Below are positions 1 through 64,000 of a DNA stretch of 64,000 bases, piece after piece; within the stretch, counting starts at the first letter, position 1, and the number at the start of each line of letters is the position of its first letter. The translations under genes were made by a program, and so were the position numbers. Source of the stretch: Favolaschia claudopus (Eukaryota > Basidiomycota > Agaricomycetes > Agaricales > Mycenaceae); the NCBI GenBank assembly GCA_037176885.1, contig JAWWNJ010000010.1, positions 1,922,001 to 1,986,000 on the forward strand. Reading direction: 5' to 3'. The notes under the pieces are model-generated. The model searched no databases. It was not told where the DNA came from and saw only the letters and a program-made list of their open reading frames with translations.

Positions 1-155
1 TTGCTTTCTTCGATCCTAAGCGCTAAGCCTTTATATCCGTCGTATCTCGGCCTCGAAGCCTGCTGCTCAGGATTGGCTTTTCACCGTCTTGGCCCTTGTA
101 TAAAACCTTTCTACGCGTAGGGCCGGCCTTCCATCGCTACGCGTTCTCCACCACC

Positions 156-3100
156 ATGGGCCGAAACAATGTAAATCCAACCTAACGTCCGATTTTCCTC
201 ACCTCAGAGGCGTTCCAGAAACGCGGTGGCCGAAAGGGCAATAAGCCCAAGGATGACGTCTATCGCACCGATCTCGTCGAAAAAGCAGACATGGTCAACG
301 ATCGCTTCACAACGTACTACCAGTCTCAGAAAATTGTACCGGATGATGAGTGGGATGTCTTCCTCGAAGCTCTTCGTACCCCGCTGCCGACCGTATTCCG
401 CGTCGCCGGCAGCCGACAGCGCGTTTTTCCCCTCCATGCTAGTGTTTTGCGGCTTATGTCGCTCGTAGGACCGCACAGTCGCTCAACGCAACCCTCCGCG
501 ACAAACATGTGCCTACGCTTAGTAACGTGGTGTTCGAGGATCAATCGATCCCCCCGCCTGTGCAGATTCCTTGGTGTGCATAGGCCTTTCATTGATTTTT
601 GACTGGCAAGCAAACAAATATTCTACGCTCAGGTACCCAGACGGTCTGGCATGGCAGTTTAATGTGCCCAAAAAGGTGCTGCGGAAGCAGCCTGAATTCA
701 AAGAGTTTCACTCGTTTCTTGTCTTTGAGACCGAAGTCGTAAGGTTTTTCGCGAAAGCACTACAGCCTATGTCCTCATGAAAATCCAGGGTAATATCTCG
801 AGACAAGAGGCAGTCAGTATGCTGCCTCCCCTTTTTATGGATGTCGAGCCGCACCACAAGGTATTTCGACCGCCCTGTTACTCTGGGGGAAGTTAAAGTC
901 TTCGATGCTGGTGTCGGATATCGACTCGATTCTGAAGTCGATTCTGATGGCGGATTTTACACGAATCTGTTTACTGGACTCGATTCTCAAACTCGATTCT
1001 GCTGCCGAGCCCGGAGTCGAAACAGTCGATTCTACTCGATCCCGGCTTTCGGTCGATTCTCCGGCCATAATCGACCTTGAGAATCGACTCCAAACAAGGA
1101 CTTTGACTTGCCCTACTGTTCAAAATCTCATTCCGTTAACAGGTGATGGATATGTGTGCTGCTCCGGGCTCGAAGGTGAATTTGATTCACTCTACGATAC
1201 AAAATCTAACATATGTAGACTGCACAACTCCTCGAAGCGCTCCACGCCCAAGACACTCTCACCTCCACCTCAATACCATCCGGCCTCGTGCTCGCGAACG
1301 ACAGCGACCACAAACGAACCCACCTTCTCATTCACCAATCTGCACGCCTACCCAGCCCTTCGCTCATGGTCACCAATCTCGACGCCTCAATCTACCCTGC
1401 ACTCAAAATGCCGAATGGGAACAGGATGGAGACGCTTTTGTTCGACAGAATATTGTGCGACGTCCCGTGTAGTGGGGACGGAACCATGCGCAAGAACCTG
1501 GGCATCTGGAAGACTTGGCAGCCGATGGACGGAAACGGGCTGCACACTCTGCAGCTTCGCATCCTCCAGCGTGCCATGAAACTGCTTGCGCCAAAGGGCC
1601 GCATCGTGTATTCGACATGTTCGCTCAATCCTGTCGAGAACGAGGCCGTGATTGCGTCTGCGCTGAGGAGTAACCCAGGTCTACTCCTTCTTCTCTCGAT
1701 TTCTCTTCAAAGGAAAGCTGACTCGCGCTCAATAGATTTCCGCCTCATCGACGTCTCGGACAAGCTCCCCGCGCTGCAGCGGCGCCCCGGATTGAGCACC
1801 TGGCGACCTACGGACCGTTCGCTAAATACGGCCTATGATACATACGATACCTTTATGGCGACTTGCGCTGACGGCGAAACGGGGAAAACGAAGATGACCA
1901 GAGGTCACTGGCCGCCCGACAGAGTTGAAGAGCTCCAGCTATCTAAATGGTTTGTCTGTGTGCAGATTCAAATTTGTTCTCAATCGACCATCTGCGTTGC
2001 CTTTTTTCGTGTGCAGTTTGCGGATATACCCTCATCTGCAGGACACTGGCGGATTTTTTGTAGCTGTGCTTGAGCGTATTGGCGACGCGATCGAGGCAGC
2101 CGATGTTTCGACGAGGTGAGAGGCTACTTCTTCTGCCAAGGCACCCACTAATTGTGAATTTTGCAGCAGTAGAGAGAAGAAACGAGAGGCCGAGGAACCT
2201 GCCGAATTCCCGGATAGCAAGAAACCCAGGCTTGATGAAGACGGCGGCAGCGAGAATCCTGTAACGTCCTCAGAAACAACGATTGGCGCAGAAGCCACGG
2301 AGACAACGCCAAAGAATGCTCCTCCGCAAAGAGCCGCCAAGCAGAAGAAAGGCGAGGGTGGGGGATCCTTCAAGGAGAACCCATACACTTTCCTTCCGCC
2401 CGATGACCCTTCTATCTTGAGTTGCCTGTACGTCTATTCCTCCCTCAACTCACTCTCTCTTTCACCGTAACACATTACTCCCAGATCGCGCCTTCGGCTT
2501 ACCTCCAACTTCCCCTCTTCCAACATCCTCGTACGCATCCCCGCCCCCGACCCCGAAGCCGACACATCTGGCCCCGCGAATGTTCGCAATCTGTACATCA
2601 CCAACGACCTGGTCAAAGCGCTCGTCCAGCACAACGACTACAACCGTATTCGGCTCACATGCGCCGGCACGAAAGTGTTCACCAAGCAGGAGGCGGGGCG
2701 GGGTGCGGATGCGCAGTTCCGTGTGCTTGGGGAGGCGCTGCCTTTGGTGTTGCCGTATACCGACCCGGAGACGATTGTGGATGGAGAGATGGAGGTGTTG
2801 AGGATATTGGTGGAGAAGGTGTATCCGTTGACCATTGCGCTGCCTGAGGGACGGTTCAAGGTAGCTATGAAGGAGCGAGGTGCGGGCGTTCCTCTGAAAA
2901 CTTTGGTTTGGTGAACTGACAAAAATGCAGCTGTCGGTAGCCATATTGCGCGCTTCCCCCGCAAGCTTGATCCCATGTCGGTGTTTTCTCCTGTCCTCTG
3001 TTGCAATTTCCAATGTCATCGTTACTTCAGTCTGTCGCACGATCTTATACTTCCCATCTGGAAGTCCAATGCATCCATCACGCTTATGATTGACAAGAAG

Positions 3101-3367
3101 GCGAAGAGGTGTGTGCTCTGTGTCTCGTTGTACTCTCAGCCTTGTTTAAACCTTGACCGAATTCTAAGTGCGTTGAGCATGCGTATTTTTGGCAAAGACA
3201 TTACGACTCCGGCGGAGAAACGAGAGAAGGGTGTAGTGGTGGAGGATAACGCGATGGTGATTGCGGTAGAAGATGTTGAAGAAGGCGTTGCAAAGGATAA
3301 TCCAATTGGGGGTTTACAAGACGAAGAAGCTGCTGCTGCAGGGGATACAGCTATGATAGACGGATAA
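156..3367 (+). CDS. NCL1: tRNA (cytosine-5) methyltransferase NCL1/TRM4 (NSUN2 family)
   Basis: Many-exon gene of roughly 740 codons. The family uses S-adenosylmethionine to make 5-methylcytosine in nuclear tRNAs. The spliced product starts MGRNN-KRGGRKG, a basic tail usual for the family, then KADMVNDRFTTYY and IVPDDEWDVFLEALR. The SAM-binding motif DMCAAPGSK is split off by introns on both sides (about 1143-1172). Further on come LANDSDHKR, the catalytic motif LCDVPCSGDG with its PC cysteine, and YSTCSLNPVENEAV with the second catalytic cysteine. The C-terminal part has CLRIYPHLQDTGGFF, a PUA-like segment, LPIWKSNASITLMIDKKAK and an acidic tail ending at 3367. I placed the introns by matching these blocks: first intron acceptor is the ttccag at about 221-226, and the block after GSRQR resumes at SLNATLRDKHVP. 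No frameshift was needed. The intron before DMCAAPGSK is unusually long and repetitive. Confidence 0.94.
863..1142. repeat. Long repeat-rich intron of NCL1
   Basis: The intron between EPHHK and VMDMCAAPGSK is about 280 bp, whereas the other introns of this gene are mostly 40-90 bp. It is filled with variants of actcgattct (at least seven between about 925 and 1090). Near its 3' end is one copy on the other strand (gagaatcgactc, about 1079-1090), which could pair with the forward copies. It looks like a short degenerate repeat or decayed mobile fragment. No terminal repeats or target duplication were recognised. Confidence 0.6.
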
Positions 3368-4201
3368 TGAGGTGCATGTCGCAAATAAATGGTGTTAGCA
3401 GTATCTAGATAGACATACAGCTCCACTTGGTGGCTCACGCAAAAATCCAATCCGCCGCCAAAACACTTGTAATTAAATTGCATTGCTTGCACAGAGGCTC
3501 TTTTGACCATGACCAATGGTTGTACTAGGAAATGGTCTGTATGTCGGATCGGCTCCCAACGCTCATTGCTTTCAAATTCCACCTCTCCAAGGCCCGACAC
3601 GCCGCAAAGTAATCGAATCTTCGAATGTTTGATACTAGGCTAGATACAGAGAACGAACGGAACATGTATTCAATGTGCCATGTCCAAGAGAGAAGTAGAG
3701 TACGAAATGGTATCCCATTATTAGCCTTTGATCCATTGGTACTGTGAATTGTACAATACGGAGATTAACGATTCGATATTAATTGAGTTCATGTTCGGTG
3801 GTTCTCAATGCTCTATTTTGAAGGTGATACGCAAGCCAAGCCATTCATCGCCAGCCCGAGCGTATAGCTGCCGTCTAAAGATGAAATATTGAGTTGAGTG
3901 GTTGAAGGGGAAGGAAGGGCGCGTATGTAAGCAGCGGGACTGGACAACAAGAGTACACACAAGGGGATAAGTCAGAGCGACTACAAGGGCCTCTGTAAGC
4001 CCCAGCGTGGACGGCTGCTTTCATTTTCACTCTTCCTCGTTTTGTTTCCTATCCACCACCCCCGCTCGCTGTTTCGTTCGACGTATCCAGCCACATACTC
4101 CCGACGATAGACTCCACCACCCCTTCCGACTCGGCACTTGCATTTGTAACCTTGTCGCCCGGATTACTAGTGGTTCTACCAACTTGCTTTGACCATTCAC
4201 G
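3368..4201. other. Intergenic stretch without a gene
   Basis: Downstream region of NCL1 and promoter/5' UTR of the MYND gene. No conserved coding block was seen on either strand. A CT-rich stretch (about 4020-4180) lies just before the next start codon, as is common for 5' UTRs in basidiomycetes. Confidence 0.5.
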
Positions 4202-7200
4202 ATGCGCGAAAGCAATTTTGCGTTTCCGGCGCAGAACAAGGCGTGTGTCTGTATCACATCCCAGTTATACGACCGTCGAGGTTCGTACTATCCGTTCAAT
4301 TCTTCACTTTGAATCTAACAATCTCCAGCGTTGGACACATCGTCGCCGCTCCCGTTGTTCAACTCGCTGACCCACCTCACTTACTTGACATCCACCTCGC
4401 CCCGGATCCGCGAGATCATGACTATGGACGGCGGTCTTGAGCGCCTCGTGCGCATCTTGCGCGACTTTTGTATGTCTCCGCCACCCCCCGCCTCTCCTGC
4501 TGCATTCTATGGGCTTCTTCCCCCGAACTATCGCGCTCCGCGTGGCCCTCTTCAGCTCAACCCGCCCACCGGGCAGTTTGACAAGCATGCCGCGTATCGC
4601 TTCAGTCTCGCGTTCCAATGCGTGGTCAACATTGGTGTGCGCGGTAGCGAGCCCATCCGCAGCCGCGTGGTACAGGCCGGAACTCTCGACGTCGTTGGAT
4701 GCATCCTCGAAGCGTGGTTGGCTGGACGTGGTTTTGCTGTCGGACCAAGCACAAGCGCAACAGGTCTACCTCGGGAAACGAGAGAAGCTAGGGCCGCGCG
4801 TAGGGCTGCCGCTGCGGGTAGGGGTCGCATTGATGCCATGGTGAGTGTCCTTTTTTGTTCACCCGCTTGGCTTCGCCATTTCTCGGTCATCGAGACGAGT
4901 CTATATCTCGTCAAATATCGCATCTGTCAGTTTTGCGGATTACTATCCTACCCCCGTGACTTTGGGCCGCTTTATATCCTCCTTTCTGCGGCATATGTCG
5001 CCTTTTCTCAACGTCGCTTTCTCATTTCACCTGTAGGAAACATTGGTGTCCGACTCGTCCACTACTTCCCCCCAACGCATCCTCGCAATCGATACATCCA
5101 ATATAATCCCTCCGCGCCCACAAAATATTCCCGAAGATGTCTACAACAACTACATGGCGGCTAATCGCCCAGGTGGCATCAACCAACAACGAATCCTCAT
5201 CGACGCCGCATCGTCCAGCAGTGCCGGCCCATCGTCTTCGTCTGGCAGCGAACTTCGCGATGACGAGATTGATGCGCAGACTCCAGTCGTCCGGGATCGA
5301 AGCGCTACCGTTGTTGTGCGCCGACGTGGAGAAGGATCAAGTCATGCAAGGGAAAACACCAACGCGTACGCGCGCGACGACCCTGTCTCGCGGCATACCA
5401 GTGCTGCGATGCATGCACTGGCGCAATTGCATGCGGCACACCTGGCAGCGCAGGCGCAAGGCGCCCCGCCGTCTCCCTCGCCGTCTGCAAGCAGCACCAC
5501 AAGCGCTACGGGGAGCATCATCAGCACAGCGAGCACGGGTGCGCGAACCCGCAGCCGCGCTAGCTCAGTATCGCGCTCGCCAGTCAGCAGGGGATCCCCG
5601 GTTAGTAGTACAGTCAGCAGTAACCGTGCGAGTCCGAGCCCCTCCGCGCGTACAACCGACACTGACACGGACGGAGACGCGGATGGGGATGTGGAGATGG
5701 TCGCTGCAGGCGTGGCCGGCATGGGTGTTGGTACCGCAGGTGCTGCCGCCGCGCCCGATGTCGTAGGAAACCACGCTAATGCGCATGTAGGGCGCAGCAG
5801 AGTAGGCGACTCGAGTGCCAGTGCGAGCCCGAGTCCACCGCCACTCAACGCGCACCTCAACATGAACATCCCACAGCCGGCCGAACCGCAGGGGATCATG
5901 AACCTGAATGGGAATGCCAACGGCATGAATATGAACGCGATGGCGGGCAATATGAATATGATGGGGATGGGAATGGGGGGGATGATGGGTGGCGGGATGG
6001 CGATGTTGGGTATGGAGGGTATGGGGCTGATGGGACTCAACCGAGACCCGCGCATTGCCGGCGAAGAGGGCGGAGTGGGCATGGGCATGGGGCTTGGTGG
6101 GGAGGAGGATGGTGGTGCAGCTGCGGATATGATGCTGGGGATGGGGATGATGAATGGAGGCGATATTGGCATGTTGGGACTCGACGGCGCCATGGGCATG
6201 CTTGGCGGAGGGATGGGCATGATGGGCATGGGAGTCAACATGGGTATGAACATGGGTGGTCTCACGATGATGGGCGGGATGCCGCTCCCTATGGGTATGG
6301 GCGACGTCAGCGGCTCAGCAGGCGGCGACTCTGAAGCTCGAGCTGATACTGACGCGGACGCGGAGGAGAGCGACACTGGTGCGCAGGGCCAGAGTAGCAG
6401 TTCTGGTCTGCTTGCGCCGCGCCGCCGGGAGGAGGATATTCAAACGCAGCAGACTCCGCGCGCCGGAGTTGTGCGGCTACCCTCACCACCATCGTCGTCT
6501 CCCGTTGCTGGTCCGTCCTCCGCGTCGTCGTCCGCTTCTGTATACGATGAAGAAGAAGGTGATTTGGATGAGGAAGAAGGTGAAGTTGTCGTCGCCGTTC
6601 GGGGCAGCAGCAGTAACAGCAGCTCCGGAACCATGCGCCGCGCCAGCACATTGCGTGCCGCACAAACCCGTCTACCTTCATCCGATGATGGCGCCAGTGG
6701 ATCAGGAAGTACAAGTACTGCTGAGGCTACCCATGCGAATAGCCAGACCCAAGCTTCTGCCCGTCAACCCACCGCCTCTCCCTCGATGCCAACACCGGCG
6801 CCTCGCGCTAGTCAACATCACACACCTTACCCAGGTGCGCCTCGTGTCCCTGCTGCCCCAAGCCCCGCAGTACGGGCCCGCCGTGCCACTGCCGCTGACG
6901 CCCCCTCACCTCCCATTGTCCCCACCCTCGTCCCCCCTACTGCAACTCGTACACGCGAACGCGAAGATCGCCACCATCACTCTCACACGCACCCCACCGG
7001 ACCCTACCGTGACGAGGACGTCTTGCTCTCTCTGCAGTTACTCGCCTATCTCAGCAAATACCCGCATGTGCGGCAAGCTTTCTACAAGCGTCGCAACGGA
7101 TTTCATCCTGCCAGTGCATTGGCAGTGGCCGCCGCCAAAGCTTCCGAGACTCCAGAGCAACAACCACCGTTGCCGAAAGCTCCAGAGATGGTGCGAGAAG

Positions 7201-8559
7201 GGAAAAGCCGTCAGACACCGGGCGGACAGCAGTTAGCGTTCTTGAGGGCTTTCGGCGTTTCCGGAAAGGAAAAAGAGAAAGGGAAGGCTCCATTGACGGG
7301 ATCTTCGCGGGCATCCGCCACACCAGTGTCCCCCCCGCCTGCGCCGACATCGGCAACGCCGCCTTCTCGTCCCGGATACGAAACCAATGTTTTTTCTCTT
7401 GTGGAACGGTTTACTTTCCGCCCATCGTCCAGCGAAACGGATCTCCCCAACCCGCCTCCCAAGCTCCCGCAGGAAATCCAGTATTGGGCGGGTGTCATCA
7501 TGCGCAATGCGTGTCGGAAGGATGATAGTCGAGGTGGAATTCGGCAATGTGCCAACAGTAAGAATCAATCTGTTCACTCCATAATCAGGCACTGAAGGTT
7601 CGAACTTTTTAGTGCTTTGTGGTCGATGGGAAGAGTATCCTCGCGAGTTTGCCAAGTGCCGTCGGTGTCGAAAAGCAAAATATTGTGGTAAAGAATGTCA
7701 GAGCACGGCGTGGAGTGAAGGTCACCGGTTCTGGTGCAGTGCAAAGGAGGGAGATGATGCGCCCGATGTCACCGCCGCGGCTGCATCGAATGCTGCTAAT
7801 AATATTGTTCCGTCGACGAGCAATGCTACCATCACCGCGGACGCGACGGATCCAAATTCTGCTGTTCCTGTTGGTGCAGAGCGGAGGGAGCGAAGGGAGC
7901 GATACGCAGCTCGAGAACGCGAGAGGCTTTCCGCTGCCACGACCACTGCTGCTGTTGCAGGAAGCGTCGCAGGAACAACCGCAGCAGATGCCGCTACTGT
8001 GCGCGGATTCCGGCCGGCAGGCGTACATTCCAACACCGTCACTACCGTTTTCGGTGGCGTCCCCGCTGCAGGAGGTGAGAATGCTGCGGCGGGTCCTAGC
8101 AGGGAAAGAGCAGCAGCTCCGGAATCTACGCGATCTCGAGCGATGGCTCTTCTTCGTCGGACAGCCGCCAATGCGAATCCTCTGGGTGCCATCGGTTCAC
8201 CACCACCTATACAACACCGCCGCGACCGTGACCGCGAGACCAGCACCACTGTAAACTACGCGACGTTTGACACGTATATGGCGGAAAGGCGAAGGGCAGA
8301 AGCTGGTCCGACAGCAATACCTGCACCGGGCACACTCCCAGGCTTCCCCAACCACTTGCATCACCCCCAACCCCAAAATCCTGCAGACATCGATCGATAC
8401 CTTGCGAGTTTTGGTGTTCCTACACGACGGCGCCCGAGCCGAACGGGTAGGGAAGGCGACTCGTCGCTTTCCAGAGCTGGAGACCCAACTCGGGAGTCCT
8501 CCACCTCTGGCAGTGGCTCTGGCGCGGGTGGTGATCAGGATAGTATGACAATCGAATGA
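4202..8559 (+). CDS. MUB1: MYND-type zinc finger protein MUB1/SamB
   Basis: Start ATG at 4202 gives MRESNFAFPAQNKACVC and ITSQLYDRRALD across the first intron, the conserved N-terminus of the MUB1/SamB family. An armadillo-like N-terminal region follows (TSPRIREIMTMDGGLERLVR, RFSLAFQCVVNIGVRGSEPI). A second conserved block is EDVLLSLQLLAYLSKYPHVR at about 7013-7072. The C-terminal MYND finger is at about 7550-7740: QCANMLCGRWEEY, CRRCRKAKYCGKECQ, HRFWC, assembled over an intron at about 7560-7609. In yeast Mub1 is an adaptor of the Ubr2 ubiquitin ligase needed for Rpn4 turnover; in Aspergillus SamB affects polarised growth. These roles are carried over from the family. The middle of the protein (about 5190-7000) is predicted disordered and low complexity. 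The tail after the MYND finger is rich in Ala, Ser and Arg and has no recognised domain. Confidence 0.92.
5890..6306 (+). repeat. Met/Gly-rich low-complexity segment within MUB1
   Basis: About 135 codons made largely of Met and Gly with Asn and Leu (for example NMNMMGMGMGGMMGGG), from an imperfect atg/ggg repeat. It lies in the disordered middle of the MYND protein. The reading frame stays open across it, so the repeat is translated in the predicted protein. Confidence 0.75.
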
Positions 8560-8921
8560 TGGGAAGAGGTTTTGTTGAATGTATATTGCTGCTCACACTA
8601 CCTACGTACTTTTTCTCTCTTGTCCTCGCTCGCAATGACCCGGTATCACCCCTCTCCTCATCCTACTTCACACATTTTTATAGCGCTACTCACGTCGATC
8701 CTTGTCTCCCTACGCACATCTATTCAAAGTTTATTTACTGTATCAACTCATGCTGGAGAAAGATCACGATATGAGCTAACAGTCTGCCTGCGTTTTAGCA
8801 AATCACTTCGAAACGCAACTCGGGCCGACCAACTGATCACTGGATTCTGTTTCCATCCCTCACCTCTAATCTCGAAATCTGAAGGGTTACAACTTACCAG
8901 CTCTCAAACCAGACGCAAGAC
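8560..8921. other. Intergenic stretch without a gene
   Basis: 3' flank of the MYND gene and upstream region of the kinase-like gene. CT-rich, with no conserved coding signal on either strand. Confidence 0.45.
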
Positions 8922-10462
8922 ATGGCCATGCTCCACGCTGAAGATATGGCGTTTGCGACGCGGCATATACTCTCAGACTCTGATATATCAGCTTTGTTCG
9001 CTGAACGTCTTGGGCTTCTTCCTACAAAGATCACGACGCCCGCAAGTCAGGGTTCGTTTCACAAAGTATATTTTGTATCACTTGAACAAAAAGACGACCT
9101 CCCATGGTCTGGGAAGGAGGTGGTTCTGCGGGTTGCACGGTAGGAGAAAATAACAGCGCAACGCCTCCGAATTCTCCATAACCACCAGACGCACGATTGC
9201 GAAGACGAAGACCGAAAATGAAATAGCCATCCTACGCCTCCTTCGTGCGGCCGGTATCCCTGTGCCGGAAGTTGTTTTCTTTTGTGCAGACCCAGACAAT
9301 CCGTTGAAATACGAGTACAACTGCCTTGAAAGTCCGTACAGTAAGATTCAATTTCCAACGATTGTCGCTCATCCACTGCTAGGAATTGATCATCCTTCAC
9401 TATCGGACACTTGGTCTAGTCTTTCCGAAGCGCAGCTTGACTCTATCCTTGATCAAATTGTCGATATCTTCGTTCAAATGTGGACCGTAAGCGTTGCGCG
9501 TGATCACGGAAGTCTCTGCCTCGATGGTACAAATGGTCCTGTTATCGAGGAAACCATGTGGACATTGTGAGTTTTGGTTTAACTGAAATTTCAATGATCC
9601 AGGACATGAAGTTGCAACTACCCAGGCCTGACATTGAACGCTACTTCCACGCATCACCATATAATCTTACCTCGGAGACTTTTAGCACCCTCAACCCTAC
9701 AACGCACTTTGAATCTTGGCCTGATTATATCTGTGGTTTCCTCACGACGTATACACATATCATCGCAATTCATCCCTCCGTAATTTGGTTGCGCGAACTC
9801 TTGCCCGCGCTGCAGCAAGTCATCAGCATACTTGGCTCGAGTTCAGGCACTCCAAAATGGGTCGAACGTCTCCAAAAATCACCAGAACTTCGTGGCCGAC
9901 TCTTTCACCGAGACTTTCACTTTGGGAATATCCTTGCTGATGAAAAGGGAAACATCAAAGCCGTCATCGATTGGGAATTTGCTGGAATTGGGGTCCTGCC
10001 ATTCTCCTTCAGTATTATCTTAGTTCTAACATGTCGTATCATACAGCCTTCTTTTGCATCCCGCGCGTCCCCTATCCGCAATGTTGTAGGATTCCTACGA
10101 TGTTTACCGACGTCTTCTCGCCAGTCGTTTACACAGCGAATGATAGATACCTGGGAGACCGAATTTTCAACACGCCTGGCTCTTCGATCTCCAGAAATTG
10201 CTGCTCAATGGGCAAAGGAGAGTGATAGAGGCAGTGTCCTCGGGGTCGAGGGCGAGGTAATTAGATTTCTTGTTCATAACTGGTCTTACCATCTGATACG
10301 CTTTTGTGTTAGGCTCTCAGTGACCTTCGGGAATACCTACGGTCGTGCTTAGAAATTGGCGTGCGCGGAGAAGAGGTATGGGGCTCAGCAAAAATGAAGA
10401 CCGCACAGACGACATACAAAGATGTTGTAGTGCAGAGTCTAAAAACGCTTGGATGCTCGTGA
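8922..10462 (+). CDS. Aminoglycoside phosphotransferase (APH)-like kinase
   Basis: Member of the APH/choline-kinase-like fold family, which phosphorylates small molecules or is of unknown substrate in fungi. The spliced product begins MAMLHAEDMAFATRH. Near residue 45 it has SQGSFHKVYFVSL, a glycine-poor nucleotide loop, then EVVLRVAR (likely the ATP lysine/arginine strand), TENEIAILRLLRAAGIPVPE, the catalytic loop LFHRDFHFGNILAD at about 9901-9942 (HxDxxxxN), and the metal-binding strand AVIDWEFAG. The last exon, after an intron at about 10258-10314, reads ALSDLREYLRSCLEIGVRGE and ends in TGA at 10460-10462. Introns were inferred at about 9138-9190, 9290-9350, 9570-9625, 9990-10045 and 10258-10314. 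Agaricomycetes carry many such genes; no substrate can be named. Catalytic residues are present, so it is probably functional. Confidence 0.83.
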
Positions 10463-10823
10463 CCCGTCACGTTCTAAAACAAGCTCGTCTTGTGTTACAA
10501 TGATCTTGAGAGGCTTGAAGATTCCGGGTCAATGGCGAATTTTTTAGTAAAAATTTCCCAATCCGGATGAGAGCGGTTGTTTGTCCATATTGACGCACGC
10601 TGACGTTTCAACCATGACATACCATGAATTCCGTTTCTGAATATACCACCTGCGAAGCACCACCCGCCGCAACAAACGTTCCTGCACCTGCAAAGTATCG
10701 TTCAAGCAATTTCCCATTCACAAGAAGACCCCTGCCCACAATTCTTATCTTCCGTTTTCACTTCTGCCACAATCCACTTGCAAAACTTGTGCAAAACCGA
10801 ATTCTACTACTGCGAGTGGTGCG
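10463..10823. other. Intergenic stretch without a gene
   Basis: Gap between the kinase-like gene and the F-box-like gene. An open frame runs through 10624-10823 but resembles nothing I recognise. It may be 5' UTR of the next gene. Confidence 0.4.
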
Positions 10824-13800
10824 ATGGGCTGGGATGTCCGGTGCGCCGTTTGTGGCGGCCCACCTTTTCACGTTGATCTCGCGGATAAAGAGGAAGAAGA
10901 GGTCTCGAGCTCTGGCTCTGATTACGGCGACTCGTATGATCTCAGAGTCGTCAGTGAAGCGGAAACCTCATGGACAGAATCTGTTGTTCTCCTTGGATTG
11001 AATACACGTTCTACCGCAATTGACAAGTAAGGCATAGCCAGGCCACTGCCAAAACATTCATGCCAATTTCCGACAGAATGTACCTCACTGGTAAGGCCAA
11101 CTACGAGGACTACGTATGTGCGCTTCCCTTGCATTTACGAATCGTTCACTCGATTCCTTTCCAAGGGCTCTTTTAATGTCGACAGTAGTGAAGGTACATC
11201 GCTAGTTTGTCGTGTCGACTCACCACTGTATGCATGCACACCCAGGGGGCGACCACTAAAATTAATCTCAAAATCCAGAGGTACTGTGGTCTACTGTTTG
11301 GCAATTGATGCCAATCAACGGCACCCCATTCCGTACACGTTCAAGCAGCTGAGTATCTTGCGGGATTTCCCCAACATTAGGCTGGTGGGCATAGGAGCTG
11401 CATTGGATGCTGCCAGTGATGTTTTTTTGACAGGAATGGGATGAAAAACCTTCGCAGCGAAACCCAAGGTTGATTCTCGCCGATTCTCACGCCGGTCATC
11501 CATCAAAAGCCAAACAGTAGACCACAGTACCAGTGGATCTCAAGAATAATTTTAGTGGTTGCCCCCTGTGCACACCCAGACCCCAATTTTCCCGAGGACG
11601 ACCCAAACACCCAATGGTATAGGACTGCTTTCTTTTCCACACTATAGCGTCGACTCTAAGCACATTCTAGCTTTTATGTCTTCGACGCAACACAAACACC
11701 TTGCTATCCGATCCACCTTCCATGCCTGCGCATATTGTGCAAGGTTCTCTATAATACGGAGCACCCTGCAAGCATCGACAAGGACGTGCTATATCACACT
11801 ATGTTCAACTTACACAGCAATATGGCAGATCACCTTGACCTCGACTACGGTGTACCAGACGGTGGATGTGATCAATACTGGCGGTACAAGGCAGGAGCTG
11901 AGGTATAGCCGTCTCTGCACACCCAACAATAATCTTTGAAGGTCTGCTCCACTCTTTAGATGCTGGTGGTTGACCCATTCCCGCTACCCATTACCATCAA
12001 GACCGTCCTCCGTGATGCTTTCTCTACTCAAACCTTCAGATTACCCCTTCCCACCACAATCAGCAGCGACAGAATCGGTACCGACCCATTTGCAGCCCTT
12101 CCATACGACGTTTCCCACGAATTACTCCTCCTTCTCCCAATACAAACCGTCCTCGATCTTTGCACCGCTTCCTACCCTATTCGCTCGTTCTTCGGCCCTT
12201 CAAACCGGACATTCTGGGAAACCGCGCTCGTGGATTGCATGCCTTGGTTCTGGGAGCTGCACGCACTGCTATGCGACGGCTCAATCGACTTGAAACCCAC
12301 GAATCTCAAGGACCTTGCCTTGTGGGTCAACCAGCAAACTCTCCCGCGCGACGGATTGCGTGGACCGTTTATGGGGATTGCGAATCGACGCCGAATTTGG
12401 GGCGTCTGTGAGCAACTCGCAGACGACTACCTGCCTCTCGTCGCTCTGAAATCCAGAGAGCGCATCCAGGGCTCACCAGTGGCGGAGTCCATTTGGGACC
12501 AGTCAGTGAATATCAATATGCCAGCGGTTGTATGGCCCAAACCGGCAGAAAAGGCAGGGATGCGAACTTCCGCGGTGCAGTGGATCAGTGTCGATGAATC
12601 CAGCCATTCAACGGAGAGGGGCGGAGTATTTGAAACTTATTGGGACAAGGACGGCTCATTGAGGGGAATGTGCCTCACCGTTGCGGGAGAATCAGAACGA
12701 AGACTGTTTGGAATATCTTCCGAAATGTCGAAGGAAGAGGTCATTCTGAATAGCGATATCGTGGGGTTGGTCCTGTGTATGCAGGACATCTTCTGCCATG
12801 AACAGAGGGAAACCTCGATTAGGGGGGTAATAGTAAGTACGAACGGATGTTTCATCCTAGTGCGACAAGACTCACAATGTCCAAACCAGGTTCACACAGC
12901 TTCGGGACAGTGTCATCTGCTCGGCGATACCTCCAATGCGGTGTACTGCCAGCGCGTCCTAAATATCGAATCCGGTTATGCCCTCACAGGTGTTGTAGGC
13001 CATATCACGAAGGCATGCAAGGTTTTTCCTCGACTGCGCCGCTGATCTGATTGAGAACTCGTAGGACGGTCATATCACGCGTCTTGGCCTTGTTCAGCAC
13101 CCTCTAGAGGAAGTTAACAACGACGAAAGAGTCGAAGCTCCCCTCCTCCTACGCCCGCTCTGGAAACCACCTAGCCTCACCACCTCGAACGCCCTACACA
13201 ACACAACAACACCTATCTGGTCACACCACCCCCGCATCCGCGCCCTCCCATCGACCACACGAATATTGGACCGGTACATGCTCCAGTGCCGTTACCATGA
13301 GGACATCATCCCAACAGACGTGCTCATCTGGGCAGCAGACACCCACGGACTACGCAGCCTACAGCGCATCTCGGCCTACCAGCAAGATGGGCGACGTCAG
13401 ATTGGCGCATTTCGGGCTGATTTCGCTGCTTGGTCGAATATCCCCGCACGAGTGGTGGGGGAAGAAGCGGGGCGGCGTCTTGTTGAGGGGTTCAACCCGA
13501 CGTGGGATGAGAGCGGCGTGGAGGGGTCGTGGAAGGCGCTTGAGATTGATGGTGCCGGAGGTGAGGTTGTAGTGGCAGTTGATGTTGTGCACGACGAGGA
13601 TATCCAGATGGTCAAGGTGGGGAGGTCTTTTTTGATCTCAGATATGGTGCTGAATTTTGTAGCTCCGCACGAACCGTGGCCGCGAAATGCTCTGGGGAGA
13701 AGAGCCTCAAGAGTATGCCCTTAGAGGATTGGAGCCAATGGTACCAGCAGATGGAGAGACGATCATTGGCCTAGCAGTAGGATTCGTTTACCCGGGCTAC

Positions 13801-13916
13801 GCTTTAACAGGAGTGAGCATTTCCTGTTCCTATTTTGCTGGCTCTCTGATTAATGCTTCCAGTGTACCGTCGAGTTGAGCACCGTTTCGGCGCTGACAAT
13901 GGCCCTCGAAGCATGA
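10824..13916 (+). CDS. F-box-like protein with N-terminal Cys motif
   Basis: Multi-exon gene of a family common in Agaricomycetes. It starts MGWDVRCAVCGGPPF at 10824 (two CxxC-type cysteines). The conserved YLTGKANYEDYGSFNVDSSE is assembled from exons ending at about 11113 and spanning 11166-11193, then DPNFPEDDPNTQW from 11580. Next come LYNTEHPASIDKDVLYHTM, GGCDQYWRYKAGAE, and the F-box-like segment DPFAALPYDVSHELLLLLP at about 12095-12145. The C-terminal half has GHITRLGLVQHP, RYHEDIIPTDVLIWAAD, NRGREMLWGEEP and YALTGCTVELS. The stop is TGA at 13914-13916. F-box proteins usually link substrates to SCF ubiquitin ligases; that role is inferred. The intron at 11194-11579 has been enlarged by a MITE but keeps its splice sites, and no frameshift was found. 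Confidence 0.8.
11243..11568. mobile_element. Non-autonomous hAT-type MITE, 326 bp, with 8-bp TSD
   Basis: Terminal inverted repeats of about 60 bp (11243-11302 and 11509-11568) start CAGGGGGC and end GCCCCCTG, with roughly 80% or better identity by eye. The 8-bp direct repeat TGCACACC flanks it at 11235-11242 and 11569-11576. CAGGG-type ends and 8-bp duplications are hallmarks of hAT elements. No transposase is encoded. It lies in an intron of the F-box-like gene. Confidence 0.9.
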
Positions 13917-15565
13917 AACCGTTCGATGCATTGCTGTCGAATATAACCAGACACGGAGGCGAAGAGAGGCGAAGCACATAGCAGAGTCACTAACGTTGAA
14001 ACGACGATGATGGTAACAAGAAAAAGTTACAGTATATTAGCAGTTTTCGTACAAGGACTGGACAGTGCAACAACAATTTAAAATGGACCACACCCAAACC
14101 GGAATCCAGATACTGTGGTCTGCAAAGAAATGAGCTATCTGTATACCAAAACCAGAAAGAAAGAAGATCATAAGTAAAAGAATCGTGTCTCGCCATCACG
14201 CTGAGCGTTCGGGGGATTGACAGATTAAGATTGGAATTTAATCATGCGTACGCGCCTCCGAGCGCCATATGAGGAAGAGGGACTCACGAACGGGGGCATC
14301 TGGTCGTTTACTCGTTCAAGTTGAAAGGAAGCTTGAAGTAGAAGCCAGACACGGCGGTGGGTATCATTCAGAACAAGAGGAAGATCTGGAGAACCCTAGG
14401 TCGAAACCAGTGATAGAGTCTTCCCGCGAAAGATGAAAGCGCCGGTCGACGTCGTGTGGTGAGTGTGCCAGTGGTAGGAAACAAATTGAAAAAAGGCAAG
14501 TTGTGTTCCGGCCCGGGAATCCCCGGCTCAACGTTGACGACGACGTCCTGCACCGTGAACACTCCCTCTTCCAGGCACAAAACTCATGGCGCTACTTGCT
14601 CGTGGTATCCTTGGTGGAATCACACATCTCGTTGCTCTTGACACCAGCTCTATTATTTCCTGAGACTTGAGTAGGTTATCTACTATCAAATATCAATCCA
14701 ACGTCCCGCTCTGTCGCGCTCAGTTTCAAATTCCAAGTCAATCGAAAATAATCCTTGAACTGGCCTGTCCTGTTTGGTGCTTAGTTCAGATTCCGCCGTT
14801 AGCGGATACATACTCCGGCTCCGTCTTCCTTCAACTGCTCGTCTCTAGATCTGCCGCTGCCATTGTCGAAAAATCTTTCCATGCCGCCTCCTCCGATTCC
14901 CATACCTTCGGCCCTGTGTCTTTGATGCATCCTGCAATCACCCTCTCCGTCGTTCCGTGCTGGAACTTGCTCTTGCCGCGATTCCCGACCAAGCATGTTC
15001 ACGATCCAACCGCACCTACGAAACCGTGCACACGAGCCCTAAGATCCTTATCACTCTCCCATGAATCTACCATCTCTACTTTTACTTCCCTGGAAGCTAA
15101 TACACTACCGGCGCACTGACACCCACCTCTCAATTCCAATCCAACAACAGCTTTGGCGTCCACAAACGACTAGCAGGGAATCGTAGACAGCCCTTCCTGA
15201 TTGCTCAATCCCCTCTCGTGCCTCGGAATACCACTCTCGGTTCGTTCTCAAACAGTAATTGTGGCAATGTGGCTTGCTTGAACGGCATTGCTGGACGGGC
15301 GCTTTACCATGATACCTGTCAAGGTACGCAACGCATTGACTGACCCCATCAGTAATCACTTACTTCTCTGACTTTCGACTTTCGTACGCATCGCACAGCA
15401 TCGACGCTTATCGCATCTCGTTTGACGCGTTCATTTATATACAAGTGAACCCCATGTCCCGCCTTCATTCATCTCCATCTCTCTATAACTATAACTACCC
15501 TACCCAATACACGACCGGCAGGTAGCTCACCATCCCCCACCTCCCCCACCCCCCACGCGCGCATC
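13917..15565. other. Gene-poor intergenic region
   Basis: No conserved gene was recognised on either strand. Several open frames occur (for example 14667-15119 +), but none shows a family motif or a consistent exon structure. A TATA-like tttatata lies at 15434-15441, about 125 bp before the next start codon. CT-rich DNA follows it. Confidence 0.5.
15434..15441 (+). promoter_or_regulatory. TATA-like element upstream of the seven-helix protein
   Basis: tttatata about 125 bp before the ATG at 15566, followed by a pyrimidine-rich leader. Position and sequence fit a fungal TATA box, but nothing else supports it. Confidence 0.35.
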
Positions 15566-16911
15566 ATGCTCGCGCCCCGCGACGACTCCGCCACATTCCC
15601 CATAACCGAGGCGCAGCTCACAGGCAACTACTTCGAGACGCTCACCTACGGCATGTACCTCGTCACCTGCTGCTTCTGCGCGCGCTCCCTCTTCTGGATC
15701 CCCACCGCGCACGGCGGGGACGACCGTCTCCGCCGTTCCAGCGAAATAAGGTGGCTCCTCGTCAGCGTGTTCTGCTTCATCTTCGCGGTCAACACCTTCG
15801 ACGACGTCATTGGCCTTTTACACAACCTCCGCGCGTTTGTGTTCTTCAAAGGCGGGGGAGGCGCACAGGAGGAGTTGACGAATATCCATGATTGGATTAA
15901 TATTGCGCGGGTGTGTATTTAGTTTGTTTTCTCATCTTTCTTTTGCTCAGCTCATTCACTCATTCTTCGTGCACAAGTCCTTCGCGCAAACAGCGAACAT
16001 GATCGTAGGCGACTTTGTCCTGATCTACCGCTGCTTCATCGTCTACGGCCGCCGCTGGCGCGTCATCACGCCCTCCTTCATCCTCTACCTCACCGGCATC
16101 GCCATGGCCATCAAGCTCATGCACGTCGAGATCACCACCAGCAACGCCGCGATCACACTCAACTCCAACGTCATCGAGCCATGGTGGTGTGCGTTCTTTG
16201 CGATAACTGCGGCGCAGAACGTTCTTACCACTGGTGCGTGCTTCCCCTTTCGTTTTTTCTAAAATAAATAATATTTTTATGCATAGCTCTGTTGGTGTGG
16301 CGGATATGGCGCGTAGAGCACCGGGCAGCGCGCTTCCGCGGCGGACGCAGCGCGTCGTTCACCGTCTCGCACCAACCCCGCCTGAGCAAGGTCATCCGCG
16401 TCGTCGCCGAGTCTGGGCTCGCGTACAGCACGCTGGTCTTCATGACCTTCGTCGTCAGCGTGTGCAATAGCAACGCTTTATATCCTCTCTCCGACGCGGT
16501 GCGTTCGCATGTATTTTCACCTTTGCCTTTCAGACTCTCATCCATACATAGACCCTCCAAGCAACCGGTATAACATTCAATGGTGAGTACACAGCGTACC
16601 TCGTGTCCTCACTACCACTAACGACTCTATGGCCAGTCATCATCATCCGCTCGACCGTGCGCCGAGACGAACAGTTCACGACGTTTGACAATACCGAGCG
16701 CGGGGGCACCACGACGGCGTTGTCGTCAGAGAACAGTGGTGTTGTGCGGCGTGGGCTGCAATTCGTCGGCGGGCCGCATGAGAGCAAGACGGTGGATAAC
16801 GTGGATATCAACGTGACGATTAAGACGACGTCGGATCGACTGGACCTTCCGGTAGGGGACGGGGAGTCTGAGGCGGAGTCGTATTCGATGCGGAAGGTCG
16901 GGGAAGTGTGA
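15566..16911 (+). CDS. Basidiomycete seven-helix integral membrane protein, function unknown
   Basis: Starts MLAPRDDSATFPITEAQL. Spliced exons give a series of hydrophobic helices: LTYGMYLVTCCFCARSLFW, WLLVSVFCFIFAVNTFDDVI, ANMIVGDFVLIYRCFIVYGR (after the intron at about 15911-15992), VITPSFILYLTGIAMAI, WWCAFFAITAAQNVLTT, ALLVWRIWRVEHR, AYSTLVFMTFVVSVCNSN, and TTGITFNVIIIRSTVRR. The cytoplasmic-type tail is hydrophilic and ends KVGEV at 16911. The pattern (short N-terminus, IYRCFIVYGRRW, WRIWRVEH, a final helix followed by VIIIRS) matches a large uncharacterised family in Agaricomycetes. Four introns were placed, at about 15911, 16233, 16498 and 16577. Ligand and role are unknown. Confidence 0.75.
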
Positions 16912-18239
16912 GTTAATGGTGCAAGTGAGGAGAGGAACAGAAAACATCTTGTGCATTTTCTTGGGTGAAGAGCAGTGTATTATATGTATGTAGATTGAAA
17001 ACTATTATGATTACAGTACGGTACATTTTTTGGATAGTTTACGAGTCGGTGAATGCATTCATTCATTCTGCTATCATGGCACGACGCTACCGAGAAATGA
17101 CGGGGGCTACATTTCGAGCTAAAGACACCACAATAACCTACAAGACGGACCTATACTGCAAGCTAGAACCCCAGAACTCTCAATTCCGAGACACTTCAAA
17201 CAGACTTGCAGTGCAAATTACTTGTGGGATCCAACAAACCAAACGAAGAAAAAGAACGAAGAAAAGCGAGACTCTTGAATTTTGGCCGACAGCCTCAACA
17301 GCAGAAAAATTAGGCGTCGAGAAATACAGGGGCAATTCAAGCACAACGAGTCGTCTTTGCTTGGATTTAAACAATTTCGACAATTGGCTATCGTCTTGAA
17401 GCGTTAGATGCTTGAACAATGGCGGTTAATCGAAGGAAGATTATCATCTTGGCCCGATGATATTGAAGTAGGCATGCTAATGGCGAGATCAAGACAATCT
17501 GAGCCGACCAGAGAAAGGCGGCCATTCGACTTGATTTCGCGCAGGATTTCAGGTCAAGCTCTTGTTCTGAGATTGTATTGAGGTGTATGATTGAACGTAA
17601 GCAAACAGAAAACAGGGTTGACCAAGTTTGAAGGATTGTTTGGGCAATGTAGCGCACGGAGAGGAGAAAAGGGTGCTATCAATGCGGGGAGGAAAGCGAA
17701 GGTCAAACGGCCTCATCTGCTGTATTTATCGTCGATGAATGTCGCAGCGTTTGAACAGCGCAGCATTCATTGGCCTTCGAATTTATAGATCCGGAAATGA
17801 TATCTCGATACGTCCATGTCAGAACGCGGAGCCAGAATCCATGCCACAGACCACAGCCTTGCGAGAATCGCGCAGCTATAGCTATTTCGTGGGAGGACGA
17901 GGCATTTCGTTAAAGAACGAGTGATAATCCACAGGCCGCCAACCCACGACCATCCCCAACCAACCAACGCACATACAAAAAAAACGTGTACGGCACCTCG
18001 TAAGGCTGCTCTCCCTCCAGTCTAGGCGCAACCGAAATAAATGCCTGGCAATTTAATTGCAGTTGATCTTCCCTCGTCTGTAGCATTAACTCTGCAGATG
18101 GTGGCCATGGCTCATGGGGCGCCAGGAGCGGAGTGAATGACGAGGGGGGTGGGGTGGAAGGATATGAGAGAGTGGAGGTGGAGATGAGGAGAGAAGAGAG
18201 AAGAGGGAATGACATGGAGAAAGAAAGAAGATAGCGGAG

Positions 18240-19345
18240 CGAGAAAACCGCAGTACAAAGGCGATACAGGCGCTGGGTATCTACAGCAGCAGGGGAACGC
18301 CGTCCAGATACATGTAAGCGCGGGGGGTTATAAACAATAAAAGAAAGAATAACAATCCCATCGGAGACTAGCTATTGAGCATAAAGCATAAGCGCAAGGA
18401 GATCTGCTGGCGCTGCGAAGATTGCAGTGATATGTTTTTTTTTTTTGGAGCGGTCCTGACGAGCAACTGATAAAATCAGCCCGCGTCGGCGCTTTTTCAG
18501 TGAGGCATGAGCCGTCGAAACAGTGATATGATATGAAGTTGAGCAAAGGGGGAAACGGTGGTGCGACATGGCAGATAGGTTCCTGTCGAAGGAGGTCGGT
18601 ACAGCAAGACCAGTCACCATGGCGGGCAAAGTGTGCCAGTGTGTCCTCAGCGTCGTCCCGGCTGCGAGGTGAACCGTGCCCAGGAAAAAATCACAACGGG
18701 GTTATGAACAATGCGACTCAAACGTCCACGCGCACGAACATCCATGACCCCGGTTGTAAACCAATTCGACTCACGCGACGAAAATCCATAAACCCCCCCT
18801 GGGAGGGGTTATGAGAAAATTGCGACTCAAGGCGCCCATTCATACGAGATTCATAGCATAAGTAGAGAAAGAGGGGAAAAAAGACAGCGAGGAAAGAGAT
18901 TGAATTGACGCAGTACGAAGCTCCTCGAAGTTGCGACACAGGCGCCGGGTTTCCACAACAGCAGCCGCAAACAGGGTGAACGCCGTGCAGATAAACGCGG
19001 GGGTATGATAGAAGGATAATCCCGTCGTAGACTAGCTATAGTCGGTTGAGCATAACATATAAGCACAGAGACTTGCTGGGGCTGCGGAGATTGCAGTGAT
19101 ATGAAGTTGCGTTGAGATGTAAACCGGTGGCGCGACATGGCAGATAGATTGCCGTCGAAGGAGGTGGGTACGGCGAAGCGTCAAGACTGGGCAGAGACTG
19201 TGTGCGGAGCGACGTCCCGGTGCCAAATCGCAACCCCTTCAGTGACCAGTCTGCGAGATTAACCCTGCCCAAGAAGATTCACAACGGGGTTATGAAAAAT
19301 TGCGACTCAAGACGCCCACTCGCACGAAGATTCATAGTCCCCCAG
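18240..19345. repeat. Diverged tandem duplication, about 0.65 kb per unit
   Basis: Blocks recur in the same order at about 18248-18720 and 18908-19310: cgcagtac then aggcgc.gggt, gaacgccgt.cagata, gcgggggt, gactagcta, gagcataa, gctgcg.agattgcagtgat, gcgacatggcagata, gtcgaaggaggt.ggtac, cacaacggggttatga. A smaller unit (ggggttatga, aaattgcgactcaa, cgcacga, attcatag, cccccaggga) appears about three times in 18690-19350. Many substitutions and small indels separate the copies, so the duplication is old. No protein is encoded consistently. Confidence 0.6.
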
Positions 19346-20309
19346 GGAGGGTTTGTGAAGAAATTGGACTCGACACGCGTTGCGCGAGAAGAAGTCTCTT
19401 TATCTGCTTATATTTACATTTTGATCAGTAAATATGTCACGTCACGGTAAATCGCCGAGCCGGCATCAAAATCGCATCAGCTGTCAATCTATTACCTGTT
19501 TAGGAAACCTGGTGCCCCCTCGCGCGCTCCTTCATGCCTGGTGTTCTATTAGGCAGTCTGTGTTCAATCTGGAAGTTAATTCACTTCAAAGATATTATCT
19601 GACACAAAATTTGATTTCTAGGAGGGGTTTTTCATCGGAAACAAGGCAATACTTTTGCCGGGTTTAGTTCTGGCTCGAGCAACCAGTGCAGCCGTATTTT
19701 CGTACCTGGAGCCTCGTTATGTAGTCTAGGATAGAGCAGAAGTAAGAGGGCTCTCAATTTACATTGCCCTGGCTGCATCTGCGTGCGAAAAATCGACTCA
19801 GGTGGATGATCAGTGGTTTGATGGCCACTTGTGCACGCCTCTAAGGGTGTTTGACCTGTTTGCATAGCACCATGCAGATTTATCCATTCAAGAGTTCCCT
19901 AGTAACGTTTTGACTATGTTATTGAGGCCGAGTTTGAGGTGTATCATGCAGTACATTGAACTGATGAGATATATCCAACAAATACTGTATTTGACTTGCA
20001 ACACGCGTTTCCAGGGCTGGAGAACGAGCAAGAATGCTCATATACTTTATTTGAGCTCATAAGGCTATGCTAGTGCGGCCCTGAAAACGCGCACCTTCCA
20101 TACAGACATGAAGTGTTTGCTTAATGAGGCATTGTAGAGTTTGTTAATTTCGGGATAGAACACGTCAAATAGACGCGTCGTTTGCAGCGTAAACTATATT
20201 CTGAGGGTAGTTGCATCTAATAACGCGCTCAGAACGCGTCCAAAGGGCCGCACAAGCGCGCATGGACGCGGTACGTTGAGAAAGTAAATTTTGATCACAG
20301 CGCTAAGCG

Positions 20310-20460
20310 GCGTGATGGATTTACCGTGATATACCGTGTATGGAAAGCCCTGGACCGTCTAGCCGAGGGCCGATTTACAAAATTTACGATCTTTACCGTA
20401 AATTTACCCCGCGTAAGTACTTACGCTACTTACGCTCCCCAGACTCACTTACGCAGCAAA
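20310..20460. repeat. Cluster of ttacg/cgtaa motifs
   Basis: Within about 150 bp there are repeated ttaccgt, ttacg and cgtaa motifs in both orientations, including palindromic cgtaagtacttacg. This is denser than in neighbouring DNA and may be the end of a decayed mobile element or a protein-binding cluster. No TSD was found. Confidence 0.3.
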
Positions 20461-21276
20461 ATAAATTCAATGTGCTTTATTCTGGCACTCTCCGCTCTCG
20501 AAAATCTTTGAGGAGGATCAAATAGACTCACTTAATGGTACTGTGTCTTCAGAATGTTGAAAGAGGCTGCTGTATATTCGGCGCAAAACCGCGTCGAAGC
20601 GCAGTTGAACATCCCAAAAAGGAAACCAGAGGGTTCTCTTCACTATCTCTCCACCATATGTACCCGGGACACCTTTTCCGGGTCCGGAAAACTCAAGAAT
20701 ACATACAGGAGCGTTGAACGAGTTATTTCGCAGACATGCCACGCTGAATCCCGCCGAAAACCGAAGCTAACAGCTAGAAATACACAAACTTCACAGTATA
20801 TTCTCCTCATTTCGGCCCGTATTACTTGCCTGAAGCTTTCAAACTAAAGGATAGTTAAATTCACACGTTAAACTCAAGTATCAAAGCCTTTGGAACGACA
20901 ATATAGCGAGACCAATGCGCCGCCGCCTACGAAAGCAAGTTCCCCAATTGGGAACGATCACCGAGCGATCAGGTCACGCGACGGCATCTCGGCACCGCTC
21001 TGATGCGTGACGCCGAGCGTAAATATTTTGGAATAAGTTGTGAGACTTGTGTACTCGTGTTTACATCCCATCACCCGATCAATTTTGTGGAGGCAGCGAA
21101 AAGCCCTACTCCGCCTCAACCCTCCCTCAAGGTGAGCAACATCCCTCCCAGTCATCGTTATCGCCGCCGTGGTGCTGGTGGCATGGGTGTATGCACTTTC
21201 TGTGGCGAAAACGGGGGGAATATCGATGGATTGGACTCGCACAAATTGGATGTCGACTGACTGACGGTGGACACAG

Positions 21277-21833
21277 ATGCCGACGCACCTCTCCAAAACG
21301 CGCAAACACAGAGGCCACGTCTCCGCCGGCCACGGTCGTGTTGGCAAGCACCGCAAACACCCAGGAGGTCGCGGTCTCGCCGGTGGTCAGCACCACCACA
21401 GGTCCGTCTTCTCCCTCCAATTTTTTATTTATCATGCATCCCCCGCTGACTCGCCCTAGGACCAACTTCGACAAGTACCACCCTGGTTACTTCGGCAAAG
21501 TCGGTATGCGCCAATTCCACCTCACCCGCAACGCACACTGGCGGCCCATCATCAACGTCGACAAGCTATGGAGTCTCGTCCCCACAGAGCAGAAGAAGGG
21601 TCTGAAGGAGAACTCTGAGGTCGTTCCCGTCATCGACACCCTCGCACACGGCTACGGCAAGGTGCTGGGCAATGGGAAGCTGCCCACCCTGCCCTTCATC
21701 GTAAAAGCACGCTTCGTCAGTGCCATCGCAGAGTGCGTTTTTCTTCCGTCTTTTTACTGTATTGCACCCCACTGATGGCGATTGCAGAGCAAAAATCAAG
21801 GAGGCGGGCGGCGTGGTCAAGCTCATCGCATGA
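21277..21833 (+). CDS. RPL28: 60S ribosomal protein L28 (uL15, L27a)
   Basis: Starts [20 protein letters not shown] at 21277. Three exons: 21277-21401, about 21460-21731, and 21788-21833. Spliced blocks are [81 protein letters not shown] and [15 protein letters not shown]. These match uL15 along its full length of about 149 residues. The protein is a structural component of the large cytosolic ribosomal subunit. Intron splice sites are canonical (gtccgt..ctag, gtgcgt..gcag). Confidence 0.97.
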
Positions 21834-23236
21834 GCGCTATCTCTTTTACATACTTTGCTCTCTCCATACTACATGACATGAAATGCATCCACATGCCCCA
21901 TGCCCTTCTTGTGACCTCCGGCATCCCTTCAAACTCGTGCTCTATCCCTGTCCCGCGCTCGACCTAATCTCTCAATGGTGGCGTTATCAGGGCTCACTCA
22001 CTTTTCTCCGTCTCCAAATCTCATCAAGGCCAACCCGACCGTCCCGACCGTAAATCCTTCCAAAACCCCGTTTGTTCACTACCATCTTGCGCGTCCCCGT
22101 ACTTTCCATCCCAACGAGCCAAACCGCCTCCATGACCATCTGGCACCTCCCATCCATATGCTTGCTTGCTTTCTCTCTTTCTGAACTGTCTCTGCAAATC
22201 TACTTGCACGCGTATTTCCGTCTCAGAGTGCTTGATCCTTCCTTCGATTTTCACCATCCCGCCACCCACATATCCCGCCCTCCCGCACGTCTACTTCACT
22301 ATATAATATATCCGTCTGGTGGTCAATCGAATCGGTCGCGTATCCATTCTCGCATTCCGCAGTCCGCGTCGTTGATTCTATGCTGTCGATGATATTCACG
22401 CCTTCAATGACACGTCGGCAGTGAACACTGAACGCGCGGCCCACGTCACTTCCATCGAGTTATATATCTGGGTGGACATGAGCAGAGCTAATAACAAACG
22501 CTCGAGTAACGATTGTCTATCGCCCCACCCCACCCCTCATCATTTCCTGCCTGACTTCCCTCGACATCTGGTCAGTCGTCTCTTCTGACTGACCATCCCA
22601 TCTGAATCTCGCTTTAAGGAACCCCAGTACTTGAATCTCTACTCTACTCTAACCCATTTCACAAACCGAGAAATCCTACGTATAAGTACCCGACCTTTTC
22701 CTCGACATCTGGCCTTTTCTGACTTCTGACCACTCTAGCTACTCTAATGAGGAGAAACCGCACACCGATTCTAATGCATTTGAGTTGATTGACTATGTAC
22801 AATTGTGGTGGTAAGTAAGTAGATGAATGCGTCTGTTGCCTGTAGTAGTAGTAGTGATTGGAAACATGCATGCGAGAACAAAAAGAAAACCAAAAAACCG
22901 GGTGAGACAGAAATTCCATCTCGACGAGACCATCGATTCATCCGCAACTCGGCATTGAATCCCAAATCATCGCATATGCATGCATCTAGGTAGAAGTTGA
23001 ATCGAGGACGGATTTCCGACCTAGGGAAGGCCAAGACGAAGGTAGTCTGAGCCAGAGCCTGCATCCAATCCGTCCCCGTCGCACCCGCGTCGAACTGAAC
23101 TCGCTTCTGCATCTGCTGCTTCTCGACCATTGTCCTTCGCGTCTGTAAGCATCTCGTCTTGATCTCGTCGACCGAACGAACCCCGATAACCCCAACCCCA
23201 CTAATCCCAACCCAATTCTGCGTGTCACGACGCGAG
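21834..23236. other. Convergent intergenic region without a gene
   Basis: Space between the 3' ends of RPL28 (+) and MED19 (-). C/T-rich and AT-rich stretches are present, and open frames are short and unlike known proteins. A tract of ctactactac type (about 22841-22856) is a short microsatellite. Presumably it holds both 3' UTRs. Confidence 0.45.
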
Positions 23237-24716
23237 CTATTGCACCCCCTGCGGCGTCGGCTGCTGCTGCACCGCACTGACATCGCGTGCCTGCCCTTGC
23301 ATGTCCTGTTCACGGGGGTGAGTTCGCGTTCCCAACAGAATGAATGAAGAAGAGGCAAAGAAAGGAGGAAGAAATAGGAAGCAAACAACCCACCAGACGC
23401 TGCTTCTTCAACGGTCTCGGCCGTGCACCCGCAATCCCAGCCTTCGCAGCGACGATGACGGGCGCCGGCGGCCGCGTCGTCGCGGGGGTGCCATTGCCAT
23501 TGCCGTTCGTCGACGGGGTCCCGTTCATGTTGTTACTATTACTACTCATCGGCATCGGCATTGGCGTCGTACCGCCGTTTTGATAGGATTGTTGCTGCTG
23601 CTGCTGCTGTTGTGGAGGCCCACCATAAAAACCATTCGCCAGATCCGGCTCGCGCTCGCGCTTGACACCGACACCAGCGGAAAGCGGTGTAGCGCTGAAC
23701 GGATGCGGCGTGCGCGGATGCGCGCTCGTAGGCGTACCGCCCGCCGGGCGCGTGGCGGTTGTTGGCGTCCCGGTGCCACGCGAGGGTGTGCCGACGCGTG
23801 CTTGTGGCACAACCACGGGCGGGAGCGACGGGCGTTGGGATGGCGTAGGGCGCGGTGTGCCGACAGTAGCAACGGGGCGGGGGGTGCCTACCGGGCGCGG
23901 GGTGCCTGCAGACGTCGAGACGGCGGACGGGAGGACAGGCGAGCCTGCGGCGGCTGCTTGCGCGTGGATCTGCGCTTGGGCGCGCGCGAGACGTTTGAGC
24001 TCTTTCTGTAATGCGGGTAAAGGGAGTGTAAGCAAAGGGTGATACGCGCGAAAGAAAGAAAGAAAGCGCGGAACACGCACTCGTTTCTTGCGGTCCTCCC
24101 GAGCTTGAGCCGACTCTTGCACGAGCGTGCCGATATTCCACTGGAAAAAAAAAATAAAACAAAGGATGGGTTGGGTATATCATCATATGCGATGGACAGA
24201 CGCGACGCACGCCCTTGAGACCCTCCAAGCTGACCGAAAACGCCTCCCGTTGTGTCTTCAAGTCAAAGGGCACAATCGCAATCCTCTGCTTCGGCGGGAC
24301 CTGCACAATCCCCGCAAGATAGTCGTCCTTTTTCAACGAATGCTTCCCCGGAATGCCCTTGATGAGGTGCCTGTACGAGTTCTTCTTCTTCTTCTCGCCT
24401 TTCGCCTGCGCCGCCTCGTCGTCGTCCGGGTCGTTTTCGGCGGGGGTCTGTGGAGCGGGGCTTTCGCGGCCCTTGCCCTTGCCGTTGTCGGGTGGGGGTG
24501 GGGCGTCTGGTGGATCGTCTGGAGGTGGTCGGACGTATTTGTCGTAGGCGGGGAGAAGACGGAAGCGGGCGAGGAGATCGTGGGTGCTGGCGAGGCGTGG
24601 GGCTGGCTGTGGGGGGGCTTTCGGGGCATTAGCGAGCACGATAGAGAGGGGAGAGTTGTACCATTGGGCTTGAGGAAGAGGCGGGTGGATGGACCGGCCT
24701 CTGCGTTGGAGTTCAT
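23237..24716 (-). CDS. MED19: Mediator complex subunit MED19 (ROX3)
   Basis: On the minus strand the product starts MNSNAEAGPSTRLFLKPN at 24716. A ~45-bp intron joins to APPQPAPRLASTHDLL, then RFRLLPAYDKYVRP, an acidic/proline stretch, and the diagnostic box YRHLIKGIPGKHSLKKDDY at about 24340-24390, followed by VPPKQRIAIVPFDLKTQREA. This box defines MED19/Rox3, which sits in the Mediator head/middle region and links activators to RNA polymerase II. Later exons encode WNIGTLVQESAQAREDRKKR, ELKRLARAQAQIHAQ, then a long Ser/Thr/Pro/Gly- and Gln-rich tail ending KKQRL and QQQPTPQGVQ at 23237. Introns are at about 24617-24661, 24142-24215, 24006-24083 and 23321-23395. The low-complexity tail is species-specific. 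A truncated second copy lies near 30 kb. Confidence 0.87.
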
Positions 24717-26582
24717 GGTGAGCGTCAAGCGTTCGGCGTCGCTTGTTTACATCACTCTTGCTTCACACCACAACATTCGACTAATCTAGACGCCGTCTAC
24801 GCAGTTATACTCTACTATATCCTCTCTTGCGCGATACAGTCCTATCGTCCCAGTGAATATTCGACAAATAAATTGGTTGTATCAAGCAAATGCGGTGGCA
24901 AAGCATACGACTCAGGCACCACCAACTCAACTCAGCGACCGGATGTTCATGCTCCGAGAAGCGTATCACACTGCAGGCACCTTTTCTTAGTCGGCTCGTG
25001 CATCGGACCACCACTTAATGCGTGAATCTATGAAAAGACCTGGTCTCAGCCTCAGGAACACCCTTTTTGTTCTCGATCGCTCCGGCGCGTTGTGCATGCA
25101 GAATGCGGATTTGAGCTCTCCATTCCCTCTTACTCAGTGCGACTTGGGTCATACGATAAAGTTGCAAGCAAATTCCGTCGCACTGCCGTTCTATGCTGTT
25201 ATCACACGACAAGGGCTTCGACTGCTGCCTATGGTACCATCTGACCCCTGCGCGCTCAACGAGCAACAAACAAGGATCCTAAGCTTCTCAAGACATCTCA
25301 CTAAGCACAACCTCCATTCCGCAATGACCTCCAATAACGAAGACCGTCGCATCACCGGCGTCCTCAAGCACCATTCCCGCGCGCGACCATGCAGTCCTTC
25401 TCGCCGGTTCCCCTCGTGTACTACGCTCATGCAATTGCCCACGTTGGAGCAGGCTCTGTAGGCGCCATGCCATCGCAGCCCCTACCATCCTTTATTCATG
25501 CATAAACCCCACCGCTGAATCTACACCGTCCGACAATGAAGCTCAGCCTGTTCAAGCACCTGCGGTCGACGCCTCGCTTCTACGTTCCACTCATCTCGAC
25601 TCAAACAAACTTGCTACGACCGCTATCGGGAGCCCGAGCTCCTGGCTCTTCAGGATAATCGCACCGCACAGCAGTATGCCATGGACCTTCCATTGTCTGT
25701 CACCAACCACCACCATCGCGCACTTCGAGACATCTCACGAAGCACACTGTCGCTGTCACCCTCTATCCCGCACGGCGCAATGCCCTCCACCAATGTTCTC
25801 GCTGGTTCCTCATCGTGCACTACGCCCATGCGATTGCCTGAATGAAGCATTCACTGTAGGCTGCATGACGTCGCAGCCCCTACCACCCTTCATTCATTCA
25901 CAAACCCCACCGCTGACAATGAAGCTCAACTTGTTCAAGCACCTACGGTCGACTCCATTTCACCAACTCTGCGCTTCACGCACCTCGACTCAAACAACTT
26001 GCTGCACACTAAGTTCGGGAGCCCAAACTCTCCTGGCTCTCCAAGAGAATCGCACCGCCCAGCAATATGACCCTCCGTTGTCTGCCACCAACCACCAGCA
26101 TCGCGCACTGAAAGGTAAACCTTCCCTATCACTTTTCAGTCAATCAATCTATGCTAATGCCCACGGGGCAGCGGTCTTTCTCCGGTGTATTTTTCCACTT
26201 GCAAGTTGCAATCAAGTTTATGCCTGAATTTCCAGGATGTAGATATCTCGATGTGTCGCCAATGTCACTGTGGCCGACCAACAAGTCTTTGGCTCTTATG
26301 ACATGAGTGATACCAGTTATCATAATAATCGAGATGAGGGAGAATGCTAAGTATCATAATAAGCAACGGAAGTACCGTAAGTAGGATGCTTGAGATGTCC
26401 AATAAGACGGTAGAGTCGACGGCACCACCAAGACATAGAAAACAAAGCAGCTATTGGTACTGGCTCCTCGTTCATGTCGTCGACTCGTCGTACCTTGTTG
26501 TCATTGAGACCTGCCTGTGGAGATCATCAATGCGGAGAAAAGGAAATTATTCTCAGCCGGGCCGCGCCTCGTCTCACCCGCC
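24717..26582. other. Divergent intergenic region with tandem duplication
   Basis: Lies between the starts of MED19 (-) and the F-box gene (+). Apart from the duplication described separately, no gene was recognised. AT-rich repeats of the type taccagttatcataataa (about 26313-26362) precede the F-box gene. Confidence 0.45.
25290..26110 (+). repeat. Diverged tandem duplication with decayed open frames
   Basis: Two head-to-tail copies of about 400 bp: the first from about 25290 to 25720, the second from about 25725 to 26110. Shared blocks include agacatctcac.aagcacac, tcgcagcccctacca.cc, accccaccgctga, and one encoding MKLxLFKHLRSTP (25535 and 25920) followed by LLALQxNRTAQQY and TNHxHRAL. In copy 1 a stop falls between the MKL start and the LLALQ block; in copy 2 the frame is open from MKL to RAL. 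It may be the relic of a small gene family. No known domain. Confidence 0.5.
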
Positions 26583-29004
26583 ATGTCGTCGCCCGCCAAC
26601 TCGCTGCCCGACGAAATTATTTCGGAGATTCTGGCACCCGCCCTTCGCATTACAGATGCCCAATTCTCCGACCTCAGATCTTCCCGTTTCATGAAATTCT
26701 CAGAATCCAGTTCCGCGTACCTCCTCGTCTGCAAATCCTGGCTACGCGTCGCAACCCCTTTACTCTACGGTGTCATTCCACTACGCTCGAGAGCACAGGC
26801 CCAGGCGCTAGCCGCCGCTCTGACCTCCAACCCCGAACTCGGCCGCTTCATCAAACGCCTGCGCGTCGAGGGTGGATATGGTATTTCTATGGACCCAATC
26901 CTTCAGTCTGCCAAAAATATATCACACCTCTGCTTGTCTCTCCACATCACCCACTCCGACAGCGCCTCTGGTTTGTGCCGCGGCTTGCCCTTGCTTAGTC
27001 CCGTCCACCTTATCCTCGATGGAGGGCGCGCCACCAACTCCCAACCCATTGAAAAACTTATTGACGTGCTTGAAAAGTGCCTTCTGGCCTGGACACAACT
27101 CGTGCAGAGCTTTCTCTCGTCTATTTTCATCGTTCTCATCGTGATTGCAGGCCACGATACAAATAGACCACACATTATGCAGTCACGCCAAGATTTCCGA
27201 CGCGCTAGCGAAGGCTCCTGCGCTTGAAACCCTCGTCATCGGGGGTTCATTGGAGGCCACACGGGTGCCTCCATACCTGCATATAGTGGCGGAAAATCCC
27301 ACTTTGAAAGACATTCGAATCACTTGGTGGTTCTTCCCGAATTCATCACGCCAAACGTTTTACAATGAAACTCAGACATTCCCCAGACTCCGGTCGCTTG
27401 TGCATCTCTCTGACCAAAAGTGAGCATTCTCTCCCCGTTTTTCATTATAACTACTGATGTAGACTACTTCGTATCAAGTGCCAGAGACACTCCCAATGGT
27501 CCTCTCATCGAGCCCGAACTCAATAGCTTCGTATACCCTGCCCAACTCGCCGCCGATCCGGCACAGGAGGATGCCATCTGGAGCCGTATCTTATTTTTCG
27601 CCACACAGCTCACCAATCATTATCATTGGGACGTACCCTTCTCTCAGCGAATCCCTCGTACAGCATCACTCTACGTTTGCAAATTATTCGCCGTATGTTA
27701 CAACTAGGTTTCATTTTACCCGCTCTCATTTTTCTCAGCGAGTGGGTACCCCACATATCTACAAACACATCAGACTCGCTGTCGTGCGCAGATTACCATC
27801 GTTTCTGCTGCAAGTGTCCCGGCAACCTTCCCTTGGCCACAACACACGCTCTCTTCATCTTAACCATGACGCCAACGCAGATATACTCAAGATCATCTTG
27901 CCCCATTTACCTTCGTTGGTAACCCTGCAACTCGGGGAAGACGCTCCTATGATTCCGTGGAAATCTTTTGCCGAGCTCAGTGAACTCATGGGCCCAAATC
28001 TGCAAATTTTGCGCGGGATGAGGATCAACAAGGCTTCTGGAAGCGCAACCCCACGGCTCTTCTCTCTATATACTCAGATGCGGGAGCTTTCCTGGGACTC
28101 GGGAACGAAGTTCAAGACAGAACCGCGAGTCGTCCTGTATAGCGCTCTCAATAATCTTGTAAAACTGACTATCGACAATTTCGATGAGTCGCTGCTCGGC
28201 GCCCTTGCGCGGATGGAGTGCGTCCTTCTTGTGATTTTTCGTCTACCTAGCCATGCGCTCTGAAACTCAATTTTGCAGCTTACCGGTCCTGCGAGGGGTG
28301 ACCTTTTACCCTTTCCGTTCAATTCCCACTGGCGGTGCCGAATTCTTCCAAAAACACGGCCCGAAGCTAACGCAACTGACGCTCTGCGAGTCTCAACTAA
28401 ATAATCCTGAGCTTGCGATCTGGCGCAACTGCCCGATGGTGACGACACTAGGTGTTGCTTGCGATAAGAAGGTAAGTATCAGCTATATACTCATCGGATG
28501 AGCTTATTCTCGTGTTTCGTGTACTAGCACCCCGTGAATGGCTCCTGGCTCGCTACGTTCGAAACTCACCCGTTCCTCGAAACCATCGTTTTTGTGTCTA
28601 CATCATATATCCAGTATGTCGTATCCTGATCTGTAACGTCTTTTGATTACGGCTCATCGGGACCTTACAGCTTGACCAAGCCCCATGAGCGTATCTTCGA
28701 CCAGTTCATTGACGCCTTATGCAACACGCAGAAATTCCCTGCTTTACACAGCGTCATCCACCCATCTTGTCACTGGCCCTCAACGGAGTGAGTTTCAAGC
28801 TCGGATTGATTTGAGCTCGGATTGATTTGAATCACTACAAATTGCTGATACTGAGTCTACCTCGGTAGGCGCGAAATATCGAGTAGCAAATGGGTCAAGT
28901 GGGCAGAGCGTCTAATGGAGCACAAGGTGCAACTTTTCAGGGGAGACGACGGCGTGCATTGGCGGCCACGGCTGAAGGTTGTTGCGAAGGCCAGCAGGAA
29001 GTAA
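26583..29004 (+). CDS. F-box domain protein (Agaricomycete family), intact copy
   Basis: Starts MSSPANSLPDEIISEILAPA at 26583, an N-terminal F-box (SLPDEIISEIL, YLLVCKSWLRVATPLLYGVI), then ALTSNPELGRFIKRLRVEGG. Further exons: ATIQIDHTLCSHAKISDALA (from about 27151), FVYPAQLAADPAQEDAIWSR, IYKHIRLAVVRRLP, LPSLVTLQLGEDAPMI, LPVLRGVTFYPFRSIPTGGA, EFFQKHGPKLTQLTL, PELAIWRNCPMVTTLGV, REISSSKWVKWAERLMEH, ending HWRPRLKVVAKASRK, stop TAA 29002-29004. About eight introns near 50 bp. The C-terminal part resembles irregular leucine-rich repeats. Likely an SCF substrate adaptor by family. It is a close structural paralogue of the split F-box gene at 31755/60604 and served as the template for reading that relic. 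An in-frame upstream ATG at 26517 is possible but gives an untypical N-terminus. Confidence 0.82.
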
Positions 29005-29289
29005 TGAGAAGATACGCATTCGGAGTGTTGTGGGCATTGTCTTCGGGATCCTGTGTCAAGACGACGAAATGCGAATAAGCGAGATAATAATGGGCAGCAC
29101 CTGCTGACTGTAGCTCACATTATAATACATATTACCATTGTTCTCTACTTTCGGCAACAGCGTGCGGCGGTGGCAGCAAAGGGTGGAGAACCAAGCCGCA
29201 GAAATTGAGTTGGTCAAATGCATGAAAGCAAGCAGTAACATGGGATAGAAAGTCATTGGCCGGTTTCGCTGCTGAGCTCGAATTGCGCG

Positions 29290-29804
29290 TAGTCTTATGT
29301 TTACCACGCCCCTCAAACCGCGTCAGCTTCTTATTAGCTAATCTTATATAAGCCGGACATTGCCGGTATCTCATTTCCCCCTTCCCCCGCTCTGTTATGA
29401 TGCTGATTTGAGCTCTCAGACACTCTATACTGGGCTATTAGCATCTTTGCTTTGTCTCTTGAATTTCCACAACGGTTTGAGCTTCAGTTGAATGTGTTTG
29501 TGACTCTCGGCCGAACATTCCGAGTCCCACGTGATAAAGACGCGACAACATTTTCTGTCGCGCGCCGTCTGATTTTGGAAATTCTGAGTAGACAGGAATG
29601 TAGCTTGACTGTATCTATCTACCCTGCTCCAAAGACGTGGGGGAAAATAACTAGTTTTCATTGAGATATACGCGCCGTGAAATTTGCTTATATAAGATTA
29701 GCTAATAAGAACCTAACGCGGTCGCAGGGGCGCGGTAACCAACAGACTCTATATAGCGAGGGCACCGAGCTGGATTATATAGAGCGTCTGTCTACGAGAG
29801 ACTA
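29290..29804. mobile_element. Short non-autonomous TIR element with 8-9 bp TSD
   Basis: Ends are TAGTCT (29290) and AGACTA (29804), flanked by the direct repeat AATTGCGCG at 29281-29289 and 29805-29813. Inside, a longer inverted repeat of about 45-55 bp pairs 29299-29352 with 29687-29740 (shared core ttcttattagctaatctta, then tataagc). No coding region. The same TAGTCT-type end occurs in two other insertions of this window (31328-31387 and 62048-62812). Confidence 0.72.
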
Positions 29805-29914
29805 AATTGCGCGAGACCATCCGGAACATCGCCCATGGTCGGGAAGGCGCTGTTACGCGGGACTGAAATTTCCTTTTTTTGGGCCAATTGCTCCTCGCTC
29901 TCCGTTCTCCAACT

Positions 29915-30641
29915 TTTCATTGCGATTGTGCCCTTTGACTTGAAGACGCAACACGAGGCGTTTTCGGTCAGCTTGGAGGGGCTTAAGGGCGTGCGTCTTC
30001 CGTCTATCGCATATGATGATATGTTAAACCCATCCTTTGTTTTATGTTTTTTTTTCAGTGGAATATCGGCACGCTCGTACAAGAGTCGGCTCAACCGCAA
30101 GAAACGAGTGCGTGTTCCGGGCTTTCTTTCTTTCTTTCGCGCGTATCACCCTTTGCTTACACTTCCCTTACTCGCATTACAGAAAGAGCTCAAATGCCTC
30201 GCGCGCGCTCAAGCACAGATTCAGCAGCCGCCGCAGGCTCGCCCGTCCCAACATCCGCCGTCTCGACGTCTGCGGGCACCCCGCGCCCGGTAGGCACCCC
30301 CGCCCCGCTGCTACTGTCGGCACACCACGCCCTACACCATCCCAACGCCCGTCGCTCCCGCCCGTGGTCGTGCCACAAGCACGCGTCGGCACACCCTCAC
30401 GCGGCACCGGGACGCCGACAACCGCCACGCGCATGGCGGGCGGCACGCCTACGAGCGCGCATCCGCGCACACCGCATCCGTTCAGCGCTACGCCGCTTTC
30501 TGCTGGTGTCGGTGTAAAGCGCGAGCGCGAGCCGGAGGCGAATGGTTATGGTGGGCCTCCACAACAACAGCAGCAGCAGCAGCAACAATCATATCAAAAC
30601 GGCAATGGCGGTACGACGCCGATGCCGATGCCGATGAGTAG
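29915..30641 (+). pseudogene. Truncated, frameshifted copy of the MED19 3' half
   Basis: Near-identical DNA to the MED19 gene from the IAIVPFDLKTQ block to the PMPMPMS block, but on the opposite strand. Both intervening introns are kept (about 29990-30058 and 30107-30180), so it arose by DNA duplication and not from mRNA. It lacks the start and the diagnostic KGIPGKHSLKK box. A deletion of about 10 nt in the SAQAREDRKK region and further indels in the Ala/Gln stretch break the frame. The Gln repeat (about 30559-30590) and TPSRGTGTP block remain. It starts shortly after the target duplication of the 29290-29804 element. Confidence 0.88.
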
Positions 30642-31319
30642 GCGGAATGAGAGCCAAGTTATGAATACCTGGCCGATCTACCACCTGCTGAGTTTCCGTG
30701 ATGCAGAGCTCGACGAGGTTGTGCCGGGATATGCATGTGGAAGATATCGCCATCGCCATCGCAGGCAGGGGACGTCGGTTTCATTGTCGGGACCGGGGGA
30801 AGGAATATAATAGCTATGAGTTGGACGATTGGATGGTGAAAACTGGATAGAAGGATTAAGCATTCTGGGGTGGAAATGCGGCTTGACGGTGGAAAAGAGG
30901 GTTTTGGGCTTTGCTCGAGGTAGGGTTGCCGCGGTACATATGTAAGATCTCGAGATATTGCGCTCAGATGGTGTTCTCCTGCAGGAGACAGACAGAGGGA
31001 GGGTTAGATCGTATATGGGAGCGGTACTTGAGGGTCGTCGGTCGGTCAGTCACCGCGCGTCCGAGTCCAACGGAGCCAAAGCGGGTCACAGTCGATTTTC
31101 GATTGCCGGAGGTCACAACAAGAACCGCATGGGCCCGGGGACGGGGAATGTGGATGCATTTCATGTTAGTTCATGTTGCCATTGGTCGGGAGAGTCGGGG
31201 CAAAGTCGGATAGACCAAGAGATAGCGCTCATACTTGATCTTTGCTCTCAGAGAATGGGGAGGAGCAACGCGAAGAGAGCGCCAGACAAGTTCCAGTGCG
31301 ATTATTTCGTCAAGGCGAG
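30642..31319. other. Stretch without a gene
   Basis: Between the MED19 relic and the mini-repeat. Open frames of about 100 codons occur on both strands but match nothing known. Confidence 0.4.
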
Positions 31320-31327
31320 TTGGCGGC

Positions 31328-31387
31328 TTTATATACGTTTGAACGACTATCTTCAAAGGAGTATATAAAGTCTTGTTACGAGACTAG
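31328..31387. repeat. 60-bp hairpin mini-element with target duplication
   Basis: tttatatac...gtatataaag folds into a stem enclosing gtttgaa/ttcaaa, and a tail ends gttacgagactag. It is flanked by ttggcggc (31320-31327 and 31388-31395; up to 9-10 bp if shifted). A second copy of the same sequence, interrupted by a 164-bp MITE, is at about 62583-62812. It looks like an internally deleted relic of the TAGTCT-ended family. Confidence 0.65.
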
Positions 31388-31754
31388 TTGGCGGCGTACT
31401 TCAAATTCGTCAACGCGCCACTGACATTCACACGGGTCACGCCTGTCACATGGCGCATCACCTACTGCAACCCGACTCGAGACCCGGACCCGACTCGAAC
31501 ATTCAATCAACGTTCAATCCGCTTCATCTTGCGCTTCATGTCCAACCGCAAAAATTGAAAGTGAACATTCTACTTGCAAGTGATTTTCGTGTCGCGGGTT
31601 TAATTTGGTGCCTTGAACGACTCCTTTTCTTTAACAGCTCGGTGCAACCAACAAATATTAATCGAGATGATCCGCCCCTACTCAACCCCTCGAGTAGCTT
31701 ACTATATAAAGTCGAAGAAATTGAATGCAGAACTGACACTTCCCCCTCACTGCA

Positions 31755-32638
31755 ATGCTCACCACCCACTCAGACGGCCTACCAGATGACATCGTCTACG
31801 AAATTCTCTCATGGGCTCTTCATGTACCGGACGCCAATTTCGCTACCCTACTTTTCTCTGAGGGTAGTAGCTCGTTGATATCTCCATTCCTCACATTTTC
31901 CGAGTCCAGCTCCTCTTTCTCTCTTGTATGCAAAACCTGGTACCGCATTGCCAATCCACTTCTCTATAAAGTCGTCATTCTTCGCTCGACCGCCCAGGCA
32001 CAGGCCTTGGCTACGACCTTATCGTCTCATCCTAATTTCGGCCACTACATCAAGAAATTGCGCGTGGAGGGAGGCTACGACGAACACATGCACGAAATTT
32101 TGAAGAACACCATAAATCTCACCGACCTGTTTATCACTCTCCAACTTGCTCCAACGGACAGTCCCAGCGGGTTGTGCACCGGCCTCCCTCTGACCAGCCC
32201 CGTTCGAGTTATCGTCGACACGATCGCAAATATCGATGTGTCCTGGAAAGGAGCACCATTGTTGAGCGTCCTCAGCAACTGCATCCTTACCTGGAAGCGA
32301 TTGGTACTTGATTTTCAACTTCGACGGGGTTTTTTTTTGTACTGACTGCTCTCCGTACAGACACAACTCGAAATGCCCTTATATTTCGCGCTGGGAAAGA
32401 TTTCGAAAGCCTTGAATCAGGCGCCCCACCTCAATTCATTGATCTTTTGGAACAGGCATGACACACGCCAATTGCCGACACGTATCCGAAAATTGTCTGA
32501 AGCTCCGACCCTCGCACGCATTCAGATAAGAGACTCGAATCATTCGATGGCGCATTTAGATGAAATTTTGTCTGATGCCTTCGCGGCAGAACCGCGACTG
32601 AGCGCCCTGGTCACCGTGGCGAGTGAAAGGTGAAGTTC
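31755..32638 (+). pseudogene. F-box gene relic, 5' part (split by the 28-kb transposon)
   Basis: Starts MLTTHSDGLPDDIVYEIL at 31755, an F-box as in the intact paralogue at 26583: SFSLVCKTWYRIANPLLYKV, STAQAQALATTLSSHPNFGH, YIKKLRVEGGY. An intron at about 32304-32358 joins to TQLEMPLYFALGKISKALNQ. The exon ends VASE plus two bases at 32629. The intron donor is at 32630 and the giant element begins 17 bp later. Joined across the transposon, the reading continues in frame to ITNNQSIPSAHL at 60650. The 5' part by itself shows no frame damage. Confidence 0.85.
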
Positions 32639-32646
32639 TTCCAACC

Positions 32647-32751
32647 CACCTGGGGCCCCGCGGATTTGCTGACAAATCGGCCTTCATGGGAGGGTTCTTC
32701 GGGTGAGTAAAACCCCCCATGAAGGCCTTGGCAACAGCGTCGGACATCACG
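32647..32751 (+). repeat. Left terminal inverted repeat of the KDZ element
   Basis: Begins cacctggggccccgcgg. It pairs with 60499-60603 read on the other strand; shared blocks include tgacaaatcgg, agggttcttcgggtg, gtaaaaccccccatgaag and gacagcgtcgg-like sequence. It also contains an internal hairpin, ccttcatggg...ccccatgaagg. Confidence 0.9.
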
Positions 32752-33999
32752 TACGGTGGGAATACGGGTGGATTTAATGCTCATTTAGGCAAACCACATC
32801 ACCTGGAAGCCGTTGAGGTTGTCGACAGCGACGGCGGCAGTCCCAGCACTTCTTCCTCGTTCTACTAGCTAGCTCTCAGGTTTCCTTCGCCTGCCCCCAT
32901 GTCTTCCGCCTCACGCTACCCTTTATCATGATGCTTGCCTCCTGGTAGCCTCATCCACTACCTCCGTCGCCGTTGCCGCCTCATCAATCTCATCCCCTTC
33001 ACTGCAAAATCCAGTAATCTGACGCGCCAAACCACACAGCTCATGCTGCTGAACGGCAATCTCAACCCTGCCCACCTTCACCTCGCTTTTTGACATTTCT
33101 TTCCCTGGTCGACGCCGTCATCAATTGAAAAATCGAAATTTACCCTCCAATTGAAAATCACCCCATACAACCAGTACAATGCTACTAACTTGCTGGCTTG
33201 CTCTCGACTTCGCCTTCATTGCCGCCGACGCCGTTACCAGGTGCAAAAAAAATCAAATACTTTCGCCAAATCGTCAACAAATTCGAAAACGAACCCTCAA
33301 TCCTGCGTAACAGCCGCCGGAAACCATTCATCTACACTAGGACGTCACCCTCGACGAGCCCCCATTTGCCCTGCCGCCGTCGTCACCAGAAATCGAGCAT
33401 TGACAGCGCCTCAACCGCCGCCGTCATTAGCAGCAACAAAGCAGCGGCCGCATTGGGAAATTAGGTGAGTCTGTTCAGCGAATGGTCCGACGAGAGAGAT
33501 CGCCTCGACGGCCATGCCATACCGACGGTGCCCTTGAGGCACAGTCGGCATTACGACCGCCCGCTGCCGTCGTTTGCTGCCTCGCATTCCCTCTACTGTC
33601 AATACCAGTAGGTAATAGAACGGACGCCGATGTACCGTATCTAGAATAAGAATCATATCTTTCTGAATCACACAAGAATTAAACACAAGATCTACAATAT
33701 CATTATACAACAAGAAATCAGCTACAAGAAGTAAGCTACAAGATATAAGCTAGCTATAGGATGTTAGTAGCTACAAGATGGTGGCAGTATGTACAGTATG
33801 GAGGTAGTAGTGACTATATACAATAGGTAGACAGTGAGTATACAGGATGTGGAGAAAACATCGAAATTACAGTGCATCAAGATATACAGAAGGGACGAGG
33901 CAACGTGACAAGGCGCCAGCGGGCACCGGCGAGCGAAGTATCATGAGTATCGTGTATGCAATTCAAAAACAAAAACAACAACCCCTCCGCCCCACCACC
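32752..33999. other. Left subterminal region of the KDZ element, no gene
   Basis: About 1.25 kb with no recognised gene. It contains Ser/Arg/Pro-type low-complexity open frames and a stretch (33700-33860) of repeated ctacaagat/gctacaag and agctagct words. It may contain the polyadenylation region of the minus-strand gene that ends at 34000. Confidence 0.45.
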
Positions 34000-36900
34000 T
34001 CACTGCTGCGGTCGCTGCTGCATGAACGCCGCCAGCAATAGGGCAATCTGATCCGGTGGTAGGTCCATCGCCGTGATTTGGGCGACGGCGGCGACGAAAT
34101 TGGGATCGGGGGCAGCAACGGGAGCAACGGGAGCGGCAGGAACGACGAACGCAGGTGGAGCAGCGGGGGGAGCGACGGGAGCGACGGGGGGAACGACGGG
34201 AGCGGCGGGGGGAACGACGGGGGCGGCGCGGTGAGAGGGCCTTTTGGAGCCGCTGCCGTTTCCTTCCTCGACGACCGCAGAGGGAGCGGCAGGGAGAGCG
34301 GCGGGAGCGGCGCGGCGAGAGGACTTGGTGCGGCCGCTGCTGTTTCCATCCTCGACGACCGCGGGGGGAGCGACGGGTATGGCAGGGGGAGCGGCGGGGC
34401 GAGAGGACCTTGTGAAGCCGCTGCCGTTTCCGTCCTTTGAGCTGTTGCTGTCTTTTGAAGAGCCGCCGTGTTTTGAAGAGCTGCCGTTCCTCGAAGAGCC
34501 GCCGTTCCTCACGGGGCTACTCTCGGGCCAGATACTGGAGACATGTGGAACGACCACTGCCTCCATCTCGCAACGGGGAGAGGTCGGAACACCGAGACCA
34601 ACAGGAAGGCCATGCTGAGTGTTATAGATGACCACCGATCTGGGAGAATCCACCTGAAGATGACGAAGGTCGTTTGGGTCGGCCCCGACACCGCCATCGC
34701 TGACCCGCGGTCGTTTTGAAACTCGTCCCGAATCGCCCGCAGTCCGCTTCTTTGACTTGGGCTTGCTACCCTCCGGCTCAAGCGCGGTGGGTTCAGTGGC
34801 GGCGGTCGACGTGGAGGCGGTGGAGGCTGTGGAGGGGGCATTGGAGCTGGGGACAGTGTCGGGAGCTGGCGGCGAGGTGGTCGTCCCATCCGGGAGAACG
34901 AAGGCGACCTTCTTGGGGGCACGCTTTGATGTGGTCGTCCCGCCGCCAATCTGCGCCGTTCTCGATCGCGTAATGCGCGGAGACGGGGGCGGCGCCGTTT
35001 CATCTTCCGACTCGACATCCTGGTTTACGCCGCCCAAGTCGAACTCCTCTCCGCTACTCTCCGGAGGCGGGGGAACAACCTTCTTCGCAGCAGACTTCTT
35101 TTGCGTCGTCCGCCTTGCCTTCCTCCCAATCGCCTTGCCCTTGCCGTTAGGTTTGTCTTCGTACTCGGTCTCTTCGTCTTCCTCCTCCGCAGCCCCGTTG
35201 CGCACCTTCTCAACGACGGCAGGCGTCTTCGGCGTCTTTTCCGGGAGTTTTGATGACGACGCCTTGCGTACCATCAGCGCGGAAGGGGGACCGTTCGCCT
35301 TCGTGAGATCAACTTCCAGCGAGTAGATGTTGCCGTCGAGATCCACGGCTTTGACTGGAAGACCGTTTGAGGTGAGCCAGAAAGAAGATTCGCCGTAATC
35401 GTTGGCTGGCGGTGCGCGGGTGTAATCATGGCAGACGATTGCAAAGTCCCCTACGACCGAATGAGTTTGATTAATAAAAGGCGAAGTCGGAACATACCTT
35501 CTTCGTACGCATGGTACTCAAGACGAAGGCCCGCAGAGGGCCCGAGTACCCGCGCCGCGATCGCTAACGACATAGCCTTGCGCTCGTCAGCATTCAACGA
35601 GCCTGTGCCCCTACCCGTGATGACCTCGTTTGGAAGGGTGACATGGAGGGGGTAGTTGAGCATGCGCACGCTCTGCTTCTGGAGGCTCTCGAGGAGGATG
35701 GCCCAGGTCATGTTGTCGGAGCGGAAGTGGAAGATGTCGCGGCCCTTCAGATCAGCTTTGCTGAGCTGAATAAGTGCGGAGCGCACCACCCCCATGGCCC
35801 TACTCGCTTCAGCGTCGCGTATCGCCCGTAGATCGTTCTTGTGCTTTTTGATTTGCGCCGCCGCCATTCCTTTAAGTTTTTTTGCGGGGGCCTTCGGGCG
35901 CGGGTTCCCCTTCAAGTCAATGACACCGATGTTGAATGGCAGCCTCTCCCCGGCTAATACCGCATTTTGAATATAACCCATGTTCACGAGGATCGCCTGG
36001 GCCTGAGCCTCTTTGACCCCGAGATCAAAGGTGGACAGGGGGACAGCGTCTTCGTCCTTGATCTCCTCGTCAGCGGGCGCGGATTTCGAGGGGTGGCTTG
36101 TGACAACAGCGGCGGGGGTGACAGCGACGGGGGCGGTGATGACGGTGCCGGATGCCCCGGAGGCGAGGGGGAGCTGGGCCTTGTTGCCCCGCAGTGAGTG
36201 AGCGTAATTATTGGCGGCGTTGGCACAATGGCCCTTCCAAAGCCGGAGAAGATCCAGCGCCCCCGTGACGTTGCTGCGAACCGTGTTCAAGGCGGGCTGG
36301 AGTTGGTCTCGGCTAACGCAAAGTCAGTTAAAACCACAAGCGAGAAGCGGCTGCAGACATACTAAATATACAGTTTAAACAACGCGAGGAAGTCGTCCTC
36401 GGTGACGCCAAGAACTTCCTCTATGAACTAAAATCTCTAAGTCAGCTATCAGCGAGCGATGCGTGAGAGTATAGATACCGATTCTGCCCTGGGCGACGCC
36501 CACTTCTTCGCAAGGTGCCCGTCTTCATTGATGTGGGGGCCGGCGTATATGAAGAAGGTGTCGAAATCGTGGTTAAGAAGGTTTACATTCATCTATAAAC
36601 CTTCAGCTTCAAAAAAGAAAGAGATGATAGTTGGAAACTCTCACCCCGCGCGTCAATAAATCGAACGTCTTCTCGTAAATCCGCTGCCGACCTTCCATCG
36701 TGATCTCCGTTTCCAGAGCGTTCTCGAGCTCGAAAGCAGCAAGAATTTCTTCTTGTTCCTCCTTCGTCTTGGACTGGAAAAGGCGGTAGGCTTTTGAGAC
36801 GTAGTTGTGGGCGAATTCATCGCCTTCCTTGAACTCGGGGTCAAGTGTCCGCATCACGTCTACGCGGTGGGACGGATGCGTGGCGTACGACGTGTAGCGC

Positions 36901-38381
36901 GTCCAAACTGTTGACCTCTTGAGTGACACCCCCGCAAGCTCCTCATGCAACTTCCCGACAAGTAGCTCCCGACGAAGACCCGTCTCCGCAACGGTAGCGG
37001 TGAGTTGTTGGGAAACGGAGTCGATGAACGACTGCATGTGGTTTCGCTGAGCCGTGGTCATGCGTCCCCCGCGCGGCTCGTTCGTGTCGTGGCCCCGATC
37101 GCCACCGCCGCTGTCGTCTTCGCCGCCGTTGTCGTCTTCGCCGCCGTTGTCGTCTTCGCCGCCGTTGTCGCCGTCGCCGTCGTCGTTGGTGTGGCCGCCG
37201 TTGTCGTCCTTGCCGTGGTCAGTGGCGTGATCGTCGACGTTGGCGTTGGCGTCAGGATCTGCGTTTCGTTCGTCGTCAGAGTCAAATAGCATGTCGGCAG
37301 TTTTGGAATCTGCCGCCGTTTTCTTGTTTTCAGCAGCAGAGCCGGTAGCCGTCGTGGTCTTCTGACGAGTTGCCGTCTTGAGTTTCCTGGGCTTCGCAGC
37401 GTTGCTAGGAGATCGATGCGGGAGAAATCCCGGAGGAGGTGGGGGAATCGGGGCAGGCTTGAAGGAGAAAGTCTCGTGCATCCTGGGCAAAGCGCCTTTC
37501 AAGTTCGTGAAATCAACGTGCGGGAGCTGCGGCTGCAGAGGGGGTGGTTGAGGTACCTCCCGAGCGGGGCGGCCGGAGATGCTGTTCGCCTCACCCCTTT
37601 CCGTTTTCCGAATAGTTGGCCTGAAACGGGTCGGGGGAGGATCAGCAAGGGGCGAGACGTCGCGGCCCCCGCCACCCACTTGGTCATCGTTGTCAGTGTG
37701 GTATCCTCCAACTCCTGCACCCTCGTAGTCAGTGAGAAACCCTCGACCTCCAGCGCCTCCGCCGACGTCGTAGTCGGTGAGGAAGCCCCCAGCTACGGCG
37801 CCTCCGCCGTCTTGACGATGCATCCAAAACTCATCCCCATCTCTTCCTCCAACGTCAACATCCATGATGTCGTCAATGAGCTCGTCGTCCTCGTCGCCAC
37901 CATCATCCCTCGAGCCGCTGGTGAAGCTGCTGTCGCGACCGTCCTCGTCGCTATCATCGCTGTTGTAAGCGGCTATCTGAGCAAAAGCCAGCGGTGTGTT
38001 GGCCAGCGGCGTGTCCTCGTCGCTGGAGACGCTGTCAGCGACGCTGTTGGGGGCGGTTGGCGGCACGCCGCCACCGCGGAGAAATGCGACTCTGGCGCTG
38101 TGAGCTGCCATCTCAGAATCGCTGCAGTATGCAGATGGCGCTGACGGTGCGGGCCTGCGTTTGCGGGGGCTACGCGGTGGTACGGGGATGTGGCGGGGTG
38201 AAGGCTGGGGCGGAAGGGACGAGAAGCGTTCCGTTTGCGGTGATAGAGTCACAATCCCGGGTAACGACATTCTGCCGTGGGTGGAGAGGGACTCGAGCTG
38301 GTCGAAAAAATCAGTGCTGTAGTTGGCGAGATCTTCCTGAGGGGCAATGGAAGGGGACGGGGGGGAAGGTGTGGGGGTCAT
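34000..38381 (-). CDS. Large uncharacterised protein of the KDZ element
   Basis: Start MTPTPSPPSPSIAPQEDLA at 38381, stop at 34000. Exon 1 (38381-36657, about 575 codons) has a disordered Ser/Pro/Asp-rich N-terminus with DDNGGED repeats (about 37120-37180). A conserved-looking region follows: TTAQRNHMQSFIDSVSQQL, HNYVSKAYRLFQSKTKEEQE and EILAAFELENALETEITMEG. Small exons give NHDFDTFFIYAGPHINEDGH and FIEEVLGVTEDDFLALFKLY. Next comes RDQLQPALNTVRSNVTGALD, and later KADLKGRDIFHFRSDNMTWA. The last exon (to 34000) has ESSFWLTSNGLPVKAVDLDG, a Lys/Ser/Pro-rich tail, and repeats of the type APPAxPxAPPAVVEDGNSSG. Proteins with this layout are familiar next to transposons in Agaricomycetes, but I know no function. 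The tail is rich in nuclear-localisation-like basic clusters. It reads toward the left TIR and shares its strand with the transposase. Confidence 0.75.
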
Positions 38382-38966
38382 GAAGTTTGCTAAACGAGGG
38401 AGGATTAGGATGGATGAATTCGGTTATGAAAATACACGTACCACGTAAGAAAAGGAACAAGATTTTGAGGGAAAGAGCAAAGGCGACGAGGTCGCGGCGA
38501 TGTTGGTTTGAGAACACAGAAACGCGGGGACAAGACAAGACGGAAAAGTCAAAAGTGAGGCGACGACAGCGCGTCGGTTTTGGTTTGAGGGTCGGTTTTG
38601 GTATTCAAGAGGGCAGAAACACAGAGTGCGTTCTACGAGCAGAGACAGACGTAATTTTGAGGCTTAGGAACACAGGAACGCGTCGAGCCGTCGACAAACA
38701 ACAGCGGACGCGTTTTTTATGAAAAACAGGCAACGACGGCGGAAAAGCGCGTCTATTTTGGAGCGTTGATTCTGAATGAGTACTGGGAGACGTAGGTAGA
38801 TGATACAACAGTTTTGAGACAGGAGGGATGAGTGGGAAGACTCTATGAGGGCGAAAAAAACGGCGTCAACGACGCAGAGAAAAAAGGGCGGATGCTGAGT
38901 CATCAACCAAATAGGCCTCACGTCTTCGAGCCCTAGCTGTAATATTTATCCTAAATGGCCTGGCCC
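38382..38966. other. Upstream region of the large KDZ-element gene
   Basis: Purine-rich stretch with no recognised gene, probably the promoter and 5' UTR of the minus-strand gene starting at 38381. It ends at the TIR of the nested element. Confidence 0.45.
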
Positions 38967-39187
38967 TAGCCTAAATGTAAATTGTTTATTTGCGTGGAGC
39001 CAGCCAGGCCCTGTCTGGCACTTTTTTCGCCTCCCTGCCGGCCTTTTTTCGATTGCCTTTTGATTGTTGTGATGAGGGCCGGCACCTCGGCTTCTGCTAT
39101 CTCATTTTTGGCAGGTTGGCAGTTCGGCTGTTCTGATTTTCTTTTTGCAGAATTGTATACCCCATGCCGTGTAGGACCTTTGCTTTA

Positions 39188-39222
39188 AAATGATTATTAT
39201 TATTATTATTATTATTATTCCA
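39188..39222. repeat. (ATT)n microsatellite
   Basis: About ten tandem att units near the left inner end of the nested element. Confidence 0.85.
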
Positions 39223-40170
39223 CTGCAAATAATATGCGGCGATATTTTGAATTGATTTGGTTACAGCACATTTTTTGCGCTTGCTTATTGGACACCATAA
39301 ATCTCCGAGAGTCCGAGATGATATTACTGTTCCACTTTAGAATGCACATATTGAGTATTTCATACAAAGTCAAGCTCAGAATGGTTATGAAGGATTCAGA
39401 ACACCGGGGCTGCCTAATACTTGCAAGATTAATTCCAGTGTACTTGAGAGAAGGAGATCCGAGAGATTGTCAATTTGCTATTCGGGGAGAGACGGAGGAA
39501 ATGTTTGCTTCTATTTAGCATCAATGGTGCCAGCTCATCCGAGTCGTCGACTCGGAGTCTCGGACTTAGTGATTCTCCACTTGCTTCCCTCACCTATCAA
39601 TGTCACCACCTTCTTGCTTGTTGCTTTACTCGACCATATTCTACCAGGCAGCTTCCAACTCTTATCTGACCATCTGACCTAATTAAAACTCAGAGCTTTT
39701 CACCGGCTTCAAGAGGTTGATCTTTTCGCTTGCCGCACGCAATATGTCAACTGGAAGGATATCAGCGCGGATCGTAACCCTCACTCACTCACATTCAACT
39801 TCAAGTAGCCAAAACCAGCAGGAGAGGAAGTTTCAGTGCCCAACTTGGCTGCGGTGGATTTGTTCTTCCGAAACGACTCAATTTGGAACCAAACAGCGAC
39901 GCCTAGTAAGAGGCTAATATAGAAAGGAGCGCAAATTCTGCAGTATGCCAACCTCTCTCTGTTCCGCACCGCCACTCCCGCCGCCAACCGACATACTCTT
40001 TACCTCATCCACCGCACCCTCATTTTTGCCTAACATGAAGCACTCTATCGCCGTCGTGCGGCATCATTCTCTGCTTCGCCTCATCTAATGTTGCTCATAT
40101 CCCGCGACGCAGCAGAACAATGACAAGCCGAACGCCTCACAGATGCACATCTGGAGTCGATGTTCTCCTA

Positions 40171-40843
40171 GCAAGGATTCGCCCAATTCTCCGCGTCCGA
40201 CTTCAAGACCGATCCCAGCAGGCGACCCAATGTTAACTTCCTCTCGGCCGCCCCCGCTGGAGCCGAGGCTGTCGCGCCTGGTGATTACAACTCTAAGCTT
40301 CGTCACATCTCGCCCGACCGAATTAATAGTAGGCCCCCTCACCGACGTTCATTTGTTTTTCGACCTGAGCATAGTGTCATCAACGGTGAACGTTTGGCGC
40401 CGCCCACTTCTCTCGTCCCCACGCTAACGACATCCTTTAGCGCGTACGCTTTGCCTCCACCCTCTCTCTCCTCCTTCCCGCCACACCACACCACACCACG
40501 TCCTCTCCGTTACCACCCTTCACCCCGCCGACGCCGCCTTCGTTCGCGTACCCGACGCCCACGCGTACCCACGTACAAAAAAACATCCCTCCCCACCTTT
40601 CACCTGTACGCGTCGCCGCCCTCGCCACTCAACTTGATCCCGACTTCCACCGCTCCGCCGACATGGTCACGGTCATTCCGCCTTCAACGCGTAACTCAAC
40701 CCTCGGCCGGGCGGCCACCCACTACCGCCCTCGACGCCGCGCTCGCCCATCGTTTCCCTTGGCGCCACGAAAGCAAAGCCACCGGCGCCGGCATTGTCCC
40801 CTCGACGCCGCGCTGCCCGCCGCCGACTAACCGGCAACAATGA
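40171..40843 (+). CDS. Doubtful proline/arginine-rich coding exon in the nested element
   Basis: An open frame of about 220 codons from an apparent acceptor (tcctag at about 40165-40170) to TGA at 40841-40843. It reads QGFAQFSASDFKTDPSRRPN and later RINSRPPHRRSFVFRPEHSV, then becomes Pro/Ser/Arg-rich. A 5' exon could lie at about 40090-40150. No family is recognised. The composition suggests either a degenerate gene or chance openness in GC-rich repeat DNA. Confidence 0.25.
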
Positions 40844-42361
40844 GGGCAAGGTCCGGGCTCGCACGAGCTGAGACTGGGATCAATATTTGCGGACGTTTGC
40901 CGGCGCCGAATAATACTGCTGCATGGAAAACGGGCGTCTCGTTACGTCGCATATTCGGTGCATCCTATATTCACGATCACCTCGGCCTCTTACTCATCGT
41001 CAACGAACAATACATCATCTGCTTGTCAGTTTCAAGTGAGTGAACCTTACCGTATTCTTTCATTCCCCCATTGTCTCCTTCTCTGCAAGCAAACGAAACG
41101 AAGTGGCGCGCTCGCCGAGGCCGCGTCTCGTCGAGTTGCGCACGAGTTGTGTTGAGTGCAAACCATTCAAGCGGTTTGCACGCTCGCACAATCTACGCGA
41201 GACGAGCTATTTACAGGAGAGGAATAGTTCCTCTTGCATCCGTTTCTCGGTTTGGTGCAATTCCATTTGTTTTGGTCTCTAATCGTTGATTTCAATACTC
41301 TATGTACTTATTAGTTTAATGTTTTCAAAACAACTACTTTCTATCACTCTTTAATAAAGCTTTTGAAGACATTTGAGTAGGTGTTTGAGAGAAAACATGG
41401 AGACTTGTACTTGGGCTGCGTCGACCGAACGGTCGGCTTTATCGGAACGCCGTCCCATTGGCTGCGACTACGGTCCGATGACCGTTTCTCTTAACGAGGT
41501 CGACGTGTTCCACAACGTGGAGCGCGTATACGACGCGTCTGAGGCGCGCAAATGGTGTTGAGTCACATAAGACACGCTATCCCTCAAATTCAAATCACCA
41601 AACGCGTCGTTCGTTCCGAAATTTCGAAACGATGACGAACTGTACCAAAAAATTTTGATGGCCACTTTGTTCGTCTGTTTTGTGGCCACCGGGCAGGCGA
41701 AAGAGCAAGTAGAAGTGTTCAGAGACATAATAAAAGGTGTATACTGATTATTTTACAAGAATTGAGGCAAGATTTTTAGCCTGTGGTTCAATTTTTGAAA
41801 GGATGCTATTTCACCATGTTCAGTAGTTAATCCTATACTGCAACTTGTCTTCTCTTCATGACTGTTCATCATCCGAAATTAAAAGTTACAAAATATCTTT
41901 GAAAACTAGTCCATTCTCGTCTCTAAATCAGTATTTTAACAGTTGTACTGCCGTCGCTGACGACCCACACCCCTGAATCACAGAAACATGTAACAAATGC
42001 AAGAATCAAAGATAACTGAAAGAATACAACGAGAGATGAGGCATAGCAAGTCGGAGAATGAACTGCCAGACAAATCATTGAAGAAAGGGTGCATTCGTGA
42101 GTTCTCATCGCAACTATCGTCTGCAAACATTGACCCGTTATCGCAACAGGAAAAGTTTTAAACGACTTGACTTCTATCAAACGCAGAGCTTACGCACAAT
42201 TACAAAGTCATTAACATTATGTTGCGTGTAGAACTCTGTCTACGACCGTCAGTTGTGTTGCTTGAAGCAATTGAGACAGTAGCTTCCTAATCGGGACCAA
42301 AGCGTTCAGTATCGGTCTTCGGACCGAGTCCCCGGAGCCAATCGGCGTCGATTCCGAACTT

Positions 42362-43102
42362 GTGACTCACGGCGTCACCCCGCCAGCACATTCGTTAACT
42401 CATCGTTGCTGCCGTTCTCACCTCAATCTTCTCCCTCTTCTCTCCCCAACGTGGTCCTGGAGTTCAAACTCAAGCGCAGACACCGGAGTCGGAGGCGATA
42501 CCGTCGTCACATCTGCGAGCACTCTCCCGGATTCCAGCCCTCAACGCGACGCTTCGCTCGTATTAACCATGCCGGCGCCGTATCACCTTGAGCCATCTCC
42601 TCGTCGCTTCAATCCCGCTCAATTATCTGAACGGCGGGCCAAACTCAGTTTGACTGAAGGAGAGATTCCGGGGGCGAGGCTGGCCGTGAAGATAGAAGAA
42701 ATGGTGCGTTTTGGATATCGATTTTTTCACCAAGGTGTAAAGTTAAACTTCCGCTATCAAACAGTTCGGCTCATCTCTGTATCCGACAATCACTACCCAT
42801 TGCCCGCAATTCCCGCTACCAGCGACCGCATTCGTTCAAGACTCTTCCACCACCTCCTGCTACGCTCAACGACGACCCTCAACGTCCCCCAAGCTCCGGT
42901 TGACACTGACAACATACTCTCCATCGTCTGGACGCTCTTGCTGTACGACGTAGCAATTCTTCGAGACTTCGACTTACTCGCTCCCTGGCCGTCCGAGGTC
43001 TCCGCTGTGTCGACACTCCCACCTCCTCCTTTATGTCGACGAGCTCGCGTTTTGCTAGGCCGGCCACGCGCGATCGGCACCGCGAACGAACTGTACCTGT
43101 GA
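42362..43102 (+). CDS. Doubtful open reading frame in the nested element
   Basis: About 246 open codons; the best internal start gives MPAPYHLEPSPRRFNPAQLS, then ERRAKLSLTEGEIPGARLAV up to a possible donor at about 42703 (gtgcgt). No known domain, and the downstream part reads like intron or non-coding DNA. It could be a passenger or a gene fragment captured by the element. Confidence 0.25.
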   Translation: MTHGVTPPAHSLTHRCCRSHLNLLPLLSPTWSWSSNSSADTGVGGDTVVTSASTLPDSSPQRDASLVLTMPAPYHLEPSPRRFNPAQLSERRAKLSLTEGEIPGARLAVKIEEMVRFGYRFFHQGVKLNFRYQTVRLISVSDNHYPLPAIPATSDRIRSRLFHHLLLRSTTTLNVPQAPVDTDNILSIVWTLLLYDVAILRDFDLLAPWPSEVSAVSTLPPPPLCRRARVLLGRPRAIGTANELYL

Positions 43103-45177
43103 GACGGACGGACTCACGAAGAAGGTGGGCGTCGATTCCCATTCACGTTTCATCTTCTCTTCGAGTCCTCATCACCACCAACGCGTACGGCAGCGGTGTA
43201 TCTCTTGGGTTACAGCGATATGAGGGATGCTTTGAATGTGCTGAGGTGCATTTCGTTGTCTCGTGTGTTCTGTTCTTTTTGTTCTTTACCTCTCTGTACC
43301 CTGCTGACGGAATTTGAAGATGATGTTTCTTCTCCCCTGCCGACAAAGAAACCGCCGTCTTCTCTCTTTCGCCTTCCCCACGCCGCCGACACTCTGGCCC
43401 CCGCCCGCAAACTCCTCAATCACTCAAAATCGACGTCCACACATGTCTCTTCCGATGCACCTGCGCTTCCGTGCACCCACCCCACCACGAACGCACAGGC
43501 AGCGCCCTCGTGTGGGGGATGGGTATGTGGGTGAGGTAGATTCGAGGGCAACGAAGATGCTGTGGCACTCGTAAATGGAGAAAGTGTCTTGGGGCGTTAA
43601 TGAAGGCGTTCAGGACGGAGTTGAGAGGGCTGTGTCGGGTGGCGACTACGATTTATGCCAAGGTGCGTGAGCTCCCTATTCACTCGTAGAGAGCTCATCC
43701 AATCATCGGTGCAGAGCAAGCGTTCTACTTCCCTTGCTCACCCCATTGCTTTTTATGAATCGTCGACATCCGCTATGGCTTCGTATATGGGGAGGGTTTC
43801 GGTGAGTTTCTTTGTATCTTTCCTTCCTCTCTGTTTTTCTTCGATCGAAAACTAACGCACTTCCACAGACCCCCTCCTTCCCTTCCACTCCGTCGGTGCT
43901 CAACGCCCACGCGCAACATGAGTAGTGCGAGTGGCTACCCGTTCCGAAAATATCCGCGAACTACCGCCTGCCCGATTCCCGCCGCACCGTCGCCGACCCA
44001 CCCATGATATGAGTGCAGCTCGGCGCAGCGCGCTGGGGCTTGGTCGTGAGAGTCGAGGGCGGGAGGGGGTTATCGAGTATGGCGTGGCATGAAGGTGGAA
44101 GGGGGAGAGACCGATGAGTGGCGCCGATTGTTTTCTGCTTACACCGACCACTTCCTTCGCTCCCACCCTCCTGCCCTTCTTCCGTCTTCCTCTCCTTTCC
44201 TCTTTCCTCTTTCCCTCCCCCTCCTTTCTCTCCCACCAACCAACGTAACTGACCCCTCCCCACTACAGCCTCCTCGTCCCCTCTCAACATCAGTCGACTT
44301 CTCCGCCATCGCTTGCACCTCTACTGCCGTCTCCGGCTCTCCTCCCAATACCACCCTCTCGCTATCGACGATCGACGTACCGACGTCGTTTCGACTCCCC
44401 TCCCACCTCCAGCTCTGTCGCCTTCCCGCTTTCCCCCAAATCTTTGCCGAACGCAAACGGGCGGTATCCGCGCTTGATGCGAGTCGGCCACGTCGGCGTA
44501 CTCATTCAGGACAACCACACATATAGCGGCCCTACTAATACCTACGCCTCCCTCCCGCCTCCTATCCGTAACATCCGTGCCTCAGGTGGCATGATGCGTA
44601 TAGGCCGTAGCGCGAGGGGGGCTAGTAAACCAGTCGAAAGAAGGAGAAGGCTGGAGGGCGGAAGGAGGGTGGAGCGAAATGGGAGAGGTGATAAGCAAAC
44701 GATGGGCACAGGCGAAGGTGGGAAGGAGGGCTACGTGTCTGGGGGCAGCGAGTCGCGCCCCCCCTGCTTCTCAGCCTTGCACATTCCTCTAAAGAACGGC
44801 TCTGTGCGCAATCACGCTTGCCGCTCCGCTTTTGTACCGAATATATTATATATTATATTTACGGCAAAATGAACTACATAACATTTTAACATTTGTTACA
44901 AAAACAATTGGAATTAGATTACTTTTACATGATTTATGATTATATTTATATGCACGATTTATTCCTCTTCAATCAAGTATTGTGCAAATTAAAATATTGG
45001 GTGTCCCCCATCAAATGGATCAAACTGTTTGATGCCGAACACGGTGGCAGTCAAAAGGCATGACTTTGAGCTTGACACAGGCTGGCTGGATCCACGCAAA
45101 TAAGCAAAACACACGATTTTTACGCCTAGCTGGGGCCTGGCTGGCTCCACGCAAATAAACAATTTACATTTAGGCTA

Positions 45178-45514
45178 CAGCCTGGAGGTTAGTCTTTACT
45201 TTACTTCCACTGTTGCGTCTTCTTCCACGTACTCAGCCCCCGCGGCGCCGCCGCGCCGTCCGCCACAGACGTAAACTGGCAGCCAATCGTAGGTCAAATA
45301 AATCTCGTCGTCTCTTGTTTTCCTTACCGTGCTCGCTCTTCAACACAAAGTGGTGGATATTTTGAGTCCATCTTTCTCCGGCGACGTGCCCGAAACTTTC
45401 TATCCAGTAATATTGGTGAGTTTCCAAGATTTTTCTCGATTGCACCATTTAACTGAAAAGGTGGGCTAGTTCTTAGTGCGGACCAGCGTTACTCCCAACT
45501 ACCACCGTCATTTC
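45178..45514. other. Upstream region of the MGRRRK-type gene
   Basis: About 340 bp between the right TIR of the nested element and the next start codon. No gene was recognised. Probably promoter and 5' UTR, possibly with a leader intron (gtgagtttcc at about 45415). Confidence 0.4.
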
Positions 45515-46220
45515 ATGGGTCGTCGACGCAAACACCACACAGAGGAGGATCTACGGCTCGCAGCAAGGCAGTATGATGCAACATATGCAGCTAGTGCTCG
45601 GTGCGTCCCACCAGCTCGAATTTTACCCAAATTTAACTCATCATTGGTCTAGCGGAAGGCTCGTTCGCGCAGCCTCGTCTCTACGAAATACTCGACGAAT
45701 TTCCAAACACTCCATCCCTCGCCTCCCCCCTCTCAGCTACAAAATAGAGAGGATCGCCCGTCAGCCGCTGCCCGAGCAGGACCCCGCGTTCCAAGAGGCC
45801 TTTCGCAGCGTGCATCATTCCTACGAAGATCAGCTTGTCTGCTGGAAGACACCGCCTCCGTTCCCCGAAGAAAACAACGGTCAACCTTTGGATACCGAGT
45901 CTGCGGATTGGGAAGACAGGGCCTGCCAGTATGTTGCAGACACCGACGCCCTTTTAGCTGCTTACCACGGCATGCGGGCGCGGGAAGAACGGCAGCGCGA
46001 TCGTCAACGACGTAGGGAATGGGCGCAGTTCGGAAAGACGGCGTCGTTGGAACAGGCGCGAGAAGAAGTTGTTGGACTTTTGCAGGAATGGGATCGACTC
46101 CACGCTTTACCTCGACCGAAAGATTTTCGCGTGTATGAAATGCTTTCCACTCATGTACATTGGCTCGCGCGCACTATACATAACTTGTACTATGTCAAAT
46201 TCCTCCATGTAGTTTCTTGA
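45515..46220 (+). CDS. Small KDZ-element protein with MGRRRK N-terminus
   Basis: Two exons: 45515-45601, MGRRRKHHTEEDLRLAARQY then DATYAASA, and about 45653-46220, RGRLVRAASSLRNTRRISKH, continuing YKIERIARQPLPEQDPAFQE, AFRSVHHSYEDQLVCWKTPP, EERQRDRQRRREWAQFGKTA and a C-terminal helical stretch ending at 46220. The basic start followed by a predicted helix resembles a group of short proteins (MGRxxKxxTxEExxxA) seen with transposons in basidiomycetes; this is from general familiarity. The highly basic N-terminal half suggests DNA binding. The gene converges on the transposase gene, whose stop is 358 bp away. Function unknown. Confidence 0.55.
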
Positions 46221-46577
46221 ATCACGCTTTCTTTTTGTTTCTGACAGTACACCTGTAGTAGAAGGTAACGGCGGCGGATTTTGTTCTCACTCCAAGTACC
46301 AACGACGGCGGCGAGTTGTCGGGTCAAAAGATTGCGACGACGGCGGCTAAACAACTTGAGGCAAAGAAGGATGGTTAATTCCCATTCATTTCGACGACGG
46401 CGGCGGTTCGTGAGGTAGAAGAAAAATAACCTGGGTTTTGTTCTCATTCAGCCAGTAGTACCAACAACGGCAGCGGGAGTTGTTCTCATTTGTGTTAGAG
46501 TATTGGCGATTGACGACAGCGCCGGGGCATTAAAGACAAAAGTTTGTGGTTATTCAATACAAAATCAAGAAATTGTG
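46221..46577. repeat. Convergent spacer with two diverged repeat copies
   Basis: Between two converging stops. The block ttgttctca..c.a, gtaccaac.acggc.gcg..gttgt occurs at about 46280-46320 and 46435-46490, together with further acggcggcg runs. No gene. Confidence 0.45.
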
Positions 46578-49500
46578 CTAAGTGATTGGCAAGGAGAGCA
46601 TCAAGTCCAGATATGTACGTCGTATATGCAGAATATCAGTCTCTGACACCGCTGGAACAGCGTACCCTCGTAGGATACAGGCCATGACAGAAAGTACCCA
46701 GATACCACAGTCGTATCCATTCGACTGGTGTGCCTGGTCCTGACAAAACGTTAGTACACATCTTGAGAACACTCGGCAAAAACCGTAGTTTAGGACCCTC
46801 CTAAATTGAAAGAAAAACTTTAAATTTTGGCAACGAATTGAGTTGGCCCTAAACTGATCCAAAAACGTTAAGTAAAGGACCAATAAAAACCGTTCCCCAA
46901 ACATCAAGTTTCGGCAACGGTTTCCGCAAGTCCGAAAGGAAAAGAATGAGACGCACCTAAACGCTTTCCAAAAGATTTGGTTTTGGGAGGGGTTTTGGTC
47001 GGACCGAAACAATAAGTTTCGGCAACAGTTTTGGCGGTGTTACCGAAACTTATTGTTTCGGTGCTTCCAAAAGTCCTTTTGGGCTGTCTAGAACAATAAG
47101 TTTCGGCAACACCGCCGAAACTGTTGCCGAAACTTATTGTTTCGGTGCAACCAAATTCCTTCCCAAAACGAATCGTTTTGGGAGCCGTTTAGGTATGTCT
47201 GAATCTTTTTGTTTCGGACCTTCAAAAACTGTTGCCAAAACTCAATGTTTTGGGAACAGTTTTTGTTGGGCCTTTACTTTACATTTTTGCAACAGTTTTG
47301 GGTTTACTTAATGCGATGCCAAAACTTTAAATTTTTCGTTTGATTTAGGACAGTCCTAAACTACGGCTTTTCCCGAGTGAGAACAGGGACTGGATCGCAT
47401 ACCACGGTATACAGCGGCTGCGCGATCCACGGCTCTTCCTCCGTTGAAACTTCGAGGTGATGTCCGTGTCGAAGAGCGAGGAAGGCCATCCGCCTGATCA
47501 AAAGCATAACATCCTATTGACGAGCCGGTGAGATGCAAGAGAGTGAGAGAAAACTGTGACGCACACTGTGAAGCCTACGTGCTTCGGTTCGGGGGCTTCT
47601 CGTCCTTCCGAAGACTCGGATACTGGTTTGGCGGCTATCGGGCGCTAACCAGGCGCTGTGACCCTTCCGCAGGAGCTGTGTCACCCTGAGCAGGGCTCTG
47701 GTAATCCGGAGAGGAGGGCAGTTGTACGGATGCCCAGCCAATGTCATCTTAGTTGTGTATTGAGGTCTTCGGCGCCCGACGCGTTCTTTATCTTCAAGAA
47801 AGCATGGTGGGCAAGGGTAAGTTATTCAATGATTATCTAATACATCATTGTGGCTATGTGACCCGCGGAACGCTACCTAATCGGGAATGTTTGATGGACA
47901 TGCTAAAGGGATATTCCTCCCATATCACAGAGCCCCCCGCATGTTCAGTGAACATGCCCGATAAGTCGATCCTGAACATTTGATGAACCCTTCAAATGTT
48001 CAGCTACTGAAAAAAAAAAAATTCCCAAAATTTCAACTTGACGCAAATGGATTTGCCGAAGATGAGTGGCGAAAGCTTATCAGCTTGCCACACAGCAGGT
48101 AAAGCTCTAGAGCAAAGCTCCATCCAGAGCTTTCCCTTCTTGCATCTCCAATTCCAAGTCACTGTAGCGTGGCTGAGGGTATCCGCAGATCTGAGACATA
48201 AAGTCCAGATTCCCATGCAGAGGATGAGGGCAGACGTTGTCTGTGTTCACGCATCAACAGAGATATATGTTGAATCCACAACCACTTGGTGGGTGGATTC
48301 ACATCTGAAGCCGTTGTCTTCATCTCCATGATGACGATGAAACCCTCGATATCCTGAGCAAAGCTCTAAGGAGAAGGTGGGTAAAGTAGGAGAGTCAGAC
48401 ACAGCTGACTCTCACTATACATATACCCCTACACTGCCCCCCGCTTCTTTGCCGTGCAGCTCAATAACTGCACCATTGGATGTGCGGCAAAGAATCACCA
48501 AACTAACCGAAAGACGTGAAGTGACACACACCACGCGACAACCAGGAGAGGACGAGGATTAGGCGAACAATCGCCCCCCAATCAGCTACGCCCGAATGTA
48601 GAGGGCCCCCCAGAATAAAAATGTCGACGTTGCTCTTGTGAAAAAAAAATTTTTGGGGTAATTTTTCGGCAGGAGCTCTACCTCGCAGTAGGGAGCTCGA
48701 CCACTGACCCATGTAACAATTCGTCATTGAGTTCATCCCTTGAAACAAGTCAAAGGGAATCCATTCACAAATGAATGAAGAGCGTCTAATGCTCATGAAC
48801 TTTCGGAATCAGAAACCAATGGCCTATGCCCCCCAGTCTGGGAATGAACTCTCTCGAAGAGAGCTACACCCTGACCGCTTAGCGCATCCCATTCAATTCG
48901 TCCTTGGAATCACCGTTCCAAGGCATCCATTCCTTGATCGAATGAAGAGCACTAAAAGCTCATGAATTAACGGTGGTGCGTTGACATTCAACGAAGACCA
49001 TGTTTTCGTCATAGAATATAAAATATATTCATTTACCAGCCATCGTATATGGAAAACTCGACGCGTTACCTGCGGAATTCACCAATAGTGGTAGGAAATG
49101 AAAAGAAACAAACTGAGCGCGGCGCAACGAAGCGGAGCTCAAGGTTTGGGCGCTGAAATCCGAGCTCACGCTGCCAGCGGAGCTCAAAGACGTCCTGCAG
49201 ATATTAAGTCTCCATAAAATGAATCGTCAGGGCCGTATTCTCAAGGCGTTGAAGACAAGGAAAGTGTGCAATGGAGAGTCGAAGCGAACGGCAGAACGAG
49301 GGCAATGATCTGCCCCCCAGTGACTTCGTTGAACGTTGAATGAAGCCTTGGTGCATCAAGGGAGTCGCGCGAGACTGCAGTAATGGAGTGTGACTGCTCC
49401 TACAATGGCAGAGGGAAGGGAGATCAAGCTGCGCAGAGCGATCTCACGTTCGAAAATACTCCGGGGTCGACTGAAACAAGACACGCGAGGTGCTGGTCGA

Positions 49501-52500
49501 AACGTCTTGTAACGGCGTATGTAATTGAAACAACGTAGAACGCGCTCAATTTTTGTCACACTAAATCCCTCCCTACACTTTACTTTCCGCTCGACAACTT
49601 TCCAACGAGTCCGGCGAGGCTTGATATCTAGGCGTTGGAAACACCGCCTCAACGTCTTGCTCAGACGGAGGCGAGGAGGCAATGACAATGCCATCCCGCA
49701 AGCGAATATGCCGGGCTTCGAGGTGGACACGTCTGCGACGGCATAGCTAAGAACGAGAGAACAGCGAAAGGCTGGAACGTGCGAGGTCGAAAGGTCGGCG
49801 AACCAAGCGCGTAAGACGAATGTTGCGCGCATTCCGTTCGTTGAGGTAAGTGATCGTTCATTCGCGCTACGATCGAACTGCTGGGGCCTCAACGTCACCT
49901 GGAGACGGAGGGTATCCCGTTTGGCAACCTTCCCGAGATGATTCGTTTTCGACCTTTTGTCAATAGCCTTCCCGGAGAACGATCCAGCTGTCCCGCATCG
50001 AAACGAGCGAGTCGCTTGAGCATAGGCGTCGAGGGTTGAGAGGCGCGTGGGCGCATCCAAGGCCTCCGCGAGTGGAACTTCAGGAGAGTAGGGCGAAGGT
50101 CGGTCGATGAGAACCTCAATGGTGACATGCAGCATGCTAGATGCAGAGGTGATCGTTTGAAGGAGTACCGAGGGAGTTCGTTTGAAGGTCGAGGGAGTCC
50201 GGTGCGGCGAGCTTCCCAACCGCTGAGCACATGCGGTGGAAGAGGCGCCGAGAACTAGCGGGGGTGATCAGCGGTGGTTCGGCGGAACGAATTCCGCGTG
50301 GCGCGTTGGTAAAGTCGCGGGCGGCGAGCAATTGTCATACCGAGCCTCAACGTCACGAAGACGGAAGCGTCCGGCGTGGAGTACTTCCCGAGATCGCGAC
50401 GCAGGCGATGGGAGTAACGTTGAAGCCCCTGGGGGCACTCACTTGATTCTGACCCAAAATTTCTGCCAAACTTGTCCCCGTCCCCTCGCCGAGTCTCGAC
50501 CTTCCTTTCCTTTCAAAAACACTCCTGACAACGACTAGTTTCGTTCGCAGACTGCAAGACGTCCGGCGGCAAAGGCGGCGGCGAAGCAGGAGATTAACGC
50601 AGCGCACAAAGCCGGAGGAGGAAAACGTCGACGGCGATCGTTGATGCGACGAACACGTCGAGGTGCCTACGTGGCAAGGGGGATAGTCGACACTAGACAG
50701 CTACGACGCAGACGATCACGCGCATCGCCGGAGGTGGAAGACGGTGGTGGAGGAAGAAAAAGATTGTCGACGATGGACGCAGAAGTCATTCCGGAGCCTG
50801 AGAGTATTTGCTGACTCAATCAAGTCAATCTTACAATCACACTGCCCCCCAGGCAGCAAATGCTTGAAGAAAAAAAAAATTCCCGCAAAAATAGCCACGA
50901 CCGCACCGAACGCCCCACAATTAAGTCTCTTTATCGTTGGATAAACTAGCATCCAACACGGCAACTCCTTCATATTAACTTTGTATTCCACCCTATGCCA
51001 GTCCAATAACTCGACGAGACACACGATACGTACGAATACACCAGACGCCCGCTTTGATTGCCAGAGGGAGTCGCGAAGCGACTCTACCTCTTCAAAGCTG
51101 CAATTGGCAGTACAGCTGTATGACCGAAATCAGCGTTGGAGGCTTTACGACTGATTTCGTGCAGCGGAGGAACGGAGATCAAGCTGTGCACAGCGATCTC
51201 GACGTTCCTGATACATCGTCTCGAGTGAAAGGTGCGAGAGTCGAGCGAGGCCGGTAGCGAGGCGGAGTATCTTGAAACGACGTACGCACTTGGCCTTTCA
51301 CGAACCCAAATACCTCCGCAACTTCCTGCATCCTAACGAACGAGCCTGAGGAGGCTTGAGATCGAAGTGTTGACACCACCTAGGCGCCGGCGTGCGGAAG
51401 TGGCCGTTCACGTATAACAAGGATGACACGGGCGAACATGCCGGGCCTCGACGTCTGGAAGACGGAGGCGTCCGGCGTTGGAAGGCGCACAATAAGGCGG
51501 CGACGAAGAACAAGGCCGCGAATGGACGTGGCCTTTTGAGGTCAAGGACAAGGTAAAGGAAGGCGACGCGTCGAGATCGAGCGAGCGTCGGAACGCTGGT
51601 ACATCCGAAGGCGAAGAGTAGGCGAGCGCCCAGTGCGTGTACGGCGAACGCGAAGCCAGCAGGTAGCATTGCCGACCAACTGACATCGCTACAGGGCGGG
51701 ATTGGAAGCCGATTCAGGCGCTAGAGGCGACTATCGCCCCGTTCGTAAGCGCGAGCCGTATGTCGAGTGCAGGGCGTCGAGACTTGCAGTCCAAAAGTTG
51801 GCACCACCGCCTCGACGTCTGAAAGACGGAGGCATCCGGCGGCGAAAAGCGCCATTCCTCAAAACCACGCTCGAAGTGGAAGAGGCGAAGACGAGCGACA
51901 GACGGTGCTGTCGGCGACGACGCGGACAGAGTGGCACGTACGCTCGACCTGTAGACGGTGAGCGCCCTGCTCTAGAGCTCGTGCACGGGCGGCTTTGAGT
52001 AACACCACAGTCGGGTCGTCGGATTCGACCTCGAAGCATGCGCAGTCGGCGACCGCGTCGAAGAGGCAGAACTTCCCGCTCGGAAGAGGTGGTTGGGAAG
52101 CGGTACAAAGGGGGGTGGCGCGTCGGCATTAGAGCAGACGTCGGCAATCGCTGCAGTGATGGGCGTCCAGCGTCCGCAACGCGCTGAGACGCGTGGTGGT
52201 ACGAAGCGAGCGAGGAGTCTAGTCGAAGGCGCTCGAGATGTCGGCAACGACATCGTCGTCGTTAACGTCGCCATTGAGCCTCGCGTCGCTCGTAAGACGA
52301 CGGTCGTAGTGGAGATGGTGGCGCGCGGCGCAGACGCGCCAGATGAGAAACTGACTTCCTCACAATCCTTTAAGTTTCTAACCTCCGCTTTGTCTTCTCA
52401 AAAACGCTCCTTCCCCACAGAAACCTGCGGCATACTTTCAAACGTCTTGAAAAGGGACGCGCGACTTTCTCGGGCGTGGGCGTCGAGCCATGTCGACGCG

Positions 52501-55500
52501 TGGGCACGTCCAGCCGTGAAGGAGTTGGGGTAGAACCGGGCCTCGACGTCTTCTTGCAGACGGAGGGCGTCCGATGTCGCTAGGGCGATGAGGACGAGGG
52601 AGATGAGGCGAGAGGAAGAAGAGTTCGCTGCCACATCGATAACGACGGCGTGAGAGACAGCGGCGACAACGCGGAGCGGGTCGTCGGATCGGATCCGAGA
52701 CGACGCCAGCTGAAATTGAGGACTAGTCTCCAGCCCATCTTAGTGTTCCGCCCTTTCCTCAAAATCTAGTATCGAGCCCAGCGAGACTGAGTCCAAGTCA
52801 GGCCGGAGGCTTGAATGCCAACGATCAACGACGACGGCGCGTTGACAACAGTACACCACGAGAAAAGCAGCGGGCCTCGACGTCGCTTGAAGACGGAGGG
52901 TACCTCGCGTGGTGAATTTCGTCAATCCAATCCCATCTGAGCTTACTTTCTCCTCTCCCCATCCTTGAATCACATTTCCCTTCTATCCAATGCTGCCAAA
53001 GAAGCTTCATCCCAAGTATCGGGGGAGTCGTTCGCCGAGACGTCGACAGCACGCGGAAACGACGCTTTGGCACACGCTAGCGTTTGAGGGTGACGGTGAA
53101 GCGGCCGTGAGCCTCGACGTCTCTCACAGATGGAGGGTTTCCAGCAGTCCGCAAAACGCCGTGGTCGAGCGAGATGGAAGGAGGGGAGAGAGTAGACGAC
53201 TAGGTCACAACGCATGAGGGCTGGCGAGGGACGCGGCAGAGCGGGCGGCGACGCGGAAAATCGCTTGGAATATTCGTGATCGGCTCGATGCCGTCCGTCA
53301 GCGAAACGAATTGAAGCTTGCAGAATATTTGAAACACTTGGACAGCCCTTTGAATCCCAAAATGGCGGAGACGTTAGACCAGGCAGCACAAGGACGGCGG
53401 CAAGTAACCCCCGTCGCTCACACGTCTGATTTCTCCGCAGGTTCGCTAGACCGCGTAAGATATGACCAGAGATACCTCAACGTCTCATAAGACGGAGGTT
53501 TACCCATGCTCATATCCGGCGCTAGCAGCGCGGGAGAATGCTCTGGCCGGAAAAGGTTGGAATTATGACCATTAAACGAGGCGAAAGGCTGCAATGGCGC
53601 GATCGATATGGAGAGAAACGGCAGATCCGGCGAAGGTGAAGGGCGCGAGTATTGTATGCGGCGTCGTTTGCCAGCGGCGCAGAGGTTTATTACTCCATAC
53701 CGTGCGCCTCAATGTCGTTTGCTGCCCGAGGCGTTCGCTGACGAACGCGCACTAAGCGAGCGGGACGATGGCGATGTGGAGGGAAGGCGTGTTCGTCACG
53801 AAACCACCATGTAGCTCTTACAGACACGTTTCTCGCAAACGGAAGGTTTCCGGCGACAGAGGAAGAGGCTGGTGTAGCCAGCGACGGGACGTGGTCCGGG
53901 GGAAACGGCTAACTCACTCCATTCCTGCTAACCGTACTGACCACGATTCTCCAAAACCTCTCTCCATCCAGTAACCGCATCTTCCCCTAACCTCAAGACA
54001 TTTCCAAACGGCGGCTTGAGGGAGACGAATCATTGGCGCGTAGGCAGCGTCACTTGAAGACGGAGGCGTCCAGCGGCAAGCGGCGAGTCATGGGCGGAGA
54101 GAGATGAAGGGAGAGGGAAGGAAGGGTTTCCCACGTCGTCGTTGTCGACGTGGGAGCCGGCGGCGCCAACGCGGCGACCGGAACGAAGGCAGCGAGAGCC
54201 TCAACATCTTCGGTAGACGGAGGTTTTCCGATCCTCTTGTACCTTCGCGCCCCTCGTCCTCCTTTCCTTCAACTCAAATGATTCCCATGTGAGAACTTCG
54301 AGCGATCCTCGACGACAGATACCAACGACGATTTGAATATCGCAGTCTTCGATTTATTTGAGCCATTCAATCCTCCTAGCAGCGGCCAGAGTAGAAATCG
54401 TTCTCTAAACGATGGTTTGAGGATTGCTGGTAGCCGTGTTGAAGTCAATGCGGTGAACACTGTCGGACGACGTTGGAGTAGAAAACGAAGAATGTATTTT
54501 TTACTGCTAACTACACGCTGGAGCTCAAGCCCTTGGAGCTCACGGTGCGAGTCAATTCATAAACCTGAGCTCAACGCTGAACAGCGGAGCTCTAGGTTTA
54601 ATGTAGAGGTCCGAGCTCACGCCGTCAGCGGAGCTCAAGGACATGGACAAAGCAGTCCAATTGAGTCATATTCTCAGCGCCGCGAAGCTCAGCGCTGAGG
54701 ACAAGTGGGTCCCGTAACGAGGGTCATCAATCCCGATATGTGCTATGCAAGCACAAATGTGCAAGGCAAGGAATAAATGGGATTGACGGGCGGATAGCGT
54801 CGCGTCCGTCAGAATCAAGTGAATGAAAGTGAGGGAGGCGACCAAGCGCCTCACCGTACCACTATGGAGACTACAAGTAGAGGGGAGGATACTTGAGACT
54901 CGCCAGAGGTGAAGTCTATTTCAGACTTGGTGAGGTGCGAAGAGTCTTCGGGAGGAGTTTGGTGAAGCCTCCCTGTGTGTCCACCATTGTGAAGCCTACG
55001 TGCTTCGGTTCGGGGGCTTCTCGTCCTTCCGAAGACTCGGATACTGGTTTGGCGGCTATCGGGCGCTAACCAGGCGCTGTGACCCTTCCGCAGGAGCTGT
55101 GTCACCCTGAGCAGGGCTCTGGTAATCCGGAGAGGAGGGCAGTTGTACGGATGCCCAGCCAATGTCATCTTAGTTGTGTATTGAGGTCTTCGGCGCCCGA
55201 CGCGTTCTTTATCTTCAAGAAAGCATGGTGGGCAAGGGTAAGTTATTCAATGATTATCTAATACATCATTGTGGCTATGTGACCCGCGGAACGCTACCTA
55301 ATCGGGAATGTTTGATGGACATGCTAAAGGGATATTCCTCCCATATCACACACACGTATATCAGCATGCCAGCCCGAACGTCCACCTAGGCTGTCAAAAA
55401 AGTAGAGGCGTTGCCGGGTTACATGGGCAGCAACGAATACCCAGTGCTCCTGATTGAGACGATGAATCGGGATCAGCCATACTTCCTTCTCCCAAAATGC

Positions 55501-58500
55501 CGTCGGCCGCAAACATTCCCAGAGATAATTGTCTGCACACTGACACTGCACCCGCGCAAGGTCATACGTGCTCAAGAGGGCACAGCGGCTAACAGTCGCT
55601 GCAGTTGGGGATCCCGGTGCGCCAAACACGTTGAAGAGGGCGCCAGCAACGCCGTTAAGCAAGCACCCAGTTAGACGGGCGGTGGGGGAGCGAAGGCGAT
55701 CAAGGTCTTGGTTGTCGATCTTGAGAGTGGGACGACCGTCGGTACCAACGACGGTGCGGGTAAAGCGGGAGTTCCTGTCGATGAGCATCCTCATTGACTC
55801 GTTGCGCTGTGTGAGAACGGCCAAGAACGATCCATCGGCAGGAAGGTCAGACTAGAAGTATCACACGTTGGTAGGAAATACCGCCGAATTTTACAAGACA
55901 CGACGTACCGGTGAAGTCCACTGAATCTCAAACCTGATGGAGTCCTGACCAAACCCTGTAGAATCATCCTCCAACTCATCACTGCCGAGAACATCCTCTA
56001 CCAAAGCAACATCGTCGTCGTCGTCGTCGTCCTTCTCGTCGTTGCAGCCGTTGTCGTCATCCTCAGACTCCGAATCCGAGTCCAAATTCAGTTCCACAAA
56101 GGAGCCGGCGACTGGAACGATATCGACATGGTCAGTGACGGCGGCGACGGGGGTGGTGACAACGGCGGGGTTGGTGAGAACAGCGCGGGTAGCGACGGCG
56201 CCGGTGGTGGTGACAACGGCGGGGGTGGTGAGAACAGCGCGGGTAGCGATGGCACCGGTGGTGGTGAAAACGGCGGGGGTGGCGACGGTGCTGGTGGTGG
56301 TGACAACGGCGGGAGTGGCGACGGTGCTGGTGGTGCTGACAACGGCGGGGGCAGCGACGGCGGCTGTGAACTGGGTCATGGGAGGATATACAGAGGCCGG
56401 TCGCCGAGGTAATTCTTGCAGGGATGGAGCCCAAACGTTTTGAAGACGCTGAAGCTGTTGCAGCCGCGCCCGCAGAGGCAGGTCCAGCACTACGTCTGTG
56501 CTAGCTGCAATCGCATGCTGAACAATCTGCAGCTCTTCCTGAAGCCAGCACCTCATATTCTGCCGTTCGCCTTCCAGCCGCCGTGCCTCTTCGCTGCATC
56601 TATCTGTGGAATGTATCGCGCGGATGCCGTCGCGAACATCTTCATCCGTGAGCCAGCGGGGAAGGTGGTTTCCGCAAGGTGTAATTGAGACGTCTTGATG
56701 CAGAGTTGGATCATCGCGCAGATCAGACAAACGCGCCGGAAGGGGTGTGGGAATTGGGATGCTACAGTCCGAGGGACGGAGGTCTTGAAGAGTCAAACAA
56801 AGCTCATTGTACTTTGCGACTGCCCGTAAAAGCGCGGGATGGCGCTTGGCTATCCCTTTGCGGGTGGCTTGATGTAATTTAGTCCCTGCACAATCGAAGT
56901 GAGCTAAATTCTGGATTGACGGAAACTAGTGACATACCTAAAGGTTCGCTTCGACCCCGCACGGCTCGATCCAATGTTTCCCATTCGAAGAACATACCCA
57001 CGGCGCGTTTTCGGATATTCATCTTGAGATCGCGAAGCATGAACAAATTCTGAACAAATGGAAGAGGGAGGTTCTTTAGGTCAGAAAAGTCGTCTTCCAC
57101 ATTGAGGGTCGCGTAGAGACGCTGTGCCTCCGAGGTCAATCGCGCGTGCGTGCCAAGAAGAGAATCCAGCAGGCGCTGAGATTCAGGAGACATGCCGGAG
57201 GCAGCAATGGACTGCGTTGCATCGGATATTGCTTGCTCGACATTCTCAATCTGGGTTTGAAGAGCCAAAACCTTCTCAATATCACGTCGGATGCGGTTGG
57301 GAGCATCTGAGAAGAAAATAAATCGCTTCCGTTATGACAGCGACGGTAGTGGAAGTGTTTTAACTCACAAGAGCGAATGGAGGTCTGCTCCTGCTTCTGC
57401 AAAACCCATTGGTGTCGTAGCTCATGCTCGAGGACGCCGCAATGGATCAGTACCCCGCGCGCCTTGCACCACTTCTGACGAACCGAGGCATCCTGTCGCT
57501 CGAGCCATTCGCCAAGGGCCTCAAGGCCGTCTTCATTGACGAAATCGACATACTGGTCTATCATCCAGATACGCCGCGAAAGCTAATAATCGTGTCAGCA
57601 ACCAAATTTGTACGAATAGTAAATAACCAAACAAACCCCTTGATGCCGCGTTGCTGGAATCAACTTTCGAATGCGAGACCAGAACCGCTCGACACCCTCC
57701 ATGTCTGACAGACCCATCCCGAAGCGAAACTTGGGGCTATAGTTAAGCTGACAGATCCACTGATGACCGAACGCGTGCATGGCGTTGATTACGAACGAAA
57801 GACGTTCGCGGATGCCGTCGCTCATGATTGGGAACTGAGAAAATGTCAGATTGGACGACAGCAGATGGAGATTTGGACTCGTTGACTCACCAGATCCAGA
57901 CTATGATCCGTGATACAGCCAATGTCGTAGGCCTGAACAATGGTGGCCTGAGGTGGGAGCAAACTAAAGACATGTTCCAGGAGAGCAACAATGAAGTGCT
58001 GCTGCTCTCCGGGAGTGTCTACATCGCACATAAAAATGACCTGCGAGTGTCGGCAGGTCATCACAAACACACCGCTCGCATCATACCGCTTGGGGTCGGC
58101 TTTCCGCTTCTTCTCGTTAGCGGCGTCCCAAGACTCCTTGCACATGTCTACGACGTCTTGGGGCAGAGTGCTTCGACGGGTGGAAGGACGGCGCTTGCCT
58201 CGAGCTCGGGCTTCAGCGACCCGTCGAGCCGCGTCTGCGACTTCGGCACGGGATAGAAAGTACGATGGATCAAAATATATATTCGAATCGCCGGCCCCCT
58301 TGCGGTGTCGGTAGCTGTAGCAAGCATCCCCGGCAAACTGACAATCTCCGCCCCTGGGTTTCGTTCAGAAAAGCAAAGAAAGAGCCAGTGAAAAATACCA
58401 TACTCATTCAATGGCCTTCCCCACTCCTTCCAACCGAAACAGGCGGGACATCTCTCCTGCAAGAGTCGATGGGCACGGCCAGCAGTGAGCTGCGGCGACG

Positions 58501-59882
58501 TTGGCGCTGTCGTTGTTGCTGGATCCGCCGCCGTCGTTGTTGCTGAATCCGCCGCCGTCGTTGTTGCTGGATCGGCCGCCGTCCTTGCTGCTGTATCCGT
58601 CGCCGTCGTTGCCGTGTCCACCGCTGTCCCGATTCCCGCTCCAGCATATCCCTGACCCGCCGCCGCCGTCGTCGTTGCCGGGCTCGCCGTTGCCCCCATC
58701 CCTGCTTCAGCAGCCGTTCCCGCCGTTGATCCTTGAGCTGCCGCCGCCGCCGTCGCATCTGTCATTACCGCATCTGCCCTCGCCGTGGATCTCTCACCCG
58801 CCTCCGTTGCCGCTTCAGCGGCCGCCCCCGTCGTCGCATCCGTCATTATCACATCTGTCTCGCCCGCCTCCGTCGTCACGTCCGTCATTCCCGCATCCCG
58901 GCCTGACCGCGCACTCAGATGAGGATCATACGTAGCTAATTTGCGAGCGAGAGATGCCGAGATCCGAGTCTTGAGGTTGCTGTACCAGAGTACAGCAGCT
59001 GTGAGACTCTTGCGAAACATGTCCTTGCCGCGTGAGCCCATTTTGTACCCAGGGCTAGCAACCTGGAAACCCATCCGTCGGTATATGGTTTGTAGGGCGC
59101 CAGAGAATGCTGTGATAGCATCGCAGGAGCGCTCGAAGAAGGCGCGATAGACCTCCAGAAGGTCAATGGAAATGGCAGTTCGAGGGCGCAGAGGCGACGA
59201 GGGGAAAACACCGTGCCTCACTAAGAGAACCGGCACCGAAACGCAAGGACAAGTGCTGATCTCAACTTTGCAAACATCTATATGCCACGCTTAGCCTTTG
59301 GATGAAGCAAACAAGTACGAACTCACAGGTAAAATACAGACATTGAACAGTGGACTTGACATGTTTTCCGCAAGAGCACTCATGCACGATGGACGACGGG
59401 ATTGTAATTGGGCGCTGACCGTATGATGCCTGGCGGTACAAAGCAAATGGTTCTTCTAAGCTGGCTAAGATTTGGTTCCAAGTGGAGGGAGTCGATGAGG
59501 ACGCTCTCTTTCGTTCGGAGGAGGCTGTGTGCAGAACCAAACCGAAAGAAAGCGCGTCCAAAGCGCCAACGCCAGCGCTTCTGTCGTCATCTTCTACCCA
59601 TCCGGCTATGTCAGCGTCGGAATCTTGCTCCGCCGTGCTGGCGTCTGTGACGGAGTGAGCAAGCGGCTGTGCGGGCGCGTCCAGCGTCTGTGGTGGACGA
59701 CCGAGAGCTGCCGCCAGCCTGCATTTCGCGGCGGCAAGCCTGAGACTGTGTCCAGAGGGTGCGAAAGGCTTTCGTTTTCGTGTATCATTCTTCTTGATAG
59801 GACTGGTGTACTGAATGCCCGCGCCGGAACGCGTTGCTGTCTGAGCGGCTCGACTGGAACGTTTGGGCTTGGTGACGGGCAT
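46578..59882 (-). CDS. KDZ transposase with CxC1 cluster and C-terminal Ulp1-like protease
   Basis: One minus-strand gene of about ten exons, start MPVTKPKRSSRAAQTATRSG at 59882, stop at 46578. Exon 1 ends and exon 2 (from 59277) begins in a CxC1-type cysteine cluster: HECSCGKHVKSTVQC, YVCKVEISTCPCVSVPVLLV, RHGVFPSSPLRPRTAISIDL. A Thr/Ala repeat linker (about residues 303-445) and CPACFGWKEW follow. The KDZ core reads GGDCQFAGDACYSYRHRKGA, DPSYFLSRAEV, YDASGVFVMTCRH, DVDTPGEQQHF, YDIGC, NAMHAFGHQWICQLNYSP and MEGVERFWSRIRKLIPATR (acidic catalytic residues present). Then come coiled-coil-like exons (57560-56890), a second Thr/Val repeat linker and an acidic DDDDDDD run (about 56010). The protease exons follow: WEKEVWLIPIHRLNQEHWVF and LYFFDSLGG (His, Asp; 55500-55380), DVMLLIRRMAFLALRHGHHL (47518-47396), and DQAHQSNGYDCGIWVLSVMA (catalytic Cys; 46751-46700). 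The LTR element and the foldback MITE lie in the last two introns. No stop or frameshift was needed, so the protein may still be encodable if these introns splice. Confidence 0.88.
46772..47377. mobile_element. Foldback MITE, 606 bp, 8-bp TSD, in a transposase intron
   Basis: Ends ctcgg.aaaa.ccgtagttt continuing taggac, in inverted orientation, flanked by TGAGAACA at 46764-46771 and 47378-47385. Nearly the whole element is self-complementary: blocks such as ccgaaacttattgtttcgg and ggcaacagttttgg recur on both arms. Without it the intron is 49 bp (minus-strand gtatgcg...tactaac...tttgtcag). It has no coding capacity and could form a long hairpin RNA when transcribed. Confidence 0.9.
47567..47929 (-). 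repeat. Left LTR (3' LTR if the element is minus-oriented)
   Basis: 363 bp, begins tgtgaagcctacg and ends cccatatcaca on the plus strand; matches 54988-55350 base for base as far as I can read. Confidence 0.93.
49647..54222. repeat. Dispersed hairpin motif array inside the LTR element
   Basis: The motif cctc(a/g)acgtc-N(4-9)-agacggagg is a short imperfect palindrome. It recurs at about 49648, 49888, 50345, 51446, 51810, 52541, 52875, 53112, 53475, 53707 (weak), 54045 (partial) and 54199. All copies have the same orientation and many are followed by cgtccggcg or a gg-t-t variant. Spacing runs from about 240 to 1,100 bp with many intervals of 240-460 bp. Between copies, GA-rich and CT-rich segments alternate. 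Further gagctc palindromes cluster at 49136-49195 and 54521-54640. Confidence 0.75.
54972..54987 (-). promoter_or_regulatory. Candidate primer-binding site
   Basis: Read on the minus strand, atggtggacacacagg directly follows the LTR end ggcttcaca. The tgg one base in is typical of tRNA-primed reverse transcription. The matching tRNA was not identified. Confidence 0.4.
54988..55350 (-). repeat. Right LTR (5' LTR if the element is minus-oriented)
   Basis: 363 bp, second copy of the LTR; followed by cacacgtata, with CACAC repeating the left flank. Confidence 0.93.
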
Positions 59883-60498
59883 TATTACATGGCGGAAAAA
59901 AGCAAGGTACGCATCATTCCATCAACACGAAGCGGCACCCTCGGCATCCGTGTTTCCATCATCAGTCGATCAACTCTCCTTGATCGTCACCATTCTACCT
60001 CTCCCCATGGTTCAAAAGCGGTAACCAACGTATGGCGCAGGACGGGACATGCCCTATCACTACTGAACTGAAAATCAGCAACAACGCGAAACAACGGCGG
60101 CGCGAAACAACAGAAGCGCGAAACAACAGAAGCGCGGAAGAACAGAAGTGCGTGAAATGATCCCTACTAAGTACTTACAACACTGGAAGGGGTTCAGGTA
60201 TGTTTGTGCAGTGCTCTATGTATTCTTGTACCTTGTTGGCACCTCACAGGCATTATATGCCACTCATTCGAATGATCGTGAAGCCCCAGCAGTACGACGA
60301 CAAAGCCCTCTCTACAAAGTGAAGAGTCTCCGATAGTGTTTCGAACCCTAGGTATTATAGGTATATTCCTCAGCAGCTGCAGGCATCACTCTATTCCGCG
60401 CCAAATTCTTCGAATAACACCCGCCGCTGTCATTAACTTGCGACGTGTCTTAACTTAGAAGCCGCCGCCGCTCCATGCCCGCATATACGACATTATTA
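59883..60498. other. Right subterminal region of the KDZ element
   Basis: Transposase promoter and 5' UTR side. It has no gene, but carries short tandem repeats of gcgaaacaacagaa type at about 60078-60150 and pieces of open frame without motifs. Confidence 0.5.
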
Positions 60499-60603
60499 TG
60501 TGATACCCGACGCTGTCGCCAAAGGCTTCATGGGGGGTTTTACGCACCCGAAGAACCCTGCCTTCATGCCCGATTTGTCATCAAAACCGCGGGGCCAGTG
60601 CTG
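60499..60603 (-). repeat. Right terminal inverted repeat of the KDZ element
   Basis: Inverted counterpart of 32647-32751; on the minus strand it begins cagcactggccccgcgg. It contains the matching internal hairpin (ttcatggggggtttt with aaccctgccttcatg). Confidence 0.9.
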
Positions 60604-62047
60604 TTCCAACCTTACCATTGTATTGCTCTGATACCTTCAACTCCGTCAGGATAACCAACAATCAGTCGATTCCCTCTGCGCATCTGGGTCTTCCCACCAG
60701 GTCGACTGAACACAGAACCCCTTTTTCGTATCCAGCGCGACTCGCTGCAGACTCGTCACAAGAAGATCGTATCTGGAGCCGAATTCTTTGCCTCGCATTG
60801 CAGCCCGAAGCACCGGCCCGAACTTTTCGGACATCCAGCAGTACCGGCTTTCGCGTGGGCCTATTGACGGTTTGCAAGAAGTTCAAGGTCTATGCTTCAT
60901 TTTCACCTTTGCTCCCATGCTGACAGTCTTTTGAACGCATAGCGACTCGCCACTCCATACGTGTACCGAAACGCCCTACTAAAATTCGAATCAAATGCTC
61001 GGTCTCTTGCGCTGCAACTTCAACGAGAGCCTGACCTGGGCCGTCACATCAGAACCCTCGCCTTTTGCTTTCCCGGTAACACAATGCCGGTCGAGTTCAG
61101 CAAAATTGTCATGTATACTTTTCGCTTGACTGAATTGCACGCCGACACCTGTCGGCCCATATCCTGGGATTCGTTTACATGTCTTGGCGAGACAGCAGGG
61201 GAAACCCTCCGGGTTTTCAGAGGCATTGAAATATGCGATATTCAAGGCGTTGACCCCGGTCCATTTTGTCTATTTTCGCAAATTCGGGAATTCCAGTGGA
61301 AGTCTTCGAGGGAATTCATTACAGATTCCAGTTTGATCCCAAAGGCTGCGTTTGGTTTACTCGAGAATTTGACGGTGGACACGTTTTACGAGTCGTTTCT
61401 GGATGTGCTTGCGCACATGGAGTGAGTTGCAGAGTTCTTTTGTGTCCCTCGCATACTCAATTTCTTGACAGGCTGCCTCATTTGCGAACAGTCACCTTCG
61501 ACTCGGATTCTGCCACTGGCGGGGCCCTGTTCTTCCAAAAGCATGGCGCCAAAATTCAGGAGCTCACGGTATCTGAGTTCCAAATGACAGACAATAGACT
61601 GGGGTCCGGGGATTTGGAGCAATTGTCCGTCTCTAAAGACTCTGAAAATTCACGTCTTTTGTGGAACACAAGTGCGTGTGCCTTGTTCTTCGGTGTATGT
61701 CACGCCTCTCTTATATGTTCGAGCTGTAGTATCCTGCTGCTCTGCAGGTGCCTTGGTTCCATACGTGCAATATTCACGTTCATCTCGAACGCCTTATCTT
61801 TTTAATACCACATGAAAGCTACGCAAGGTATGTTACGAATGTCGCATATGGTTCGGATTGCTTGTTACGCTGTTTTATAGGCTCATCCAACATCAACCCA
61901 CTCACATCAACGACTTGATCGAGGAACTGAGAACCACAATGTTGTTCCCAAACCTGCGTGAGGTAGAACATCCTCTCTGCAAATGGCCCAAAAACGAGTG
62001 AGTCCTAATTTCATGACACCCGAGCTTGTGTTGATGAGCGTACCAGG

Positions 62048-62812
62048 GTAGGCATGGACGTGTCACACCCCCGCTCTGAGGAGCGACAGCGATCAATGAT
62101 CTGAGCGTTCGCCGTGATGACGGCTTCCCGTTTGGGCAATATCCGCTCAATAAGGAAGTATCTCCGTACTTTCAAAGCTACGTCTTGTGTAGCTCGCTCT
62201 ATGGACTCTCTCTTGTTTCTAATACCCTATGATCTACACATAGAACTCAATATGGAATTAAAATCACTTGTTCAAACAACCACAATACAATGCCAAGTTC
62301 AGTGCTGCTGCAACGGATGGAGTACATCTTTTGCACAACTGCAAATTCATTCAACTACGGAGAAGATGTGTCAGACTTGATAATTGATTCCCCTCAGATA
62401 TGGTAATAACAAATACTTAACGCGAGGGGAGGCGAGTTAGTTGCAAAGTGAGCGGTGGCGAGCGCGTCTCGGACGTACTTCCTTTTTAAGTGGATCCTTC
62501 CAAAACGGGAAGCCGTCATCATGCCGCCCTGTTCATCATTGATGGATGTCGCTCCTCAGCGTGACCCCTCGACAAATCCAAGACTTTATATACGTTTGAA
62601 CGACTATCTTCAAAAGAGTATATAAAGTCTTGTTAGAGCTTATTTGCAACCGGTGGAAAATAGGAATTACCCTACCTAGATGTCAGTCAATTCTCACTTG
62701 TGGAGCGGAAATTTGTGCCAGTACGCGCCTCTCACTTTTCACAATTCTCGCTTGGCTTTGTACTTGAAAATCTGCTTCTCACCGGTTGCAAATAAGCTCT
62801 GTTACGAGACTA
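62048..62812. mobile_element. Composite insertion in the last F-box intron, flanked by GTACCAGG
   Basis: The repeat GTACCAGG occurs at 62040-62047 and 62813-62820. Inside are (a) a TIR element of about 510 bp, whose ends pair about 62068-62135 with 62510-62572 (shared gctgaggagcgaca, atcaatgat, atgacggcttcccgttt), and (b) a second copy of the 60-bp hairpin mini-element ending cgagacta, itself split by a 164-bp MITE. Removing everything leaves a 49-bp intron with acceptor gtaccag. The order of the nested events is not fully resolved. Confidence 0.7.
62636..62799. mobile_element. 164-bp MITE with 20-bp TIRs and 5-bp TSD
   Basis: Ends gagcttatttgcaaccggtg and its exact inverse at 62780-62799, flanked by TGTTA (62631-62635 and 62800-62804). 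The uninterrupted sequence tcttgttacgagact at 31371-31385 is the empty site, so the insertion boundaries are certain. Non-coding. Confidence 0.92.
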
Positions 62813-63235
62813 GTACCAGGTATCAAATCGCAACGAGTTCATGGGCCAGACAGGCAGAACATTTGCTTAAACATCATATTCGGCTCCATGGACCAGACGG
62901 AGTAACCTGGCGACCGCGATTGCAGCTTGCCGGACCAGGCGACCGGTATGGTCAAGATTTGGAGCAAGTGCGTTGTCACTGCACTGCGCGCACTATCCAA
63001 GATGTTCATGCCGAGGTGATGTACTATAGAATGGGATTGTAACTACATAATTCTTGGTAGTTTTTCTGTCTGTGTCTTATCTATATCATGTTTCATCTCC
63101 GTCGCTTCATTTCTCTCATCGGTCAAGTCCTCGGTATTCGCGAATAATTTGAGAGACACGAGTAACGCGCACGTGGATGTGACTTTGCGCGTTCGTGACA
63201 TTGACAGTATTTTCTGGTTTCGCATTCGTGCCACT

Positions 63236-64000
63236 ATGCAGCAATACGGCAAAGAAAGAGATGCAGAGCAGGATGCGGCTGGTACTCTGCTTTGTTCTCA
63301 TCTAGAAACTCTTCTCAACCCCGTTACAGAGCAAACGACTGACCCTGGATTCATCACCTTTTTCGGAAATTTGCCCAAGAAGTCTCCCGAGACTGGGACA
63401 CTGCGCCTCTTTTACCGTCCGACGGAGGACTATTACCAGTCCTACGGGGAGGACGCCCTGTTTGTTGCCACCCATGTCTTTCGCACCCAGTCGGTCATCA
63501 AGTATCTCGGTCATGGTGGTCGCGCAGCGGGGCTTCCCTGTGTCAGCCTGAAGGCGTCGGTGGCACAGACTCTGCTACGCGACGCATTGACAGCTAAGCA
63601 GCTGCGAGTGGAGATCTGGGTGCCAGAGAGCGGACAGGGTAAAAAGTGTACTAAATTCCGTTTGGACAAAGAGGTGCGTCCGAAAGATCATGCAGCTGCT
63701 TTTGCGGTCTCACTTTTCTTCAGGCGTCACCGGGGAACTTACAAGCTGTCGAAGAGCTTCTCTTTGGTCGCGGATCTGACCTACTCACCACGCCCATTGT
63801 CATGGCTATAAAATTTCAGTCCTCTGCCGCATCCAAAACAAAGACTGTCGGTGTGGCCTTTGCGGACCCAACCTTGCGCGAGCTAGGTGTTGCCGAGTTT
63901 CCCGATAACGACTTATTCTCAAACACAGAAGTTCGTCCTATTTGTTTTCGGTTTCTGCTCCTCTTTCAATAAGTAATGTGTCTACAGTCCCTCATCATCC
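63236..64000 (+). CDS. MSH2: DNA mismatch repair protein MSH2, 5' part (runs off the window)
   Basis: N-terminal MutS mismatch-recognition domain. The frame reads [91 protein letters not shown]. An intron (about 63674-63723) joins to [20 protein letters not shown] and [20 protein letters not shown], then NDLFSNTE. A second intron begins at about 63931, and the sequence stops just after it at SLI. MSH2 pairs with MSH6 or MSH3 to detect mismatches in nuclear DNA. The start is uncertain: ATG 63236 ([12 protein letters not shown]) is in frame and well placed; the frame is open from 63149. The gene lies about 190 bp downstream of the F-box relic. Confidence 0.92.

Follow-up and report, generated by a model that had tools for sequence, protein, structure and literature searches.

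Among described transposons, KDZ1-3 of Cryptococcus neoformans come closest to the element studied here; they encode KDZ and CxC1 domains, measure approximately 9-11 kb and end in terminal inverted repeats (TIRs) of 241, 139, and 169 bp (PMC12810828). All three were caught entering a reporter gene, where KDZ2 and KDZ3 hit both introns and exons, with target duplications of 8 bp for KDZ1 and 4-8 bp for KDZ2 and KDZ3 (PMC12810828). Target duplications of 8 bp are also reported for Zisupton and Dileera, the former with TIRs; Kyakuja elements of Agaricomycetes combine a KDZ transposase with 5'-CA..TG-3' ends, 7-bp duplications, and no TIRs (PMC12730594). In Pleurotus ostreatus, intact KDZ elements are described as carrying CxC2, not other clusters (PMC7641404).

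In this study, we analyzed a window of 64,000 nucleotides from the invasive mushroom Favolaschia claudopus (contig C10, positions 1922001-1986000; assembly of 264.6 Mb in 460 contigs), in which a KDZ transposon occupies intron 2 (55 nt) of an F-box gene. The assignment to the KDZ superfamily follows from its domains, its TIRs, and the 8-bp duplications. With KDZ1-3 it has in common the KDZ and CxC1 domains, long TIRs, target duplications, and insertion into an intron; it differs from KDZ1-3, which have been seen moving in the laboratory (PMC12810828). The F. claudopus element also differs in its TIRs of approximately 105 bp, its size of approximately 13.3 kb, and a C48 domain and two accessory genes noted for it, as well as in the presence of nested insertions, of which there is no mention for KDZ1-3 in the part of that report drawn on here (PMC12810828). 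By description, its duplication length agrees with that of Zisupton and Dileera; unlike the elements of that report, which carry a TET/JBP gene (PMC12730594), it gave no Pfam match to TET/JBP in the 29 element open reading frames (ORFs) scanned, a subset of those of at least 75 aa. A KDZ transposase and CA..TG ends are common to this element and Kyakuja; 8-bp duplications and long TIRs nonetheless set it apart from Kyakuja as there described (PMC12730594). Its transposase matches CxC1 (PF18802, 37.6 bits against a cut-off of 26.9) better than CxC2 (21.9 bits), unlike the CxC2 elements reported from P. ostreatus (PMC7641404). The event is clear, and the element kind is already known; an account of this particular locus was not found in the parts consulted of the literature on KDZ elements and superfamily names, which for the genome of F. 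claudopus yielded the genome note alone (PMC10905254). For one KDZ insertion, a single assembly provides here both the occupied site and two naturally empty ones, plus siblings with exact ends, which makes the target duplications, termini, gene complement, and nesting of a mushroom KDZ family directly readable.

Insertion site and empty homologous copies

Two exact copies of the 8-bp word TTCCAACC (32639-32646 and 60604-60611) enclose the element, which extends over 27,957 bp (32647-60603, no strand assigned) with its nested insertions included and is delimited by its ends, the target duplication, and a collinear sibling on contig C47. The ends are imperfect inverted repeats of approximately 105 bp, with 86% identity along 100 nt (BLAST E 1e-23): a left TIR on the forward strand (32647-32753), whose end probe recurs in the genome, and its inverted match, a right TIR on the reverse strand (60497-60603). 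On the forward strand, the 5' piece of F-box intron 2 (32630-32646, donor GTGAAG) ends in the left TTCCAACC, and the right copy opens the 3' piece (60604-60649, acceptor TCAG). Omitting one copy of the duplication yields a 55-nt intron, GTGAAG...TCAG, in phase 2. A preliminary description of the window had already read the exact duplication, both ends, and a rebuilt 55-bp GT-AG intron from the letters, and all of these stand.

The same F-box gene, with no insert and with an adjoining MutS-domain gene that we take to be MSH2, is found on two further contigs of the assembly, C3 and C92, which are 91% and 89% identical to the window gene, respectively. For the MutS-domain exon (PF01624) lying downstream of this gene, the assembly contains exactly three matches, situated on C10, C3, and C92. 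At the exact target place both C3 and C92 have an uninterrupted 55-nt GT-AG intron, in which C92 carries TTCCAACC once and C3 carries TTCTAACT at the same place; thus, the empty site is observed directly, beyond reconstruction. With seven introns, each 49-76 nt long, the C92 allele encodes an intact protein of 696 aa; the C3 allele was traced across four introns, intactness to the stop being established for C92 only. The paralogue at 26583, chosen as comparator in the preliminary description, is just 50% identical in exon 1, and C3 and C92 are therefore the proper comparators. Judging from MSH2 and a few flank matches, the assembly seems to contain three diverged copies. The published F. claudopus CIRM-BRFM 2984 assembly (265 Mbp, PacBio, Falcon) is reported to have 86.8% duplicated BUSCO genes (PMC10905254).

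One occupied copy in three does not by itself polarize gain and loss, and the 28 kb might in principle be ancestral and have been lost from C3 and C92. We regard this as highly improbable: the borders coincide with family-wide transposon ends, the duplication is single in C92, the intron of both empty copies is 55 nt long with the coding frame preserved, and an exact loss, including one duplication copy, would be required in C3 and C92 or in their ancestor. Hardly credible at all is an assembly chimera joining a repeat to a split gene, which the repeat-rich genome and a PacBio/Falcon assembly seemingly with three diverged copies (PMC10905254) might invite, as matching duplication copies lie at both junctions and both flanks are syntenic with C3 and C92.

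The terminal-repeat family across the genome

The end probes of the element match 40 and 30 places in the genome, the 40 including the element itself. The preliminary description had left room for related strains showing the region as ancestral flanking DNA, or for flanks that fail to align to one gene with the TIR pair found nowhere else; instead, a single gene accounts for both flanks, the site is unoccupied in two homologous copies, and the genome search returned the terminal-repeat pair many times. In a script test, exact 8-bp duplications lie directly outside CA..TG ends in all 14 element end pairs (the window, C148, C77, C98, C89, C26, C15, C12, C88, C76, C27, C18, C5, and C47), a count that leaves out 23 of the 40 end-probe matches, single-ended and with no partner at hand. 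Since C18 and C27 represent one insertion on two homologous contigs, 13 of these pairs are independent. Their 13 duplication 8-mers are all different, and no two agree at more than five of eight positions; thus, a fixed target word is absent. The 13 sibling end pairs bound elements of 3.5-13 kb.

Of the 13 independent sites searched, seven have an unoccupied counterpart: the window and, in a search with joined flanks, six of the 12 siblings (C148, C77, C15, C47 twice, C27, and C88). The counterpart of C88 is a partial match at 88%, and that of C77, on the same contig, is a repeat copy and no allele. The same search returned no empty counterpart for C98, C89, C26, C12, C76, and C5; for C98, C89, and C26 it scored 40 of 259 candidates, the list being filled by one repeat flank. 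Large KDZ elements with visible ends, target, and empty site, held to be few in the preliminary description, are therefore less rare than supposed, several being present in this assembly besides KDZ1-3 as described in C. neoformans (PMC12810828). Counting itself, the KDZ exon of the transposase has 24 genome matches of at least 55% identity, the nearest other exon being that of C47 at 72% aa identity. KDZ-domain matches number at least 202 (150 of 699 candidates scored), and for annotating this large expansion the locus and its siblings supply a tested boundary set.

Nested insertions and coding content

The C47 sibling (813617-826659), 13.0 kb long and flanked by the 8-bp duplication GGCAAAGC, matches the window element collinearly over its full length, as compared in three pieces, with all three genes included. 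The two differ in that the sibling is without the nested insertions and lies in an exon, whereas the window element is stuffed and lies in an intron. Three blocks of the window element have no counterpart in C47, whose own unaligned sequence amounts to 0.7 and 0.46 kb at the places of insertions 1 and 2. Minus the nested insertions and their duplications, the window element measures 13,259 bp, against 13,043 bp for C47. Collinearity with a 13.0-kb sibling, together with nested borders and their flanking duplications, implies that not all of the 28 kb is KDZ: as delimited by this comparison, the KDZ part is approximately 13.3 kb, and the remaining 14.7 kb are three nested insertions. The "28-kb KDZ transposon" of the preliminary description thus consists in good part of other elements, a caution that nested insertions can double the apparent size of KDZ elements.

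Insertion 1 (38928-45215, no strand assigned) is a multicopy repeat of 6,288 bp with inverted ends; it is located between genes B and C and flanked by CGTCTTC (38921-38927 and 45216-45222). Elsewhere in the genome, long matches to its left end start at query positions 63-69, corresponding to window positions 38922-38928, and an inverted partner lies 5.6-6.4 kb away at 12 other places and 11.6 kb away at one (40 of 61 candidates scored). Insertion 2 (46772-47378, no strand assigned), a long palindromic, MITE-like sequence of 607 bp with an inverted self-alignment of 618 columns (81%), is flanked by GAGAACA (46765-46771 and 47379-47385) and sits in a transposase intron of 49 nt, donor and acceptor preserved. 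Insertion 3 (47567-55350, reverse strand) is LTR retrotransposon-like, 7,784 bp long, and likewise sits in a transposase intron, of 51 nt, with donor and acceptor preserved. Its LTRs (47567-47929 and 54988-55350) are identical across 363 bp with TG..CA ends, and the identity marks it as very young; a 5-bp duplication, CACAC, lies at 47562-47566 and 55351-55355, and a stretch resembling a primer binding site, with no tRNA assigned, begins 1 nt inside the LTR. Each of the other 39 matches that were scored starts at the LTR border (query 65-68; 40 of 76 candidates scored). No Pfam match to reverse transcriptase or integrase rose above the cut-off among the insertion 3 ORFs scanned, and the element is possibly nonautonomous. 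An internal rearrangement was considered for this 375-bp direct repeat and rejected, since its TG..CA termini, its duplication of 5 bp, and borders that recur in many copies identify an LTR pair. As to the order of the nested insertions and the landing of the KDZ element, no dating evidence was found.

The transposase gene was modeled on the reverse strand with ten exons and a stop in the last (46578-59882). Exons 1-4 (59882-59327, 59277-58404, 58353-57891, and 57834-57637) and 5-8 (57582-57369, 57306-56938, 56885-55909, and 55851-55354) give 1,383 aa free of stops; exon 9 (47513-47403), past the LTR element, and exon 10 (46739-46578), past the MITE, are open in phase, so that the modeled frame is open over approximately 1,470 codons. 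Introns of 49-62 nt account for every frame change, the splice sites having been chosen where each junction offers several GT-AG pairs. A disabling frameshift near 59300, where C47 has one 672-aa ORF, was considered and discarded, as short GT-AG introns fit. The KDZ domain (PF18758) is matched at positions 5-217 of 217 with 166.3 bits against a cut-off of 26.6. Exons 1-8 also contain the first part of an Ulp1/C48 domain (21.3 bits, cut-off 20.7), continued in the last exon around NGYDCGIW at 17.5 bits, under that cut-off; this stretch is presumably the catalytic cysteine region of C48. Given that C48 resumes past the LTR element and the MITE, both sit in introns of the transposase.

Gene B (34003-38423, reverse strand), a conserved accessory gene of no Pfam family, is collinear with its C47 counterpart, with aa identity of 46-57% in four segments and dN/dS of 0.29-0.34 in the three with estimable dS. 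No Pfam match was obtained in its three window ORFs; in the four ORFs of C47 the sole match is sub-threshold (baeRF_family3, 19.9 against 31.5 bits), and its 604-aa ORF (36612-38423) has no homologue at E 1e-3 among 7,989 candidates scored. Gene C (45477-46217, forward strand), a small conserved accessory ORF also of no Pfam family and collinear with C47, shows 71% aa identity over 190 codons and a dN/dS of 0.24; Pfam gave no match in the window and one sub-threshold match in C47 (13.9 against 27 bits), and no homologue was found at E 1e-3 among 617 candidates. Between the window and C47, dN/dS is 0.07-0.34 in those ten of 13 segments for which dS was estimable, where dS is 0.7-2.6 and partly saturated. 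These ratios argue that the transposase, gene B, and gene C are preserved by purifying selection.

Four insertions in the window stretch studied hit a gene: the F-box gene received the KDZ element and a 770-bp element, the transposase gene the LTR element and the MITE. All four are located in or at introns of approximately 49-55 nt, splice sites kept. Intron sequence accounts for approximately 16% of one gene and 10% of the other, for a naive chance of approximately 2e-4, computed post hoc. It is conceivable, if doubtful, that short introns act as refuges at this locus and that the stuffed element may express its transposase by splicing introns of approximately 0.66 and 7.8 kb. As a rule for the KDZ family, intron preference was dismissed, for the C47 sibling interrupts an aldo/keto reductase gene (PF00248) within an exon, and the joined flanks read through in frame.

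Proposed history and state of the F-box copy

Overall, it is very probable that a KDZ element of approximately 13.3 kb entered F-box intron 2, was then hit by three elements, and broke the host copy. As the ends, the duplication, and two empty homologues show, the invader was a KDZ-superfamily transposon with a CxC1-KDZ-C48 transposase, two accessory genes, and TIRs of approximately 105 bp; of the three homologous contigs it entered one, in the 55-nt second F-box intron, and there made the 8-bp duplication. After landing, in the order that we infer, the 6.3-kb repeat would have inserted between genes B and C, and the 7.8-kb LTR element and the 0.6-kb palindrome into two short transposase introns. 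Transcription of the transposase would then probably end in the LTR element, giving a KDZ protein that lacks the final portion of C48. Alternatively, the KDZ element may have acquired its nested insertions, in part or in full, at another site before entering the intron as a unit of approximately 20-28 kb, and with the modeled transposase frame open and both ends intact its mobilization in cis or trans is conceivable; this is unlikely, however, given that the 13 sibling end pairs tested delimit elements of 13 kb at most, that the LTR element with its identical repeats is very young, and that the genome matches examined included no further element stuffed in this way. We favor nesting after the landing.

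For the host gene, the proposed history predicts a transcript cut or terminated inside the 28-kb insert, a copy reduced to a pseudogene, and F-box function supplied by the other copies. Exons 1-2 (31755-32629, forward strand) align at approximately 89-90% to C3 and C92, in which intron 1 is 53 nt, and the F-box-like Pfam match falls slightly below the cut-off (23.8 against 24.3 bits); exons 3-8 (60650-63042, forward strand) were placed by three-way alignment with the same contigs. In the exon at 61601 the window copy has 7 bp extra, as read from one polished assembly, and its frame is shifted relative to C3 and C92; a 770-bp insertion (62044-62813), with GTACCAGG on both sides, lies over the last 3' splice site. 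With this frameshift and insertion besides the KDZ element, the copy is probably dead, a pseudogene whose transcript has likely been lost. A gene that still functions by splicing out a 28-kb intron appears very improbable; both splice sites, GTGAAG and TCAG, survive and no relaxed selection is seen on the window branch, but the frameshift and the 770-bp insertion speak against it, and next to the C92 introns of 49-76 nt one of 28 kb would be extreme. Nonsynonymous to synonymous changes number 28:35 on the branch of the window F-box copy, against 53:57 for C3 and 88:58 for C92, with no excess of amino-acid change on the window branch relative to the other two. Its death is therefore recent, or invisible to this measure, and the damage to the copy is probably recent.

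Sibling elements and their empty sites

Siblings of the KDZ element, that is, other copies of the same terminal-repeat family, sit at further loci, two of which are described here. On contig C47, an aldo/keto reductase gene has one of its exons split by a 13.0-kb sibling (C47:813617-826659); the insertion site of this sibling is empty in C46 (100% over 117 bp) and C125 (97%). A ~3.7-kb sibling occupies the same site in the homologous contigs C18 (1968622-1972313) and C27 (1372962-1376653), whereas this site is unoccupied at C176:65829-65900 (96%); this is a second three-way polymorphism.

Genome copies in the assembly

A dikaryon is expected to hold two genome copies. Three homologous contigs were found at each of the loci C10/C3/C92 (C10 being the contig of the window), C47/C46/C125, and C27/C18/C176, the first trio with ~90% identity at the F-box/KDZ locus, and the exon of MSH2, the MutS-domain gene downstream, has exactly three matches in the assembly. 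Thus, the published assembly size of 265 Mb (PMC10905254) seems to comprise about three diverged genome copies.

Other changes around the F-box genes

The paralogous F-box gene at 26583 is bracketed by inverted ~750-bp repeats (23542-24282 and 29919-30641, 89% identity); given that the 22.7-27.1-kb part of the window is reversed in C92, an inversion by way of these repeats is suggested. In the interrupted gene, the last intron carries a 770-bp insertion (62044-62813), lacking in both C3 and C92, whose 8-bp duplication, GTACCAGG, spans the 3' splice site, so that the acceptor is present twice. The KDZ element also stands between two copies of a 52-bp repeat (31327-31378 and 62584-62635, 98% identity), the latter falling within the 770-bp insertion.
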